DNA from: Polytrichum commune
Lineage: Eukaryota; Streptophyta; Polytrichopsida; Polytrichales; Polytrichaceae
Length of the DNA: 64,000 bases
Assembly (NCBI GenBank): GCA_950295325.1
Contig: OX485805.1
Span: 47,640,758 to 47,704,757 of the forward strand
Reading direction: 5' to 3'
Part shown: in pieces, positions 1-64,000 of the stretch
Layout: every line of letters begins with the position of its first letter
Numbering within the stretch: position 1 is the first letter of the stretch
The notes under the pieces: generated by a model
Told to the model about the DNA's origin: nothing
Database searches by the model: none
What the model saw: the letters and a program-made list of their open reading frames with translations, nothing else
Made by a program: the position numbers and the translations under genes

Positions 1-3000
1 AGTCATCAGAGCTACCGCCAAGGACTTCGTTCATGGAGGCATTGAGAATGAGCTCGTCAATGTGGCTTTCGTTCTCCTCACCCAAATTAAAAACTGGACT
101 CAACTGGTCGTACGATGAATCCCGTTTCGTACCTCGGGAAAAAGTATGAGCTTGTGATCCAGAATCAGTAGTCGGGGTTGGGGAAACAAGAGTTTTACCT
201 TCTGGCTCAGAATGGGGGTTCATCTTCTTTTTCCCCTTCATGGTAGTCTTCTCCAATGATTTTTGAAGTTTTTCCATCTCTTTCTGTGCGGCTTTCTCCT
301 CTGCTTCCTTTACTCTAAGCGCCTTCTTCCTATCCTCTTCTAGACGTCGGGATAGGGCCTTTGCCCTCTCATGCTCGTCTTCTATGCCCTGTAAGTCAAT
401 CATCTCAACACCAGATTCTCCAACTGCCTCCCTTGACTTCCTAAGTTCAGTTTCAAAGGAAGGAGTAAAACTAGGAGCACAGTCAAGGTACCAACCACCT
501 CCAGTGAGATGTGAGGTGGACCATGTACGCTGTTGATTTGCTGAGAACATGCACGTGGAGTTAGACTTGTCAAGCCATGCTGAGAGGAATATAGGGAGAT
601 CTTCTTTTGTTATTGCTCCTTTTGCAAGAAGCTCGTACTTGAAATACCTGCGGGAAAGACACAGCTCATCATTAAATACCTTGCAATTGATATAGCTGCC
701 ATATTAAAAACCAAAACACTATGCCAAATATAAGATCTCTAGTAGGAAAAGGAGAGGAAGATAACTCTTCGCACAATTATGTAAGTACCGTTAATTGTAA
801 CTTCATATCAGATTACCCTTAGAACAAGCATATATAACCTCATATCATATTACCCTTGTAACAAACATATCCAAGCTTATATCAGATGACCCTTATAACA
901 AACATATCTAACCTTATATCATAGTAATAGTATATGAAGCCTATCTAAGCTTATATCATATCAGCCTATTACCTTACAGTTCAAACTAACTTTATATGAG
1001 ATTAACCATAAAATAAACCTATCTAACCTTATATCAGATTACCCTTATAACGCACAACCAACTAAGCTTATATCAGATTATAACACGCAGTTCTAACCTC
1101 ATTTCAGATTACACTTATAACACAAATTTCTAACCTCATATCAGATTGACCCTACAACACATATATAACTTCACATCACATTACTAATGAAACATACATT
1201 TCTAACCTCATATCAGATTGCCCTTATAACCCAAATATCTAGAAATGCAGGTGGCAGAGTTTGAATACCAGAAAATCTGTCTCGGGGCCGAGACACTCAA
1301 ACTCGGCACTACTAAGCTTATAACAAATTGACCTTATAACACACATATCTAACCTTATATTAGATTACACTTATAACAAGCAAATGTAACCTCACATCAA
1401 ATTGACCTTGTATCAAGCATATCTAAACCTCACATCATATTACACTTATAACATACAAATCTAACCTCACAACAACTTGACCTTGTATCAAGCATATCTA
1501 AACCTCACATCATATTACACTTAAAACATACAAATATAACCTCATATCAGATTGACCTTAATACAAGCATATCTAGACCTCAGATTTCACTAACTAAGCT
1601 TATCTCATATTTCATTACCTAAGCTTATCTCAGAATTCACTAACCAAGCTTATACCAGACTACCCTAACTAAGCTTATATCAGATGTCACTAACTAAGCT
1701 TATCTCAAATTTCATTACCTAAGCTTATCTCAGATTTCACTAACCAAGCTTATACCAGACTACCATAACTAAGTTTATATCAGATTTCACTAACTAAGCT
1801 TATATCAGATGTCACTAACTAAGCTTATATCAGATTACCCTCACATCATATTACACTTATAACACACAAATCTAACCTCATATCGGATTGACCTTAATAC
1901 AAGCATATCTAGAAATCACATCAGGATGCACTTATAACACACATATCTAGCCTCATATCAGAGTACACTTATAACAAGTATAGGTAGATATCAATAGCAA
2001 CTATGATTGTAGGTAGTAGAGTTTGAATACCAGAAAATGTGTCTCGGGACCGAGACACTCAAACTAGGCCCTGGAATTTCAGAAATTTCTAGGCTTATAT
2101 GAAACTAGGCCCTAACTAAGCTTATATAAAGTTACCCTAACTAAGCTTATATCAGACTCCCCTAACTAAGATTATATCAGATTTCATTAACTACGCTTAT
2201 CTCAAAATTCACTAACCAAGCTTATACCAGACTACCCTAACTAAGCTTATATCAGATGTCTTTAACAAAGCTTATATCGGATATCACTAACTAAGCTTAT
2301 ATCAGATTTCACAAGCTAAGCTTATATGAGATTACCCTAACTAAGATTATATCAGATTACCCTAACTAAGCTTATATCAGATTACCCTAACTAAGCTTAT
2401 ATCAGATTACCCTAACTAAGCTTATATCAGATTACCATAACTAAGCTTATATCAGATTACCCTAACTAAGCTTATATCAGATTTCACTAACTAAGATTAT
2501 ATCAGATTTCACTAAGAAAGCTTACATTAGATTACCCTAATACCCAACATTGCTAACTAACCTTATATGAGATTAAACTTATATCAACCATATATAACCT
2601 CATATCAAATTTCACATATAACCCTTAATACAACCATATGTAGAGCACACACCAGATTTCACATATAACACAAATTTCTAACCTCATATCAGATTACCCT
2701 AATACCTCAAAGTGCATACTAACATCATATGAGAGTACACTTATAACACACATATAGAACTGTAGTATGAAAGGAGAGAACTCACCGAAAGATAACTCTT
2801 CGGACAATCAAGTCTGTCCCGTTAAATCCCTCAAAATCGTGAGTTTTGTTAAAGGCCTCCTGCCCTCGGAAGAATGTGGGAAACGCGATGTCCCATAATT
2901 TCATTCTACAGTCCTCGATGTATGCAACCAAGGTCAAGGGCTCACTGGGTATTGCAAAGTTGATAGCAAGTCTGTCTTGGCGCAAAGTGTCTTCAAATAT

Positions 3001-4747
3001 AATGGAAGCCTGATCGGATATCTGTATATACAGAGAGTGAACATGAACAAGAATTTGAGCAACATCGATTCATATATTGAAATAACCGTGAAACCAAGAG
3101 AAAGACCAATTAATGTAAGGGATCAAATCAAGTAACACCGAACTAAAGGGCACATAGGGGATTATGTACTCACTCCTTCCCAAAAACATGCCTTGGCTAG
3201 GAATGCAGGCAATTTGTCCTCATTGGTGGGCTTGGTCGGCAGTTTGCGAGCCTCACGTGTTGATGAAGAGGAATTGAAATATTCCAACCATTTGATTTTA
3301 GAAGCGGGTGATGCTTTTGCAGTAGCGATCAACTGCAATTTCTCTAAGTTGAGCTCGGGTGCAATTGAGTTAAGAGTATAGTGACGCGCAATCTGTGAAC
3401 CATAGAGCAATATATTAAGATCATGGAGATTAATGAATTACTTGAAAAATGTAGAATGGGTTTTAAAGTAGTGGACATACCTCCCAAAGCCATCCATCTG
3501 TCAAATTTGGGTTTGCCACACAAACTAGTTTTGACATTTTCTTATGAAGTGCCTTGGCTCTCTTTGAAGCAGCGACCTTCATGGCGGCTGCTTTTTCAGC
3601 AGCAGACACCTCTCCATCCGTTTGCTCAAGAAGTTGACGAACACCCTCATCTGCAGCAAGTGCCAGTTCGTGCTGGAAAGGGATTACCATAGTTAGTTTG
3701 TAATCAAACAACTGCGACAAAAAGGTGTTATGAAAGCACATAAAGAAACAAAAACATTTGAACATCAATTATAAGTACCAAATGTTGAAAGGGATTAGAT
3801 ATAAGAGTAATCACATCATCAAGCATCAACATCACATCATACCTGGAAGATGAAGCTCGTGAATACATGTAGATTTAATGAATACCACGTCTTCTTTGAA
3901 GTTTGAGATTTCTTGCACCTTTTAATGTCAGAGGGAGTCAAAATATCTTGGTACTGTTCGAGCGGCATAAGTCCATACTTCTGCACCCTAAATAGAGTGT
4001 GAACTGTGTTTATCTTCACGTGAGAGTCTTCTGTATGTCTACAAGTAACAATCATATATTAAAGACAAGAACAACATAATATATGTACATAGATGAAAAC
4101 CTTAAATAATGGACTTAGAAAACTTACTTGTTGATATTATGCATAACTTGCATAACAACACCAATTTTTCCCTTGGTGTCAAGGAGGATGCTATCCACCA
4201 AAAAATGCCAGGACTCTTCTGTTTTGTGAAGTCGTTCAATATGGTTCAACCAAGCCTGCCGCCTATGGTTCCCGTCACAAACAAAGAACATCAAATTCGT
4301 AAAACCGGCTAACTCTGGAACGGACAGAAGAAAGGAGTTGAATTGTTCATTTTTGGCACTCCAAATAGGACCCCACGATGCCTTATCAGCCTCAGTAACC
4401 TCATGTGTTTTTCCTTCTTCATTTGTTATTGTCACATAAAATACCGAGGCACCCTCTCTATACCCATGCACAAACTCCTGCTCCAATTTAGCAAGATCAC
4501 TTGGGAGAGTTGGCCTCACCATAGGCATGGCCAACATTCTGCACAAGGGAATAGGGAACCTTGAGGAACTCAGGGGTTGGACTCTCAGTCGAGAAATCCT
4601 GGCAACATAATTAAGTTTCTGTCGGGTCCTGATATCATCTTCATCCCCTTCATATGGATCTCTATCTCCAAGCCCCTCTTCATCCTCATCTTGACCCTCT
4701 TCAGAATAATCTAGAGAAAACAGAGAAAGAGCAGGAACATCCTCCAT
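1..4747 (-). CDS. ParB-like domain gene with coiled-coil tail (3' end outside window)
   Basis: Six exons fit GT-AG rules with consistent phase: 4747-4128, 4038-3843, 3672-3481, 3392-3174, 3021-2786 and 647-<1, giving about 703 codons without a stop. The chosen ATG (4747) is the first in frame after an acceptor at 4763; a leader exon is possible. Exon 1 has an acidic N-terminus and then a segment resembling the ParB/sulfiredoxin fold, with a VCDGNHRRQAW motif in the place of the ParB GERR motif, followed by a helical stretch (HNINK...VHTLFRVQKYG) placed as in ParB after that motif. Exon 3 has a basic K/A-rich helix. The last exon has a Lys/Glu-rich coiled coil and a low-complexity acidic region. 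The intact frame contrasts with the decayed genes nearby. ParB proteins bind palindromic sites and hydrolyse CTP; function here is inferred only from the motif. The first visible intron and the 5' flank are palindrome-bearing satellite. Confidence 0.6.
700..2770. repeat. AT-rich satellite filling an intron of the ParB-like gene
   Basis: Degenerate tandem repeats of two kinds. One is a roughly 37-bp unit built on ACTTATAACACACATATC plus TAACCTCATATCAGATT. The other is a 25-bp unit (CTAACTAAGCTTATATCAG plus ATTACC), clearest at 2360-2500, which carries a HindIII site. Two palindromes of the GTGTCTCGG/CCGAGACAC type lie at 1279-1297 (variant centre) and 2039-2058. The array sits between exons at 647 and 2786, so the intron appears to have grown from the same repeat that flanks the gene. 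Confidence 0.8.
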
Positions 4748-4809
4748 TGCGTTGTTCTCTACCTGCAAAATATATGTACTAGTTAATCGAGGAGAAAACA
4801 TGAGCTTAG

Positions 4810-7800
4810 CTGACATCAGAGTTCAAAAATTAGTTATAAGTGTATGTGGTATTGTTTGAACATCAAAAAACATGTCTCGGGACCGAGACACTAGTACTCG
4901 GCAGAAATATTCAACTCCAGAAATACCTATCCTTACATCGGATCACCCTCTTAGCTCACATTGCAAATTTACAATATATCAGATTACACTTATATCAGAT
5001 TACACTCATATCAGGTTACACTTATATCAGATTACACTTATAGCCCCTAAAGTCATAGTGAGGTGGTAGAGTTTGATAGTGTCAAAATAGTGTCTCGGGA
5101 CCGAGACACTAGAAATCAACTCTAAAATTCAATTTCAGAACTACCTATCCTTACACTTATATCAGAGTACACTTACATCAGATTACACTTATAGCCCCAG
5201 AAGTCATAGTGAGGTGGTAGAGTTTGATAGTGTAAAATAGTGTCTCGGGACCGAGACACTAGAAATCAAATCTAAAATTCAATTTCAAACCTACCTATCC
5301 TTACAGTTACATCAGAGTACACACATATCAAATTACACTTATAACCCATAAACTCAAAGTGAGGTGGAAGAGTTTGATAGTCTCAAATAATGTCTCGGGA
5401 CCGAGACACTTGAAATCAACTCTTAAATTCAATTTTAGAACTACCTACCCTTACACTTATATCAGAGTACACTTACATCAGATTACACTTATAGCCCCTA
5501 AAGCCATAGTGATGTGGTAGAGTTTGGTAGTCTCAAATAGTGTCTCGGGACCGAGACACTTGAAATCAACTCTTAAATTCAATTTCAGAACTACCTACCC
5601 TTACACTTATATGAGAGTACACTTACATCAGATTACACTTATAGCCCCTAAAGCCTTAGTGATGTGGTAGAGTTTGGTAGTCTCAAATAGTGTCTCGGGA
5701 CCGAGACACTAGAAATCAACTCTAAAATTCAATTTCAGAACTACCTACCCTTACACTTATATCAGAGTACACTTACATCATATTACACTTATAGCCCCTA
5801 AAGCCATAGTGATGTGGTAGAGTTTGGTAGTCTCAAATAGTGTCTCGGGACCGAGACACTAGAAATCAACTCTAAAATTCAATTTCAAACCTACCTATCC
5901 TTACACTTACATCAGATTACACTTATAGCCCCTAAAGCCATAGTGATGTGGTAGAGTGTGATAGTGTCAAATAGTGTCTCGGGACCGAGACACTAGAAAT
6001 CAACTCTAAAATTCAATTTCAAACCTACCTATCCTTACAGTTATATCACAGTATACACATATCAGATTACACTTATAACCCATAAACTCAAAGTGAGGTG
6101 GTAGAGTTTGATAGTCTCAAATAATGTCTCGGGACCGAGACTATAAAAATCGGCAGTAATATTCAACTTCATAACTACCTTTCGTTACACTTTTATTGAT
6201 TACACATATCATAGTACACTTATAGCACACATATCTAATAGAAACAGACCCGAGAAAGTCATATTCATACCTAGTAACCACTGTCAATTCACAGTAAAGG
6301 TGGTAGAGTTTGATATCAGATTGACCATACAAACACACAAATCTAACCTCATATCATATTACCCTTATATCAATCCTATCTAACGTTATATCAGATTACC
6401 GTTATAACTCACAAATCTAGCCTCATTTCGGTTTACCCTTATATCAAACATATCTATATTCATTTCTAACCTTATATAATACACAAATCTAACCTCTTAT
6501 CAGGTTACACTTGTTACCCACATATCTAACCACAGATCAAAGTACCTTTATGACACCCATATTCAACCTCATATCAGATTGACCTTATAACAAGCGAATA
6601 TAACCTCACATCAAATTATACTTATAACACACATATCTAACCTCATATCACACACATATCTAACCCGATATCAGATAACAGATATAGCCCAGATATTTAA
6701 TCTCACATCAGATTACAGTGATATCACCCATATTCAATCCCAGTTCAGATAGACCTTACAACACAGATATCTAACCCTAGATCAGATTACACTTCTAACA
6801 AACATTTCTAACATCATATCAGAGTACACTTATAACAAGCATATCTAGATATCAATATCTACTATGATTGTAGGTAGTAGAGTTTGAATACCAGAAAATG
6901 TGTCTCGGGACCGAGACACTCAAACTCGGCCCTGGAAAATCAGAAATTTCTAAGCTTAAATCAAATTACCCTTATACCCACAATTGCAAACTAACCTCAT
7001 ATCAGATTGCACTTGTAACCCACATATCTAACCTCACATCAGTTTGACCTTAATACTAGCATATCTAGACCTCACATCAGATTTCACCTATAACACAAAT
7101 TTCTAACCTCATGTCAGATTACACTTGTATCAAGCATATCTAGACCTCACATCAGATTTCACTTTGAACACACATATGTAGTCTCATATCAAGATACCCT
7201 TATACCCAGTATGTCTAGATTTCAATATCAAAATATCATTGTAGGGTTTACAGTTTGAATACTAGAAAATGTGTCTCGGGACCGAGACACTCAAACTCGG
7301 CCCTGGAATTTCAGAATTTTCTAAGCTTAAATCAGATTACCCTTATACCCACAATTGCAAACTAACCTCATATCAGATTGCACTTGTAACCCACATATCT
7401 AACCTCACATCAGTTTGACCTTAATACTTGCATATCTAGACCTCACATCAGATTTCACCTATAATACAAATTTCTAACCTCATATGAGATTATACTTGTA
7501 TCAAGCATATCTAGACCTCACATCAGATTTCACTTTGAACACACATATGAAGTCTCATATCAGAGTACCCTTATACCCAATATACCTAGATTTCAATATC
7601 AAATATCATTGTAGGGTTTAGAGTTTGAATACCAGAAAATGTGTCTCGGGACCGAGACACTCAAACTCGGCCTTGGAATTTCAGAATTTTCTAAGCTTAA
7701 ATCAGATTACCCTTATACCCACAATTGCAAACTAACCTCATATCAGATTGCACTTGTAACCCACATATCTAACCTCACATCAGTTTGACCTTAATACTTG

Positions 7801-8186
7801 CATATCTAGACCTCACATCAGATTTCACTTTGAACACACATATGAAGTCTCATATCAGAGTACCCTTATACCCAATATATCTAGATTTCAATATCAAATA
7901 TCATTGTAGGGTTTAGAGTTTGAATACCAGAAAATGTGTCTCGGGACCGAGACACTCAAACTCGGCCCTAACTGAGCTTATATCAGGTTATCCGAACTAA
8001 GCTTATATCAAACTACCCTAACTAACCTTATATCAGATTTAACTTACTTAGCTTACATCAGATTACCCTAATACCCAACATAGCTAACTAACCTTATATC
8101 AGATTGCACTTGTAACCCAAATATCTAACCTCATATCAGTTTGACCTTAATACTAGCATATCTAGACCTCACATCGGATTACATTT
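4810..8186. repeat. Palindrome-bearing satellite, 150-bp and longer higher-order units
   Basis: Between about 5090 and 6124 the unit is 150 bp (palindromes at 5090, 5240, 5390, 5540, 5690, 5840, then 5974 and 6124). From 6900 to 7940 the unit is about 370 bp, then 296 bp. Each unit has one copy of GTGTCTCGGGACCGAGACAC, with 9-bp arms and a 2-bp centre, preceded by a GTAGAGTTTGA-like stretch. The AT-rich remainder is the same TATCAGATTACACTTATA type as in the intron of the neighbouring gene. The array lies between the minus-strand ParB-like gene and the plus-strand transposase copy 1. No gene is seen in it. Confidence 0.9.
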
Positions 8187-9860
8187 TGTCACCAAAAAGC
8201 CTTCACCCTTCAATTTTGTCCTAGCCCGAATGGAAAAGTTTATAATGACATGTAGAGATTTCTCTCTTTGTAACACAATGTATGATTCCAATCTATCGTT
8301 GGAATATACACAACTTAGCCAAGTCTATACTATGTCTTCTTACACTCCTTAATCTCGGGTAATGTCACATCCTTGTACTTCTCTAAAGTCCACCCAGCCG
8401 CTTTGGCCACGCATGCCTTCAAAGATATCCCTCTTGTGAAACGAGTCCTTGCCGTCGACTCCACACTACTACATGAGTTCTCGTTTATTGATTCCATGAA
8501 TTACACAAGTTTAAGTATTGATAAATACTTGTCACTTATTGTAGTTTTCTCCTCACGCTTCAACCACTATATTGGTTTAATAAACTAATGGTTATCTCTA
8601 ATGGAACCATGCAAACTTCTTTTGTTCCCCTAGACTTTACTAGCTAATAGTGTAACTTTCCCATTACTTCTCGGAATGTCCTGAAATTTTATCTGTAACT
8701 AGAGAGACAAAGCAAAAAACATCTCACCAATTTGTGAGCCTATCCCATTTTCTGTCCGACAGTTATGACCATTTTAGTGTGTCGGTCTACCCAGATGTCA
8801 GATTGTCATAACTTCCTCTCACAGGCTCTAAAGAACTTCAAATTTTGGGAGCAATCACAAAAACTAATTGTTTATGAACCCCTGAAATTTCAAACTATTT
8901 TCATTTTCTGCCAAAACGTTATGGCCTTTTTAATCTGCAACTCTTGAAAACACTTCAGAATAATATATCTCCTTCTCATCTACTTGGAATGACTTGAAAT
9001 TTGTACCTTAACTAGGAAACCTAAGAACAAAGCATCCTTCAAAATTTCATGCGTTTCCAAGCCTCTGTCTAGGAGTTATGCCCATTTCAGCTTGAAAATG
9101 TAGGCGAAGTTCAGAATGTCATAACTGCTGCTCTAGTACTCCAAACATCCTCAGATTTTGACCATGTTCATATAAACAAGTTGTTTACTAACCCTCTAAA
9201 TTTCAACGAAGTATCTTCTTTTGCTCGGAAGTTATGCCCCTTACAACCTAGACTACTCAAGAAATACCCAAGAAATATGAACTCAAGTACTACAACTTGA
9301 AGCCATAAAATATCTTAAAATTATTCACACCAAAACTAATTCTAACAAAAGGTCAAGCCCTCTTCAAGGCCAACTAGCCTTGGCTCTCCAACTAAAAACT
9401 AAGCACACACATGTGCTCCAATCTTGCTTCCAACACACCCACACTTATAACACGTGGGGTGGCTTGGAGCACGAAGGGAAGAGAGGATGAGTGAGGGAAG
9501 AATGAGGGATTATATAGTGAGTTTGAGGGGGTGAGCACCCTCAAGGCTCACGATAAGCCCTTGAGATCTCCTCTTACTTTGTAGGCTCTAATCCTATCTC
9601 CTAAGCCTTCCTCCCTCAAATGATCAACAAGGATCCTAATTCAAACATTTAACTAACCTTGGTTTTCTACCTACCACACTTTACCAAGGTTTGTCCTTCT
9701 CCTACTTAAATTCACTCCACAAAAGCCTAATGCTTCAAACTAAGCTTTCTTCAAGCTTCTTTCTTTTTATATTTTTGTGAATAATCATAAATCACCAAAA
9801 TACCACTTGTAATGTTTTACAAGTGTTAACAACCAATGTGGGCATCAATTTGGGCTCACA
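8187..9860 (-). mobile_element. Solo LTR 1 (family A)
   Basis: The element has TG...CA ends: TGTCACC at 8187 and GGGCTCACA at 9860, so on its own strand it starts TGTGAGCCCAAA. It is flanked by CATTT (8182-8186) and CACTT (9861-9865), a 5-bp target duplication with one change; the original satellite reads CACTT here. On the minus strand a TATATAA promoter box lies near 9515. Length is 1,674 bp. No gag, protease, reverse transcriptase or integrase is present, so it is a solo LTR. It contains a diverged duplication of about 310 bp (near 8675-8940 and 8985-9240) and a conserved small open frame. Confidence 0.9.
8330..8497 (-). CDS. Conserved small open reading frame inside LTR family A
   Basis: A 55-codon frame with its ATG at 8497 and stop at 8330. 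Its core, SVESTARTR then RGISLKACVAKAAGWTLEK, recurs in the same place in the LTRs at 15.8-29.5 kb, 25.1-26.7 kb (broken there) and 57.9-60.0 kb. The frame lies near the 3' end of the LTR, after the TATA box, so an LTR transcript would carry it. The peptide is basic with one Trp and one Cys. I recognise no domain. It may be a real LTR-encoded peptide or a fragment captured from a longer gene. Confidence 0.45.
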   Translation of the reverse strand: MESINENSCSSVESTARTRFTRGISLKACVAKAAGWTLEKYKDVTLPEIKECKKT

Positions 9861-10100
9861 CACTTATAACACAAATTCCTAACCTCATATTTGATTACAC
9901 TTGTATCAAGCATATCTAGACCTCACATCAGATTTCACTTCAAACACACATGTGTAGTCTCATATCAGAGTACCCTTATACCAAGTAAATCTAGATTTCA
10001 ATATCAAATATCATTGTAGGGTTTAGAGTTTGAATACCAGAAAATGTGTCTTGGGACCGAGACACTCAAACTCGGCCCTGGAAAATCAGAATTTTCTAAG
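9861..10100. repeat. Continuation of palindrome satellite up to transposase copy 1
   Basis: This is the same AT-rich satellite as before the LTR insertion. The last palindrome, at about 10049-10068, has one arm mutated (TTGGGACCGAGACAC). The array ends about 10100, a few bases before the first open frame of transposase copy 1. Confidence 0.8.
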
Positions 10101-10105
10101 CTTAT

Positions 10106-13100
10106 TTGAATCTCAACCCACCTGACTCCTCAGTTACTCCGGTGGTCGTGGTTCAGAGTCCACATGCACGGACTCCATCTTTGCAAGCGGATGTTGCAAC
10201 GCTGATAGAGGACATGTCTACCTTACAAACTCATGCCTATTCTAGAGCAGGGATTATTAAACCGGGCACGTACTCTAGATATGTATTAAGGAGTTCTCCA
10301 CTTCCCAAACGACAGAAACTCGGTTGCGCAGGATGCACTGCAGTTCATAGTTTAGGGATTGACCATTGTCATAAACATGACGGTGACAAAAATGGCAAAG
10401 GGCCCCATAAGCGTCTTTGTCGTTAATCACAATGTAGCATTCTATTGTTTGGGATTTATTATTGCAGAGCTACTATTATGCTCTCCACATTATTCGTGGC
10501 GGCCGTCATTCTTATGGCCTTATTTGCCAATATATATTATAACCAACAATGTTTAGAATGTATGTCTGTTCTTGGTTTCTACAATTTGAAAACATGTAAA
10601 CATAACAACTTGTCAGTGTATATGATACGCCCACCTCTTTCGCTCTATTTATATTGGAATATTATGTTTGAAATAGATATCGGTTTCTTACCTATCTCAG
10701 ACTTGCATCCAAAAATGGTTTTTCAGCCGTCTTTCAGCTTACTCTCCATGACTCTCTATTATCTTCTGAAATTCCGCTTGCTGGTACATAAATTACCAGT
10801 TTGCACTGTAATTTGTTCCCTCTTATATATTCATGCCATTTCAATGTTCACAGTACTTGTTTTGTTCAGAGTTCTGTGGTATACTATGGCCCTGCTTCGT
10901 GCTGAACCTCATTCTGTTCCGGTCCTCTTTCCATTAGGTGAAGACGATCATGCTATAGTCACTTGTGCAACATTGAGTTTGAGGTTTCAATATCGTGAGG
11001 TCACTATCTTTGTCGAAGAAGAAGTTTTTGACGATCATACCGGTCTAGTTTCACATGCAGTTCGTCAGACTAGAGTAGATAATGACGTCGGTACGTTCTG
11101 GTTGCTGAAGCCTGGAAAATATCGTGTATATGGAGTCTCTGAGTCTATGTTTGAGTGTTCCACTGAACTTCTAACACCTAAGGAGTCTTCCACTGTTAGC
11201 ATTGAGAGACCGGTGATGTCTAAGGTCAAAATTGAGCCCGGTCTAAATACAATTTATGAGTTGAGTGATGATTCCGACGGCGATGTTGAATTCTTAAAAT
11301 CAGCGAGCAGAGTCCAAGCTTCGTTGTCTCCACAAGTAGTTCGCAAGGAAACAACTCCTCCTGTTAGTCCGTCTCCTAATCCTGGTCAGGCCAAGGTTGT
11401 GGCAAGTCCTCTTGTCAGTACCATTCATTCATTGATGCGCCTTGGAGCTCGTAAGCGGTCCAAAAGTGTGTTATCTCGAATTAACTTTGATGCGATCAGA
11501 CTCCAGCAGGTTGATTACCTTCCCCCTCGTTACGATGGGGACGTTATCTTCGAATTTCCACCTTTAGGTGACCATGGCCAGAATACAAAGGCCAAGCTGC
11601 TTCGTGGAATGGATAGAAGGTACGATGGCCATGCTTGGACTCGCACAATTACATCCAATATTCAGAACGATCTGAAGCTTTTGTTTCGTGCATCTTCTTG
11701 TTTGGGCCACCTCCGTTGCGACAATCCTGCCTGTGAGTATCTTCAGCGAGACCATAGGACTTCCAAAGTGAATGAAACATAGTGGGAAAGATTATCTGAG
11801 AAATTGTTTGAAGTGGGGTCCAAGCCTCCAACTGGTTCGACCGTTGTTTGCAAATCATGTAACGTCCCTCCCACCTGTGTTGTTGTCTGCACTGCTAAGA
11901 TCTACTATGTTACCGCGACACCTCACATGACGAGGGCTTGTGTGCACTTGGGATCTCACAATCATCCCGTCAAGTCAGGTGATCATTGGGACTTCATCGA
12001 TTTGACAAACACCTTGATTGGGAATCAAGTCGAACGCACCCCATTAGCCACTCGCTCCGCTATTGTGCTTGAAACTGCAAAGGAAGTACTGGGCCCACTC
12101 CTCCTTGCTAAAGAAGGTGACCCACAAAAGATCTTGGAGCTGGACGAGCTGCAAGTTATTTTCGATCGGTATAAGCACCTCACCTCGCCCAACATTCGTA
12201 ACGCGGTCACCACGTTCAGGACTATGCGTCGCTTTGGAGTCATGGACAGTATTACCAAGTTACGCGGTGCTAGCAATTGGAGGTTCGTGCAGCAGAATAG
12301 GTTTCCAGGGCAAGGAATGGACATGGACAAGGTCTTTCTCTTCAAGATGTCTGAAGTTGGACCGGGCAGCGGAGTCGACCTGGTCAAACGAATGCAACCC
12401 GGTGGTGACTTGGAGAACTCTTGGATAATGTTTGACCATGTCAAACGGGTCAGGTCGTGGATGACAATGGCTTGCCATGTGTACGATTCCACATATTGCC
12501 GTGTCATGACCATCGCAGTATGCGACATGCAGTCTGAAGATGTTGCAGCCCAGTCAGTCGTATGGAAGAACATGAATGCTCTCATGGCTCAACATGGAGT
12601 GGACAAAGTCAATTTTAAAGGTTTCATGGCCGACAGTGCACAAGCCAACTGGAATGCTGTTCGAATCATATACAGAAGTGGAGATGCGTCTGAGAAGATG
12701 GTGGACAGAGAGAGGACTTGTCTTTTCCATTGGACGCAGTCCTTGGAGAAACATACCAAGGCCGATATCCGTCAAGACCTGCAACATCAACATCGAATAC
12801 TATGCCAGCAATACAAGAATGCGAAATCGATGGCAGAGGCCGAGACAAAGTATTTGGCAATTCGGGCATGGTGGATGTCATCCAGGGCAGCAACTGAACA
12901 AGGTCTACCTCGACTAGAGCTCTGGTTGGCCTTCTGGCATTTCCGTTACTGCCAATGGGGTGGATTTATGGAGTTGGTAAGTCTATACTTCCCTCTATAT
13001 TTCCTGTATAGTTCCCACTTTATGGTTCAACTACATTGATTCCGCCATTATTCTAATTCGGACTGTATGGGCATTGCAGGATCTAAGTGAAGCTGAACTA

Positions 13101-14545
13101 ACGGAAATGCCATCCTGTAACCTTGTTGAATCTATCCACAACAAGTGGAAGCAGCAATCTGGCGATCGGGGCAGCGACCTTTATGTGGCAACAATCGATG
13201 ACTTCGTACGTGCTTTCATGCAGTGCTCAGCATATTCCCAATTCTTGAAGGGAGAGAACCCTGGAACTGGACCGTCGAAGGAGGAATTGAAGCTGAGGCG
13301 TGCTCAGAGGTCTGCCGTAAAAACAGGAATCTCGAAACCGCTGCATGAGGCCATCTTGAAGATGCCTGGCGGTGACGAGTGGTGCACCAGGACTCCCCAC
13401 CTCGAAGGGGAAGAGGTATTTGTTTCTCTGAAGCATAAACCGGATACTGCTTTCGGTGACGAACGTGAATCTTACAGGCCAGACAAGATCAGTATATCCC
13501 GACCACGCGTCCAAACCAGATCTGCCCGACTGAACGATTCTCCACCTCCTGTGACAATTCCAGATTCTCCCACAACTCCACATTCTCCCACAACTGCAGA
13601 TGAAGACCAACCGCAATTTCCAACACACGACGCTCCGCAGCGGGTGGATCGGCACCACGTCACCGCGATTGAGGAGACATTATGCAACCCTGCCCAGTGG
13701 CACATCGCACGGCTGCCTAAGACATCTGCGAAGGCTTGCTTTGCTCTACAAGCAATCACCAAGAAGAAGTGCGTCGCTCGGATTGTATAAGACAGGAAGA
13801 GCACCGCTGCACCTACCTACTCAGGCCTCATGGATAACTATCGGAAGAAGAGATTGGACCCTCAAGACTTCTTTTTCTGCAATGACGACATTGAGAGATG
13901 CGTTAAGGGTACAAAAAAGAGGTGGGTGGTCTCAATCCCGAACGTTCCGGAGGTATGGCCGGTTAAGTTGGGGACCAACTTAACCTGCAAAGAGATCCTC
14001 TCTTTAGAAAACGCAGGCTTTAGACTGCCCCAGCGGAAGGAGATAACACCTTCCAGAATTTTTCAGGCTCACCCGTTACCTTTGGACTTAGCAAGCTACA
14101 CGACTCCTGCATATCCGGATGAGTTTCCCACCCGGCGTTCATGGAAATTGATTAGGCGCAACAAGAAGGCCCCGTCAACAAAACACGCCAATAATTGTGC
14201 CTCAGCCCTATCACTGAAAGCCAAAGTGCACAAACTGTGCATGCTTCCAGCCCCTGCCTTAGGATGCATTGTCTCCTTGGATTCCGGCACGCCCCCAAAG
14301 GTTCAGCAATACTACTTGACGATTTCGCAGCTGCCAGCATGCACTTGTCCTAACTTCAAGGACATGGCGACTAAAGCAATTGGAAAAGGGGTCAGTGGGC
14401 CAACTGTAAGCATTTGTACTATTTGTTTACTGTAGTCTGTGATTTGGACTCAGAATCAGACACGTTCATTCATGCAGCTAGTTTTAGCTTCAACGAAGTG
14501 AAGCGAGTTTTGGAGGGTGGTTTGCTGAAGTACCTTGACTCTTAG
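10106..14545 (+). pseudogene. MULE-like transposase gene, copy 1 (broken)
   Basis: A possible first exon (10106-10426) has a Cys/His-rich end. The main exon runs from about 10867 to 12976, then a 103-bp GT-AG intron, then 13080-14545. In order the product has a leader, an acidic ELSDDSD motif, a GCM/WRKY-like zinc-finger region (LRCDNPACEYL), a DDE-type core (VYDSTYCRV; FMADSAQANWNAV; RTCLFHWTQSL; ESIHNKW), a variable linker and a C-terminal SWIM-type zinc finger (CTCP...CKH). Breaks: stop TAG at 11780-11782 where copy 3 has GAG, stop TAA at 13788-13790 where copy 3 has CAG, and a 1-base deletion near 14386 that throws the SWIM CKH part out of frame. The family is called MULE-like from the core and the SWIM finger; the exact superfamily is not proven. 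The 3' flank ends in GGGCCACTACAAGA (14616-14629), shared with copy 3. Confidence 0.75.
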
Positions 14546-15730
14546 AGTTTTTTGTTTCTTTAAAGTAACATATGTATGCAAGATTTGTTATAATCATGAT
14601 GTAGTGAGACTAAAAGGGCCACTACAAGACATTTGACGCACCACATGTATTTCGTTGTTCCAAAGTTGCGTGACCTTTTTAGAGTACCACTAATTCTCAT
14701 TATACTGAAACAGTACGTGTTTGACTTGAGACAAACCCATATTTATTACTGATATTAATTCTAAATGCTCAATTTAACACCCTAAACCATATTTTTCATT
14801 GATACAATAACATTTTTTCCTGTATCAGAGCCCTTAATTGTCCACAGTCATAGGTCACATTGTTCACTAAGTTTAGAAGAAAAAAATTACTAAAAAAAAA
14901 TTTAGTCCAAAAATACCATAAATTTACTGCTTAAAATAATATTTTAATCAAAATATCTCGGAAGTTACCGCTCACCGCTCATTGTTCACCGCTCACAAAA
15001 TAGCTTCGTCCTAATGTCAAGCATGGTTTTTGGGATCGAGTCCTACCTTGCATTCCCCAAAAAATCGATCAACCCTCATTTGACCAATCATACCCCTCAC
15101 TACCTTCACTCATTAACATTATCACTTTTTTTATGTGAATTAAAAATTGAAGAGGTGAGGAAAAAGAACCTGCAAGCCCACTTAAGTGAAAAATCCCAAA
15201 CATGGGATAGGCATGTTCATGTCAATTCTTAATCAAGCCGGAGAATCATCTCCGTGTTATTCCTCGAATTGACACTCACCACGATACCGAGAGTGAGGGG
15301 CTGATCTTTGTCATGCACGATATTAAGGACCGAGGCATCACCCTCTTGTCCTCAACACGATGCTATGACTAGGGAATTACCCTCTACAACGGATAACGAC
15401 AAAGACGAGTACTAAAATCCTTATTTAATTAATTAGCATTTTTTCTTTGAAGAATGTGCTTACCTCAAGCAATTCGCTTCCTCCTGTAAATTAGCACTCG
15501 CACTCGACCGTGATTGATACAACACAATAACCACCCTAGCAATTGTAATTCAAGAGTAATAGCCCCTAGTTCAAGAACTTAGACACTCACCCCGAGGTGA
15601 ATGTCGAAGTCGGATTTCCTAAATTTTAATTATCCCTCTAACTCTTAGTAAGCTAATTCGAATCCTATTAGTGTGATCTTGTTATGCCATCCCAAGAGAG
15701 TTTAGCATATACCTTAGCCGCGCTCCCTCC
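14546..15730. other. Non-coding interval with a dispersed repeat
   Basis: No gene is seen. 14616-14629 is the shared end of the transposase family. 14800-15010 matches 44870-45065 and ends in several CCGCTCA heptamers followed by AAAATAGCTTCGTCC. 15230-15730 is unrecognised. A 29-bp beta-glucosidase exon piece begins at about 15731. Confidence 0.6.
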
Positions 15731-15891
15731 ATAACAGTGGATTTTGCCTGGTATGAGCCTGTGAGGCCAAACCCATCACCCTTAAGCGTCCTAGTCCAGG
15801 CAATAGGTTTGGAGATCACATGTGTAACATAACAACTTGTGGTAACATGGGATGTACGTTCTACCTTGTTGAGCTTTTAACTTAATTTGAA

Positions 15892-17858
15892 TCATGACAT
15901 TTTATTAGAGTGAACCTCGTGCGTAGGTACATCCTTGGCTTTTTCCAGAGTCCATCCCTCCGCCTTTGCCAAGCATGCCTTCAATGATTTCTCCCTTGCA
16001 ACTTTGGTTCTGGCTGTCGATTCTACACTAGCAGGGTTGTCTATTGTGTCGTGACGGAGGGTAATCCCGGCATAATGTCGTGCCGTCACGACACGTATCC
16101 GTCACGACACGTATCCGTCACGACATTATGCCGGATGCTGTCTTTATCCTGACGGACTTGAATTTTACCGATTTTTTTGTGTAATTACATTAACCCAATT
16201 CGGACATGTAGGATTTACAATGTCCACGTGTGATGACATGTCAGCAAAGTAAAGGTAAAGTGGGGAAAAATTTACTAGAGCCCGTCCGCCCCCCCGTCCG
16301 CCCCTGTTCCCGACCCCGTCCGCTCCGTTCCCAACCCCGTACGCCCCGTTCCCCCCCGTACGCCCCTCCGTCCGCTCCCCCGTCCGCCTTTTTTTTTTTT
16401 TTTTTTTTTCCCCCCCCCTTCCCCGTCCGCCCCATTTAAAAAAAAATTCCCCCCCTCCGTCCGCCCCCGTTCCCGACCCCATCCGCTCTGTTCCCAACCC
16501 CGTACGCCCCGTTCCCCCCCGTCCGCTCCCCCGCCCGCCCCAGTTTTTTTTTTTTTTTTTTTTTTTTCCTTCCCCCCCCCCTTCCCCGTCCGCCCCATTT
16601 TTTTTTTAAAAAACATTTCCCCCCCCTCCGTCCGCTCCCGTTCCCCCCCGTCCGCCCCCGTTCCCGACCCCGTCCGCCCCCGTTCCCAACCCCGTCCGCT
16701 CCGTTCCCAACCCCGTACGCCCCGTTCCCCCCCGTCCGCCCCAGTTTTTTTTTTTTTTTCCCCCCCCCCCCCCTTCCCCGTCCGCCCCATTTTTTTAAAA
16801 AAAATTTCCCCCCCTTCCGTCCGCTCCCGTCCGCCCCCGTTCCCGACCCCGTCCGCTCCGTTCCCAACCCCGTACGCCCCGTTCCCCCCCGTCCGCTCCC
16901 CCGTCCGCCCCAGTTTTTTTTTTTTTTTTTTTTTTTTCTTTCCCCCCCCCTTCCCCGTCCGCCCCATTTTTTTTTTTAAAAAATTTCCCCCCCCTCCGTC
17001 CGCTCCCGTTCCCCCCCGTCCGCCCCCGTTCCCGACCCCGTCCGCCCCCGTTCCCAACCCCGTCCGCCCCCGTTCCCAACCCCGTCCGCCCCCGTTCCCA
17101 ACCCCGTCCGCCCCCGTTCCCAACCCCGTCCGCTCCGTTCCCAACCCCGTACGCCCCGTTCCCCTCCGTCCGCCCCAGTTTTTTTTTTTTTTTTTTTCCC
17201 CCCCCCCCCTTCCCCGTCCGCCCCATTTTTAAAAAAAAAATTCCCCCCCCCCTCCGTCCGCTCCCGTTCCCCCCCGTCCGCCCCCGTTCCCGACCCCGTC
17301 CGCTCCGTTCCCCCCCCGTCCGCTCCGTTCCCCCACCCGTCCGCTCCCGTTCCCCCCGTCCGCCCCCGTTCCCCCCGTCCGCCCCCGTTCCCGACCCCGT
17401 CCGCTCCCGTTCCCCCCCGTCCGCTCCCGTTCCCAACCCCGTCCGCTCCGTTCCTGCCCCCGTTCCCGACCCCGTCCGCTCCGTTCCCCCCCCCACCCCC
17501 GTCCGCCCCACCCTCGTCCCCCGTCCGCCCCACACCCTCCTTAGTCGTTTTTTACTACTTTGATTTTAACAAAATGGTAAACAAAATGACAAAATGATTT
17601 ACCTGGCGCTAGGCATATCCACGACCACGTCGGCGTTTTCTGCCACATAGGACGCCACCTTGGCAAGAAGGTAAGTATTTTACCCACCCTAGTCCGTTCC
17701 CCCTATGTTGACCCTACGTGGACCCTATTGTGTCGTGACGGAGGGGTCCGTCACGACACGACACGACATGATGGCACGACACCGTCATGACGTCGCGATA
17801 GACAACCCTGTACACTAGTGCATGACCCCTCGCTGAGGCTATGATGTATTGATTCCAT
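15892..17858 (-). CDS. LTR small open reading frame, split by the hAT-type element
   Basis: Two pieces, 17858-17811 (MESIHHSL...) and 16031-15892 (SVESTARTK...KACLAKAEGWTLEKAKD), are in one frame when the 1,779-bp element and one copy of its 8-bp duplication are taken out. The split frame was therefore open when the element inserted. The sequence matches the small frame in LTR 1 and LTR 5. Confidence 0.45.
16032..17810. mobile_element. Non-autonomous hAT-type element
   Basis: Terminal inverted repeats begin CAGGGTTGTCTAT at 16032 and end ATAGACAACCCTG at 17810, flanked by a perfect 8-bp duplication TACACTAG (16024-16031 and 17811-17818). The CAGGG terminus and 8-bp duplication are typical of hAT elements. 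Subterminal regions have many CGTGACGG motifs in both orientations that can fold into hairpins. No transposase is encoded; the middle is a C-rich minisatellite. A partial relative begins at 49700. Confidence 0.9.
16265..17535. repeat. C-rich minisatellite (G-rich on the minus strand) inside the hAT-type element
   Basis: Short units of the type CCGTCCGCCCCCGTTCCC alternate with blocks of poly-T, poly-C and CGTCCGCCCC. Long open frames across it (Gly/Arg/Thr-rich on the minus strand) follow from the repeat and are not genes. The same unit recurs on the opposite strand at 49975-50360, 53393-53950, 57070-57951 and 59993-60115. The G strand has many G-runs and could form quadruplexes. Confidence 0.9.
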
Positions 17859-18059
17859 GAGGCACATAAGTTTTAATACAAGTGTTGAAAAATACTTGTG
17901 TAACTTACCATTACCTCCTCTTCCACAAGTCCCTCATAAATCCTTCCCCAACTCATCTCATAATGCAATTACTAAACCAACTAGCTTGACCCAACTAGCC
18001 TAATCATCTAGCCTAACTAATTAGTCTAATTAATTATCCTCCACTCTACCCAGCAATTA

Positions 18060-18861
18060 GGCCTATCTGGCCTTCGCCTAAAACCAACAGCTAAATCTAA
18101 TGGCCTTAGCCTCAAACCAGCGGTTGAATGTAACTGGCCTTAGCCTCGAACCAGCAGCTAAATGTAACTGGCCTTAGCCTTAAACCAGCAGTTGAATGTA
18201 ACTGGCCTTAGCCTCAAGCCAACAACTAAATCTAATGGCCTTAGCCTTGAACCAGCAGTTGAATGTAACTGGCCTTAGCCTCGAACCAGCAGCTAAATCT
18301 AATGGCCTTAGCCTTGAACCAACAGCTAAATGTAACTAGCCTTAGCCTTAAACCAACAGTTGAATGTAACTGGCCTTAGCCTCAAGCCAGCAGCTAAATC
18401 TAATGGCCTTAGCCTTGAACCAGCAGTTGAATGTAACTAGCCTTCGCCCTTAAACCAACAGCTAAATGTAACTAGCCTTAGCCTTAAACCAGCAGTTGAA
18501 TGTAACTGGCCTTAGCCTCTAAAACCAGCAGCTAAATCTAATGGCCTTAGCCTTAAACCAGCAGCTAAATGTAACTGGCCTTCGCCCTTAAACCAGCAGC
18601 TGAATGAAATTGGCCTTAGCCACAAGCCAGCAGCTAAATCTAATGGCCTTTGCCTTGAACCAGCAGGTGAATGTAACTGGCCTCAGCCTTTAAACCAACA
18701 ACTAAATCTAATGGCCTTTGCCTTGAACCAGCAGTTGAATGTAACTGGCCTCAGCCTTTAAACCAGCAACTAAATGTAACTGGCCTTCACCCTTAAACCA
18801 GCAGCTGAATGTAACTGGCCTCAGCCTTTAAACCAACAACCAAATGTAACTGGCCTTAGCC
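18060..18861. repeat. 34-bp minisatellite within LTR 4
   Basis: About 24 copies of a 34-bp unit (AACCAGCAGTTGAATGTAAC plus TGGCCTTAGCCTCA). It is cut by the piggyBac element and resumes at 25037-25098, then again at 26696-26770 on the other side of LTR 2. It has many TTAA and TCAA sites, consistent with the piggyBac target. Confidence 0.9.
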
Positions 18862-19862
18862 TCAACCCCTAAGTGCCCAAGCCTTTCGGAGTGCACTTTT
18901 CCTAAGAAATATGTACATGGCTTTAATACAATCCCCAATAGAGGAATTTGTCTTTTATCCAAAATCTAACCATATAGATGTTTAAAGAACTTGTTTATTA
19001 GTATGCATACCAATTTTGAGACCGAGATTGCATAAGAGTTGTGAGATTTAAACAAGAGAAATGTATACATTTTTTTTTGTATGCCGCCCCTCCCCACAAT
19101 GTTGGTATGATTTGCTCATAAGTTTTTTTAGGAGTTTGAGGTGACACGAACAACTCCAACATGTGAAAGAATGTGAAAATGTGATTCCAAAGACCCTATG
19201 TATGCATATAGAGCTATCCCAATCATTTTGCAATCCTCCTTGCAATTCTTGAAATGCATTTTCTTCATTGTAACACTTGACGATTTCATATTGCAAATTA
19301 CTTCACATTGGTATTTGTGAATACTAATATTCAACGGTCAAAAATATGGAATTTTTTTACTCTTTTCACTACGACATTTTTCAAAAGAAATGAATAATGG
19401 GAACTCTTTGGATGTCAAAAACAAGTACAATAGTCCAATTAGCTAAAACATTGGGGAAATAGTAAAGCACTTTTTCCACCCATTCCCTACATCACGGGTG
19501 CGACCCCACTTCACTTACAAGGTACCTTCTCCAACCTACCACCTAATTGCCACCTAATTGTCCCTATCCACTAATGGAAGTGCATAGGTATTCTAAAAGT
19601 GACCCCGCCGCTCCCGGCCCCGCCATGGAGGATGCTGCCAAAAAAATCCACATAAGTCAAAAGGCCATAACTTCTTCAAAAAAAAGAAATTTAGTATGAA
19701 ACTTTTTTTGGCCGGTAGGTATAATGTTTGTGCACGTTTTCCAATTGGAGAATCCCCAAAAAGGATCGCTATTCCTCTAAACCCCCAAAAAACCCTATAA
19801 TCCCTACAATATTATATATAACTACAAATCCTTCTAACTTTTGCATGTGAAAAATATTACCT

Positions 19863-21485
19863 TCAATTAAAAATTGGACGGTGATCTGCCTTCCAACACT
19901 CTCCAATGTGCATGTGGTGCCCAAGGCAACATGGGCAATATGTTTGGCACCGTATATGACACTCACAACATACTTTGCGAAGGTGGCTCCACATGGGCAT
20001 GTGTAAAAGTACTTCGTGGCGATTGAAACGAGAAGTGCACTTGCGAGATCGAAAGTGGTGTGATGCTAAAATCTTTGTCAAATGGAGTTGAAAAAATTTG
20101 GGACTCAAGGTTTTGGTGCCTAGAATCAAAGACTGTTTAGAGTGAAGTTTCCACATGTTCACCACCGTGGTGTCCAAGAGGGAAAAAAAAGCCTATGCCA
20201 CCACTTGTGAGTGCGAACTTGGTAAGAATATTCCCCCCTAAGTTGGTCGGCGACATCACCCCTCGCATGTACGTGGTGTATTGGAAGTACATGGGAGATA
20301 TCTCAACCGCCTTTCGGAGATGTCCCACTCGCCGTTGAACAACTGGACATTCTTCACCGACCCCATGGATTGGTGGTGCCACCGTAGACATAACAAGAAC
20401 CGGTTTTTTGTCAACCCACACTATGACGCTAAGTTGTTTGGATTTATGCATTCTCCATTCCAAATGCCCTCGAGTGCATTTTGTATAGAATGATTTTTTG
20501 GCCAATGCCGTTGGGAGGCCAATGCGATCGGCCCTAACCGTACCCGTTGCATAAATGCCTTTACCCAAAAGATCCATAAATTAAGGCACAGAGGAGAAAA
20601 AATTGTCCATGACCACTATATGGCCCTTATTTTCCAACCCACGTAATAATCCATGTACCACATTCGCACCTTGCTTAGCCTCACCCCTTTTGGAACCTTT
20701 GATCCCAGGAACCCCCTTGTTGGCTCCACAATAAACCTCAAACGTCCACACATACCTCGCTTCTGAATCCGTAAGGCACCAAACTTTGATGCCCCATTTA
20801 GTTGGTTTTTTGGGCATGTATTGACGAATGCCACAGTACTTACCCTTGTATTGTATCATCATTTCGTCTATGGTCACCTTGTCCCCCAAATTCCACATAT
20901 CCTTGCACCGATCCCTAATCTCATCTAATAGCCACCTCAATTTCACCAACTTGTCAAATTCAACACTTGTTCGGTCCATGGTTGCTCCATGGTCATTATG
21001 CACATGTAAACATCGTATCATGTGCTCATAACGGTTCCGTGTCATAATAGAAGATATATCCGGACACCATAAGAAGTCACACGATTTCTTCCAATAACAT
21101 CGCACATTTGGTTCAATTTTGATCCCCATATATAAAGAAATAGCAAAAAATGCCCTCAACTCCGGTGGATGTAATGCAAACCACGTTTCTCCACCCTGTA
21201 ACTTTTTGGGGTTGCATTTGGACCGTGGGTTTATCTCTGAAGCATATCTATTAGTCTCCACACATATCTTACATAAAGTCTAAGGAGTCCAAAATTTATG
21301 GAATAATGCATATAAAGTGGGCATTCTGGTCAAAGGGTATGGCAAGCCCGGCATCGGACCGCTAAATACAACAGGTGCAGGATCAAAAGTGGAGAATGTC
21401 TTTTGCCACGAATCATCATTGTAAATTTCTTTAATCCCTGGTAATTTTAGCTGCCCCTTCTCCATTCTACCCACAACTTCACATG
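19863..21485 (-). pseudogene. piggyBac transposase, catalytic part (broken)
   Basis: An acceptor at 21488-21486 opens an exon. It has the DDE_Tnp_1_7 signature in order: FSGPMPGLPYPL and LHPPELRAFFAISLYMGI, first Asp in TIDEMMIQYKGK, then RQYMPKKPTKWGIKVWCL, second Asp in HIVVMDNFF, KGIYATGTVR, third Asp in LDTTVVNMW (shifted frame), and a C-terminal Cys/His-rich finger (CCECHIRCQ...CPCCLGHH). Breaks: in-frame TAG at 21280-21282, in-frame TAA at 20581-20583 just after the second Asp, and a frameshift near 20175. piggyBac transposases cut and paste at TTAA; this copy cannot make an active one. Confidence 0.9.
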
Positions 21486-21539
21486 CTGCAAGCACCACAA
21501 AAACATACCCTATGATAAGCATATGATTTTAGGATAACC

Positions 21540-23048
21540 AAACAGCTCTTTATTTGAAAAAAAAAGAAAAACAAAGAAATGCACAATTTGGTCCTCCTAC
21601 TCACTGCCCTCTCACATGCAATGATCGGGGAGAACCGGCAGGTATTTACATATGAACTGGTTGAGTTCTAGAAATAACCGGTTGAAGTTCTATTTAGCAA
21701 AAAAATTACTATCATTTTGGAGGAAATTTATAGAATGTACCCCAATTTAATAAAGGAAAACCGGAGGATGTGATCATGTAACAGGTTGGACTTGAAAACA
21801 CAAGGATCTGAACCGGTTATCCCCAAAAATCATCCGGATGACTTCTCAGTGGCTAAATAAACAGAAAAAAATAGAAAAAAAACAAAGCTTACCAGCAGCC
21901 GTTGCCTGCGCTCCTCGCTGCTTCGCGCCAGGGCGCCTGCTCTGCTGGCCACGCGCTGTGCTGCCGAGCGGCACTGAGCTCCGACACTTCGAAATCTCCT
22001 CCCAAGCGCCTAAATGTGGGAACACCTGCTCTTCTTCGCCCATCCGCCTCGCAACCCCAGCATTGTCGACAGGAGCAGGTAAGTTTCTGTCTCGCTCCTC
22101 TCTACCTGCTTTTGTTTTCTGCAATTCAATACATCTGCCACTGTAACTGATAGCTTCTTCGAGTTGGTGCAATAAAAGAAATTTGAGAATGGGTCGGTGT
22201 TTGATTCATGTGAGACTGGGACGGTGTTTAATTTCATGTGAGACTGGGTCAGTGTTTGATTCATGTGAGACTTCGCGATTTCAATTCTTCCTGCAGGTTG
22301 CTGTCAATCACTATGTCTGTTCTCAGAGTGGCATCTATGTATGTTCGATTCATGCGGTCTTTTCTCTAAAATTGCTACCTGTTTCGGAACAGAGACAGAT
22401 CGCGATTAGAGATCAGGTCTCCGAAGTGCTCCGCGACATGAGCTTCCAAAACGCTCCCTCCCCCCTTTTCGAAGAAGGTGCACAACTTCCGAATCAAGGC
22501 TTCCGGCTGGACAGGTTGAATGTGTCTGTTGTTACTGTTACTTCCTGGACCATCAGGTGGTCTCCTAACCTCTACTTGGCTTTCGGCGATCACGCTGCTT
22601 GAGCTAACCCCGCTTTTATGAGATGAAGGTTCTCTGAAAACACAGTCCAATTGTATCCTCTCACTCGTTTAACTCATCTTCAGAGTTCTGGACATTGCCT
22701 AGTAGTCAGAGAAATTGAACGACCAAACACTGGCCGGTCTTTGCATGTATGAATTGCTTGTAACATCACATCAGGGATCCACTTCTTATAGATTTCATTG
22801 TGGCTGAGTTTTCAGGTGTGCAGGTGTGCTGAGTTTGCAGGTGTGCTGATATTCAGGTGTGCACTTGAACTCGTATCTTATGTCTGTTCTCAGAGTGGCA
22901 TCTATGCATCATATAGTGTATTACTGTATTGTTGGATACAAGTGCCTCAATCTTCTCTGTTTTCACAGACGGATCAGAGGTCTAGGCAATTTTTTGCGAC
23001 TGATAAAGAAAGATTCAAATCGACCACTATGATAGACTTATAAATAAT
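21540..23048. other. Interior of the piggyBac element, probable intron
   Basis: It lies between the N-terminal frames and the catalytic exon. 22185-22272 has three copies of a roughly 31-bp unit (GGGTCGGTGTTTGATTCATG plus TGAGACT). A stretch of about 28 bp (TATGTCTGTTCTCAGAGTGG plus CATCTATG) occurs at 22311-22340 and again near 22880-22908. No convincing gene. Confidence 0.4.
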
Positions 23049-24306
23049 TTAATGAAAGATGTCACTGCTGACCTGCTGCGCTGTTTTCGCAGGTGCCACT
23101 GCCTGCACCCTCCCTGGTGATCGGACATCCTCGACACCAGCTGTAGATGCAATTCCTCCCTGACAATCTGCCTTCGTGTTGGCCGCTCCAAGGGATTGTG
23201 CCCAAGCTTCCCATTCGGCTGCTTCGTCATGAAGGTCATTTTCATATGTTACCGGCCAACTATCATCTCCATCTCTACTGCCATCGTCATCTTCCGACTC
23301 GTCATCACTGGAAATGTTACATGTTGGCTCAACATTGTTTGTGGGTTGTATTGCATTTTTTTCATGCCTTAGTATTTGCTCCGTGAATCCACTTGGAATA
23401 CATTTTCTATTTCCATCAGTAAATAAAACATCATACATTCTAGTATTTGATTGCTCTTCAATGTAGCTCCTTTGCACCACGCCTAATATCCACTCTAAAT
23501 CTTGTTCTTCCTCTCCCAATTGTGCTAACTCACTCACAACATACCTTGGAACTCTCACTGCTACTTCATGGTCTTGTACTACAAGCTTTGTAAATCTAAA
23601 GTCTTTCAAACCACTTTGGGAGTACACGTCCCGTTGTCCCTTTGGACTTGGTTGCAAATCCACTACTTCCGTTGCCTTCCTCTTCAGGTCTTGATCGTTT
23701 CTTGGTGCAGGTGCCTTGTCCGCCGTCATGATGCTCCCCTTCTTCGCAACAATCCTCAATCTTTCCCCCGCTCGCTTCCTTCCCTCTGACCATCCTTTTG
23801 TGTATGTGACTTGTGTGGTCGTTGTTATCTTTGATGTGCACCTCCTTACTGCTAACTTGGGCGCCTTCCGACTTAGATTCACCTCCCTTGGCAATTGCAG
23901 ATCGCTCCATTGAAGCCCCAATGTGTGGGCTCCTCTTCTCTCCAATGCCTTGAGAATTTTCTGTTGCCATGTCTCTTTGTTCCTCTCTATGGTCTGGCCA
24001 CACCTCTTTCCTCAAGGTGTCTCTCACGGCCTCCGAAAATCCATGCACATGTCTCTCCTTCCACCCTAAAATGTGAGCTACTTGTTGATAGTACCTAGAT
24101 CTAAACGCTCTATTCCTTGGTATAGTGCCGATCTCTTGCCACTTCTTTGGCTTGGGCAACTTTGCAAGATAGTTTGAATCCAATGTTGCTAGAATAACTC
24201 TCTCTTGTTGTACACTTGCACCTTGCAACCTTACCCAATTTCGAACTATGTCAACTGGTCCTCCGATGTAGCAAAGAGAGATAGGAGGGTTTGGAATGTC
24301 GTCCAT
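23049..24306 (-). pseudogene. N-terminal reading frames of the piggyBac element
   Basis: The first frame begins with ATG at 24306 (MDDIPNPPISLCYIGG...) and has a globular part to about 24000 followed by a low-complexity charged part. The second frame (23945-23049) carries on with KLVVQDHEVAVRVPRYVVSE and an acidic DDESEDDDGSRDGDDS stretch of the sort found at piggyBac N-termini. One frameshift around 23820 would join them. A donor near 23070 may splice to the exon at 21485. The first part is not recognised. Confidence 0.45.
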
Positions 24307-25098
24307 TGTGACAAATTTGTATGACAATGAAGACCTGTGAATTGGAATTTGAATGGTTCAAACATATATACACGCTTTTTGCATTCAACCCATCACTAAC
24401 CGTTATCTTGCATAATGTTGGTGTTTTTTATGAAATTCCTTACTGATTTGTTAGTTGAACCACTTTGCAACGTTGTGTTGGTATAATTTTTTCCATTTTT
24501 TCTCATTTCAATCCGTTGTGAGCACCGCCATTTTCATGTTTTCATGTTGTGAAAGCAATAGAGGCGGTTGGAAGTGATGAGGTTCCCGCCACCCCTTGCC
24601 ACAGTGGCTACAGTGCACTTTTTTTTCATTTAGGAGGTTGCAAGCATGGAGTGATCTCATTGGTTACAAATTCATGATTTACCGCGCCAAACAAAGCGCC
24701 ATTTTCTCCAATCAAGGGCCCATTACTTTCCACTTTACCAAGAGCCAAACCCATTGTCCCCACAATTTTTTTTTTACTTGACCGCTCAATGGATGGGAAA
24801 TTCTCATTGGTTCTCCAATGCTGCCATTTTCTACTAGTAGGACATATATGCCTTTGCGACCCTCTTTAAAATCAAATATTTAATATTTTTGGTCAAAAAT
24901 GCCTCAATCCAAAAATTGCCCTTTCATACTGCCCGCCAAAAAAAAATTCGCGGTCAAAGGAATTTAACTGCCCACACACAAACGAGCCAAAATTTTTGGT
25001 CGACCATATATGGTCGCTCAGGCAGTTAGGGGTTAAACCAGTAGTTGAATGCAACTGGCCTTAGCCTCAAACTAGCAACTAAATGTAACTGGCCCTCG

Positions 25099-26695
25099 TG
25101 TCACCCAAAGTTCCTCACCCTTCGATTTCGTCCTTAGCCCGAGTGTGGAATGTTGAAATGACACGTGATATCTTCCTCCTCGGTAGTTCAATGTATAATT
25201 CCAATACACCGTTTGAAATATACATAAACACATAACTCTTGATGGATTTCCGATTTAATCATGTCATTTTATTAGCTTTGATTTCGGGCAAGGTTACGTT
25301 CTTAGCTTTCTCCAAAGTCCATCCGGCCACCTTGACCACACACGCCTTCAGGGATTTACCTCACATGAATCTAGTCCTAGCCGTTGATTCCTCGCTGGTA
25401 CATGACACCTCACATGTTGACTCCATGAGCACATAAGCTTAAGTATTAGAAAATACTTGTATGCTTATCGTAACCTTCTCTTCATGAGCCCCTCACAAAT
25501 CTCTCCCAAGTTCAACCCTCTAATGTAGTCATTAAACCAACTAATTTGACACAAGTGGCCTAACTATCTAGACTAACTAATTAGTCTAATTAACTAGCTT
25601 ATTATATAGACTAACCTACTAGCTTACTAACAAGCCCGGCTAAACTCGGCCATTGGATAACTTCATTAGTTGGCCCAGCTTGGAGATTTGAGTAGTAACT
25701 AATCGCGCCTCCGTCTAAGCCTAGCAACCGGCAGCTTATGCCTAGTTACTACCCGGTATAAGCTTAATTTTGGTTTGCAGCTAGGTCACGGCTAGCAGCT
25801 AAGCCAACAGCTAATCTCAGTCTTCAGTTAGCTAGGCCACGGCCAGCAGCTAAGCTCGGTCTTCAGTTCAGCTAGGCCACGGCAGCAGCTAAGCTCGGTC
25901 TTCAGTTCAGCTAGGCCACGGCCAGCAGCTAAGCCAGCAGCTAATCTCAGTCTTCAGTTAGCTAGGCCACGGCCGGCAGCTAAGCTCGGTCTTCAGTTCA
26001 GCTAGGCCACGGCCAGCAGCTAAGCTCAGTCTTCAGTTAGCTAGGCCACGGCCAGCAGCTAAGCTCGGTCTTCAGTTCAGCTAGGCCACGGCCAGCAGAT
26101 AAGCTCTAATCTTTAAAACTACCTTATAATCAACTACATCCCCAAGCTCCCCGTAATCAACTAAATTAATTATTTTACTTCAATCAACTAAATTCCTCAT
26201 CGTCACTCAACACACACACACACACGCACACTCCTCACACACTTCTCTCACACTCCCACTTATAACACGTGGGGTGCCAAGGAGCACAAAAGAAAGAAGA
26301 AGAGAGAGGGAAGAATGAGGACTTATATAGTGCGTTTGAGGAGGTGAACACCCTCAAGGCTTAAGATAAGCCTTCGTAATCTTCCCCTACTTTGTAGGCT
26401 CTCATATTATCTTCTAAGCCTTTGTCCCTCAAACGAACAACATAGATCCTAATTCAAACTTTTAACTCAAGGAACTACCCTTGGTTCTCCACCTACTACG
26501 CTCCCCAACTAAGGAGCTTCCTCACACTACTAATCTTCTAATCAATCAACTCCACACAAGCCTAATGCTTAAACATAACTTCCTTCAAGCTTCACTCTTT
26601 TTATATTTTTGTAAATAATCAATAAACATTAAAACATAACTTCTAATGGTCTCAAAAGATTTAAGAACACATGTGGGCACCATTTTGGGCTCACA
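25099..26695 (-). mobile_element. Solo LTR 2 (family A), nested in LTR 4
   Basis: The ends are TGTCACCC at 25099 and GGGCTCACA at 26695, flanked by a perfect CCTCG duplication (25094-25098 and 26696-26700). The 34-bp minisatellite is found on both sides. Length is 1,597 bp. It has the minus-strand TATATAA box (near 26325) and the small frame (about 25300-25440), here with an internal TGA. It shares both ends with LTR 1. Confidence 0.95.
25795..26105. repeat. 40-bp minisatellite inside LTR 2
   Basis: About seven copies of a 40-bp unit (AGGCCACGGCCAGCAGCTAA plus GCTCGGTCTTCAGTTCAGCT), some shortened. It occupies the same part of the LTR as the 34-bp minisatellite of LTR 4, so this region of the family seems prone to tandem growth. 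Confidence 0.85.
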
Positions 26696-27223
26696 CCTCG
26701 CCTCAAACCAACAACTAAATGTAACTGGCCTTAGCCTTTAAACCAGCAGCTAAATCTAAATGGCCTTGCCCCAAGCCTTACAAGGTTAAGTGCTTTAAAC
26801 TCAACATGAATGTGGATGCTACAATTCTAAATGCCATGATTCCAAACACTATAAATCTAAATATCATGAATCTAAGTTCTATAAGTCACATACAACAAGC
26901 TAAGCTCTAAATGCCTCAACCAAAGACTACTCCTAACAAATGTCAAATTAACTTCAAGGCGAATTAGTCTTGGTTCTTCACCTTGAGACCTTGCATGTAC
27001 ATGTGCTCTGTTCTTGCTTCCCACACCCACACTTATAACACGTGGGGTGCCAAGGAGCACGAAGGAAAAAGGATGAGAGAGGGAAGAGTGAGGGTTTATA
27101 TAGTGAGTTGAGGAGGTGAGCACCCCCGAGGCTCAAGATAAGCCCTTGTGATCTTTTCCTACATTTAACCCAAGAAACTACCCTTGGTTCATCACCCACT
27201 ACGCTCACCTACCTAAGGAACTT

Positions 27224-29313
27224 TGTTAAGCATAACATTATGAATCACAAGAGACTGCAAATGGAACTGAGACAAATTGCAAATCGAAGACAGACCCTAA
27301 CCCATCACCGAAATGGAGAGAAACTAACACCGAACAGAAGCTCGAAAGCTTGGAAGCTCTCGGCCTCGGGCTTAGGAGAGCGGCCACGGGAATAGGCCCT
27401 CTTTCCCGCGGCTTTACAAGGAAGACGCGCGGCTTTAGGAGCCGGTACCTACGGCTATAGGATCCCAGCGTAATTAGCCAAGGAGATTAAGTATTTAGCG
27501 AAGGGGATTAAGTACTTAGTACAAGGGAACTTTAATTCAAGATAGAAATACTTAGTAAGTATGAAGGACTTATAAATAGGATTATATAAAGGATATATAG
27601 GGGTATATTAGAATGTTGAGGATGTATGAATATCCGAAGAGGCATAATTATGGAATATATTAGAATGAAGGATTTTGAGAAACATGATTATAAGAATTTT
27701 TGGTTATTAAGATACGGTAGCATTATGAAGACATTAAGGGGAATATGGTACATTCTACTAGCATGATCATTAATCAATCAATATGAAGATTTGATTGATC
27801 TTCAAAAAGAGTTTAGAATGTAGCCACAACAAGAAGTTAGGGCAATCTTGGAAATAGGAACATTAAGGTGATGAAACGGTTATAACCGTTTAGGATAGAT
27901 AGCATCTAGATATGTTGAAGATAGATAGCTATCTAGGATAGTAAAAGATTACAATCACTTAAACAAAGATTTTGAGATAGATAGAAAAGACTATATAAGG
28001 GAAGCAAATTAGGAGACTATTACCTCATTTTCTACACAACGAAGTTATCTTAAATTTGAGTGTCAAAAACACTTGAGTTTCTTTGTACCTCTCCTCTCGG
28101 AGCACTTTTGCAATACAATATCTTTTCCCACAAATGTGTGTGTGACATTTCTATCTCTCTCTCAAATTATCTTACAAGTTTGTCAAGCGGTACTTGGAAC
28201 TTGAGTAAGTGAGCAACCGAGAGTAGAGTAGATTGAGTAGACTCTTTTGAGAAAGAACTCAAAAGATAGTGCGAGGGTGAGAACAAAGCGCTCAAGACAA
28301 ATTGGAGAATCAATGGGACTTTGAGAGAGATTGAATTGAGAAAGCGATTGTTAAACTTGAGTGAAAGAAACACGATTACCTCTCAAAGCGGAACTTATCA
28401 TTGATCTCCTCAAAAGGGAATTATAATTATTCATGTAATTAATTGATTGAAGAAATATATGCATGTTATGATTTGAGCAAAATTACTTAACTCCTTCAAA
28501 AGAAGAGGAGCTTATTATTATAAATTACATAATCGACTTATACATATTATATTACATATTGATTGATTGAACTTATGATTGACAAGAATGATGAAGACAT
28601 TAATTCACATCAAAGTTTGAATACATATGAATGAAGTAATATTGATATAAGATAATCTACTTACTACAATTGTTATTGAAGCTTCTTACTTTAAGATTCT
28701 TTGTGAGTTGTTGGATGTCATTACAAATTTGAAGGATTATCTATTCAAGAGAAGATCTCTCTCTCTCTTGAGCAAAACTCAAGAGAGATAGGTTTACTTC
28801 TCGTCATCAAGAAACACTTTGAAGTTAAACGTGACATTGCAAAACAATCAATGATGTGTTCATGAAATTATAACTACTATATGTATACATGTCAAGTTAC
28901 AATATTATAAGTAGTAACACTTGAGCTTAAAAAGGAAGACTCAAGAATATTAGATCTTCCTCATCGTTATAAGATTACTATCAATTGTGTAATTGATGTG
29001 TATGAACTACAAAACTTAATGATTCATAGAACTTATTGAAACTATATGTTATTGTTACACCTCTTGAAGCTTTCTTAAATCTAAAGGTTCTTATTGTCAA
29101 TGATGCCTTACATTGAGAACAAGAACTAAGATAATGAGATTGTGTTCACTCCGATAGTATATTCATATCATAAGGAGAAGAGAGGGGTTATTAAATTGAG
29201 GACCGAACATATTAATGAGGCACGGTAGTTCTCAAGCGAATATAAATTTACGTGATGAGCATCGTGAGTCTTCTTAGCTAATTTTGCAAAGGAACGACCC
29301 ACGGCGTCCATCA
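27224..29313 (+). mobile_element. Solo LTR B, nested in LTR 4
   Basis: The ends are TGTTAAGCATAAC at 27224 and GCGTCCATCA at 29313, with a perfect AACTT duplication (27219-27223 and 29314-29318). A TATATAA box at 27991-27997 and a GCAATACAATATC stretch near 28110 give it plus orientation. It is 2,090 bp and unrelated in sequence to family A. No internal genes are present. Confidence 0.9.
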
Positions 29314-29946
29314 AACTTCTTCACGCTATTAACTTCTAATAAATCCACTCCACACTAACCTAATGCCTAAACATAACTTCATTCAAGCTTCACTCTTTTT
29401 ATATTTTTGTGAATAATCATAAAACATCAAAACATAACTTCTAATGGTTTCGAAGGGTTAAGAACACATGTGGGCACCATTTTGGGCTCACAGAGCCTCT
29501 TCAAAATAACTCTGTAGACCGCGATGCGTTGAATAGGGCCATGGAATTTGAGCTTGGCTGGTGAGTGTTCAGTTCTTTAAATTGTTCTCGGTATCAGGTC
29601 ATCCTTGATGTTTTTGTGAGCTTCAACTTCGTTTATACATATCTATACTAAGTTAATCCAAGAATTTTCACGTGGTGTCACTGGCACACTGCTGTAGGTT
29701 TCTGGATCCCATTTTCTTTGGGGAATATCCCAAATCAATGCAGCTGGGCCTGGAAACATGGTTGCCTCAATTCACAGCTGAAGAAAAGGACCAGATCAAA
29801 GGTTCTTATGATTTTGTAGGATTCAACCATTACACATCACAGTATGCCACAGTCGACAAATCAAGTGCTTCTAACAATAATCATGTGACCTTCACGCGTA
29901 AGTGCATTCCTCACTCCTACTTAATGTAGATGGGTCTTGACTACTA

Positions 29947-30370
29947 AGGGTGAGTTTTCATGTCGGTCGCGTGCCCACCAGATTCTAGTGTGAATAAGAG
30001 CAAACCTGCCCAAATGTAGAGGGAATCTGGTGGGGTAGGGTTCCTATGTGGCCATTAGCTACTCCCGTCTTCTCAAATCCAAGCCCATTTACTAACCTCT
30101 TCCTCCCGGTTACCAAGGATGGAGTTCGAGACCAACATTGGTTCTCTTCAGTCTTCAACCAATCTTAATCCTTCAGTGACCGGCACTTGTAGGTTAAAGA
30201 TTCTTTAATGGGCGCATGGAAATCTAGCGGCCCGTGTCCACAACCCTTCACATTCTAGCGGGCTGTGAGATTGTGGTTGGGTGATGGCTTGTGCTTAACT
30301 GCATGTGACACCTCCGACACACTATTATCTAGAATCTAGTGGGTGAGCGGCCTGCATGGAAATTCACCCT
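29947..30370. mobile_element. TIR-flanked short element in a GH1 intron
   Basis: The left end AGGGTGAGTTTTCATG and the right end (read inward) AGGGTGAATTTCCATG continue as imperfect inverted repeats for about 43 bp to CAGATTCTAG and TAGATTCTAG. Span is 424 bp with no coding. I could not fix the target duplication. Confidence 0.6.
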
Positions 30371-30790
30371 CAGTGGTTACTTTTTCCGATTTTTCCCATT
30401 TCTCCTAGAATATGAGACATGTGGTAAGTACATGATAGCTAGCAAATCCCAGTTGAGGTTGTGGCCACTTTCCTCATGATATTTGGAGCTCATATGAATA
30501 TCTGTGTCAATCTCAAATTGAAAATTATCGTGTTTATCACATGGTCATATAGGTCTCCCCCAAGTTATTTGACTATTGGATCTAAAATAATATCATATTA
30601 GTACACACATTTCATATTCTTTTAAACACATGTCCTTTTGGTATGCGTTCTTGGAACCGCATAAAAAACCATATACCACTTAAATATAGGTGTCTGATTA
30701 AGAAAAATAACCTAAGTTGTTGGGGTTTTTATTTTCTCCATAGGGATTATCACTCAAGTTTCTTCCACATAGAAGGTGATTGCCCCACCG

Positions 30791-31401
30791 GGGTGCAAGC
30801 ATGGTAAAGTGGACCAAAAAATTGCTCCGGTATACTAAAATCATCATATTTTTGGTCAAAGGCCTAAAAGTAGTAGCAAAGTGTTACTCAAATTGGAATT
30901 TTATTTATAATGACCTCTATTGTTGTGTTAAATATTCAAATGTAGAATATCAAGTTGAGATCTTCAATACTTAGCATCAAAAGTGATGCTCAAAAGCAAA
31001 TGGTTGAGTCTAGTTCTAAACATAGATTTCATAACCTTACTTATTTTGAAGTTGCAAATTTTTTATATTCCTTAAATTCATTATCCACTTGAGGGCGCCA
31101 TCACAAAATTTTGTAGAACACCATCAATTTAATGTAATTTTATCATTTTAAACAAATTTTGGACAGTCACTTATCCAATATCACCTACTTGCACACCACT
31201 TGCACCGTCTTTTGAAACATGTAGACTTTTCTTGAAATTTTTTTGGTCATCATAAATTGCTCGGCTTTGTAGATCAATATGTTTTTAAAATGTCTATGAT
31301 TTTTTTCTTCACAAGATTCAAAGTTATTGTATAGTTTTGAATCACTTTCACTAAACACTAGGCATGGATCAAGAGTTGTCCACTTTACCGTGCTTGCACC
31401 C
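30791..31401. mobile_element. Second TIR-flanked short element in a GH1 intron
   Basis: Inverted repeats GGGTGCAAGCATGGTAAAGT plus GGAC at 30791-30814 and their complement at 31378-31401, with one mismatch. The interior of 611 bp is AT-rich without a supported gene. The target duplication was not resolved. Confidence 0.65.
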
Positions 31402-32265
31402 ACCTAAAGATGTGATCTAATATTTTATGATCGACTTTTTGTTGAAGTGTCTCAATGTGTTTCTTTTCTATACTAACGTCCACTTTATGTGTACTGATAT
31501 GCTATTGGATGTCATGATGTGCAGTGAAACGAAATGGGACCTTCATTGGCCCTCAGGTGCTTTAAGATCTCAGATTATGTAATTTAAACATTGCATCGCC
31601 TTGTCAAATATCATCAAACCAAAAATGGACAAGTGTACACAAACAATTTCACTAGTTATTTGAAGTTTTTATCCCCCCTTATGTATGTGATCACATGCAG
31701 CTTCAGAATGGCTCCATGTGGTGCCCTATGGGATGCGAAAGAGCCTCGCGTGGATTCGAGCTCGGTATAACAATCCCATTGTTTATATCACAGAAAATGG
31801 TAAAATAATCACCTTTCTAACAAGCATCATCTCATCGTGCTACCAAATGCAATTCATAATGATTGTCTTTTCAACTTAAAGAATCAGAGAACCCTATATT
31901 CGTTAATTTGGGATTTTTGGGGCATTTTGAGACATTTACAAATATAAGAACATGGATAAAATGACACAAATATTGGAGATTATTGTAAGATGCAAATACT
32001 TTGAAGTGGGTGTTCATATCAAGGAACCAATAAAGAACTCATATCGAGATGGTTTAGGTAGGATAATCCAAACAATAGATCATATTGAAGGGGAAATCAT
32101 ATGACACTTATTGCTTATAAAATATACAACATATGGCATGTAAATCAAATAGCATGCTAACACCACACATCCATTGGAAAGTGCAACCCGAAATCGTCTT
32201 GGCTATGGCCCAAAACCATATGCCTACTATGGCCTATCTAGCCTTGGAGATAGAAGCTTTTTCTT

Positions 32266-35200
32266 TTGCAGCGGATTTTCAACGTCCGACATCTCATGAA
32301 ATTGAGCTCTTCTAGGGCTACGAGGTTGCTTCATCCAATAGGGAACTCTTCCAAAGCCTCACATTCAAACATGCGCAATATTTTTAGTTTCGTCAAGTTG
32401 CCAAACCTTTCCGGTATCGTTTTCAATGCCCGTCATCTTACGAAATGGAGCTCCTCCAGGGCTACGAGGTTGCTTACTCCAACAGGGAACTCCTCCAAAG
32501 CCTCGCATTCAGACATGTACAACATTTTCAGTTTCGTCAAGTTGCCAAAGCTTTCCGGGATCCTTTTCAATGCCCGACATGTCCCAAAACTTAGATCCTC
32601 CAACTCTACAAGGTTGCTTACTCCAACAGGGAACTCTTCCAAAACCTCGCATTTAGACATGTACAACAGTTTCAGTTTCGTCAAGTTCCCAAAGCTTTCC
32701 GAAATCGTTTTGAATGCTTGACATTTCCCAAAATGGAGCTCCTCCAGGGCTACGAGGTTGCTTACTCCAACAGGGAACTCCTCCAAAGCCTCACATTCAA
32801 ACATGCGCAGCATTTTCAGTTTTATCAAGTTCCCAAAGCCTTGCGGTATTGATCTTAAATATGGACATTGGGAGAAAAGTAACTTTTCCAAGGCTGACAG
32901 GTTGGCTAATTGAATACAGTTGCTCTCGAGGTCTTCGCATCTGAAGAAGTCTAGCTCTTCTAAGGTGATGAGTTTATCAAGTCCAATGAGGAATTCATCC
33001 AATTGCTCGCAATTTGAGAATGATAATTCCCGGATCTGCATCATTTTCAAGTGTTCACAAGAAATTGATCCCAACAAATTGCAATTGGACATCGCAAGGT
33101 ATCGCAAATGTTGGAGATTTTCTAGGGTATTAATGAAATACTTCCCAATGAATTGGTTTGTCAACATTGTTGAGTCAATATGTTTGGGTGAGAATTGGAT
33201 GTCCAACCATTTAAGATTGGGTGATTTCTTCACAATAGCAGAAAGCAGGTTAACATTTTCACAAAATCGGACTTGGAGTAGACAAAGCTTTTCCATCGAT
33301 TTTATCTCGACATCTCCTTCATACATTGACTTGTTTTCCAAATTTGTAATTGATAGGCCTTGGACAAGTTCTATGCCCTACATACACAACAAAACACATG
33401 AGTTGATTTGTTTTCATCTCGAATACAATGGATTTAGAGCTATTGGCATATTATATAACTTTTGCAATTTAATAGAACTTGTCAAGAAGTTAATGAGGAA
33501 TATCAACTTGTACAAAACCCAAACTATGTACCTTTTCTTTACAACGATTGACGAATGCAGTGTAACTTATATTAAAAATTCGAGTCCCCATAAAATCCTT
33601 TTCCGTAATCAGACGACCCATCTCACGCAATTGATCATGAATGTAAAAACTTTCCCAGTCGTTCACCTTCAACAATGATTTTTCTTGAAGCCTTTTCAAG
33701 ACAATTTTGGCAACCTTGATATCACCATCCCACATTCTAAGAAATGATTCTTTTGTTGGATAAACATCAAGATATGTATCTTTACAAAAGAAACATGCTT
33801 CTTTCTAGATCATTTAGCTCATCAAAGCTTATCCTCAATGTCTTCCAAATCTTCTCATCTGAACCTCCATCATGTCTTGCCCTCAACACCCTATACAATG
33901 TTCGCTCCCATATTCTCAGTCGTGCTTCCCCTTGCATGCATTTGCCCATCACCTCCAAACTCAAAGGAAGTCCACAACATGCATCCACAATCTTTTCAAC
34001 CACATGTTTTAAATGAGGTGAACATGATTGGTTGGTCCCAAAAGCATACATTGAAAATAGCTCCATAGCTTGGTTCCTATCGAGGGTTTGCATGTCTACT
34101 TTACCACCCATGGGTACATGTTGTTCCAAGGAGTTCCAATCACGAGAACTTGCAATCAACCTACTACCGTTGACATTTTTGAACAAATCATCATGATCCA
34201 ATAGTTGTTGTAGTTGTCTTTGTTTGCCCACGTTGTCCACCACAATGAGAATTTTTTTTGTTCTTTGAATAACTTTTAAAATCTCTTGTGTCTTTATCAA
34301 TGTTTTGGATTGGGGACGTGAGTCTTGCATGCCTTTGGAGTTGTGTTGTACTTGCAATGTACAAGTTTCATCCTTCAAGTCGTACACAAAACATGTTGCA
34401 TCAAATCCCTCGGAGATGTGGTCACTCAAAGCCTTAGCCAACGTTGACTTGCCACTTCCGCCCATGCCAACAAGTCCTCGACAATCAACACTTTGAAGTT
34501 GCCTTTCCAATTGGAAAACTTTGTCTTGGACTCCAATTAATTTGGACAATTCTTTCATGTTGTCATTATTGTTGACCTACAAAATTTCCAACTTCTCAAA
34601 TTTAGTGAGTGTTATTAACATGATAGAGTTGGTGAGGCCTCTTCAATTATCCCAAATAAAATTGAAATCTAGTAAAAACCATTTATAAAGTCAACCACAC
34701 GCTTACCTTCATGGAAAATGGATTTGATGATGATCCATTAGAGACCTTTTGGGCCCTTGGAAATAAGGTTGGACGATTAGCATGTTTAAATTTGAATACA
34801 AACCATGAGTATCGGATCCAAGAGATCAAAACAAAGCATAAGTATGATAAAACTTTCCATAAGGAGCCACGTGTATCATTTGTAGCTCCTCCAACTGTAA
34901 CCACACCCTTGAGGATCGTAAGTTTTTTCAAACTTGTAAGTTTGTTGTGAATACCAAGAAATGTTGGTCTTTCCAAAGGATCGGACGACCAACAATCATG
35001 CACCATTGATCTTAATCCTTCCGAATAGGATTCTGGCAGCTTTGGTCTACTAGAATCTTCTAATATGTACTTTCGATATTTACGAAATGAACCAAGAGGC
35101 AATTTCTTTGCCGAAAGAATATCAGAACACAACATGCCAAAACTAAACACATCAGCTTTCAAAGCATCCACCTCCGATAATTCATTCGCAATCATCTCTG

Positions 35201-36268
35201 GCGCCATGTATCCACGAGTTCCTATGTATCGACCTGTGGGCACCTTCCCATAATCCTTCACTTCAACCTTTGAAATACCAAAATCAAGTAGTTTCACTTG
35301 TATGCACCCAAGATCAATCAACGTCGAATCATTTGGTAGACTCACAACAACATTACCAGGCTTTAGGTCACGATGTGCCATGCACCTTCATATCATGAAG
35401 GTAGCACATTCCATTTGCAATTTGTAACATAATGTCCAGTGCGTTTGTCTCTTCAAGAGGACATTTTTCACTTAGATATTCTGATAAGGTTTTCTTTCCA
35501 TATTCCATAACAAGTTCAAATTGGTTTTCCACCTCAAGAAAACCACAACAATAAAACTTGATGATGTTTGGATGATTCAACCCTCCCAAAATACTTGCTT
35601 CTTTCCAAAGTCGTTTTATGTCCTTGGGATCACGGATATCAAACACCTTTGTTGCAGACTCCAAACCCAACCAATCTGTCAAGAACACACAGATGTTGTT
35701 TGACCTTCCCAAAACCTTAGGTGGATTTCTTGTATATTTGGGGCGAGGATAATTGTAAGGAAAATCAATTTCGTCCAATCCACCACCTTCAACATGTTGT
35801 AGACTCCTTAGGTACTCCTTAAGGTATTGCGCAAGTTTGCAATCATCGCAATCCATGGTTGTGCATGAATCCAAAATGCTTAGAAAACCTTCCACATATT
35901 GAAGTTTGATCCTCTTTAACTGCATCGATGGATGTTGGGTAGAATGTCATATCATTCTTGATTGCAAGAATTTTTGATTCTTGAGCCTGATGGTAAAGGC
36001 AAGATATGTCACAAATTGTACGAAAACAATTTTCAAAGTCCAAAAGGAGTTCTCTGAAGCCCTCTTTGTTGGTCAGTTGTGTCACTACAACGCGACACCA
36101 ATCTTCTCTGCAACAATCTTCAATTAGCACTTTTGCTTTGTATACAATTTGATATAGATCTTCTTCAGCTTTGCGGAACACCTCGTTATGACCACTTGTG
36201 ATGCTTTGCAATGCTTGCACACCATTTTGAAAGTTGAAGAACAAATTCTCGCATTGTCTTCTATTCAA
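32266..36268 (-). pseudogene. Protein kinase-NB-ARC-LRR resistance-type gene (broken)
   Basis: In order: an N-terminal helical region (36268-35930), a kinase domain (HPNIIKFYCCGF; HRDLKPGN near 35370; LLDFGISK; GYMAPE), NB-ARC (P-loop GMGGSGKST near 34470, IVVDNVG, CCGLPLSLEV, IHDQLREMGR), then LRRs from 33376 down in 48-residue double units (FGNLTKL...LEEFPVGVSNL). Introns are likely at 34560-34710 and 33380-33532. Breaks: frameshifts near 35925, near 35380 (one extra base just before the kinase HRD) and near 33800, and stops in the LRRs near 32433 and 32360. The kinase-NB-ARC-LRR order is the PNL class described in mosses. Such proteins sense pathogen effectors; this copy is unlikely to work unless the shifts are assembly errors. 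Confidence 0.85.
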
Positions 36269-36289
36269 TACTTCGGGGGAAAGTTAGTA

Positions 36290-37500
36290 TGCGAGCGGAG
36301 AGCGGCGATTTGGAGAGCGGAGAACTCCATTTGAGACATGAATTGAGAGGGGAAATGCACCTATAACCGTGAGATTATGGGTTTAGGGTAAATCTATTTT
36401 TAGAAAATTTTATGAGTTAGGGTCTCTATTAACGTGGAAATAGAACAACATTTCCCCATTTGAAACGTTTACATATTTTTGAAACATATATATATTATAA
36501 TAAAATACAAAATTAGGGCTTACATCACTATTACGTCATAAATACAATTACCAAACTTGTGTACTATAGTACATATCACTGTAAATCAAATAAAAATTAC
36601 TATATGAAGGAAACACGAAGGAGGTATGTGAAAAGAATTCCCCACATATAGTCCACTCTATTAATGTTACACCTATAAATGTTAACCCTTTCTAATTGTT
36701 AACTTTATTCTACTCCCCACATATTGCACACTTTTAAATTTGACTCTATATATGTTAACGAATGAAATGCAACCATAACTACTCTTTGGAAAGACTACGT
36801 TTGGCTACGTTTAGTTCTAGTGACGGAAGTGTAAGAATGGAGGCACATGAGAACTTCCATTAGAAGGTACATGGAAACACGTTCATGTGGGTGTCCAAGT
36901 ATGTGGGTTTGTTGGTGCAAATTGAGAAATATTTGCAAGTTGTGCATGCCCATGATTCATACTTCACCCATGATTTCTAAACTTCATATTGAATAAAGTT
37001 TTGATTGGGTTTGCAATTTTATGAATGGTATTCTCTCACAAGGACTCTTCAAAAATGCTTATATTTATAAATGTTAAGATTTGTATATTGGTCGATAAAA
37101 TAATTTTATAATTGGTAACTGTTAACACCTTAATAAATGTTAACTATGATCGTTTCCTGAGGGTTAACATTTGAGGGTGACCATTATAGAAAGTGTTGTG
37201 TGGTGTGCAACTTAAGTATTATTGAGTATTTATGATTTAGTGAAACAAGGAGGAGGTGTGTGAGGCACCAACTTTATATTTGAATGGGTGGATGCTACAT
37301 TAGCGGTTAAGATTGTGAGAGGCATACCGTTTAGGGATACTTGAACTATACTTAAGGGCTAATCCACAAACTAAAAATATTTACAATAATAATTGAAAAA
37401 TGCAATGCGGGTTGACATTATGGGAATGAAATAAAGAAGAGCAAGTATGAGACTTGCGCCGGAAATCTAAAAGCCAAAAATAATACAATCCAATACAAAA
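36290..37500. other. Non-coding interval with inverted relative at 50.4-50.8 kb
   Basis: AT-rich, no gene. 36290-36330 has GAGCGGAGAGCGG motifs (complement of the CCGCTC motifs found elsewhere). 36690-37075 is homologous in reverse to about 50460-50740, including several GTTAAC motifs and a CAAAACTTTATTCAATAT stretch. Confidence 0.55.
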
Positions 37501-37506
37501 TGGAGT

Positions 37507-38814
37507 TCAAGGAATAAACTCATCCTCACTCTCCGAAGCACTTTGATCTATGTATCTAAGTACTCTTGGATTGTATCTCTCACGTGGACTAGAAGAGGCA
37601 CTAGAGCTATGGGAGGAGTATTTGGCATAAGCTACTGCCATATCCTCGGCATAAGAAGGAAGTCGCATGGTAGGACTAGTCGGCGAGCCGAAGTATTGAT
37701 CCATCAGACTGCACCAACAGAGGAGAAATTACGATTGTTAGAATACTTCCAATCAAATGCAACATACTCAACATTAAGTTTAAGATGACAACAAACTTAC
37801 TCACATAGATTAACTGCACCCTGTTGAGGGAGGGCATCGTCGTCGTCCTCGTCAAGGTCTACAACGTGAGTTGGATCGACCCCTAGAGACTCCGAGGTTG
37901 CGACCTGTATTGGGTGCAAAATTTCTTCGTACAATTCCTTGTCTCCCTCAAGTGCCACTATTGCCCTGTTAGTAGATTGTGCTCCAAGAACCGAGGCACC
38001 TACAAAGAGCAAAACAAATGAATTAGTAGAAGGTGATTGAATTGCCTAAGTCTAGAGGCATGGGAATGTTACACAAATTACTCATACCAGTTCCAGCAGT
38101 GAGGTCACATATAATCCCGCCTGGAGGGCTAAGGCCACTGATTAGAAGCTGGAGCAGGGACACTGCCTTCTCTTTAGGGCCCTTCCAGAATGTGTCACCG
38201 TCGTTGCGCTTGAGTGCAGTATCAGAGGTGACAATGTTGAAAAGAACGTCATCATTTGCAAGGTCAACATCTTCAAATTTGTCACTGGAAGAAATAACAA
38301 ACTCCTTGGGTGGCCTAAGCAAAGGTGTGGAGAAAGATCGAACCAACACGATTGCTTTGAATTTCAGAGTCTGGACATCAAACATAGGCCTCGAATTGTT
38401 AGCAATGTGATTGAAAGTATGAATGACTTCGAACTTGAAGAGTGGGAAATGGCTACAATTACTCACCCGCTTAGAGTTATGCATAGGGTGAGTGAGGTGT
38501 AGAGAATTAACGATGGTCCATTCCTCCTTGACCTCCAAGTTGTTGTTGTAGAGAAAGCTCAAGACCTCCTTCTTGATTTGCACACTGTCAGGATAAAATA
38601 AAAGGAGTGCGCCATCGTCGTGAAGATAGCCCTGACAAAAACCAATGGTGAACTTGATAAAGTTTTGAACCTGCTTATTCCAATTTGGAACTTGCCCCGG
38701 GAATTCAGAAACTCCTGGGACAGGCAAACCATCAAGATACTCTGCAATGACGAGGTCCACCGCAACCTTATGCAACACCTTGCCGGAGAAGAAGAATTCC
38801 CTGGATGCTCCAAC
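37507..38814 (-). CDS. Beta-class DNA methyltransferase-like gene, 5' part missing
   Basis: Exons 38814-38088, 37999-37801 and 37708-37507 join in phase to 375 codons with a stop at 37507. The order matches a beta-class N4/N6 DNA methylase: a motif-IV position (VDLVIAEYLDGL, where active enzymes have DPPY), then WKGPKEKAVSLLQLLISGLS (motif X), then the SAM-binding motif I DLTAGTGASVLGA spliced over an intron, and AIVALEGDKELYEEI. The catalytic DPPY is absent, so SAM binding looks kept and methyl transfer doubtful. A tail has VVDLDEDDDD and a Ser-rich end. A strong donor at 38466 is not needed, since the frame stays open. Upstream of the acceptor at 38815 there is only tandem repeat, so N-terminal exons are lost or far away. 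Confidence 0.6.
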
Positions 38815-38819
38815 CTAAA

Positions 38820-40478
38820 AAGAAAAAACCCGTGAACGGCATATCTCGAGAGGGTGCCGTTAACGAAAAATTTGATTTTCATTACCATATCAAGCATCCT
38901 AATATGACCATTAACCAATAATTAAATGAACGTAGCGGGTCCACCTATATGACCAACCTGAAATTGCTAACCATATTCGGTCATCCTAAACCTATTAGTG
39001 CATATCCAGGCCATATATGAGCACCAAAAAAATAAAAATAAAAGTCCCCCGAGGGGGGTGCCGTAAACGGCAACTCTCGGGGGCACCACATATTAACCTC
39101 AAAATCTTATATTTATGAGTGTATTATGCATCCTAATATGACCATTAACCAAGCTTTAAATGACCGTGACGGGTCCGAATATATAACCAACCTGAAATTT
39201 CTAGCCATATTGACTTACTCTCAACCTTAGAGTGCATAAACATGCCATATTCAAGCACCAAAAAAATAAATAAAAAAACCCCCGAGGGGGGTGCCGTTAA
39301 CGGCACCTCTCGGGGGCACCACATTATAAACTCAAAATCTTATATTTATGAGTATATTATGCATCCTTATATGACCTTCAACCAAGACCAACATCAACTT
39401 AAGGGGGTCCGAGTATATGACCCACCTGTTATTTCTGGCCATATTGACTTACCCTCAACTTTATAGTGCATAAACAGGCCATTTTCAAGCACCAAAAAAA
39501 AAAAAAAAAAAACCCCAAAGGGGGTGCCGTTAATGGCACCCCTCGGGGGCACCACATTATAACCTCAAAATCTGATATTTATGAGTATATTATGCATCCT
39601 TATATGACCTTCAACCAAGACCAAAATCAACTTAAGGGGGTCCGAGTATATGACCCACCTGCAATTTCTGGCCATATTGACTTAGCCTCAACCTTAGAGT
39701 GCATAAACAAGCCATTTTGAAGCACCAACAAAAAAAAAAAACCCCCAAGGGGGGTGCCGTTAACGGCACCCCTCAGGGGCACCACATTACAAACTCAAAA
39801 TCTGATATTTATGAGTATATTGTGCATCCTTATATGACCTTCAACCAAGACCAAAATCAACTTAAGGGGGTCCGAATATATGACCAACGAGCAATTTCTA
39901 GCCATATTGACTTACCCTCAACCTTAGAGTGCATAAACAGGCCATTTTCAAGCACCAAAAAAAAAAAAAAAAACCCCCAAAGGGGGTGCCGTTAACGGCA
40001 CCCCTCGGGGGCACCACATTATAACCTCAAAATCTGATATTTATGAGTATATTATAGATCCTTATATGACCTTCAACCAAGACCAAAATCAACTTAAGGG
40101 AGTCCGAGTATATGACCCACCTAAAATTTCTAGCCATATTGACTCATCCTCACCCTTACAGTGTGTAGACAGGCCATTTTCAAGCACCAAAAGAATAAAA
40201 AATAAAAACCCCCGAGGGGGGTGCCGTTAACGGCACCTCTCGGGGGCACCACATTACAACCTCAAAATCTGATATTTATGAGTATATTATGCATCCTTAT
40301 ATGACCTTCAACCAAGACCAAAATCAACTTAAGGGGGTCCGAATATATGACCAACGAGCAATTTCTAGCCATATTGACTTACCCTCAACCTTAGAGTGCA
40401 TAAACAGGCCATTTTCAAGCACCAAAAAGATTAAAAAAAAGACCCCCAAAGGGGGTGCCATTAACGGCACCCCTCGGG
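38820..40478. repeat. 233-bp tandem repeat with a large palindrome
   Basis: About seven units with periods of 232-235 bp, marked by GTGCCGTTAACGGCAC near 39055 (variant), 39289, 39523, 39755, 39987, 40220 and 40455. Around this 16-bp perfect palindrome are outer arms CCCCCGAG and CTCGGGGG, so nearly 38 bp is self-complementary. Each unit also has an A-run and a TATGACC...TATTGACTTACCCTCA stretch. The array begins in the 5' intron region of the methyltransferase-like gene and ends abruptly inside the coding frame of transposase copy 2. Open frames in the units are not conserved in phase. Confidence 0.95.
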
Positions 40479-43400
40479 TGACGAGGTCAGTCCCACCAAG
40501 CCCCCGCCTCAAGTTATAGTTGGTGGGGACGCTCCTAAAGTATATCCTTTGTCGCAAGATACTGTTAGCATAGTACCATTATTAAAACAACTTGCAGCAA
40601 TGCCGGGAAAAAAAAACATTCTTAAAAAAATAGACTACTCGGTGATTAGACACGAGAGGGTAGAGTACCTTCCTGCTCTGTTCGATGGTGCTGTCATCTT
40701 CGAGTTGCCACCCGTTGGTTACACGGCCGCACGGTCACAGGCCAAGTCTATGCAGGGAATGGACAAGCGTTACGATGGCCATGTGTGGACTAAGACCATC
40801 ACCACTAACATCACAAACGACTTTGGTTTGTCCTTCCGTTCTTCCTCCTGCGTTGGACACCTGCGTTGCAAGAACAAGGAGTGCGAATATCTGATCCGCC
40901 GACCTCGTATTTTCGAAGTCAACGAGACAAAGTTTGAAGGTTGTACCCTCCAAGCCTTTGTAGTGGATCAAGCACCCCCAACTGACTCTACGCTTGTTTG
41001 CAAGGTGTGTAAAGAACCCCCGACATGTATTGCTACATGTGGGGCTAAGATTTATTATGTTGCTGGCAAAATCAACCATACAAGAGCGTGTATCCACCTT
41101 GGAATTCACGATCACCCAGTCAAGGTGGGCGACTACAGAGACACTAAGGCTGAGATCAGTGGCCTAATTGAAGAACAGATCGAGAAGACTCCCCAGGCTA
41201 CCAGGAGTGCGGTTGTGTTGGAGGCTAGCAAAGTTCTAATTGGCAGTTATCTCCTTCAACCCGATGACGCGCCAACAAAGAAGCTTTCTCTTGAGGAATT
41301 TGTTCCAGTGTTCGACCGGTGCAAGGACATGGCTTCCCCAAACATCCGCAACAAGGTCATGAGCTTCCGTTTCCTCAGAAGGTATGGTGTCATGGACTCT
41401 ATCACCAAACTCCGTGGAATCAGTTTATGGGCATTTGTGCAGGAGAACAAATTCCCAGGTCAAGGGGCAGATCTTGACAAGGTTTTTGTCTTTAAGATGT
41501 CGGAAGTCGGGCCTGGTAGTGGGGTAGACTTGGTGAAGCGTATGCAGCCCGGCGAAGATCTGGAGAATGCTTGGATTATGTTCGACCATGTGAAACGGGT
41601 GAGACAGTGGACCACAATGGCATGCCACGTGTATGACTCCACGTATTGTCGTGTCATGACCATTGCAAGCTGTGACATGCAATCGGAGGACTGTGATGCC
41701 CAGATCGTTTTCTGGAAGAATCTCAATGCTGTGATGGAGAGGAATGGCGTTGTCGATACCAACTTCAAGGGTTTCATGGCCAACAGCGCCCAGGCCAATT
41801 GGAATGCAGTTCGGGTCATATATGGCAACGGGAAGAAGGAGGACCGCATGGATGACCGGGAAAGAACCTGTCAGTTTCACTGGACCCAATCTATGGTTAA
41901 GTATACCGAGAAATACATCCCCGAAGAACTCTGGGAGCAACACAAGAAGATGTGCCACCAATATAGGATCGCCATGACCATGGACGAAGCGGAGAACCTG
42001 TACCACGGGCTACGTGCATGGTGGGTATCCGCCGGGGTAGTGACAGAGAAGGCACTTGACAAACTCGAGCTCTGGCTTGCATTCTGGCACTTCCGTTATC
42101 GCCAATGGGGAGGCTTCATGACCGGGGTATGTTCTCCCAAAACTTGTTGTTTTTTTTTCTTTCTTTTCACTCTAATATGAAACAACTCTTCTCCAATTTC
42201 TAATTGCTTACACTATGTACACGCAGAAATTTACAGTAGAAGAACTAGCAGAAATGCCTTCATGTAATCTCGCCGAATCAATACACAACAAGTGGCTTCA
42301 ATCGTCTGGAAACAGCGGCGGCGACCTCTATGTTGCTACAGTGGACGACTTTGTTCGAGGCTTCCTTCAGGTTGTCAATTACTACCAGTTCCTGAAAGGT
42401 GATGTTGGCGGTATAGGCCCTACAAAGAAAGAGCTCAAGCTAAGGTTGGCAGAGCGTAGGGCGAAGCAAACGGGTAATCCTTTAGTCCTCGAAGACCCCA
42501 TGATGGACATGCCTGGAGCAGAAGAGTTCTGTACCCGGGTGCCTTGTATGGCTGGGGAAGAGGTGTTCAGGTCCACGAAGCGCAAAGCAGATCTACCTCT
42601 TGGAGCAGAAGAGGAGTCGCACAGACCTGATAAGGTCAACTTCTCACATCCCCGTGCTTCTAGTAGGGCTGTCCGGACTCGTTCCACTGACATGCCCATA
42701 ATTATTGAAGAGGAAGATTCCAATGTCCCGGAAGTTGCACCCCCGGCGCCACATGCGGACGATATCGTCCCGTCCCCCATCCCCGTGGGACGGATCAACC
42801 ACGTCACTGCCGTCGAGGAGACTAGGGTGAACGTGAAGGAGTGGCACATCGCTCGGTTGCCAAAGACTTCTGCCAAATGTTGTTGGGCACAGAGAGCCGT
42901 CACCAAAAAGAAGTGTACTGAGAGAATCGTAAGGGGTGCAAAATCAACCCCTGCCCCTACGTACACCGGTCTATGGCACAGCACTAGGAGAAATGTGAAA
43001 GAGACCACAGAGTTTTTCTTCTGCTCAGATGATATCCATAGGTGCGTTAAGGGTAGCAGACGCAAATGGGTTGTTCAATACTCTGCGGAACAGGAGAGGC
43101 CAAGCATTCCGGATGTTTGGCCAGTGAAACTTGGGACTAACCTCAAGCAATGTGAGATCCTGGCCCTCGAGGCGGCCGGATTCCAACTGCCGCAGAAAGT
43201 GCCAGTCTCACCCAGAAGGCTCTTTTCCACTGCACCATCTCCGGCAAATTTAGACTCCGTGCCGGTGCCAGCAGATGCGGACATGTATCCTGGGAAGAAA
43301 GAAGGGAAGCTCGTTAAGCGCACCGCAACCCGTCCAAACCCACAGCAGCGGTTATCCATGGGCTCTACGGACTCCCTCAAAGCTCAACTCCGCTCGGTGA

Positions 43401-43711
43401 CGATGATTCCTCACCCTGGCCATGGCTGCATCATTGCGCTAGACTCGATGACGCCACCCGACGTGACACAATACCACATCACCATCAGTTCCCTCCCGGG
43501 TTGCACCTGCCCTGCATTCAAGAAGACAATGACCAACTTTCGAGGGCGGAGTCAATTCTCGTATTGCAAGCATGTTTACTATATTTTTTTAAAGGTCTGC
43601 CATCGCAATCCTGATGTAGACCTTTTCATCCACGCGCCAACCTTCAGCTTCAACGAGGTCAAAGTTATTCTCGAGAGTGGAATTTTAACTCACCCTTTAG
43701 ATCGGGCCTAG
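40478..43711 (+). CDS. MULE-like transposase gene, copy 2 (open, 5' truncated)
   Basis: Exon 1 is open from the repeat junction at 40478 to 42126, a 100-bp intron follows, and exon 2 is 42227-43711. The first in-frame ATG is at 40600. Compared with copies 1 and 3 it lacks the leader and the ELSDDSD region, which the tandem repeat replaced. It keeps a GCM/WRKY-like finger (SCVGHLRCKNKECEYL), the DDE core (VYDSTYCRVMTIASCDMQSE; FMANSAQANWNAV, Asn where the others have Asp; RTCQFHWTQSM; EMPSCNLAESIHNKW), a Pro/Asp-rich linker and a SWIM finger (GCTCPAF...YCKHVYYIF). It is the only copy without stops or frameshifts. The Asp-to-Asn change in the second motif could matter for catalysis if that Asp is the DDE residue. 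Confidence 0.75.
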
Positions 43712-45361
43712 GATTTACTCTAAGTGTCCCTTTCTCCCATCAACATGATAGATGAAGTAGTGCCTATTCATCCATGTTTCTAATAGAGTACACCATATAC
43801 TAAGTGATATAAGATTTTCATTGAATAATTAAATATTGTCAGCTCAAAAATATAATAAATATAATCCCATGGATTATTTTTATTCAGCTCAAAAAGTTGG
43901 ATTACAATACTCAACCGTATCATGTGTCTCTATACATATTGGGATCATCATTGGTTTTCATCATCTACTTAATTATTATATCACAATTTTACGATCATTT
44001 TGGCACTTCACGGTTCTCAAACTAAATCAGACCATTTCAAATTCAGGGCATTTATTTTATTTAGTGCCCACACATTCCACGGAAATAGGTCCCAAAAAGT
44101 TCTATTTTTGGCAGAATCCGGAATATTCTAGTATATTCTTTTACTATTTTAATGGAATTCTAAATTTAATACAGAATCTATCCTATTTTTACCACATTTC
44201 CGCTCTCCGCTCACCGCTCGCATACAAGCCTCGTCCCATCCTCTCACGAAACTACAAAGTCCTTGAAGATTCCACTCCTTCATTGACCTCTTCCATTTCG
44301 ATGGAGTTGTCCTCGCCGTCCACTTCATTAGTCTTCCACGGAATGTCCGCACTCAAATCAACCACATCAATCGCATTCCTATCTTCATAATTTGTTGAAT
44401 CCTGCTCCACCACATCCGCCCGCATCTTGCATTTCTCTACATATTGTTGCCGCTCATCCTCCTCTACCCTCTACTTCCATGCTTGTGTGGACTGCGAGAA
44501 TGGAGTCATCTCGTAGTCATCACGATATCTCTTCACTGCACTTCTCTCACGTTCTGGTGATGGATTGAAGGGCACGTGCGGATCTCCTAGACTAACTATC
44601 TCCTCTCCCATCCTTTGCATACTTCTCAACCTTCATATTGTATATGATCCTAATTGTTGTGATTTATATTCATCTCAAGGCATTTTCGTCGTCCACGATC
44701 AATAATTGGTGCTCTCGACGACCTAGAAGACCAAATTGCCTTAGGTACGACGGACAAAAGATTGCAATAATTCCAATAATAGTGCTTTGTGCCATGTCCT
44801 TTTCTTGACTTAATCTTCAATCTCATTGATTTTAAAAAATACCAATGATATATTTATAAGATTTTTCTGTATCAAAGCCCTTAATTGTCCACGGTCATAG
44901 GTCCCAATATTTACTAAGTTTAGAATAAAATTTTACAAAAATAGCTGTTTGTCCAAAAATACCCTAAAGTTACTGCTTAAAGTTACATTTTAATCAAAAT
45001 AACTCAGAACTTACCGCTCACCGCTCACCGCTCACCGCTCTACGCTCGCAAAATAGCTTCGTCCGTCACGAGCATCTAGGATGTTGGCACGACGTAAATC
45101 AAGTTAAATAGCTGATAAGTTTTGTCTTTGTCCTAGGTACTAGTTGATTTGATACCTATATCTTGGACACTAGCAATAAATCACTGTAGTGGACGAAGAT
45201 GCCGGGACTCAATATATATCCACATTATTATACTCATAATGAATAAGAATGTAGAGGGGCGTGTGAAAGATGGAAGTGGAGAGAGATGTTTGAGTGCCTA
45301 GGATGGGATGAGGACATTGTGAGGTGAAGGACCGGACACTACTAAGAGGTCACAACAACTT
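43712..45361. other. Non-coding interval with CCGCTCA repeats and a gene remnant
   Basis: 43840-44230 and 44870-45065 end in CCGCTCACCGCTC motifs; the second also matches 14800-15010 for about 200 bp. A minus-strand protein remnant lies at 44200-44680 (separate entry). Nothing else is supported. Confidence 0.5.
44200..44680 (-). pseudogene. Remnant of an unidentified acidic-tailed gene
   Basis: The minus-strand translation gives a charged region (ERERSAVKRYRDDY), an internal stop, then NAIDVVDLSADIPWK and SIEMEEVNEGVESSRTL. The second part resembles the plus-strand frame at 56052-56435 (PNDVVDLSVDIWVK; SIDIEDVKVAGESSRTL). Both look like C-terminal pieces of one dispersed gene family that I do not recognise. 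Confidence 0.4.
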
Positions 45362-45577
45362 TTTGATGATTTAGTGTACTGATGCAAGCAACTAACCATA
45401 TTTGCATTTTCCTTTCTCATGCTGCAGTACATTTTCCACAAAGACAATGAGGAGATTTGGAATCAATCGTAAGATCACCAATCTCCACATTGTCTTCATG
45501 GATCGTGTACTGCAGCATGAGATAAGAGGATTCAGAAATGGTTAGTTGCTTGCATCAATGAACTAATTCATCATGCG
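45362..45577. ncRNA. Long foldback, miRNA-precursor-like or MITE
   Basis: The left arm (about 45362-45460) and the complement of the right arm (about 45480-45577) pair at about 80 percent, with two best blocks, GATGCAAGCAACTAACCAT and CTCATGCTGCAGTACA, and a loop of about 20 bases. The shape fits a plant MIR precursor or an aged foldback element. It lies just beyond the 3' end of transposase copy 3. No terminal duplication was found. Confidence 0.4.
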
Positions 45578-45749
45578 GTTGATGAAGTCAAGAGAGAGAA
45601 AATGAGATTGACATTTTTTAGATTGACGAGATTGAAGAAGAAGAAACACAGTGATACATAAAAAATCTTGTAGTGGCCCTTTTAGTCTCACTACTTCTTG
45701 ATTAAATCAATTGCTCCATACATAGGTCTCTTTGATGAGACACTAAACT

Positions 45750-48700
45750 CTAAAAAGACAAATACTTCAGTAAGCCACTCTCTAAAACTCGCTTCACTTC
45801 GCTGAAGCTGAAACTAGCTGCGTGAATGAAGGTGTCGGACTCTGAATCCAGACCACAAACCACTGTAAACAAATATTAATACAAGTGTTTATAGTTGGCC
45901 CATTGACCGCGCTTTCCAATAGCATTTCTCGACATCTCCTTGAAATACGGGCAAGTGCAAGCAGGCAGCTGCAAAATGGTTAGGTAGTACTGCTGGACTT
46001 TCGGAGGTGTGCCCGAATCCAACGAGACGATGCATCCAAGGGCAGGGGATGGGAGCATGCACAATTTGCGCACGGTGCCTTTGAATGATAGGGCCGATGC
46101 ACAATTATTGGCATGCTTGGTTGACGGGGCCTTCTTGTTGCGCCGGATATTCTTGCCAGATCTGTGGGTAGGAAACTCGTCCGGATATGCCGGAGTCGTG
46201 TAAATTGATAAGTCCACAGTCAAAGGCTGGTCCTGAAAGAGTCTTGTAGGGGACATCTCCTTCTGCTGGGGTAGTCTAAAGCCTGCATTTTCCAAAGACA
46301 GGTTCTCTTTGCAAGATAAGTTGGTCCCCAACTTAACCGGCCATACCTCTGGAACCGCCGGCCTTGACACCACCCACTTCCGTTTTGTGCCCTTGACGCA
46401 TCTCTCAATGTTGTCATTGCAGAAGAAGAACTGCATAGACTCCTTCCTATTCTTCTTGTAGTTGTCCATCAAACCAGTGTAGGTTGGAGCGGCAGTGCTC
46501 TTCCCATCCTGCACAATCCGTGCGATGCACTTCTTTTTGGTGATTGCTTGTTGAGCAAAGCATGCCTTGGCGGATGTCTTAGGTAGGCGCGCGATATGCC
46601 ACTCAGAAGGGTTCCATGTTGTCTCCTCAACTGCAGTGACGTGGTAGCGATGAAGTTGCTGAAGAGGTTCGTGTGTTGAAAGGTTTAGCTCCACCTCATT
46701 GGTAGTTGTAGGAGAATCCAGAATTACCATAGGTGGGGGAGAGTCGTTGTTATTGCGCGTTGATCTGGTTTGGACGCGCGGTCTGGATATGCTGATCTTG
46801 TCGGGCCTATGAGACTCAAGTTCGGAACCAAAAGCGGTATCTGGCTTTCGTTTAAGAGATAGAAATACCTCTTCTCCTTCAAGGTGAGGAGTTCTGGTGC
46901 ACCACTCGTCGGCGCCAGGCATCTTCAATAAAGCCTCGTGAAGCGATTTGGAGTTTCCTGTTCGAGCCGCCGACCTTTGAGCACGTCTGAGCTTCAATTC
47001 CTCCTGTGATGGTCCAGTACCAGGGCGCTCACCTTTGAGGAATTGGTAGTATGCAACACACTGCATGAAGGCACACACGAAGTCATCCACTGTTGCCACA
47101 AACAGGTCGCTGCCCCGATCGCCCGACTGCTGTTTCCACTTGTTATGGATAGATTCTGCAAGGTTACAAGATGGCATTTCAGCAAGCTCGTCTTCATTGA
47201 GGTCCTGCAACCAAAGAACAGTCACCGATTAGCGTCATGGTCGGAAAGTACATGTGGAAGTAGAATGCAAAATGATGCATAGAAAATAGGTAGAAGAAAA
47301 TAGCGGACTTACCAACTCCATAAACCCACCCCATTGGCGGTAACGGAAATGCCAAAAGGCAAGCCAAAGCTCCAGTCGACGTAGGCCTTGTTCAGATGCA
47401 GCACCGGATGACATCCACCATGCTTGAATTGCAAGATACTTCGTCTCAGCCTCCGCCATGGACTTCGCATTCTTGTATTGCTGGCAGAATTTACGATGTT
47501 GGGATTGGAGGTCTTGACGGATGTCGGCCTTGGTGTGTTTTTCAAGGGACTGCGTCCAGTGGAAAAGACAAGTCCTCTCCCTGTCCACCATCTTCTCAGT
47601 CGCATCTCCACTCCCGTATATGATCCGAACAACATTCCAATTTGCCTAGGCACTGTCGGCCATAAAGCCCTTGAAATTGACTGAAGGGACACCGTGACGA
47701 GCCATAACAGCATTCAGATTCTTCCATACAACTGATTGGGCTGCCACGTCCTCCGACTGCATGTCACATACTGCGATAGTCAAGACCCGGCAATATGTGG
47801 AATCATACACGTGGCAAGCCATTGTTGTCCAGGACTGGACACGTTTGACATGGTCAAACATTATCCAGGCGTTCTCTAGGTCACCCCCGGCCTGCATTCG
47901 CTTGACGAGGTCGACTCCACTGCCCGGCCCGACTTCAGACATCTTGAAGACGAATACCTTGTCTAGATCTTCTCCTTGGCCCGGAAACATGTTCTTCTGA
48001 ACGAAGTTCCAGTTGCTAGAGCCGCGTAGCATTTGTAATGCTATCCATGACTCCAAAGCATCGCAATGCCTTAAATGTTGAGATTGAGTTCCGAATGTTC
48101 GGTGAGGTTAAGTGCTTGCATCGATCAAAAATTGGGAGTAGCTGGTCCAGCTCCAAGGTCGTCCATTGCTCACCTTCTTTAGCCAAAAGGAGCGGGCCAA
48201 GTACTTCCTTCGCCGTTTCAAGCACAATGGCCGATCGAGTAGCCGATGGAATCCGTTCGACTTGTTCACCAATCAAGCTCTCCGTCAGCTCGATAAAGTC
48301 ACGGTGATCACCAGACTTCACAGGGTGGTCGTGAGATCCCAAGTGCACACAAGCCCTTGTCATGTGAGGTGCTGCAGTCACGTAATAAATCTTTGCAGGG
48401 CATAGGGCAACATAAGTAGGTGGGACATTACACGCTTTGCAAACAACTGTTGAACCCGTAGGAGGGGTGGATCCAACTTCAAACAGCTTTTCAGACAACC
48501 CTTCCCACTCAGTCTCGTTCACACCGGCCGTTCGATGGTATCGTCTTAGGTACTCACAGTCAACGTTAACACAGCGGAGGTGGCCAAGACATGAAAACAT
48601 ACGAAATAGAAGATTCAAGTCGTTCTGAATATTAGACGTGATAGTGCGAGACCAAGCATGGCCATCATATCTCCTATCCATTCCACGAAGCTGCTTGGCC

Positions 48701-49240
48701 TTTGTGTTCTGGCCATGAACACCTAAAGGCGGAAACTCAAAAATAAAATCGCCATTATAACTAGGGGGGAGAAAATCAACCTGTTGGAGTTTAATTGCAT
48801 TGAAATCAATTCGAGATAGAACATTCTTTGACCGCTTACGAGAACCAAGTTTCATCAATGAATGAACTATACTGCCTAAAGGTTTTGGTACAGTAGTGGA
48901 CGGACCAGGGGCACGCGATGGACTCAAAGGATGAGTTGCTTCTTGGCGCGCTGCTTGTGGAGACAACGCCCTCTGAAATTTCCTTACCGATCGTAAGATC
49001 TCCACCTCACTATCCGAGTCATCACTCAACTCGTAAATTGTATCAAGACCAGGTTCTACTGCGACCTTGGAAAATACCGGAGTCTCAATGCAAACTGTGG
49101 ACGACTCTCTAGGAGTTAGAAGTTCAGTAGAACCATCTAGAACTGACTCAGAGACACCGTATACTCGATACTTTCCTGGATTCAGCAACCAGAACGTCCC
49201 CATATCATTCTTTCTGGACAACTGACCAACGGAGTCACTA
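45750..49240 (-). pseudogene. MULE-like transposase gene, copy 3 (broken)
   Basis: Homology starts about 49240 (GTFWLLNPGKYRVYGVSES follows), exon 1 ends at 47313, a 108-bp intron follows, and exon 2 runs from 47204 to 45750. It has the same domain order as copy 1, including YELSDDSDSEVEIL, the finger, the DDE core and the SWIM end. Breaks: a 1-base insertion near 48025, an in-frame TAG at 47646-47648 in the DSAQAN motif (CAG to TAG), loss of the SWIM Cys (CKH to YKH) near 45890 and an added TAA four codons later. It is closer to copy 1 than to copy 2. The 3' flank carries the shared end TCTTGTAGTGGCCC at 45666-45679. Confidence 0.8.
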
Positions 49241-49699
49241 CTACAAAACACGTCTTTTACTACTATGAAGAGTGATTGGGGGAATGCACGAAATTCAATG
49301 TTGTTCATTCCATGTCCGAGTTTACTTTGAGGAGTCATGGTGCTGATGTGGGACAACAATTCAGTTGGGAACGCACGTGTGAACGTGTTTGGGAACGCCA
49401 AATGGGACGTGCATTACTGTGGGTAGTGAAGAGGTCGATTTGGACAGATTGTCATATGTTTCAAGGATTTAGAATGGATACTCGCCAAAAAGGGGCGTCT
49501 CTTTTTATAATTCATAATGGAATGTACATATTTATATAGAGTGAGGCATTTCTACATAACCAACATAATCTAATTTAATCTATTTGAACATCTCTATCTT
49601 CTTCAATTCCAAAGTCATCCTCGTCTTCAAATGGAGATTCGTGCTCATTTGTGTTCAAAGCTATAACCACTTCGTTGCTGCTTAATACCACAACCTCAT
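49241..49699 (-). pseudogene. Short unidentified coding remnant cut by a hAT-type end
   Basis: From the hAT terminus at 49700 a minus-strand frame reads DEVVVLSSNEVVIALNTNEH and an acidic FEDEDDFGIEEDRD tail to a stop near 49578. It resembles the C-terminal tails at 44.2 kb and 56.2 kb only in its acidic character. 49241-49575 shows no supported gene. Confidence 0.3.
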
Positions 49700-50360
49700 C
49701 AGGGTTGTCTATCGCGACGTCATGACGGTGTCGTGCCGTCATGTCGTGTTGTGTCGTGACGGACCCCTCCGTCACGACACAATAGGGTCCACGTAGGGTC
49801 AACATAGGGGGAATGGACTAGGGTGGGTAAAATACTTACCTTCTTGCCAAGGTGGCGTCCTATGTGGCAGAAAACGCCGACGTGGATGTGCATATTTCCC
49901 TTGCCAAGTAAACCATTTTGCCATTGTGTTTAGGGTTCTGTTAAAATCAAAGTAGAAAAATATGACTAAGGAGGGTGTGGGGCGGCCGGGGGCGGACGGT
50001 GGGGCGGACGGGGGAGGGAGGTGGTGCGGACGGCGGAGGGGGGTGGTGTGGACGGCGGAGGGGGGTGGAGCGGACAGACGGACGGGGGGTGGTGCGGACG
50101 GGGGAGGGGGGTGGTGCGGACGGGGGTGGGGTGGACGGAGGGGGCTGGGGCGGACGCAGGGGGGTGGAGCGGACGGGGGAGGGGGTGGGGCGGACGGAGG
50201 GGGGTGGAGCGGACGGGGGTGGGGCGTGGGGCGGACGGAGGGGGGTGGAGCGGACGGGGGAGGGGGGGGGGAGCGGACGGAGGGGGGTCGAGCGGAAGGG
50301 GGTTGGGAACGGGGGGGAACGCTGGAGCGGACGGGGGAACGCGGGGGCGGGGGGGAGGGG
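49700..50360. mobile_element. One-ended relative of the hAT-type element
   Basis: It starts CAGGGTTGTCTATCGCGACG at 49700 and follows the right half of the element at 16032-17810 in reverse for about 270 bp (subterminal CGTGACGG hairpins, then AGGGTCCACGTAGGGTCAAC), then enters a G-rich minisatellite at 49975-50360 with the same unit. No second inverted repeat was found, so it is truncated or broken. Confidence 0.75.
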
Positions 50361-50364
50361 AACA

Positions 50365-51050
50365 GCGTGCAATTGCGGCCATATATTTTCTTCATATGAA
50401 TTTTTGAGAGCCAAAAAACCAAGACTATGTCCAAACTTCCAAAAAAAAGTGATTGTGAATTATATAAATATAAATATAAGCAATTGTGAAGAGTCCTTGT
50501 GAGAGAATACCATTCATAAAATTGCACACCCAATCAAAACTTTATTCAATATCAAGTTTACAAATCACGAGTGAATATGAATCAATGTAACTGGATGTGT
50601 AGTTTTTATCATCCATATTATGGTTGTATTTCATCCGTTAACGTTTATAGAGTCAGATTTACAAAGAAGGGAGTACCATTTTGTTAACTGTTAACACGTT
50701 TAACATTTATAGTGTGCAATATGTGGGGAGTAGAAGAAAGTTAACATTTAGAGATGTTTTGGATCACGTGTACAACCGATATAACTATTGCAATATTGTG
50801 CTCAACTTTAGTTAACTAGATATAACTATAGTTGACTACATTTTGTGGCATACCAAAATTAGAATAAATATAGGTAACTGCATTTTGGCAAGACATATCA
50901 CAAACAACTATAGTTAACTTGAACTTAGCACATGGATGTGATAACAACGATGTGAAAGAACGATGTGGCCTCACGAGAGGCGAGAACCTTGGTTAGCCTC
51001 CCATAGACTTCTTCTCGATTATGGAGCAAAAGCCTCATGGAGTATGAACA
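50365..51050. other. Dispersed repeats, no gene
   Basis: 50365-50440 (GCGGCCATATATTTTC, then TATGAATTTTTGAGAGCC) also occurs at 53957-54110 and 56970-57060. 50460-50740 is the reverse of 36690-37075. Further on are GTTAAC- and ATAGTTAACT-rich stretches. No coding. Confidence 0.55.
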
Positions 51051-51055
51051 TTGCA

Positions 51056-53096
51056 CTAAGATCCATAAACCTCATACAATATACAAGTTTTGTATGAAAA
51101 AATGATGGCTTTATTTACATCTCCAACGGTTACAAAATTGGTATGATTCAAAATTGCTGCAAAAAAAACAAAAAAAATATATTTTGCAGTGTCACGGAAA
51201 CACATTGTCGGGTTAACCATGTTGTATGGAGGGGACTTCAAAATGTTCACTACGTGTGTGATGGTTGACCTTTCCGCTGGATTGGTCTTCGTCAATGAAT
51301 CCAATGCTAACTCAAACCGCATATTCAAGCCATTTGGATCACTGTTTAGCTAAAACAAGGGGGAAGTCGCATCCCTGGCATAAATCTTCTTTGCCAAAGC
51401 ACCCACTGAGAAGGACTCCGAGAGAAACGTGTGCCTATGTTTCCGAGCCATCCTCACCGGAGAGGTGGATGTTCCACGCTGCCCTCGTACATGGAATAAT
51501 TCTGGACCAGCACAGTTGTATTTTGCTTTGTGCTTGTTCATCTCATCCACTGAATCTTTTCCATAGTTGGAGGGTGCGTCTTCACCTCCCCAGGATGCCA
51601 TGCCCCAATCACACACACCAATGTAAACCGTGTTCTCACGGTCTTGTGGGAAATGCAGCATGACATTGTTGGGATTAAGGTCATTGTGCAACACGTCATG
51701 CTTGTGCACTACATCCACAATGCACATTAGAGCCCATGCCAAATAAGCTCGATGCCTTCGATATACAACCAACCGTTTCCGTGCTTCAAAGTCTGCCCCA
51801 GGCATGTGAAGGATTGTGCGATCGTGGGTTGCCGGAACGTTGAAGTCATAGTTCCTCATGTTTTTCAAGGAGCCTCCATTCCACCACATCGAATAGGATT
51901 CGTATGTTTTCATATTGAGGTATTGTAGCTTGATTACCCCAGGATGATCTACTGGACACGCCAATGCTTCAATTGAACGCTCCTTTCGATTCTCCAAACT
52001 ATTCGTGGCCTTCATGGTCTTCCCAGCCCACTCTATCCAGCTAGGGATGAATGATGCTCCATGAATTGCGACTCTCCGCACCACTCCGAAGGTCCCTTGG
52101 AAGATTTCCTTATCCAAGGCTTTGATCTCCGCATTCATAGGCAACCATATGACACCCTGCCGGCCCTGAGTGGCAATGTTGTCTGCCATCTGCCTGTCAA
52201 TAAAAATGGGAAGGTTGCGGGCGGATGTTCCTTTTGCTGCTATTACGCCTCTTTTCCAATTCTCTAGCTTCATGTACAGCTCGGACTTCCTGCCACTACT
52301 ACTTCCCTCGCTAGGATGCACAGCATCATATGCCATTGTTGGATTGTAGATTGCTTCCACGGCTTGTTGTTCAATCCAGGTGCCCCAATCGCTCATGCCC
52401 CTAGCTTCTTCAAACTCCGCTCCAGCCGTGGCTTCCGTGAGAATAAGAATCAAATCGTTCCTCACCAACTCCAAACCCTTTGTACCATCATTGAGGTATT
52501 TTTTTTCCAAATAAACCATGCTGTTATTTCTAAACCACTCCAACAGCACGACCCTACAATGGTTTCGAGCCTCATCGATCCGCGGGTCGCGTTTGCCTCT
52601 ATTTTTCCTTTTCCTCGATTGCGAACCTGATACCCCGGACCCCTCCTCCGTCCCTTCCGAAACTGCTAGGCGTTTCTGTCCCCGTCTTTCACCATGCTCC
52701 AAACCCTGAGGTACATCACGTGCAAGGCTCTCCGGTCTTGATGTCCGCCGTGTCGGAGATCGTGGTGGCACGGACTCTCCACGAGTGGCTGCATTTATAT
52801 CGGTGGAATTGCCTGAGCTTGGTCCCCTTCCTGTTCTCCCTCTATTGTCCACTGTTTCCCCGACTCCCATGTGTTCCACGGCTTCCACGTGTTTGGTTGC
52901 CTCCTGAATGACCAACAGCAAAGAACTCTTCGTCAAACCGAAAAGGATCTGGACGTGGGGGACGTGCTGCAGTACTTCCACTTCCGGCCTCGCTTCCCGT
53001 ACCCTCTCCAGTATGCGCAGGTGCAGTGCTTTGGAGCCAAGCACGGTGCAGCCTCGTATCCTCGTCTTGGTAAGGAGCAATGTCCTCCCCCTCCAT
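51056..53096 (-). pseudogene. Atypical protein-kinase-like gene
   Basis: The start is ATG at 53096, about 225 bases after a TATATAA box. An N-terminal Gly/Pro/Arg-rich frame needs one shift near 52870 to join the main frame. That frame has a basic low-complexity part, a helical region (IDEARNHCRVVLLEWF), then a kinase fold: glycine loop IFQGTFGVV, Lys in WAGKTMKA, VDHPGVIKLQYL, a catalytic loop VLHNDLNPNNVML (HND in place of HRD, Asn in place of the usual Lys), CDWG in place of DFG, and GPELFHVRG. After TAG at 51350-51352 the same frame continues with LALDSLTKTNPAERSTITHVV, a normal kinase C-lobe end, so this single stop truncates an otherwise complete domain. The substrate is unknown. Confidence 0.7.
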
Positions 53097-53320
53097 CGTG
53101 AAAAAAACCGCGTGAGTAAGTGAATGTAGAAAGGAGTGAGTGAATGTAGAAATGAGTGCGTGAATCTAGAAAAAAATTGCGAGGGTTCCCCACAATTTGC
53201 CCTGCCCTCCCAAGCCCCCTGAGACCCGCGCGGTGCCGCTGTCCTTGGGACGGCAACAAGGTCTCGGGTCCCTTTGTGGTGGGAGGAGAGGAAAGTGAGG
53301 GGAACTAAAGCCCCACGGCT

Positions 53321-53327
53321 TTATATA
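53321..53327 (-). promoter_or_regulatory. TATA box of the kinase-like gene
   Basis: TATATAA on the minus strand in CCTATATAAAGCCG, about 225 bases before the ATG at 53096, with a GC-rich minisatellite starting about 65 bases upstream. Confidence 0.55.
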
Positions 53328-53392
53328 GGCAAAGGGGAGCACAATCATTATGGGATCCCGGTCGGATTTGACATGGGGCACGAAAAGGACGT

Positions 53393-53950
53393 ATGGGGAA
53401 CGTGGGAACGCGGGAACGCGGGGGCGGACGGAGGGAACGAGGGGGCGGACGTAGGGGAACGGAGCGCGGACGGGCGGGAACGGGCGGGAACATGGGGCGG
53501 ACGGGAGGGAACATGGGGCGGACGAGAGGGAACGTGGGGCGGACGGGAGGGAACGTGGGGCGGACGGGAGGGGAATGCGGGCGGACGGGAGGGGAACAGA
53601 GCGCGGACGGGAGGGAACGGACGGGAACATGGAGCGGACGGGAGGGAACGTGGGGCGGACGGGAGGGAACGTGGAGCGGAAGGAGGGGAATGCGGGGCGG
53701 ACGGGAGGGGAACGCGGGGCGGACGGAGGGGAACGTCTGGCGGACGGAAGGGGAACACGGTAGGGAACTCGGGCGGACGGAAGGGAACGGGGAGCGGACG
53801 AGAGGGAACGGGTGGGAACGTGAACGCACGGAGGGGGAACGTGGGGCGGACATGAGGGAACTTGGGGCGGACGGAGGGGAACGTGGGGCGGACGGGAGGG
53901 AACGTGAGGCGGACGGTAGGGAACGTGAGGGAAGGGGGGCAGGGGAACAG
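53393..53950. repeat. G-rich minisatellite upstream of the kinase-like gene
   Basis: Units of about 16-18 bp of the type GGGAACGTGGGGCGGACG. Open frames across it on both strands arise from the repeat. Same unit family as at 16.3, 50.0, 57.1 and 60.0 kb. Confidence 0.9.
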
Positions 53951-53956
53951 TGTGGA

Positions 53957-54110
53957 ATTGCGGCCATATATTTTCTGGCAGTAGAAATATTATTGCATAT
54001 TCATGTAGAGGACTTCATTACCTATCCATGGATACCAAGAACTCATTTTTTGGACTTCATATGAATTTTTGAGAGCCAAAAAACGGACACTATGTCTAAA
54101 CTTTTAAAAA
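53957..54110. repeat. Dispersed repeat next to G-rich arrays
   Basis: GGCCATATATTTTCTGGCAG, then an AT-rich stretch and TTTTTGAGAGCCAAAAAAC. About 110 bp (53978-54087) is nearly identical to 56914-57023; a shorter piece is at 50385-50425. In all three cases a G-rich minisatellite is adjacent. Confidence 0.85.
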
Positions 54111-54189
54111 AAAGTGTAAATGACCGAGTTCACACTATGGCCGTCCAAGTCGAGAGCCGTGCGATTGAGTGGCCCAACTTTGTTGATAG

Positions 54190-54389
54190 NNNNNNNNNNN
54201 NNNNNNNNNNNNNNNNNNNNNNNNNNNNNNNNNNNNNNNNNNNNNNNNNNNNNNNNNNNNNNNNNNNNNNNNNNNNNNNNNNNNNNNNNNNNNNNNNNNN
54301 NNNNNNNNNNNNNNNNNNNNNNNNNNNNNNNNNNNNNNNNNNNNNNNNNNNNNNNNNNNNNNNNNNNNNNNNNNNNNNNNNNNNNNNNN
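54190..54389. other. Assembly gap (200 N)
   Basis: Exactly 200 N. The 20 bases before it (54170-54189) and the 20 bases after it (54390-54409) are the same, TGGCCCAACTTTGTTGATAG. Confidence 1.
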
Positions 54390-54469
54390 TGGCCCAACTT
54401 TGTTGATAGTCCAAAGAAATGAACTGAAAATAGCCAATAAAATATAGTAAGGGTAGCCTTAGTTGGGCA

Positions 54470-54755
54470 TAGTGTGAAGCCTCCAAAGGCCAAGCGCAAA
54501 GTCCAAACCTTTGGCCATGAACTCCCACGGCCTCTCGGCTTGGATGGCCAAAGTGTGAAGCCTCCAAAGGCCAAGCCCAAAGTCCAAACTCAAAGGAGCA
54601 TGCCACTTTATTCCTTGCTGAAAATAACCCCTCCAATCTAACGGCCAAGATCTTGTCAATGATTGATTATTTTAATGAAAAAAAAGTTCGGCCTCTCGAC
54701 GGAAGTTTGGGTTGAGCATTTTGCTATACCCAAACTTTGCTCGAGAGGCCGAACT
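54470..54755. repeat. Direct repeat and a strong hairpin
   Basis: GTGTGAAGCCTCCAAAGGCC followed by AAGCNCAAAGTCCAAAC occurs near 54470-54507 and again near 54553-54590. At 54685-54755 AGTTCGGCCTCTCGA and a following AAGTTTGGGT pair with their complements, giving arms of about 28 bp round a 15-base loop. Confidence 0.8.
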
Positions 54756-55986
54756 CTTGGCGCCATAACTTCCTAAAAGTGTTGCCACCTAGGCTCTTTT
54801 GGAGGCGACGTCCTTTGGACTTCGGCCTCTAGTGTGAAGGCCGAGAGGACGGACTTTGGGCATTTCAGCATTTTCATTGGTCCAAATGCTGAACCTCTCA
54901 AAGTTTGGCCATATTGTGAACCGGCCCTTATATTTGCAATACATGTCTTATTCTTTTTTTGGCACAAATTGAAAATTCAAATTCAAAATACAACCAACCC
55001 AGCCGAAACAGCGCAGCCTAAGTGGAAATCTAGAAATAATGCTCATTTGAGGCCTATCCTTCCAAGTAGGGACTAAGTTGCTACGGGTCACAATAAGACC
55101 TTTGACCCCCCAAATCAAATCAAATTTGTTAAGAATGTCATGGTAGGCCACGTCCGGGGCTTTTTCCAAGTCCCTAAGCATCTGTTTCCATTCAATCCTG
55201 CCATACTCTGATTTGTAATACATATCATAAAAGCTAATGCAATTATTGTTTTGAAGTCTACCATCAAATGATATGTAAGATCATATGTTCACTTGTGGTT
55301 GGTTCTTTTTATGTACCAGTTTAAGCCAATACTAAAATAAAATAAACCTTATTCTATAAAATCTAGTGACACTACCATACAAAGTTAGTAGAGATGTTGT
55401 ATATTTTTTTAAATTATTCTATATATTTACATAACTACAACTTATAATTTTGTGAAGAATATGTATACATAATACAACAAAGTTCAAATCAATACCTCTT
55501 TTGTGCACTCACATATACTCATACGGATTTAGTATAGTGCACCCCCCTCCCAAATGATTACTAATGTGGGCCACATTAAATTTAAGCCCACACCAAATCC
55601 CTAGTTTAATATCAATGTGGACCATATTAATTTGCTTTTCTAGAATGTTCTAATTTGTGTAAGGTGCTGGTAAGATATCTTTATGAAGCCTATAGGAACT
55701 CGGGGGATGCACTCTACATTATGTTTGAGAATCACGTGCGTTCATGACCCCTTCTAAAAACCCCAATGTATATCATAAGTTATATGTCTAAGTAGAAATT
55801 ATGCCAACTTGAAGTAGTCCTCGCGATTTGTGAACGTTTAACTTTCGTTGTAGGCATCGTAAAAAAAAACGGGTGGGTTCGTTGGAAAGCTGGGAACCTA
55901 AACCCTCAAACCATGTATGGAAACACTTCTACATGAGTGTGAGAACAAAACAACGGCACATATGTGGTAGCAATATGTGTAGCAAT
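54756..55986. other. Interval without a supported gene
   Basis: AT-rich; short frames only. The left part repeats CGGCCTCTAGTGTGAAGGCC-like motifs of the preceding repeat. Nothing else recognised. Confidence 0.5.
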
Positions 55987-56018
55987 ATAGGGTTTAAGGG
56001 TTTAGGGTTTAGGGTTTA
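55987..56018. repeat. Short interstitial telomere-type run
   Basis: Four near-perfect AGGGTTT units (TTTAGGG, the common plant telomere repeat), the first with a one-base change. Confidence 0.8.
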
Positions 56019-56045
56019 TGAACCACAAAGGTTGAAGCACAAATA

Positions 56046-56435
56046 TGTGAATTGTTGAATGAAAGGGCAAGGGGATGCGTGTGGGTTGTAAAACCATACG
56101 AACCACTAAGGTTCGAGATCAATGCAGTGGAGAAGGACCTAACAAAAAGCGTGGGTGGAGATCCAAATGATGTGGTTGATTTGAGCGTGGATATTTGGGT
56201 GAAGCCCGGGGATGTGGATGACAATTCAATCGACATTGAAGATGTCAAGGTAGCGGGAGAATCTTCAAGGACTTTGCCTTTTCGTAAGAAGAGGAGAGGA
56301 TTATCTCCTCATTGGCTACCATTGAAGGAACGGATGAAAGACCGAACGATTAGTTATGTTGATTTACTTCGACAGAAATCTCTCCCAAAAATGGACCCTC
56401 GACGGAAGCCACAAGCATCTACGAGGTTGCCATGA
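56046..56435 (+). pseudogene. C-terminal fragment of an unidentified gene family
   Basis: One frame ends with a stop at 56433-56435. It reads VVKPYEPLRFEINAVEKD, PNDVVDLSVDIWVK, an acidic stretch (DNSIDIEDVKVAGE), SSRTLPFRKKRRGLSPHW and a basic end. No good ATG opens it, so it is likely a 3' exon or fragment. It is related to the minus-strand remnant at 44.2-44.7 kb. Function unknown. Confidence 0.4.
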
Positions 56436-56439
56436 CGGA

Positions 56440-57065
56440 AATCAAGTTGACGGAATGAAGTGGAATATTAAATCGTGCATGGTTTATTCATGTATGTGAT
56501 TTATAAAGGGTATTTGTACCGTCGTCACAATAATAAAGTTATTACTTGTACAATATGTTGTACCACTTCTATGATATTTTTTATTTATTTAAAATTTCAA
56601 CCAACCGCTTATTATTGCATACTTCTATGCATGTTCATCGTTATCTTACACATTTTGAAATTTTAATATTATATATAGAGTAGCAAATATGTGTATTTTA
56701 GTGTATTTGTCCTTATGACAAATTGTTGTGTAGATAAAAAATCTCCATAGGGATGATAATTTGTTGGTCATCATACTACATTGGTTACTTTGTTGCTTGA
56801 GGGATCCTTCATTAGTTTTGTGTAGATAAGTACACCGGTAATGATATTTAGTGTTACATATATTATTTGCGAAGGGCCTAAGTTAGATGGGGTGCGGATG
56901 GGGGGACGCGGGAATGTGCAGTAGAAATATTATTGCATATTCATGTAGAGGACTTCATTACCTATCCATGGATACCAAGAACTCATTTTTTGGACTTCAT
57001 ATGAATTTTTGAGAGCCAAAAAACCGAGACTATGTCCAAACTTCCAAAAAAAGTTAAAAAGTGCA
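56440..57065. other. Non-coding interval with the dispersed repeat
   Basis: AT-rich to 56900, then the copy (56912-57060) of the dispersed repeat seen at 53957-54110, leading directly into a G-rich minisatellite. Confidence 0.6.
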
Positions 57066-57951
57066 GATTCAAGGGGAACTCGGGAGCGGACGTATGGGAG
57101 CGCTAGAGCGGACGCATGGGAACTCTAAAGCGGATGTAGGGGAACATGGAGCGGACTTATGGGAACGTTGGAACGGACGTAAGGGAACATGGAGCGGACG
57201 GGGGGAACGCGGGAGCGGACGGAGGGGAACTAGGGGGCGGACGTAGGGAACGAGGGTGCGGACGTAGGGAACGAGGGTGCGGACGTAGGGAACGAGGGGG
57301 CGGACGTACTGGAACGCGGGATGGCGGGCGGGCGGACGGAAGGGAACGGAGCGCGGACGGGAGGGAACGGGAGGGAACGTGGAGCGGAAGGAGGGGAACA
57401 TGGGGCGGACGTGGGGACGAACGTAAGGGAACGGGTGCGGATGGGGGCGGGAACGTGGAGCGGAAGGAGGGGAACATGGGGCGGACGTGGGGACGAACGT
57501 AAGGGAACGGGTGCGGACGGGGGCGGGAACGGGTGCGGACTGGGGGGGAACGCGCGGACGGGTAGGAACGGGTGCGGACTGGGGGGGGAACGGGCGCGGT
57601 CGGGAGGGAACGGGTGCAGACAGGGGGGGAACGCGGGGGGCGGACGTAGGGGAACGGGTGCGGACGGGGGCGGGAACGGGTGCGGACGGGGGCGGGAACG
57701 GGTGCGGACGGGGGCGGGAACGGGTGCGAACTGGGAGGGGAACGGGTGCGGACTGGGAGGGAACGGGTGCGGACTGGGGGGGAACGCGGGGGGCGAACGT
57801 AGGGGAACGGGTGCGGACAGGGGCGGGAACGCGGGGGGCGGACGTAGGGGAACGGGTGCGGACGGGGGCGGGAACGGGTGCGGACGGGGGCGGGAACGGG
57901 TGCGGACGGGGGCGGGGACTGGGAGGGGAACGGGCGCGGACGGGAGGGGAA

Positions 57952-59992
57952 TGTGAGCCCAAAAGGGTGCCCACATTTAGTCTTAGACCCCTGAAACGTT
58001 AGTTGATGCACTTTGAAGTAGCATGTTACTTCACAAAAATATAAAAAGAGTGAAATGTTAGCCTTAGAAGTACCATGTTGTAAGAGGCTAGGATGTGAGT
58101 TGTTATTGTGTTTTTACCTTCGGAAGGATTTGAGTGATTGAGGATAGGTAAGGAGAACTTGGATTGAGTAGTTAGTGAGTAGGCTAGTACAAATGGATGG
58201 AGACAACCAAAGTGACTCAAGAGGCAAGTGCATTCGAATTGGGATGAATGGAGGATCACATGGAGCGCACAAGTGGACCACCTCATCATGGCCACTTAAT
58301 GGGGAAGGCCCAAGGAAGAATGCAAGGTGGAGGATAAGCAAATTCTCAAAGCACCAATCAAATCACGAGTTAAGCATCGTGGTTTGAATTAAGTGGTGAG
58401 CGACGATTTGGGAAAGTAAGGGGAGAAAGTTATGGCGGCGGAAAGCGAAGGATGCTAAGTTTGGGTTGAAGCATCCCAAGTTTGGTAAAGTGTGGTAGGT
58501 AGAAAGCCAAGGCTAGTTAAATGTTCGAATTAGGATCCTTGTTGATCATTTGAGGGAGGAAGGCTTAGAAGATAGGATTGGCGCCTACTAAGTAGGAGGA
58601 AATCTCAAGGGCTTATCGTGAGCCTTGAGGGTGCTCACCCCCTCAAGCTTACTATATAATCCCTCATTCTTTCCTCACTCATCCTCTCTTTCCTTTGTGC
58701 TCCAAGGCACCCCACGAGTTATAAGTGTGGGTGTGGGAAGCCATATTGGAGCACATGTGTGTGCTTAGTTTTTAGTTTGAGAGCCAAGGCTTGTTAGCCT
58801 TGAAGAGGGCTTGACCTCTTGGTAGAATTAGTGTTGACGTGAAGGATTTTAAAGTTAATTCATGATTCCAATTTGTGGTACTTAAAGTTCATGTTTTGAA
58901 TACACGTGGTTGCAAGTTCCATGTTTAAGAGTTGAGCACTTGATGTTGTGATGAGTGCAAAAATATACTTGTGTGGATTAGTTAGTCTTAGTGAAGTTAG
59001 GAAATTCTCTCTCCCCCTCTCCTCTCTAGGATTTTAGGATTAGAGAAGAATTGTGTGATTAGAAAGGGGTTGTTAGTAGAATTAGGGAAATTAGGTAGGA
59101 AGATTAGTTAAGGGCTTGAATAATTAGTGAGGTAGTTGGGGATTACAACTACAAAGTTGTGGGTTCATGAAGGAGCTGGGTTTATGAAGGAGCTGGGTTT
59201 GTTTAGTTAGAAGCTAAGAAGCTGGGTTTATGAAGGAGCTGGGTTTATGAAGGAGCTAGGTTTATGTAATTAGAAAGTAAAGAGATGGGTTCATGAAGGA
59301 GCTTAGTAGATAGCCTACCTAATTAGCTCATAGACAAGTAGTTAGTTACATTATGCTAGTTAGTGTTATGTGTGGCTTTCACAAGTAAATGTATTTGAGA
59401 TTAACTATAGAGAATAGTGTTTTTTTAACACTTGCATCCTCTCTTTAAAAATAAACCACGTGCACAACTTAATGGAGAATGTGGAGCACTCTCGCGATGG
59501 CAAGACAAAGGAAGCAAAGACCAAAGGTGCGAGGGAGAGATTGACATAAGTCACATAAGTATTTCTTAATACTTAAAGGCTTATGTACGGTATGGAGACA
59601 CCAAGTGAGACCTCTTATAGTAGCGATACGGAATACACAAGTGATAGTTCAAGTGGTAGTGTAGAGTCAACGGCACGGACTCCATTTAGGAGAGGGATAT
59701 CCTTAAGGGCTTGTGTAGCTAAAGCAGCCGGATGGACGTTAGAAGCAAACAAAGACAAAATAGCACCCGAGCATAAGGAGGTTAAATAGTTAACTTGTGC
59801 ATTCTCCACATACGTATTGAAATCGTACATTGAGTTGTTAAAAGTGAAATTCCAGTTAAATCCAAGACCACTTGAAGGGTGAACCTTGCACTATGGACTC
59901 ATCCAAGTCCAAATCCAATACCGCGGAGGAATGTGAGCCCAAACCCACTACTCGGACTACGGACGCTTAAGGGTGGGGGGTTTGGCCTCACA
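57952..59992 (+). mobile_element. Solo LTR 5 (family A)
   Basis: The ends are TGTGAGCCCAAAAGG at 57952 and TTTGGCCTCACA at 59992, flanked by a perfect GGGAA duplication (57947-57951 and 59993-59997). TATATAA lies at 58653-58659. It is the intact-length reference (2,041 bp) for LTR 4, with which it shares the GGCC...CTCACA 3' end. Several GAAGGAGCTGGGTTTATG repeats lie at 59166-59300. No internal genes. Confidence 0.95.
59583..59789 (+). CDS. Conserved small open reading frame inside LTR 5
   Basis: 68 codons from ATG 59583 (an internal ATG at 59592 matches the start in the other copies). The N-terminus is Ser/Thr-rich, then SVESTARTPFRRGISLRAC and AAGWTLEANKDK. Same core as the small frames in LTR 1 and LTR 4. 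Unknown function. Confidence 0.45.
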   Translation: MYGMETPSETSYSSDTEYTSDSSSGSVESTARTPFRRGISLRACVAKAAGWTLEANKDKIAPEHKEVK

Positions 59993-60121
59993 GGGAACGG
60001 GCGCGGACGGGAGGGGAACGGGCGCGGACGGGAGGGGAACGGGCGCGGACAGGAGGGGAACGGGCGCGGACGGGAGGGAACGGGTGCGGACTGGGGGGGG
60101 AACGGGGAGCGGATGGAGGGG

Positions 60122-60128
60122 TATATAA
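60122..60128 (+). promoter_or_regulatory. TATA box after the G-rich minisatellite
   Basis: TATATAA in GGGGTATATAAGTGGAG, directly after the G-rich array and about 440 bases before the ATG of the RING-variant gene at 60569. The assignment to that gene is inferred. Confidence 0.45.
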
Positions 60129-60568
60129 GTGGAGGGGACCACTTACATACCCCACTCCATTCCTTGTGGGCGCCCGGACGACCCTCCTCTACTACAGAGT
60201 GCGGGGTAGCGGGGTGCTCGGAGGAGTTAAGGATCCTTTTTGTGGGATCATTTTATATTTTTTTTACTGACCTGTTTGTGGGTGTGATCCACATGGATAA
60301 TTTCTTGTGACGTGGCATATTGTCTTTTTGGCATATTCCTTGTGACGCGCCCAGTCAACTGGCCTCTGCGTGAGCGCTGGTAGCGGGGTGCTCGAAGGGT
60401 GTGCTGAATTTTTGAACTTTAATTTTTAACGACAATTTTGAACTAATTCCATAGCAACACTATTTTGAAGTGTATGCTTGGATGTTTTGTAGCACTATTA
60501 TGAAGTGCAATTAGTAATTTAAAAATTAGAGTTCTAGATTAGAATTAGAAACTACAATTTGGGTGGAT

Positions 60569-63500
60569 ATGGCAAGTGAAGGATTTCCAGACATGGCAAG
60601 TGGAGGATCTGGAGACATGGCAAGTGGAGGATCAGGTTGTCACAGATCACATGTACGCAAGGCCGCTGGGTTGGAGTGGGATGTTTATGATAACAACACC
60701 CAAAAAGCCAGGGCAAGTTGGGAGAATGTACCACAACCGTGGTCAGCGAAGACTGCAATGCAGTACGTGGGTGTGGGAGCCCATTTTTTCGCCGGAATAC
60801 AGAAATACGGAAATACGGATCCAAATTCCATATTTTACCATGCTAACCTAGGGGTAATCAGGTTTATTTGAGTGTTTTAGCCGTATTAGGAATAATGGGT
60901 TTTTGAACTCCGCCTTACACGATAAAATGGTTAAAACTGATACTTTGGCCGGACCGGAATTTAAGTCAAATTCCGGATCCCGGGAGCAAACCGGGCCTTC
61001 AGCGGCTAGGGCCTTCAGCAACCAAGGAGACTATTTTGCCCCCGGAGGAGGAGCTTCCGCCATCAACGGATTACCAAGTCAAACCAAAAATGGAAAGGCG
61101 GCGAAAAAACACCACACCACTTGAATTAGACTTAAGCATGCAGCTGTAGGTAGATCAGAATTAGGACAGCAGGAATAGGTAGATCAGACTTAGGCGAGCA
61201 TGCAATTCAAATTTTGTGTCAGCAGATCAAGATCCGGGAATTCCGGATCTTCCGAGAAATCCGGAAAGTCCGAAGTTCCGGATTTCTCGCAGTTAGGGTT
61301 TTCCAGGGCGGCCGCCTGGGCCGCCACCCTTAGTTAGGGATCACAGCCTCTACTTAAGGCTGAATAAGGAGCTGGAGAAGTGTTCCTTCTCCATTGTTGT
61401 ATTGTGTTGCTCCTTACTCAATAAAACTCTAGATCTTCACCTATTCTCATTTGTTTTGTGCACGGACGGATTGGGAGGTTGTTGTACGCTAGAAGTAAGG
61501 AAGGAGTAGGAAGTCCGAATAGGACAAAGGAGAGGAAACCCGGATTAGATCCGGTTGCAAGCCTAGGGATCCTTTTTGAGTGTAGTGGGAAGGAAACCTC
61601 ACTATTCCGGATGTTTGGGTAACGTCCGGGTGGGATAGCCGCTGGTAGGACTGGGTAAAATCCGGAAGGGATCCAGATTTACGCCATCCGATCTTTTGAG
61701 AGGTCTCACCGCCCTCGGACGGAACAATCCGGAAAGTGGTACGGATCGCCCAGTTATCTCAGATTTAGTAGAGCCCCAGGCAGTTGTATACCGGATCCGT
61801 CTGCCGGAAGGGGAGACCCGGATCAGATCACTAGTCATTACCTTCCGGAACCTTTCCGGGTGTAGTGGGAGGGAAACCTCATTTTCCCGGCTGGTCGGGA
61901 AACGTCTAGGTGGGATAGCCGCTGGGAGGATTGGGTGAAGTCCGGGAGGGATCCGGATTCATGCCATCCGAGCTTCTGAAGAGGTCCCACCGCCTTTAGA
62001 TGGACCAATCCGGAAAATGGTACGGATCGCCTAGTTAGCCCGGATTCAGTAGAGCCAAAGGTAGTACTAGCCGGATGAGATCCGGAGAAGTACAGGAGTA
62101 AGTTAGGATTCTGGATGAGGGGATACAGATCCGGAGGAAGGGGGAAGGAGACACCATCGATCCGGATATCCGAGTAGCGTAGAGACAAGATATTCCGGAA
62201 CGTGGTACGGATCACTCTTTCACTCTGTTGAGCTTACCCCCCTTCGTGGAATCCGGCACCCTCCTGTCGTTGTGGTCCTAGGAGGTAATCCGGACTCCCT
62301 GTGTGACCTGCCAATCCGGACCTGATCAATCCGGCTTGGTTGTGAGGGAAGATCCGGACCCCCCTCTAGAGAATGACGTCTTCACCGGAAAATACCCATC
62401 ATTAAGGGAGGATAGAACGTAGTACAAAGATATTTTAGGGAGGAAACAATCCGTCTGGGACTTAGGAGTCAAATCCGGAAGAGGAAGTTCCGGATACAGG
62501 AGGACTTCAAAAAGGCCGGAAACTAGGATTTCCGGAAAATATAAAAGAAGAGGGGAAACAAACAGTTCCGGGAAATCTCTACCTCCTACACTTCACAGAA
62601 TCCCTGGACGATACTAGGGTCATCCGGACAACCCGGATTAGGCACTTAAAACCGCCAATCCGGACATTTTTGGTGTTCGCGTGTTCCCACAGTGGGCTTC
62701 CCTCACTTTGATCGGTTGTGGCCAAGACCTTGTCACGAGCGACATTGCAAGGCCATCAGTGCGAGTTATATGCAGCTTGATGACGTGGAGGCAAAATGGA
62801 TATTCCTAACGATACTTAGAAGTATCTCCAATTTGGATAGATGGCCCAAAAGTGCAATTCCAAAGTCGGTGGCATGTATGATGTATGCGGAGCACGTGTT
62901 GCGAGTTAGGGTGGATTGGTCAAGTTTGGCTGCTCTGCATGGTCAGAAATTTGGGGTATTGGAATTGCATTCACTAAATGCACAGTTCCAGATATTCCAT
63001 ACACTCCCGTTCCGGAGTGGTTCAGGAAGAATCCTCGACTAGTGGATGAGCCTGGGGCCCCAATTCCAGAGGGTCGGGAACCAAAAAAGCCACGTAATCG
63101 TAAACGACCAGCCAATGACGTGGAGATGGCCATCGAGGAGGCGTTTGAGCATATGGATGAGGGCATGGAGGCAAATGTCGAGGTCAACAACCTGATCAAC
63201 GACGTGGTTAACGAGGTCCTAGACGAGGTAAACCTTGGTGAACTTGGAGTGGACCCAATGGAGAGCAGAATGGAGGAATTGCGTAAGCAACATGCTGCGG
63301 AAATTCTTGAGTATAAAGCAAGGATTTTCGAGTTGGAAAATAAAGTTACAACACTTACGATGGGAGAGGCTGGCAGTTCAAATAGTACACCAATTAACCT
63401 TCAGTCTTTGGAAGCAGAGAGGGACACAGCTGTACAAGAGGCCAAGATTGCAAAGTCACAAGCTCTGGAAGTATGTATGAGAAATGAAGTAATGCGAGGA

Positions 63501-64000
63501 CATTGCCAAACGGGAGCATCGATTGGCGTCAAGTGACCGATCCAGATTACCATTGGGATGTGACCCAAGTGCATGAATATCCATTCCGCATGAGGGGTGA
63601 GTTGTTATGGCCAAATCTACATACAATGGTCTTCGACGGAACCGTGTGTGCGATTTGCCAATGTCCATTTGGTCCAGAGGGATGCTATCAAGTTGGATCA
63701 TGTGGGGCCCAATTCCATCCACAATGTCTAATAGGGAATATGATCAAGAAACGCCAATGTCCTCATTGCAGATCACCCTTCCACCCTCGTTTGTACCTCC
63801 AATTTGGCCTTCGGGATTACATGCGTAACGACTGGGTATTAAAGCCATGGGACTTTCCCTTCAATCTTCAAGAGTTTGATGGGGAGAATGTTGAGTGGAG
63901 TTGGTTATACAATTGTGCCAAGGTTGAGCTATGGCACGAGAACAGAGATGGCGACTGGACACGGAATGCACGTCAAATTTTGTATGTTGCAGACGAGTTG
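60569..64000 (+). pseudogene. RING-variant, coiled-coil gene split by LTR 6 (runs off the right edge)
   Basis: It starts at ATG 60569 with DMASGGSG repeats. The frame reaches NVPQPWSAKTAMQYV, is cut by LTR 6 at 60771, and resumes in frame at 62697 with GFPHFDRLWP. Next are a helical region (YMQLDDVEAKWIFLTILRS), a shift near 62930, VPEWFRKNPRL, a basic KKPRNRKR stretch, an acidic region, a coiled coil (MEELRKQHAAEILEYKAR), a shift near 63510, and a RING-like domain VCAICQC...GSCGAQFHPQC...QCPHCR. It fits a RING-H2 spacing except that the first His is Ala. After it comes WVLKPWDFPFNLQEFDG to the edge. RING proteins are commonly ubiquitin ligases; this is not shown here. Confidence 0.55.
60772..62691 (+). 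mobile_element. Solo LTR 6 (third family)
   Basis: It starts TGTGGGAGCCCA at 60772 and ends GTGTTCCCACA at 62691; the termini TGTGGGA and TCCCACA are inverted repeats. It is flanked by a perfect GTGGG duplication (60767-60771 and 62692-62696). An AATAAA near 61420 suggests plus orientation. The interior is rich in TCCGGA and has an internal duplication of about 290 bp (GTAGTGGGAGGGAAACCTCA at about 61860 and a relative near 61580). No genes. Confidence 0.9.

Follow-up and report, generated by a model that had tools for sequence, protein, structure and literature searches.

The moss Polytrichum commune, a streptophyte plant, carries a family of large DNA transposons that combine a transposase, a divergently oriented partner gene and palindrome arrays of their own. 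This arrangement suggests a home-made address system, by which an element would recognize and regulate its own DNA. The reading we prefer, from comparison of the sequences and at a probability of about 0.48, is a joint one: the partner would be a sequence-specific regulator of the VANC kind that binds the arrays of its own element, its methyltransferase domain being altered, while the arrays are remade and the two halves of the element reassort.

Pairing of the two genes holds across the genome. There are 171 transposase loci, 146 ParB-like loci and 128 methyltransferase-like loci, and partner and transposase form 94 close pairs, 82 of them divergent, where random placement gives a mean of 4.5 pairs that close (largest 12). 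Within 15 kb of a transposase, 47 of 52 ParB-like and 32 of 39 methyltransferase-like loci are divergent; with loci placed at random, the number that close averages 2.4 (never above 7) for the first and 1.7 (never above 5) for the second. Divergent loci make up 10 of 13 for either domain at 15-40 kb, and only 20 of 81 ParB-like and 15 of 75 methyltransferase-like loci beyond 40 kb. The sequence-only reading had made its transposon family depend on the two genes lying closer together than chance; they do, and a family with transposase, partner and its own palindrome arrays is thereby supported. The elements have recurring ends, and three of the four copies checked are flanked by target duplications of 9-10 bp: 9 bp in module 1 and copy C, 10 bp in copy B_C6. 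Element ends are rich in GAGCGGT.

Two modules lie in the window (the whole stretch of 64,000 nucleotides analysed), and each has, as first described, a minus-strand gene facing a plus-strand transposase with palindromes between them. Module 1 is an element of 19,172 bp: its left terminus, C3:47636597, lies 4,160 bp before the window starts, and its right terminus, at position 15011, is followed by the target duplication TAATGTCAA (15012-15020; 9 bp, ambiguous by one base). Its minus-strand partner begins with the ParB-like exon that encodes CDGNHRRQAW (4127..4822), recognized from the open reading frame, alignment and splice pattern; the 5' limit given is that of the open frame, the splice site there being unproven. 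Alignment with the joined C copy by tblastn places exons 2 to 6 at 3846..4040, 3478..3678, 3168..3395, 2785..3036 and 1..649, the last continuing past the left edge of the window. The methyltransferase-like exons lie beyond that edge, at 5614-5252, 5109-4837, 4738-4535 and 4428-4213 of locus L008, and the first contains a stop. Transposase copy 1 (10883..14533, plus strand) is broken by in-frame stops at 11780-11782 and 13788-13790. A-type palindromes occur twice within a partner intron (1277..2058, at 1277 and 2039), in an intergenic array with units of about 150 and 371 bp (4872..7955), and singly close to the transposase 5' end (10046..10065). The array first noticed here is borne out by 16 places that match GTGTCTCGGGACCGAGACAC within 3 mismatches between 1.2 and 10.1 kb (0 in 100 shuffles), lying between, and also inside, the minus-strand partner and plus-strand transposase copy 1.

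Module 2 spans 7,961 bp between its termini (36276..44236); both ends are present, and a matching target duplication was not found beside them. It is a deleted copy, probably a chimera. Window 36276-40478 is 96.5% identical to B_C6 5090-9302, window 40479-43698 is 85% identical to B_C6 17502-20729, and the alignment places the junction at 40478/40479. The 8.2 kb of B_C6 without a counterpart holds the ParB exons, the intergenic array and the 5' part of the transposase; because the ParB exons and intergenic array are deleted, the array that remains (38887..40478, 233 bp units, with B-type palindromes at 39058-40470) is the intron array of the partner. It too stands up: between 39.06 and 40.47 kb, GTGCCGTTAACGGCAC is matched at seven places with no more than 2 mismatches, against a mean of 0.01 in shuffled sequence. 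On its left, the minus-strand partner retains methyltransferase-like exons that encode motifs IV and I, an intron lying within (38086..38814), an exon with motif II, IVALEGD (37800..38003), and the last exon (37510..37713), placed by tblastn with the joined C copy. On its right, transposase copy 2 (40479..43711, plus strand) is truncated at the 5' end and has a SWIM-like C-terminal CxC...CxH.

The ParB-like gene of module 1 and the methyltransferase-like gene of module 2 had been taken for two types of partner. They are a single gene, since module 1 and the fuller copies carry both domains. Separate ParB and methyltransferase partners were rejected, the methyltransferase exons of module 1 lying left of the window. 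The partner has about 1,040-1,100 aa, with the ParB-like domain first, a long charged middle part and the N6/N4-methyltransferase-like domain last, and its exons are separated by introns; in B_C6 the joined exons read open for 1,042 aa. Genome-wide, 84 of the 128 methyltransferase-like loci have a ParB-like locus within 15 kb, which is upstream on the same strand in 78 of the 84 (median distance 2.7 kb). Motif IV precedes motif I in the plant partner, the order also found in prokaryotic ParB-DNA methylase fusions. Most comparisons place the partner exons under purifying selection: 13 were made, three were saturated, and 8 of the 10 that gave a ratio have dN/dS of 0.07-0.22, rough values in that many comparisons share module 1 and the lowest ratios have dS of 1.6-2.1. 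The two further values are 0.27 (B_win/B_C6, with few changes) and 0.40 (L013/L022). Two transposase pairs give 0.10 and 0.14.

What kind of protein is the partner? The ParB label reflects a GNHRxxAW motif, seen in all 11 rows of both alignments made, and the domain order. The identity proposed from sequence found no echo in profiles: no Pfam or PDB ParB match falls at partner loci, and the four ParB_N (PF02195) matches in the assembly are all on small contigs. The phrog_1033 profile reaches E 0.21, in L029 only; hhalign against ParB gives a probability of 0.2 of 100, with few sequences; and AlphaFold2 models, at pLDDT 37 and 34, are too poor for use. A true ParB clamp, loaded in a CTP-gated manner at parS-like palindromes, spreading and serving cohesion or segregation of element copies, would suit the palindromic sites close to the gene and the GNHRxxA motif, which we take to resemble ParB box II. 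With no ParB_N match at partner loci, and segregation being of no need to integrated elements, it is very improbable.

For the other domain there are profile matches: phrog_3008 in copy C (E 6.6e-8), and PF01555, which against a cut-off of 26.7 bits scores 26.9 in copy C and, just under it, 26.0 in B. The catalytic motif of N6/N4 amino-methyltransferases is [DNS]PP[YFW]. All 14 loci compared depart from it at this DPPY position, where the fourth residue is invariably E or D. Motif I varies from DLTAGTG to DCTAAT and is partly conserved; motif II, xALExD, is mostly kept in the rows that reach it. As an active methylase, of the N6-adenine or N4-cytosine type, the partner would mark the element's own DNA at the palindromes; a role of this sort is proposed for algal transposons in the available text of PMC12477816, and the profile support for the fold, with the conservation of motifs II and, in part, I, is in its favour. 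It is nonetheless unlikely, given that DPPY is altered throughout and that the assembly also has two prokaryote-like frames of the ParB-methylase kind in which DPPY is intact. The domain may instead have ceased to be a normal DNA methylase and serve as a binding or scaffold module.

The palindromes are near-perfect, 16-22 bp long and different among subfamilies; they occupy the spacer, and subfamilies A and B have them in the partner introns too. Arrays of at least four occur in 16 of 19 element regions and in 0 of 5 control regions, while shuffled regions hold at most two palindromes (15 shuffles per region). In the spacer stretch examined of the L013/L022 subfamily no array was found. The genome has 458 exact copies of the A palindrome and 268 places of the B palindrome, against 0 for the reversed-letter control, and among the places listed an element locus is at most 15 kb away for 93 of 100 (A) and for all 50 (B), although such zones make up 3.1% of the genome. 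Otherwise unrelated repeat units have little in common apart from the stretch with the palindrome, which measures 26 bp between B and D, 24 bp between A and L029 and 14 bp between A and L012; the A and L009 units have no common palindrome stretch. Within arrays, palindromes are more conserved than their flanks in 8 of 9 cases and equally so in 1 of 9, a comparison biased by choosing members as palindromes and left unused as evidence. Many palindromes lie within tandem repeats that duplicate themselves, so that arrays might have no protein reader, being by-products of tandem duplication or DNA or RNA hairpins. We hold this improbable, since one palindrome class recurs in different repeat units across subfamilies and in another record (L029), and 143 of the 150 listed places are near this transposon family.

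Could the transposase be the reader? The palindromes would then be its binding sites, for transposition complexes or autoregulation, with another role for the partner. The B and D transposases are 94% identical and their partners 33%, and the palindromes are alike, at 7 or 8 of 8 half-site positions depending on whether D's commonest or perfect form is used, in a repeat unit otherwise unrelated; L017 and L019 likewise have transposases 93% and partners 36% identical and agree at 6/8 positions. However, the L012 transposase is 83-84% identical to those of L017 and L019 and the palindromes match at 2/8, B and L017 agree at 6/8 with transposases of 52% and partners of 54% identity, and arrays also fill the A and B partner introns, far from the ends. 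A and L012, with 7/8 positions alike at 48% and 34% protein identity, fit neither partner nor transposase as reader. Palindrome similarity does not clearly follow partner similarity: across eight elements, r is 0.29 (P 0.09) against the whole partner and 0.29 (P 0.11) against the transposase. Covariation P values are lowest for the middle part (0.03 on 10 elements, 0.05 on 8) and the methyltransferase part (0.04), but they are uncorrected among 13 runs (7 on 8 elements, 6 on 10) and for that reason are not taken as evidence; the input used D's perfect rather than commonest form, scored N in A as a match and omitted L019's second palindrome class. A transposase reader is the foremost rival, though rather unlikely.

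If the partner is the reader, its targets would be the arrays found in its own subfamily, and by binding them it would prevent host silencing from closing element promoters and introns, or time transposase expression. An unrelated protein would here follow the logic of VANC in the VANDAL elements of Arabidopsis. Remaking of arrays by tandem duplication would let specificity drift, and transposase half and partner half may reassort between subfamilies. Taken further, this would be a second, independently evolved and sequence-specific anti-silencing system of plant transposons, in which a ParB-like protein of prokaryotic descent, its methyltransferase domain converted and catalytically altered, would read the arrays that the element itself carries, and subfamilies would separate by switching palindrome class while the halves reassort; we regard that extended version as rather unlikely. 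For VANC it is understood in detail how a transposon escapes plant silencing without general derepression. Were an unrelated protein to use the same array logic, self-addressing would be a general solution; a new sequence-specific DNA-binding module would be gained, together with an example of the capabilities of a DNA methyltransferase domain that is domesticated and non-standard. Since this one genome has many subfamilies whose palindromes differ, recognition rules and specificity switches can be tested directly.

Where do these elements belong? The transposase had been called MULE-like, a membership that profiles do not support: hmmscan finds no MULE match, the 150 PF10551 matches scored all lie more than 3 kb from any of the 171 transposase loci, and hhalign against five ordinary MULEs gives a probability of 0.1 of 100, at low power (few sequences, Neff 1.5). 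PF04434 (SWIM) reaches E 0.17 in transposase copy 2, below the cut-off, and has no match in the C-terminal parts of copies C, B_C6 or window copy 3. The elements resemble MULE/Mutator in their inverted ends and 9-10 bp target duplications (8-11 bp with terminal inverted repeats being the MULE pattern, and module 2 the exception for the duplication), and in the C-terminal CxC...CxH and, by eye, a D...D...CxxH...E-like order; they differ in matching no MULE profile.

In Ectocarpus, the 21.5 kb transposon Sola1-1_Ec32 encodes a 1,104 aa ParB-like and DNA methyltransferase protein opposite its transposase, according to the available text of PMC12477816, which also says that similar genes are reported in green and red algae. 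The moss elements are therefore a variant of a reported type: a family with transposase, partner and palindrome arrays is supported, an entirely novel class of eukaryotic element is not. Going by the description, the moss elements are set apart by their streptophyte host, the length of their target duplications (9-10 bp), a transposase that Pfam does not match, the altered DPPY and the palindrome arrays; "palindrom" is absent from the main text of PMC12477816. The literature searched, with most subscription journals outside it, holds nothing that joins ParB-methyltransferase transposons with palindrome arrays. No close relatives were found in phages, and of 22 pattern stretches on viral contigs none was confirmed as a relative. 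Among 19 on genome contigs one is, L029, in a record labelled as a cyanobacterium from desert crust; having introns and the same gene, with palindromes kept upstream, it is taken as eukaryotic contamination. Prokaryotic ParB-DNA methylase fusions share the ParB-like N-terminal part and downstream methylase part, and the two prokaryote-like frames, on small contigs of the assembly, keep DPPY and match ParB_N; unlike them, the plant partner lacks both, and its introns and long middle part are further differences. In fungi, KDZ and other transposons carry TET/JBP genes, that is, DNA-base-modification genes (PMC12730594, as far as its text is available). They are likewise DNA transposons with such a gene, the enzyme differing, and the same portion of text mentions no palindrome arrays. 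The VANDAL elements offer a further parallel. There, VANC21 motifs are found within tandem repeats in the VANC21 and VANB21 introns and upstream of VANA21 (PMC5735166, available text), and the features in common, within the accessible parts of PMC5735166 and PMC10398659, are an extra gene next to the transposase, short motifs, specific to a lineage, that recur in tandem repeats of introns and upstream of the transposase, and rapid turnover. The partner parts scanned, outside the charged middle stretch, have no DUF1985 or DUF287 match. The moss elements share with VANDAL lineage-specific motifs in tandem repeats of their non-coding parts and differ in that these motifs are 16-22 bp palindromes, with an anti-silencing role that would follow by analogy.

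The sequence-only reading had proposed that the transposase genes of this family face ParB-like or methyltransferase-like genes, and this arrangement holds across the 407.8 Mb assembly, in which the window is C3:47640758-47704757. The assembly probably belongs to a streptophyte plant, as indicated by four SAM_LFY (PF01698) matches in it, three of them with E below 1e-25, and by pieces of kinase, NB-ARC and LRR genes in the window. Matches of two transposase queries (76 and 100 with scores) merge into at least 171 loci, the best 150 scored matches of a ParB-like exon query into at least 146, and the best 150 of 155 matches of a methyltransferase-like exon query into at least 128; these copy numbers are lower bounds because only the best candidates receive scores in these searches. 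Up to 15 kb from a transposase there are 52 ParB-like loci (47 divergent) and 39 methyltransferase-like loci (32 divergent), against 2.4 (largest 7) and 1.7 (largest 5), respectively, as the mean of random placement. Among the matches listed, divergence extends to 10 of 13 loci of each type at 15-40 kb, for which nested insertions would be a candidate cause, and beyond 40 kb the divergent share is close to the expected quarter (20/81 ParB-like, 15/75 methyltransferase-like). A second ParB-like query (best 150 of 151 places) enlarged the partner set to at least 328 loci, fragments counted. With this set, 94 of the at least 171 transposase loci have a partner within 15 kb (random placement: mean 4.5, largest 12), and these pairs, among the matches listed, are divergent in 82 cases, tandem in 8 and convergent in 4. 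The other 77 may be solo, decayed, or have a partner outside the matches listed.

The two kinds of gene had been taken for separate partners, a view that does not survive the fuller copies: in copy C, in B_C6 and in module 1 both are parts of a single gene. In C (on contig C4) and B_C6 (on C6) a ParB-like exon is followed by a helical and charged middle and a methyltransferase-like end. The partner has 10 exons and 1,100 aa in C, where X stands for four stops and one change of frame, and 8 exons and 1,042 aa in B_C6, open throughout; the N-terminal start behind both lengths is not fixed. Identity between the two is 32% across 545 aligned positions of the first part; for the last part it is 31% across 391. 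Module 1 repeats this exon series, its methyltransferase part falling left of the window. Genome-wide, a ParB-like locus lies no more than 15 kb from 84 of the at least 128 methyltransferase-like loci; in 78 of these it is upstream and same-stranded, in 3 downstream, and in 3 on the opposite strand. Some stops in decayed copies, seen in the exons of copy C, resemble CAG to TAG changes relative to module 1 (two, by eye), the kind of change that methylated CHG sites are expected to undergo by deamination.

The methyltransferase end scores 26.9 bits in C and 26.0 bits in B against the N6_N4_Mtase profile (cut-off 26.7), and also matches phage DNA methyltransferases (6.6e-8). Its catalytic DPPY is replaced in all 14 loci compared (13 genomic loci and L029, a relative from another record), which are not 14 independent cases because about eleven subfamilies are represented. 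The first position holds D, E, Q or V, the second I, V, L, Y or F, the third P or L, and the fourth E or D throughout. Most partner exon comparisons indicate purifying selection.

In module 1, copy C and B_C6 (19.2, about 13.5 and 16.4 kb) the partner-side end begins with GGGG and the transposase-side end with GGAC; GAGCGG-rich repeats follow directly inside. Their target duplications are 9, 9 and 10 bp, with limits chosen by eye within exact matches of 10-12 bp. Module 2 has no target duplication at its ends and is a derivative. Its part at window positions 36276-40478 aligns with B_C6 5090-9302 at 96.5% identity, and that at 40479-43698 with B_C6 17502-20729 at 85%; the identity change and the absent duplication suggest that two elements were joined. 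In B_C6 one 234 bp unit builds both an intron array (palindromes at 7875-9417) and a second array in the spacer (12160-14730), with ParB-like exons between them. In module 2 the intron array is fused directly to transposase coding DNA.

The palindromes are present where the sequence-only reading had placed them, far beyond chance. At least four of one cluster occur in 16 of 19 element regions scanned, several of which share a subfamily and one of which, module 2, contributes its intron array; each of five control regions of the window has at most one, and shuffles at most two. The scan found no array in L018, which is partly N, or in the fetched spacer stretch of L013 and L022, one subfamily, where the palindrome system may have been lost or replaced. 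That subfamily's ParB-like exon shows about 60% identity to the one of module 1. Very long open frames listed for some copies (2390-2527 aa; L018 1072-6786) reflect, at least in L018, N runs counted as open and no giant genes.

Arrays occupy the spacer, and subfamilies A and B have further ones in introns of the partner. The centre is CGGNNCCG in A (GTCTCGGNNCCGAGAC), C (GCCTCGGATCCGAGGC), L009 (CCCACGGATCCGTGGG), L012 (ATCTCGGATCCGAGAT), L020 (TTGGCGGCACCGCCAA) and L029 (GTCTCGGATCCGAGAC), and CGTTAACG in B, D (L010 and L011; mostly GTGTCGTTTACGGCAC, once GTGCCGTTAACGGCAC), L017 and L021 (TGGCCGTTAACGGCCA) and L019 (TGTGCGTTAACGCACA). The exact genome matches listed follow position and are no random draw. 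Among them, 93 of 100 of the A type and 50 of 50 of the B type are at most 15 kb away from an element locus; such zones cover 3.1% of the genome. Of the seven A-type exceptions, six sit together in one cluster, with a transposase locus 26-28 kb away. A further class, TGGGTCGANCGACCCA, occurs at L005 3330-3884 and L007 1731-1902 (B_C6 numbering), in the gene-like stretch hosting the B_C6 insertion, and at L019 3839-4063 and 8715-8843, flanking the transposase core; it perhaps marks another family that has arrays of its own.

Which protein might read the palindromes? Judging by identities, the transposase and partner halves have separate histories: D and B share 94% in the transposase and 33% in the partner, and L012, L017 and L019 83-93% and 35-36%. 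The transposase is one candidate reader, since B and D have the same palindrome (7/8 half-site positions by D's commonest form) and L017 and L019, at 93% transposase identity, agree at 6/8. The partner is the other: L012 matches L017 and L019 at 83-84% in the transposase yet at only 2/8 half-site positions, and B and L017 agree at 6/8 with 52% transposase and 54% partner identity. A and L012 fit neither candidate, agreeing at 7/8 with 48% and 34%. Matrix tests of palindrome likeness against transposase or partner likeness are weak.

Minus-strand kinase, NB-ARC and LRR gene pieces in the window (32433-36283) may belong to a gene cut by the insertion of module 2 or by rearrangement, because their 5' end adjoins its left terminus (36276). 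Further elements have left remnants: a third transposase copy of C/A type (45876-49413, minus strand), for which no partner was seen in the window, and a surplus transposase-side terminus (about 45010-45060) whose orientation does not suit that copy. A piggyBac-like transposase lies at 20137-21279 on the minus strand (PF13843, 1.2e-45). Long C- or G-rich minisatellites of CCGTCCGCCCCGTTCCC and its complement (16282-17597, 49966-50502, 53348-54064, 57069-58113) have opposite strands on the two sides of the window middle. Elsewhere in the assembly, the small contigs C10, C12 and C23 carry ParB or ParB-methylase frames of prokaryotic type and are probably bacterial or phage contamination; one of them shows, by eye, an insert resembling an intein.

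L029 is a 4.2 kb piece of a desert-crust record labelled uncultured Synechococcales cyanobacterium. It carries the partner gene with introns, and the ParB-like part is 39% identical to that in the window; upstream lie four palindrome copies, one degenerate. We infer that it is DNA of a eukaryote from the crust.

By term search, the main text of the MULE review PMC6446971 contains no ParB, moss, bryophyte or methyltransferase. The portions of PMC12477816 consulted describe a ParB-methyltransferase partner in an Ectocarpus transposon, state that similar partners are reported from green and red algae, and propose that the partner binds and modifies its own transposon. Transposons with such a partner are therefore a kind already known, and the sequence-only proposal of a wholly new kind of eukaryotic element is not supported. 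New within the literature searched are palindrome arrays that differ between subfamilies, a catalytic motif altered throughout the subfamilies compared, the reassortment of transposase and partner halves, and the streptophyte host. The closest functional parallel, as far as the consulted portions of PMC5735166 and PMC10398659 describe it, is the VANC system.
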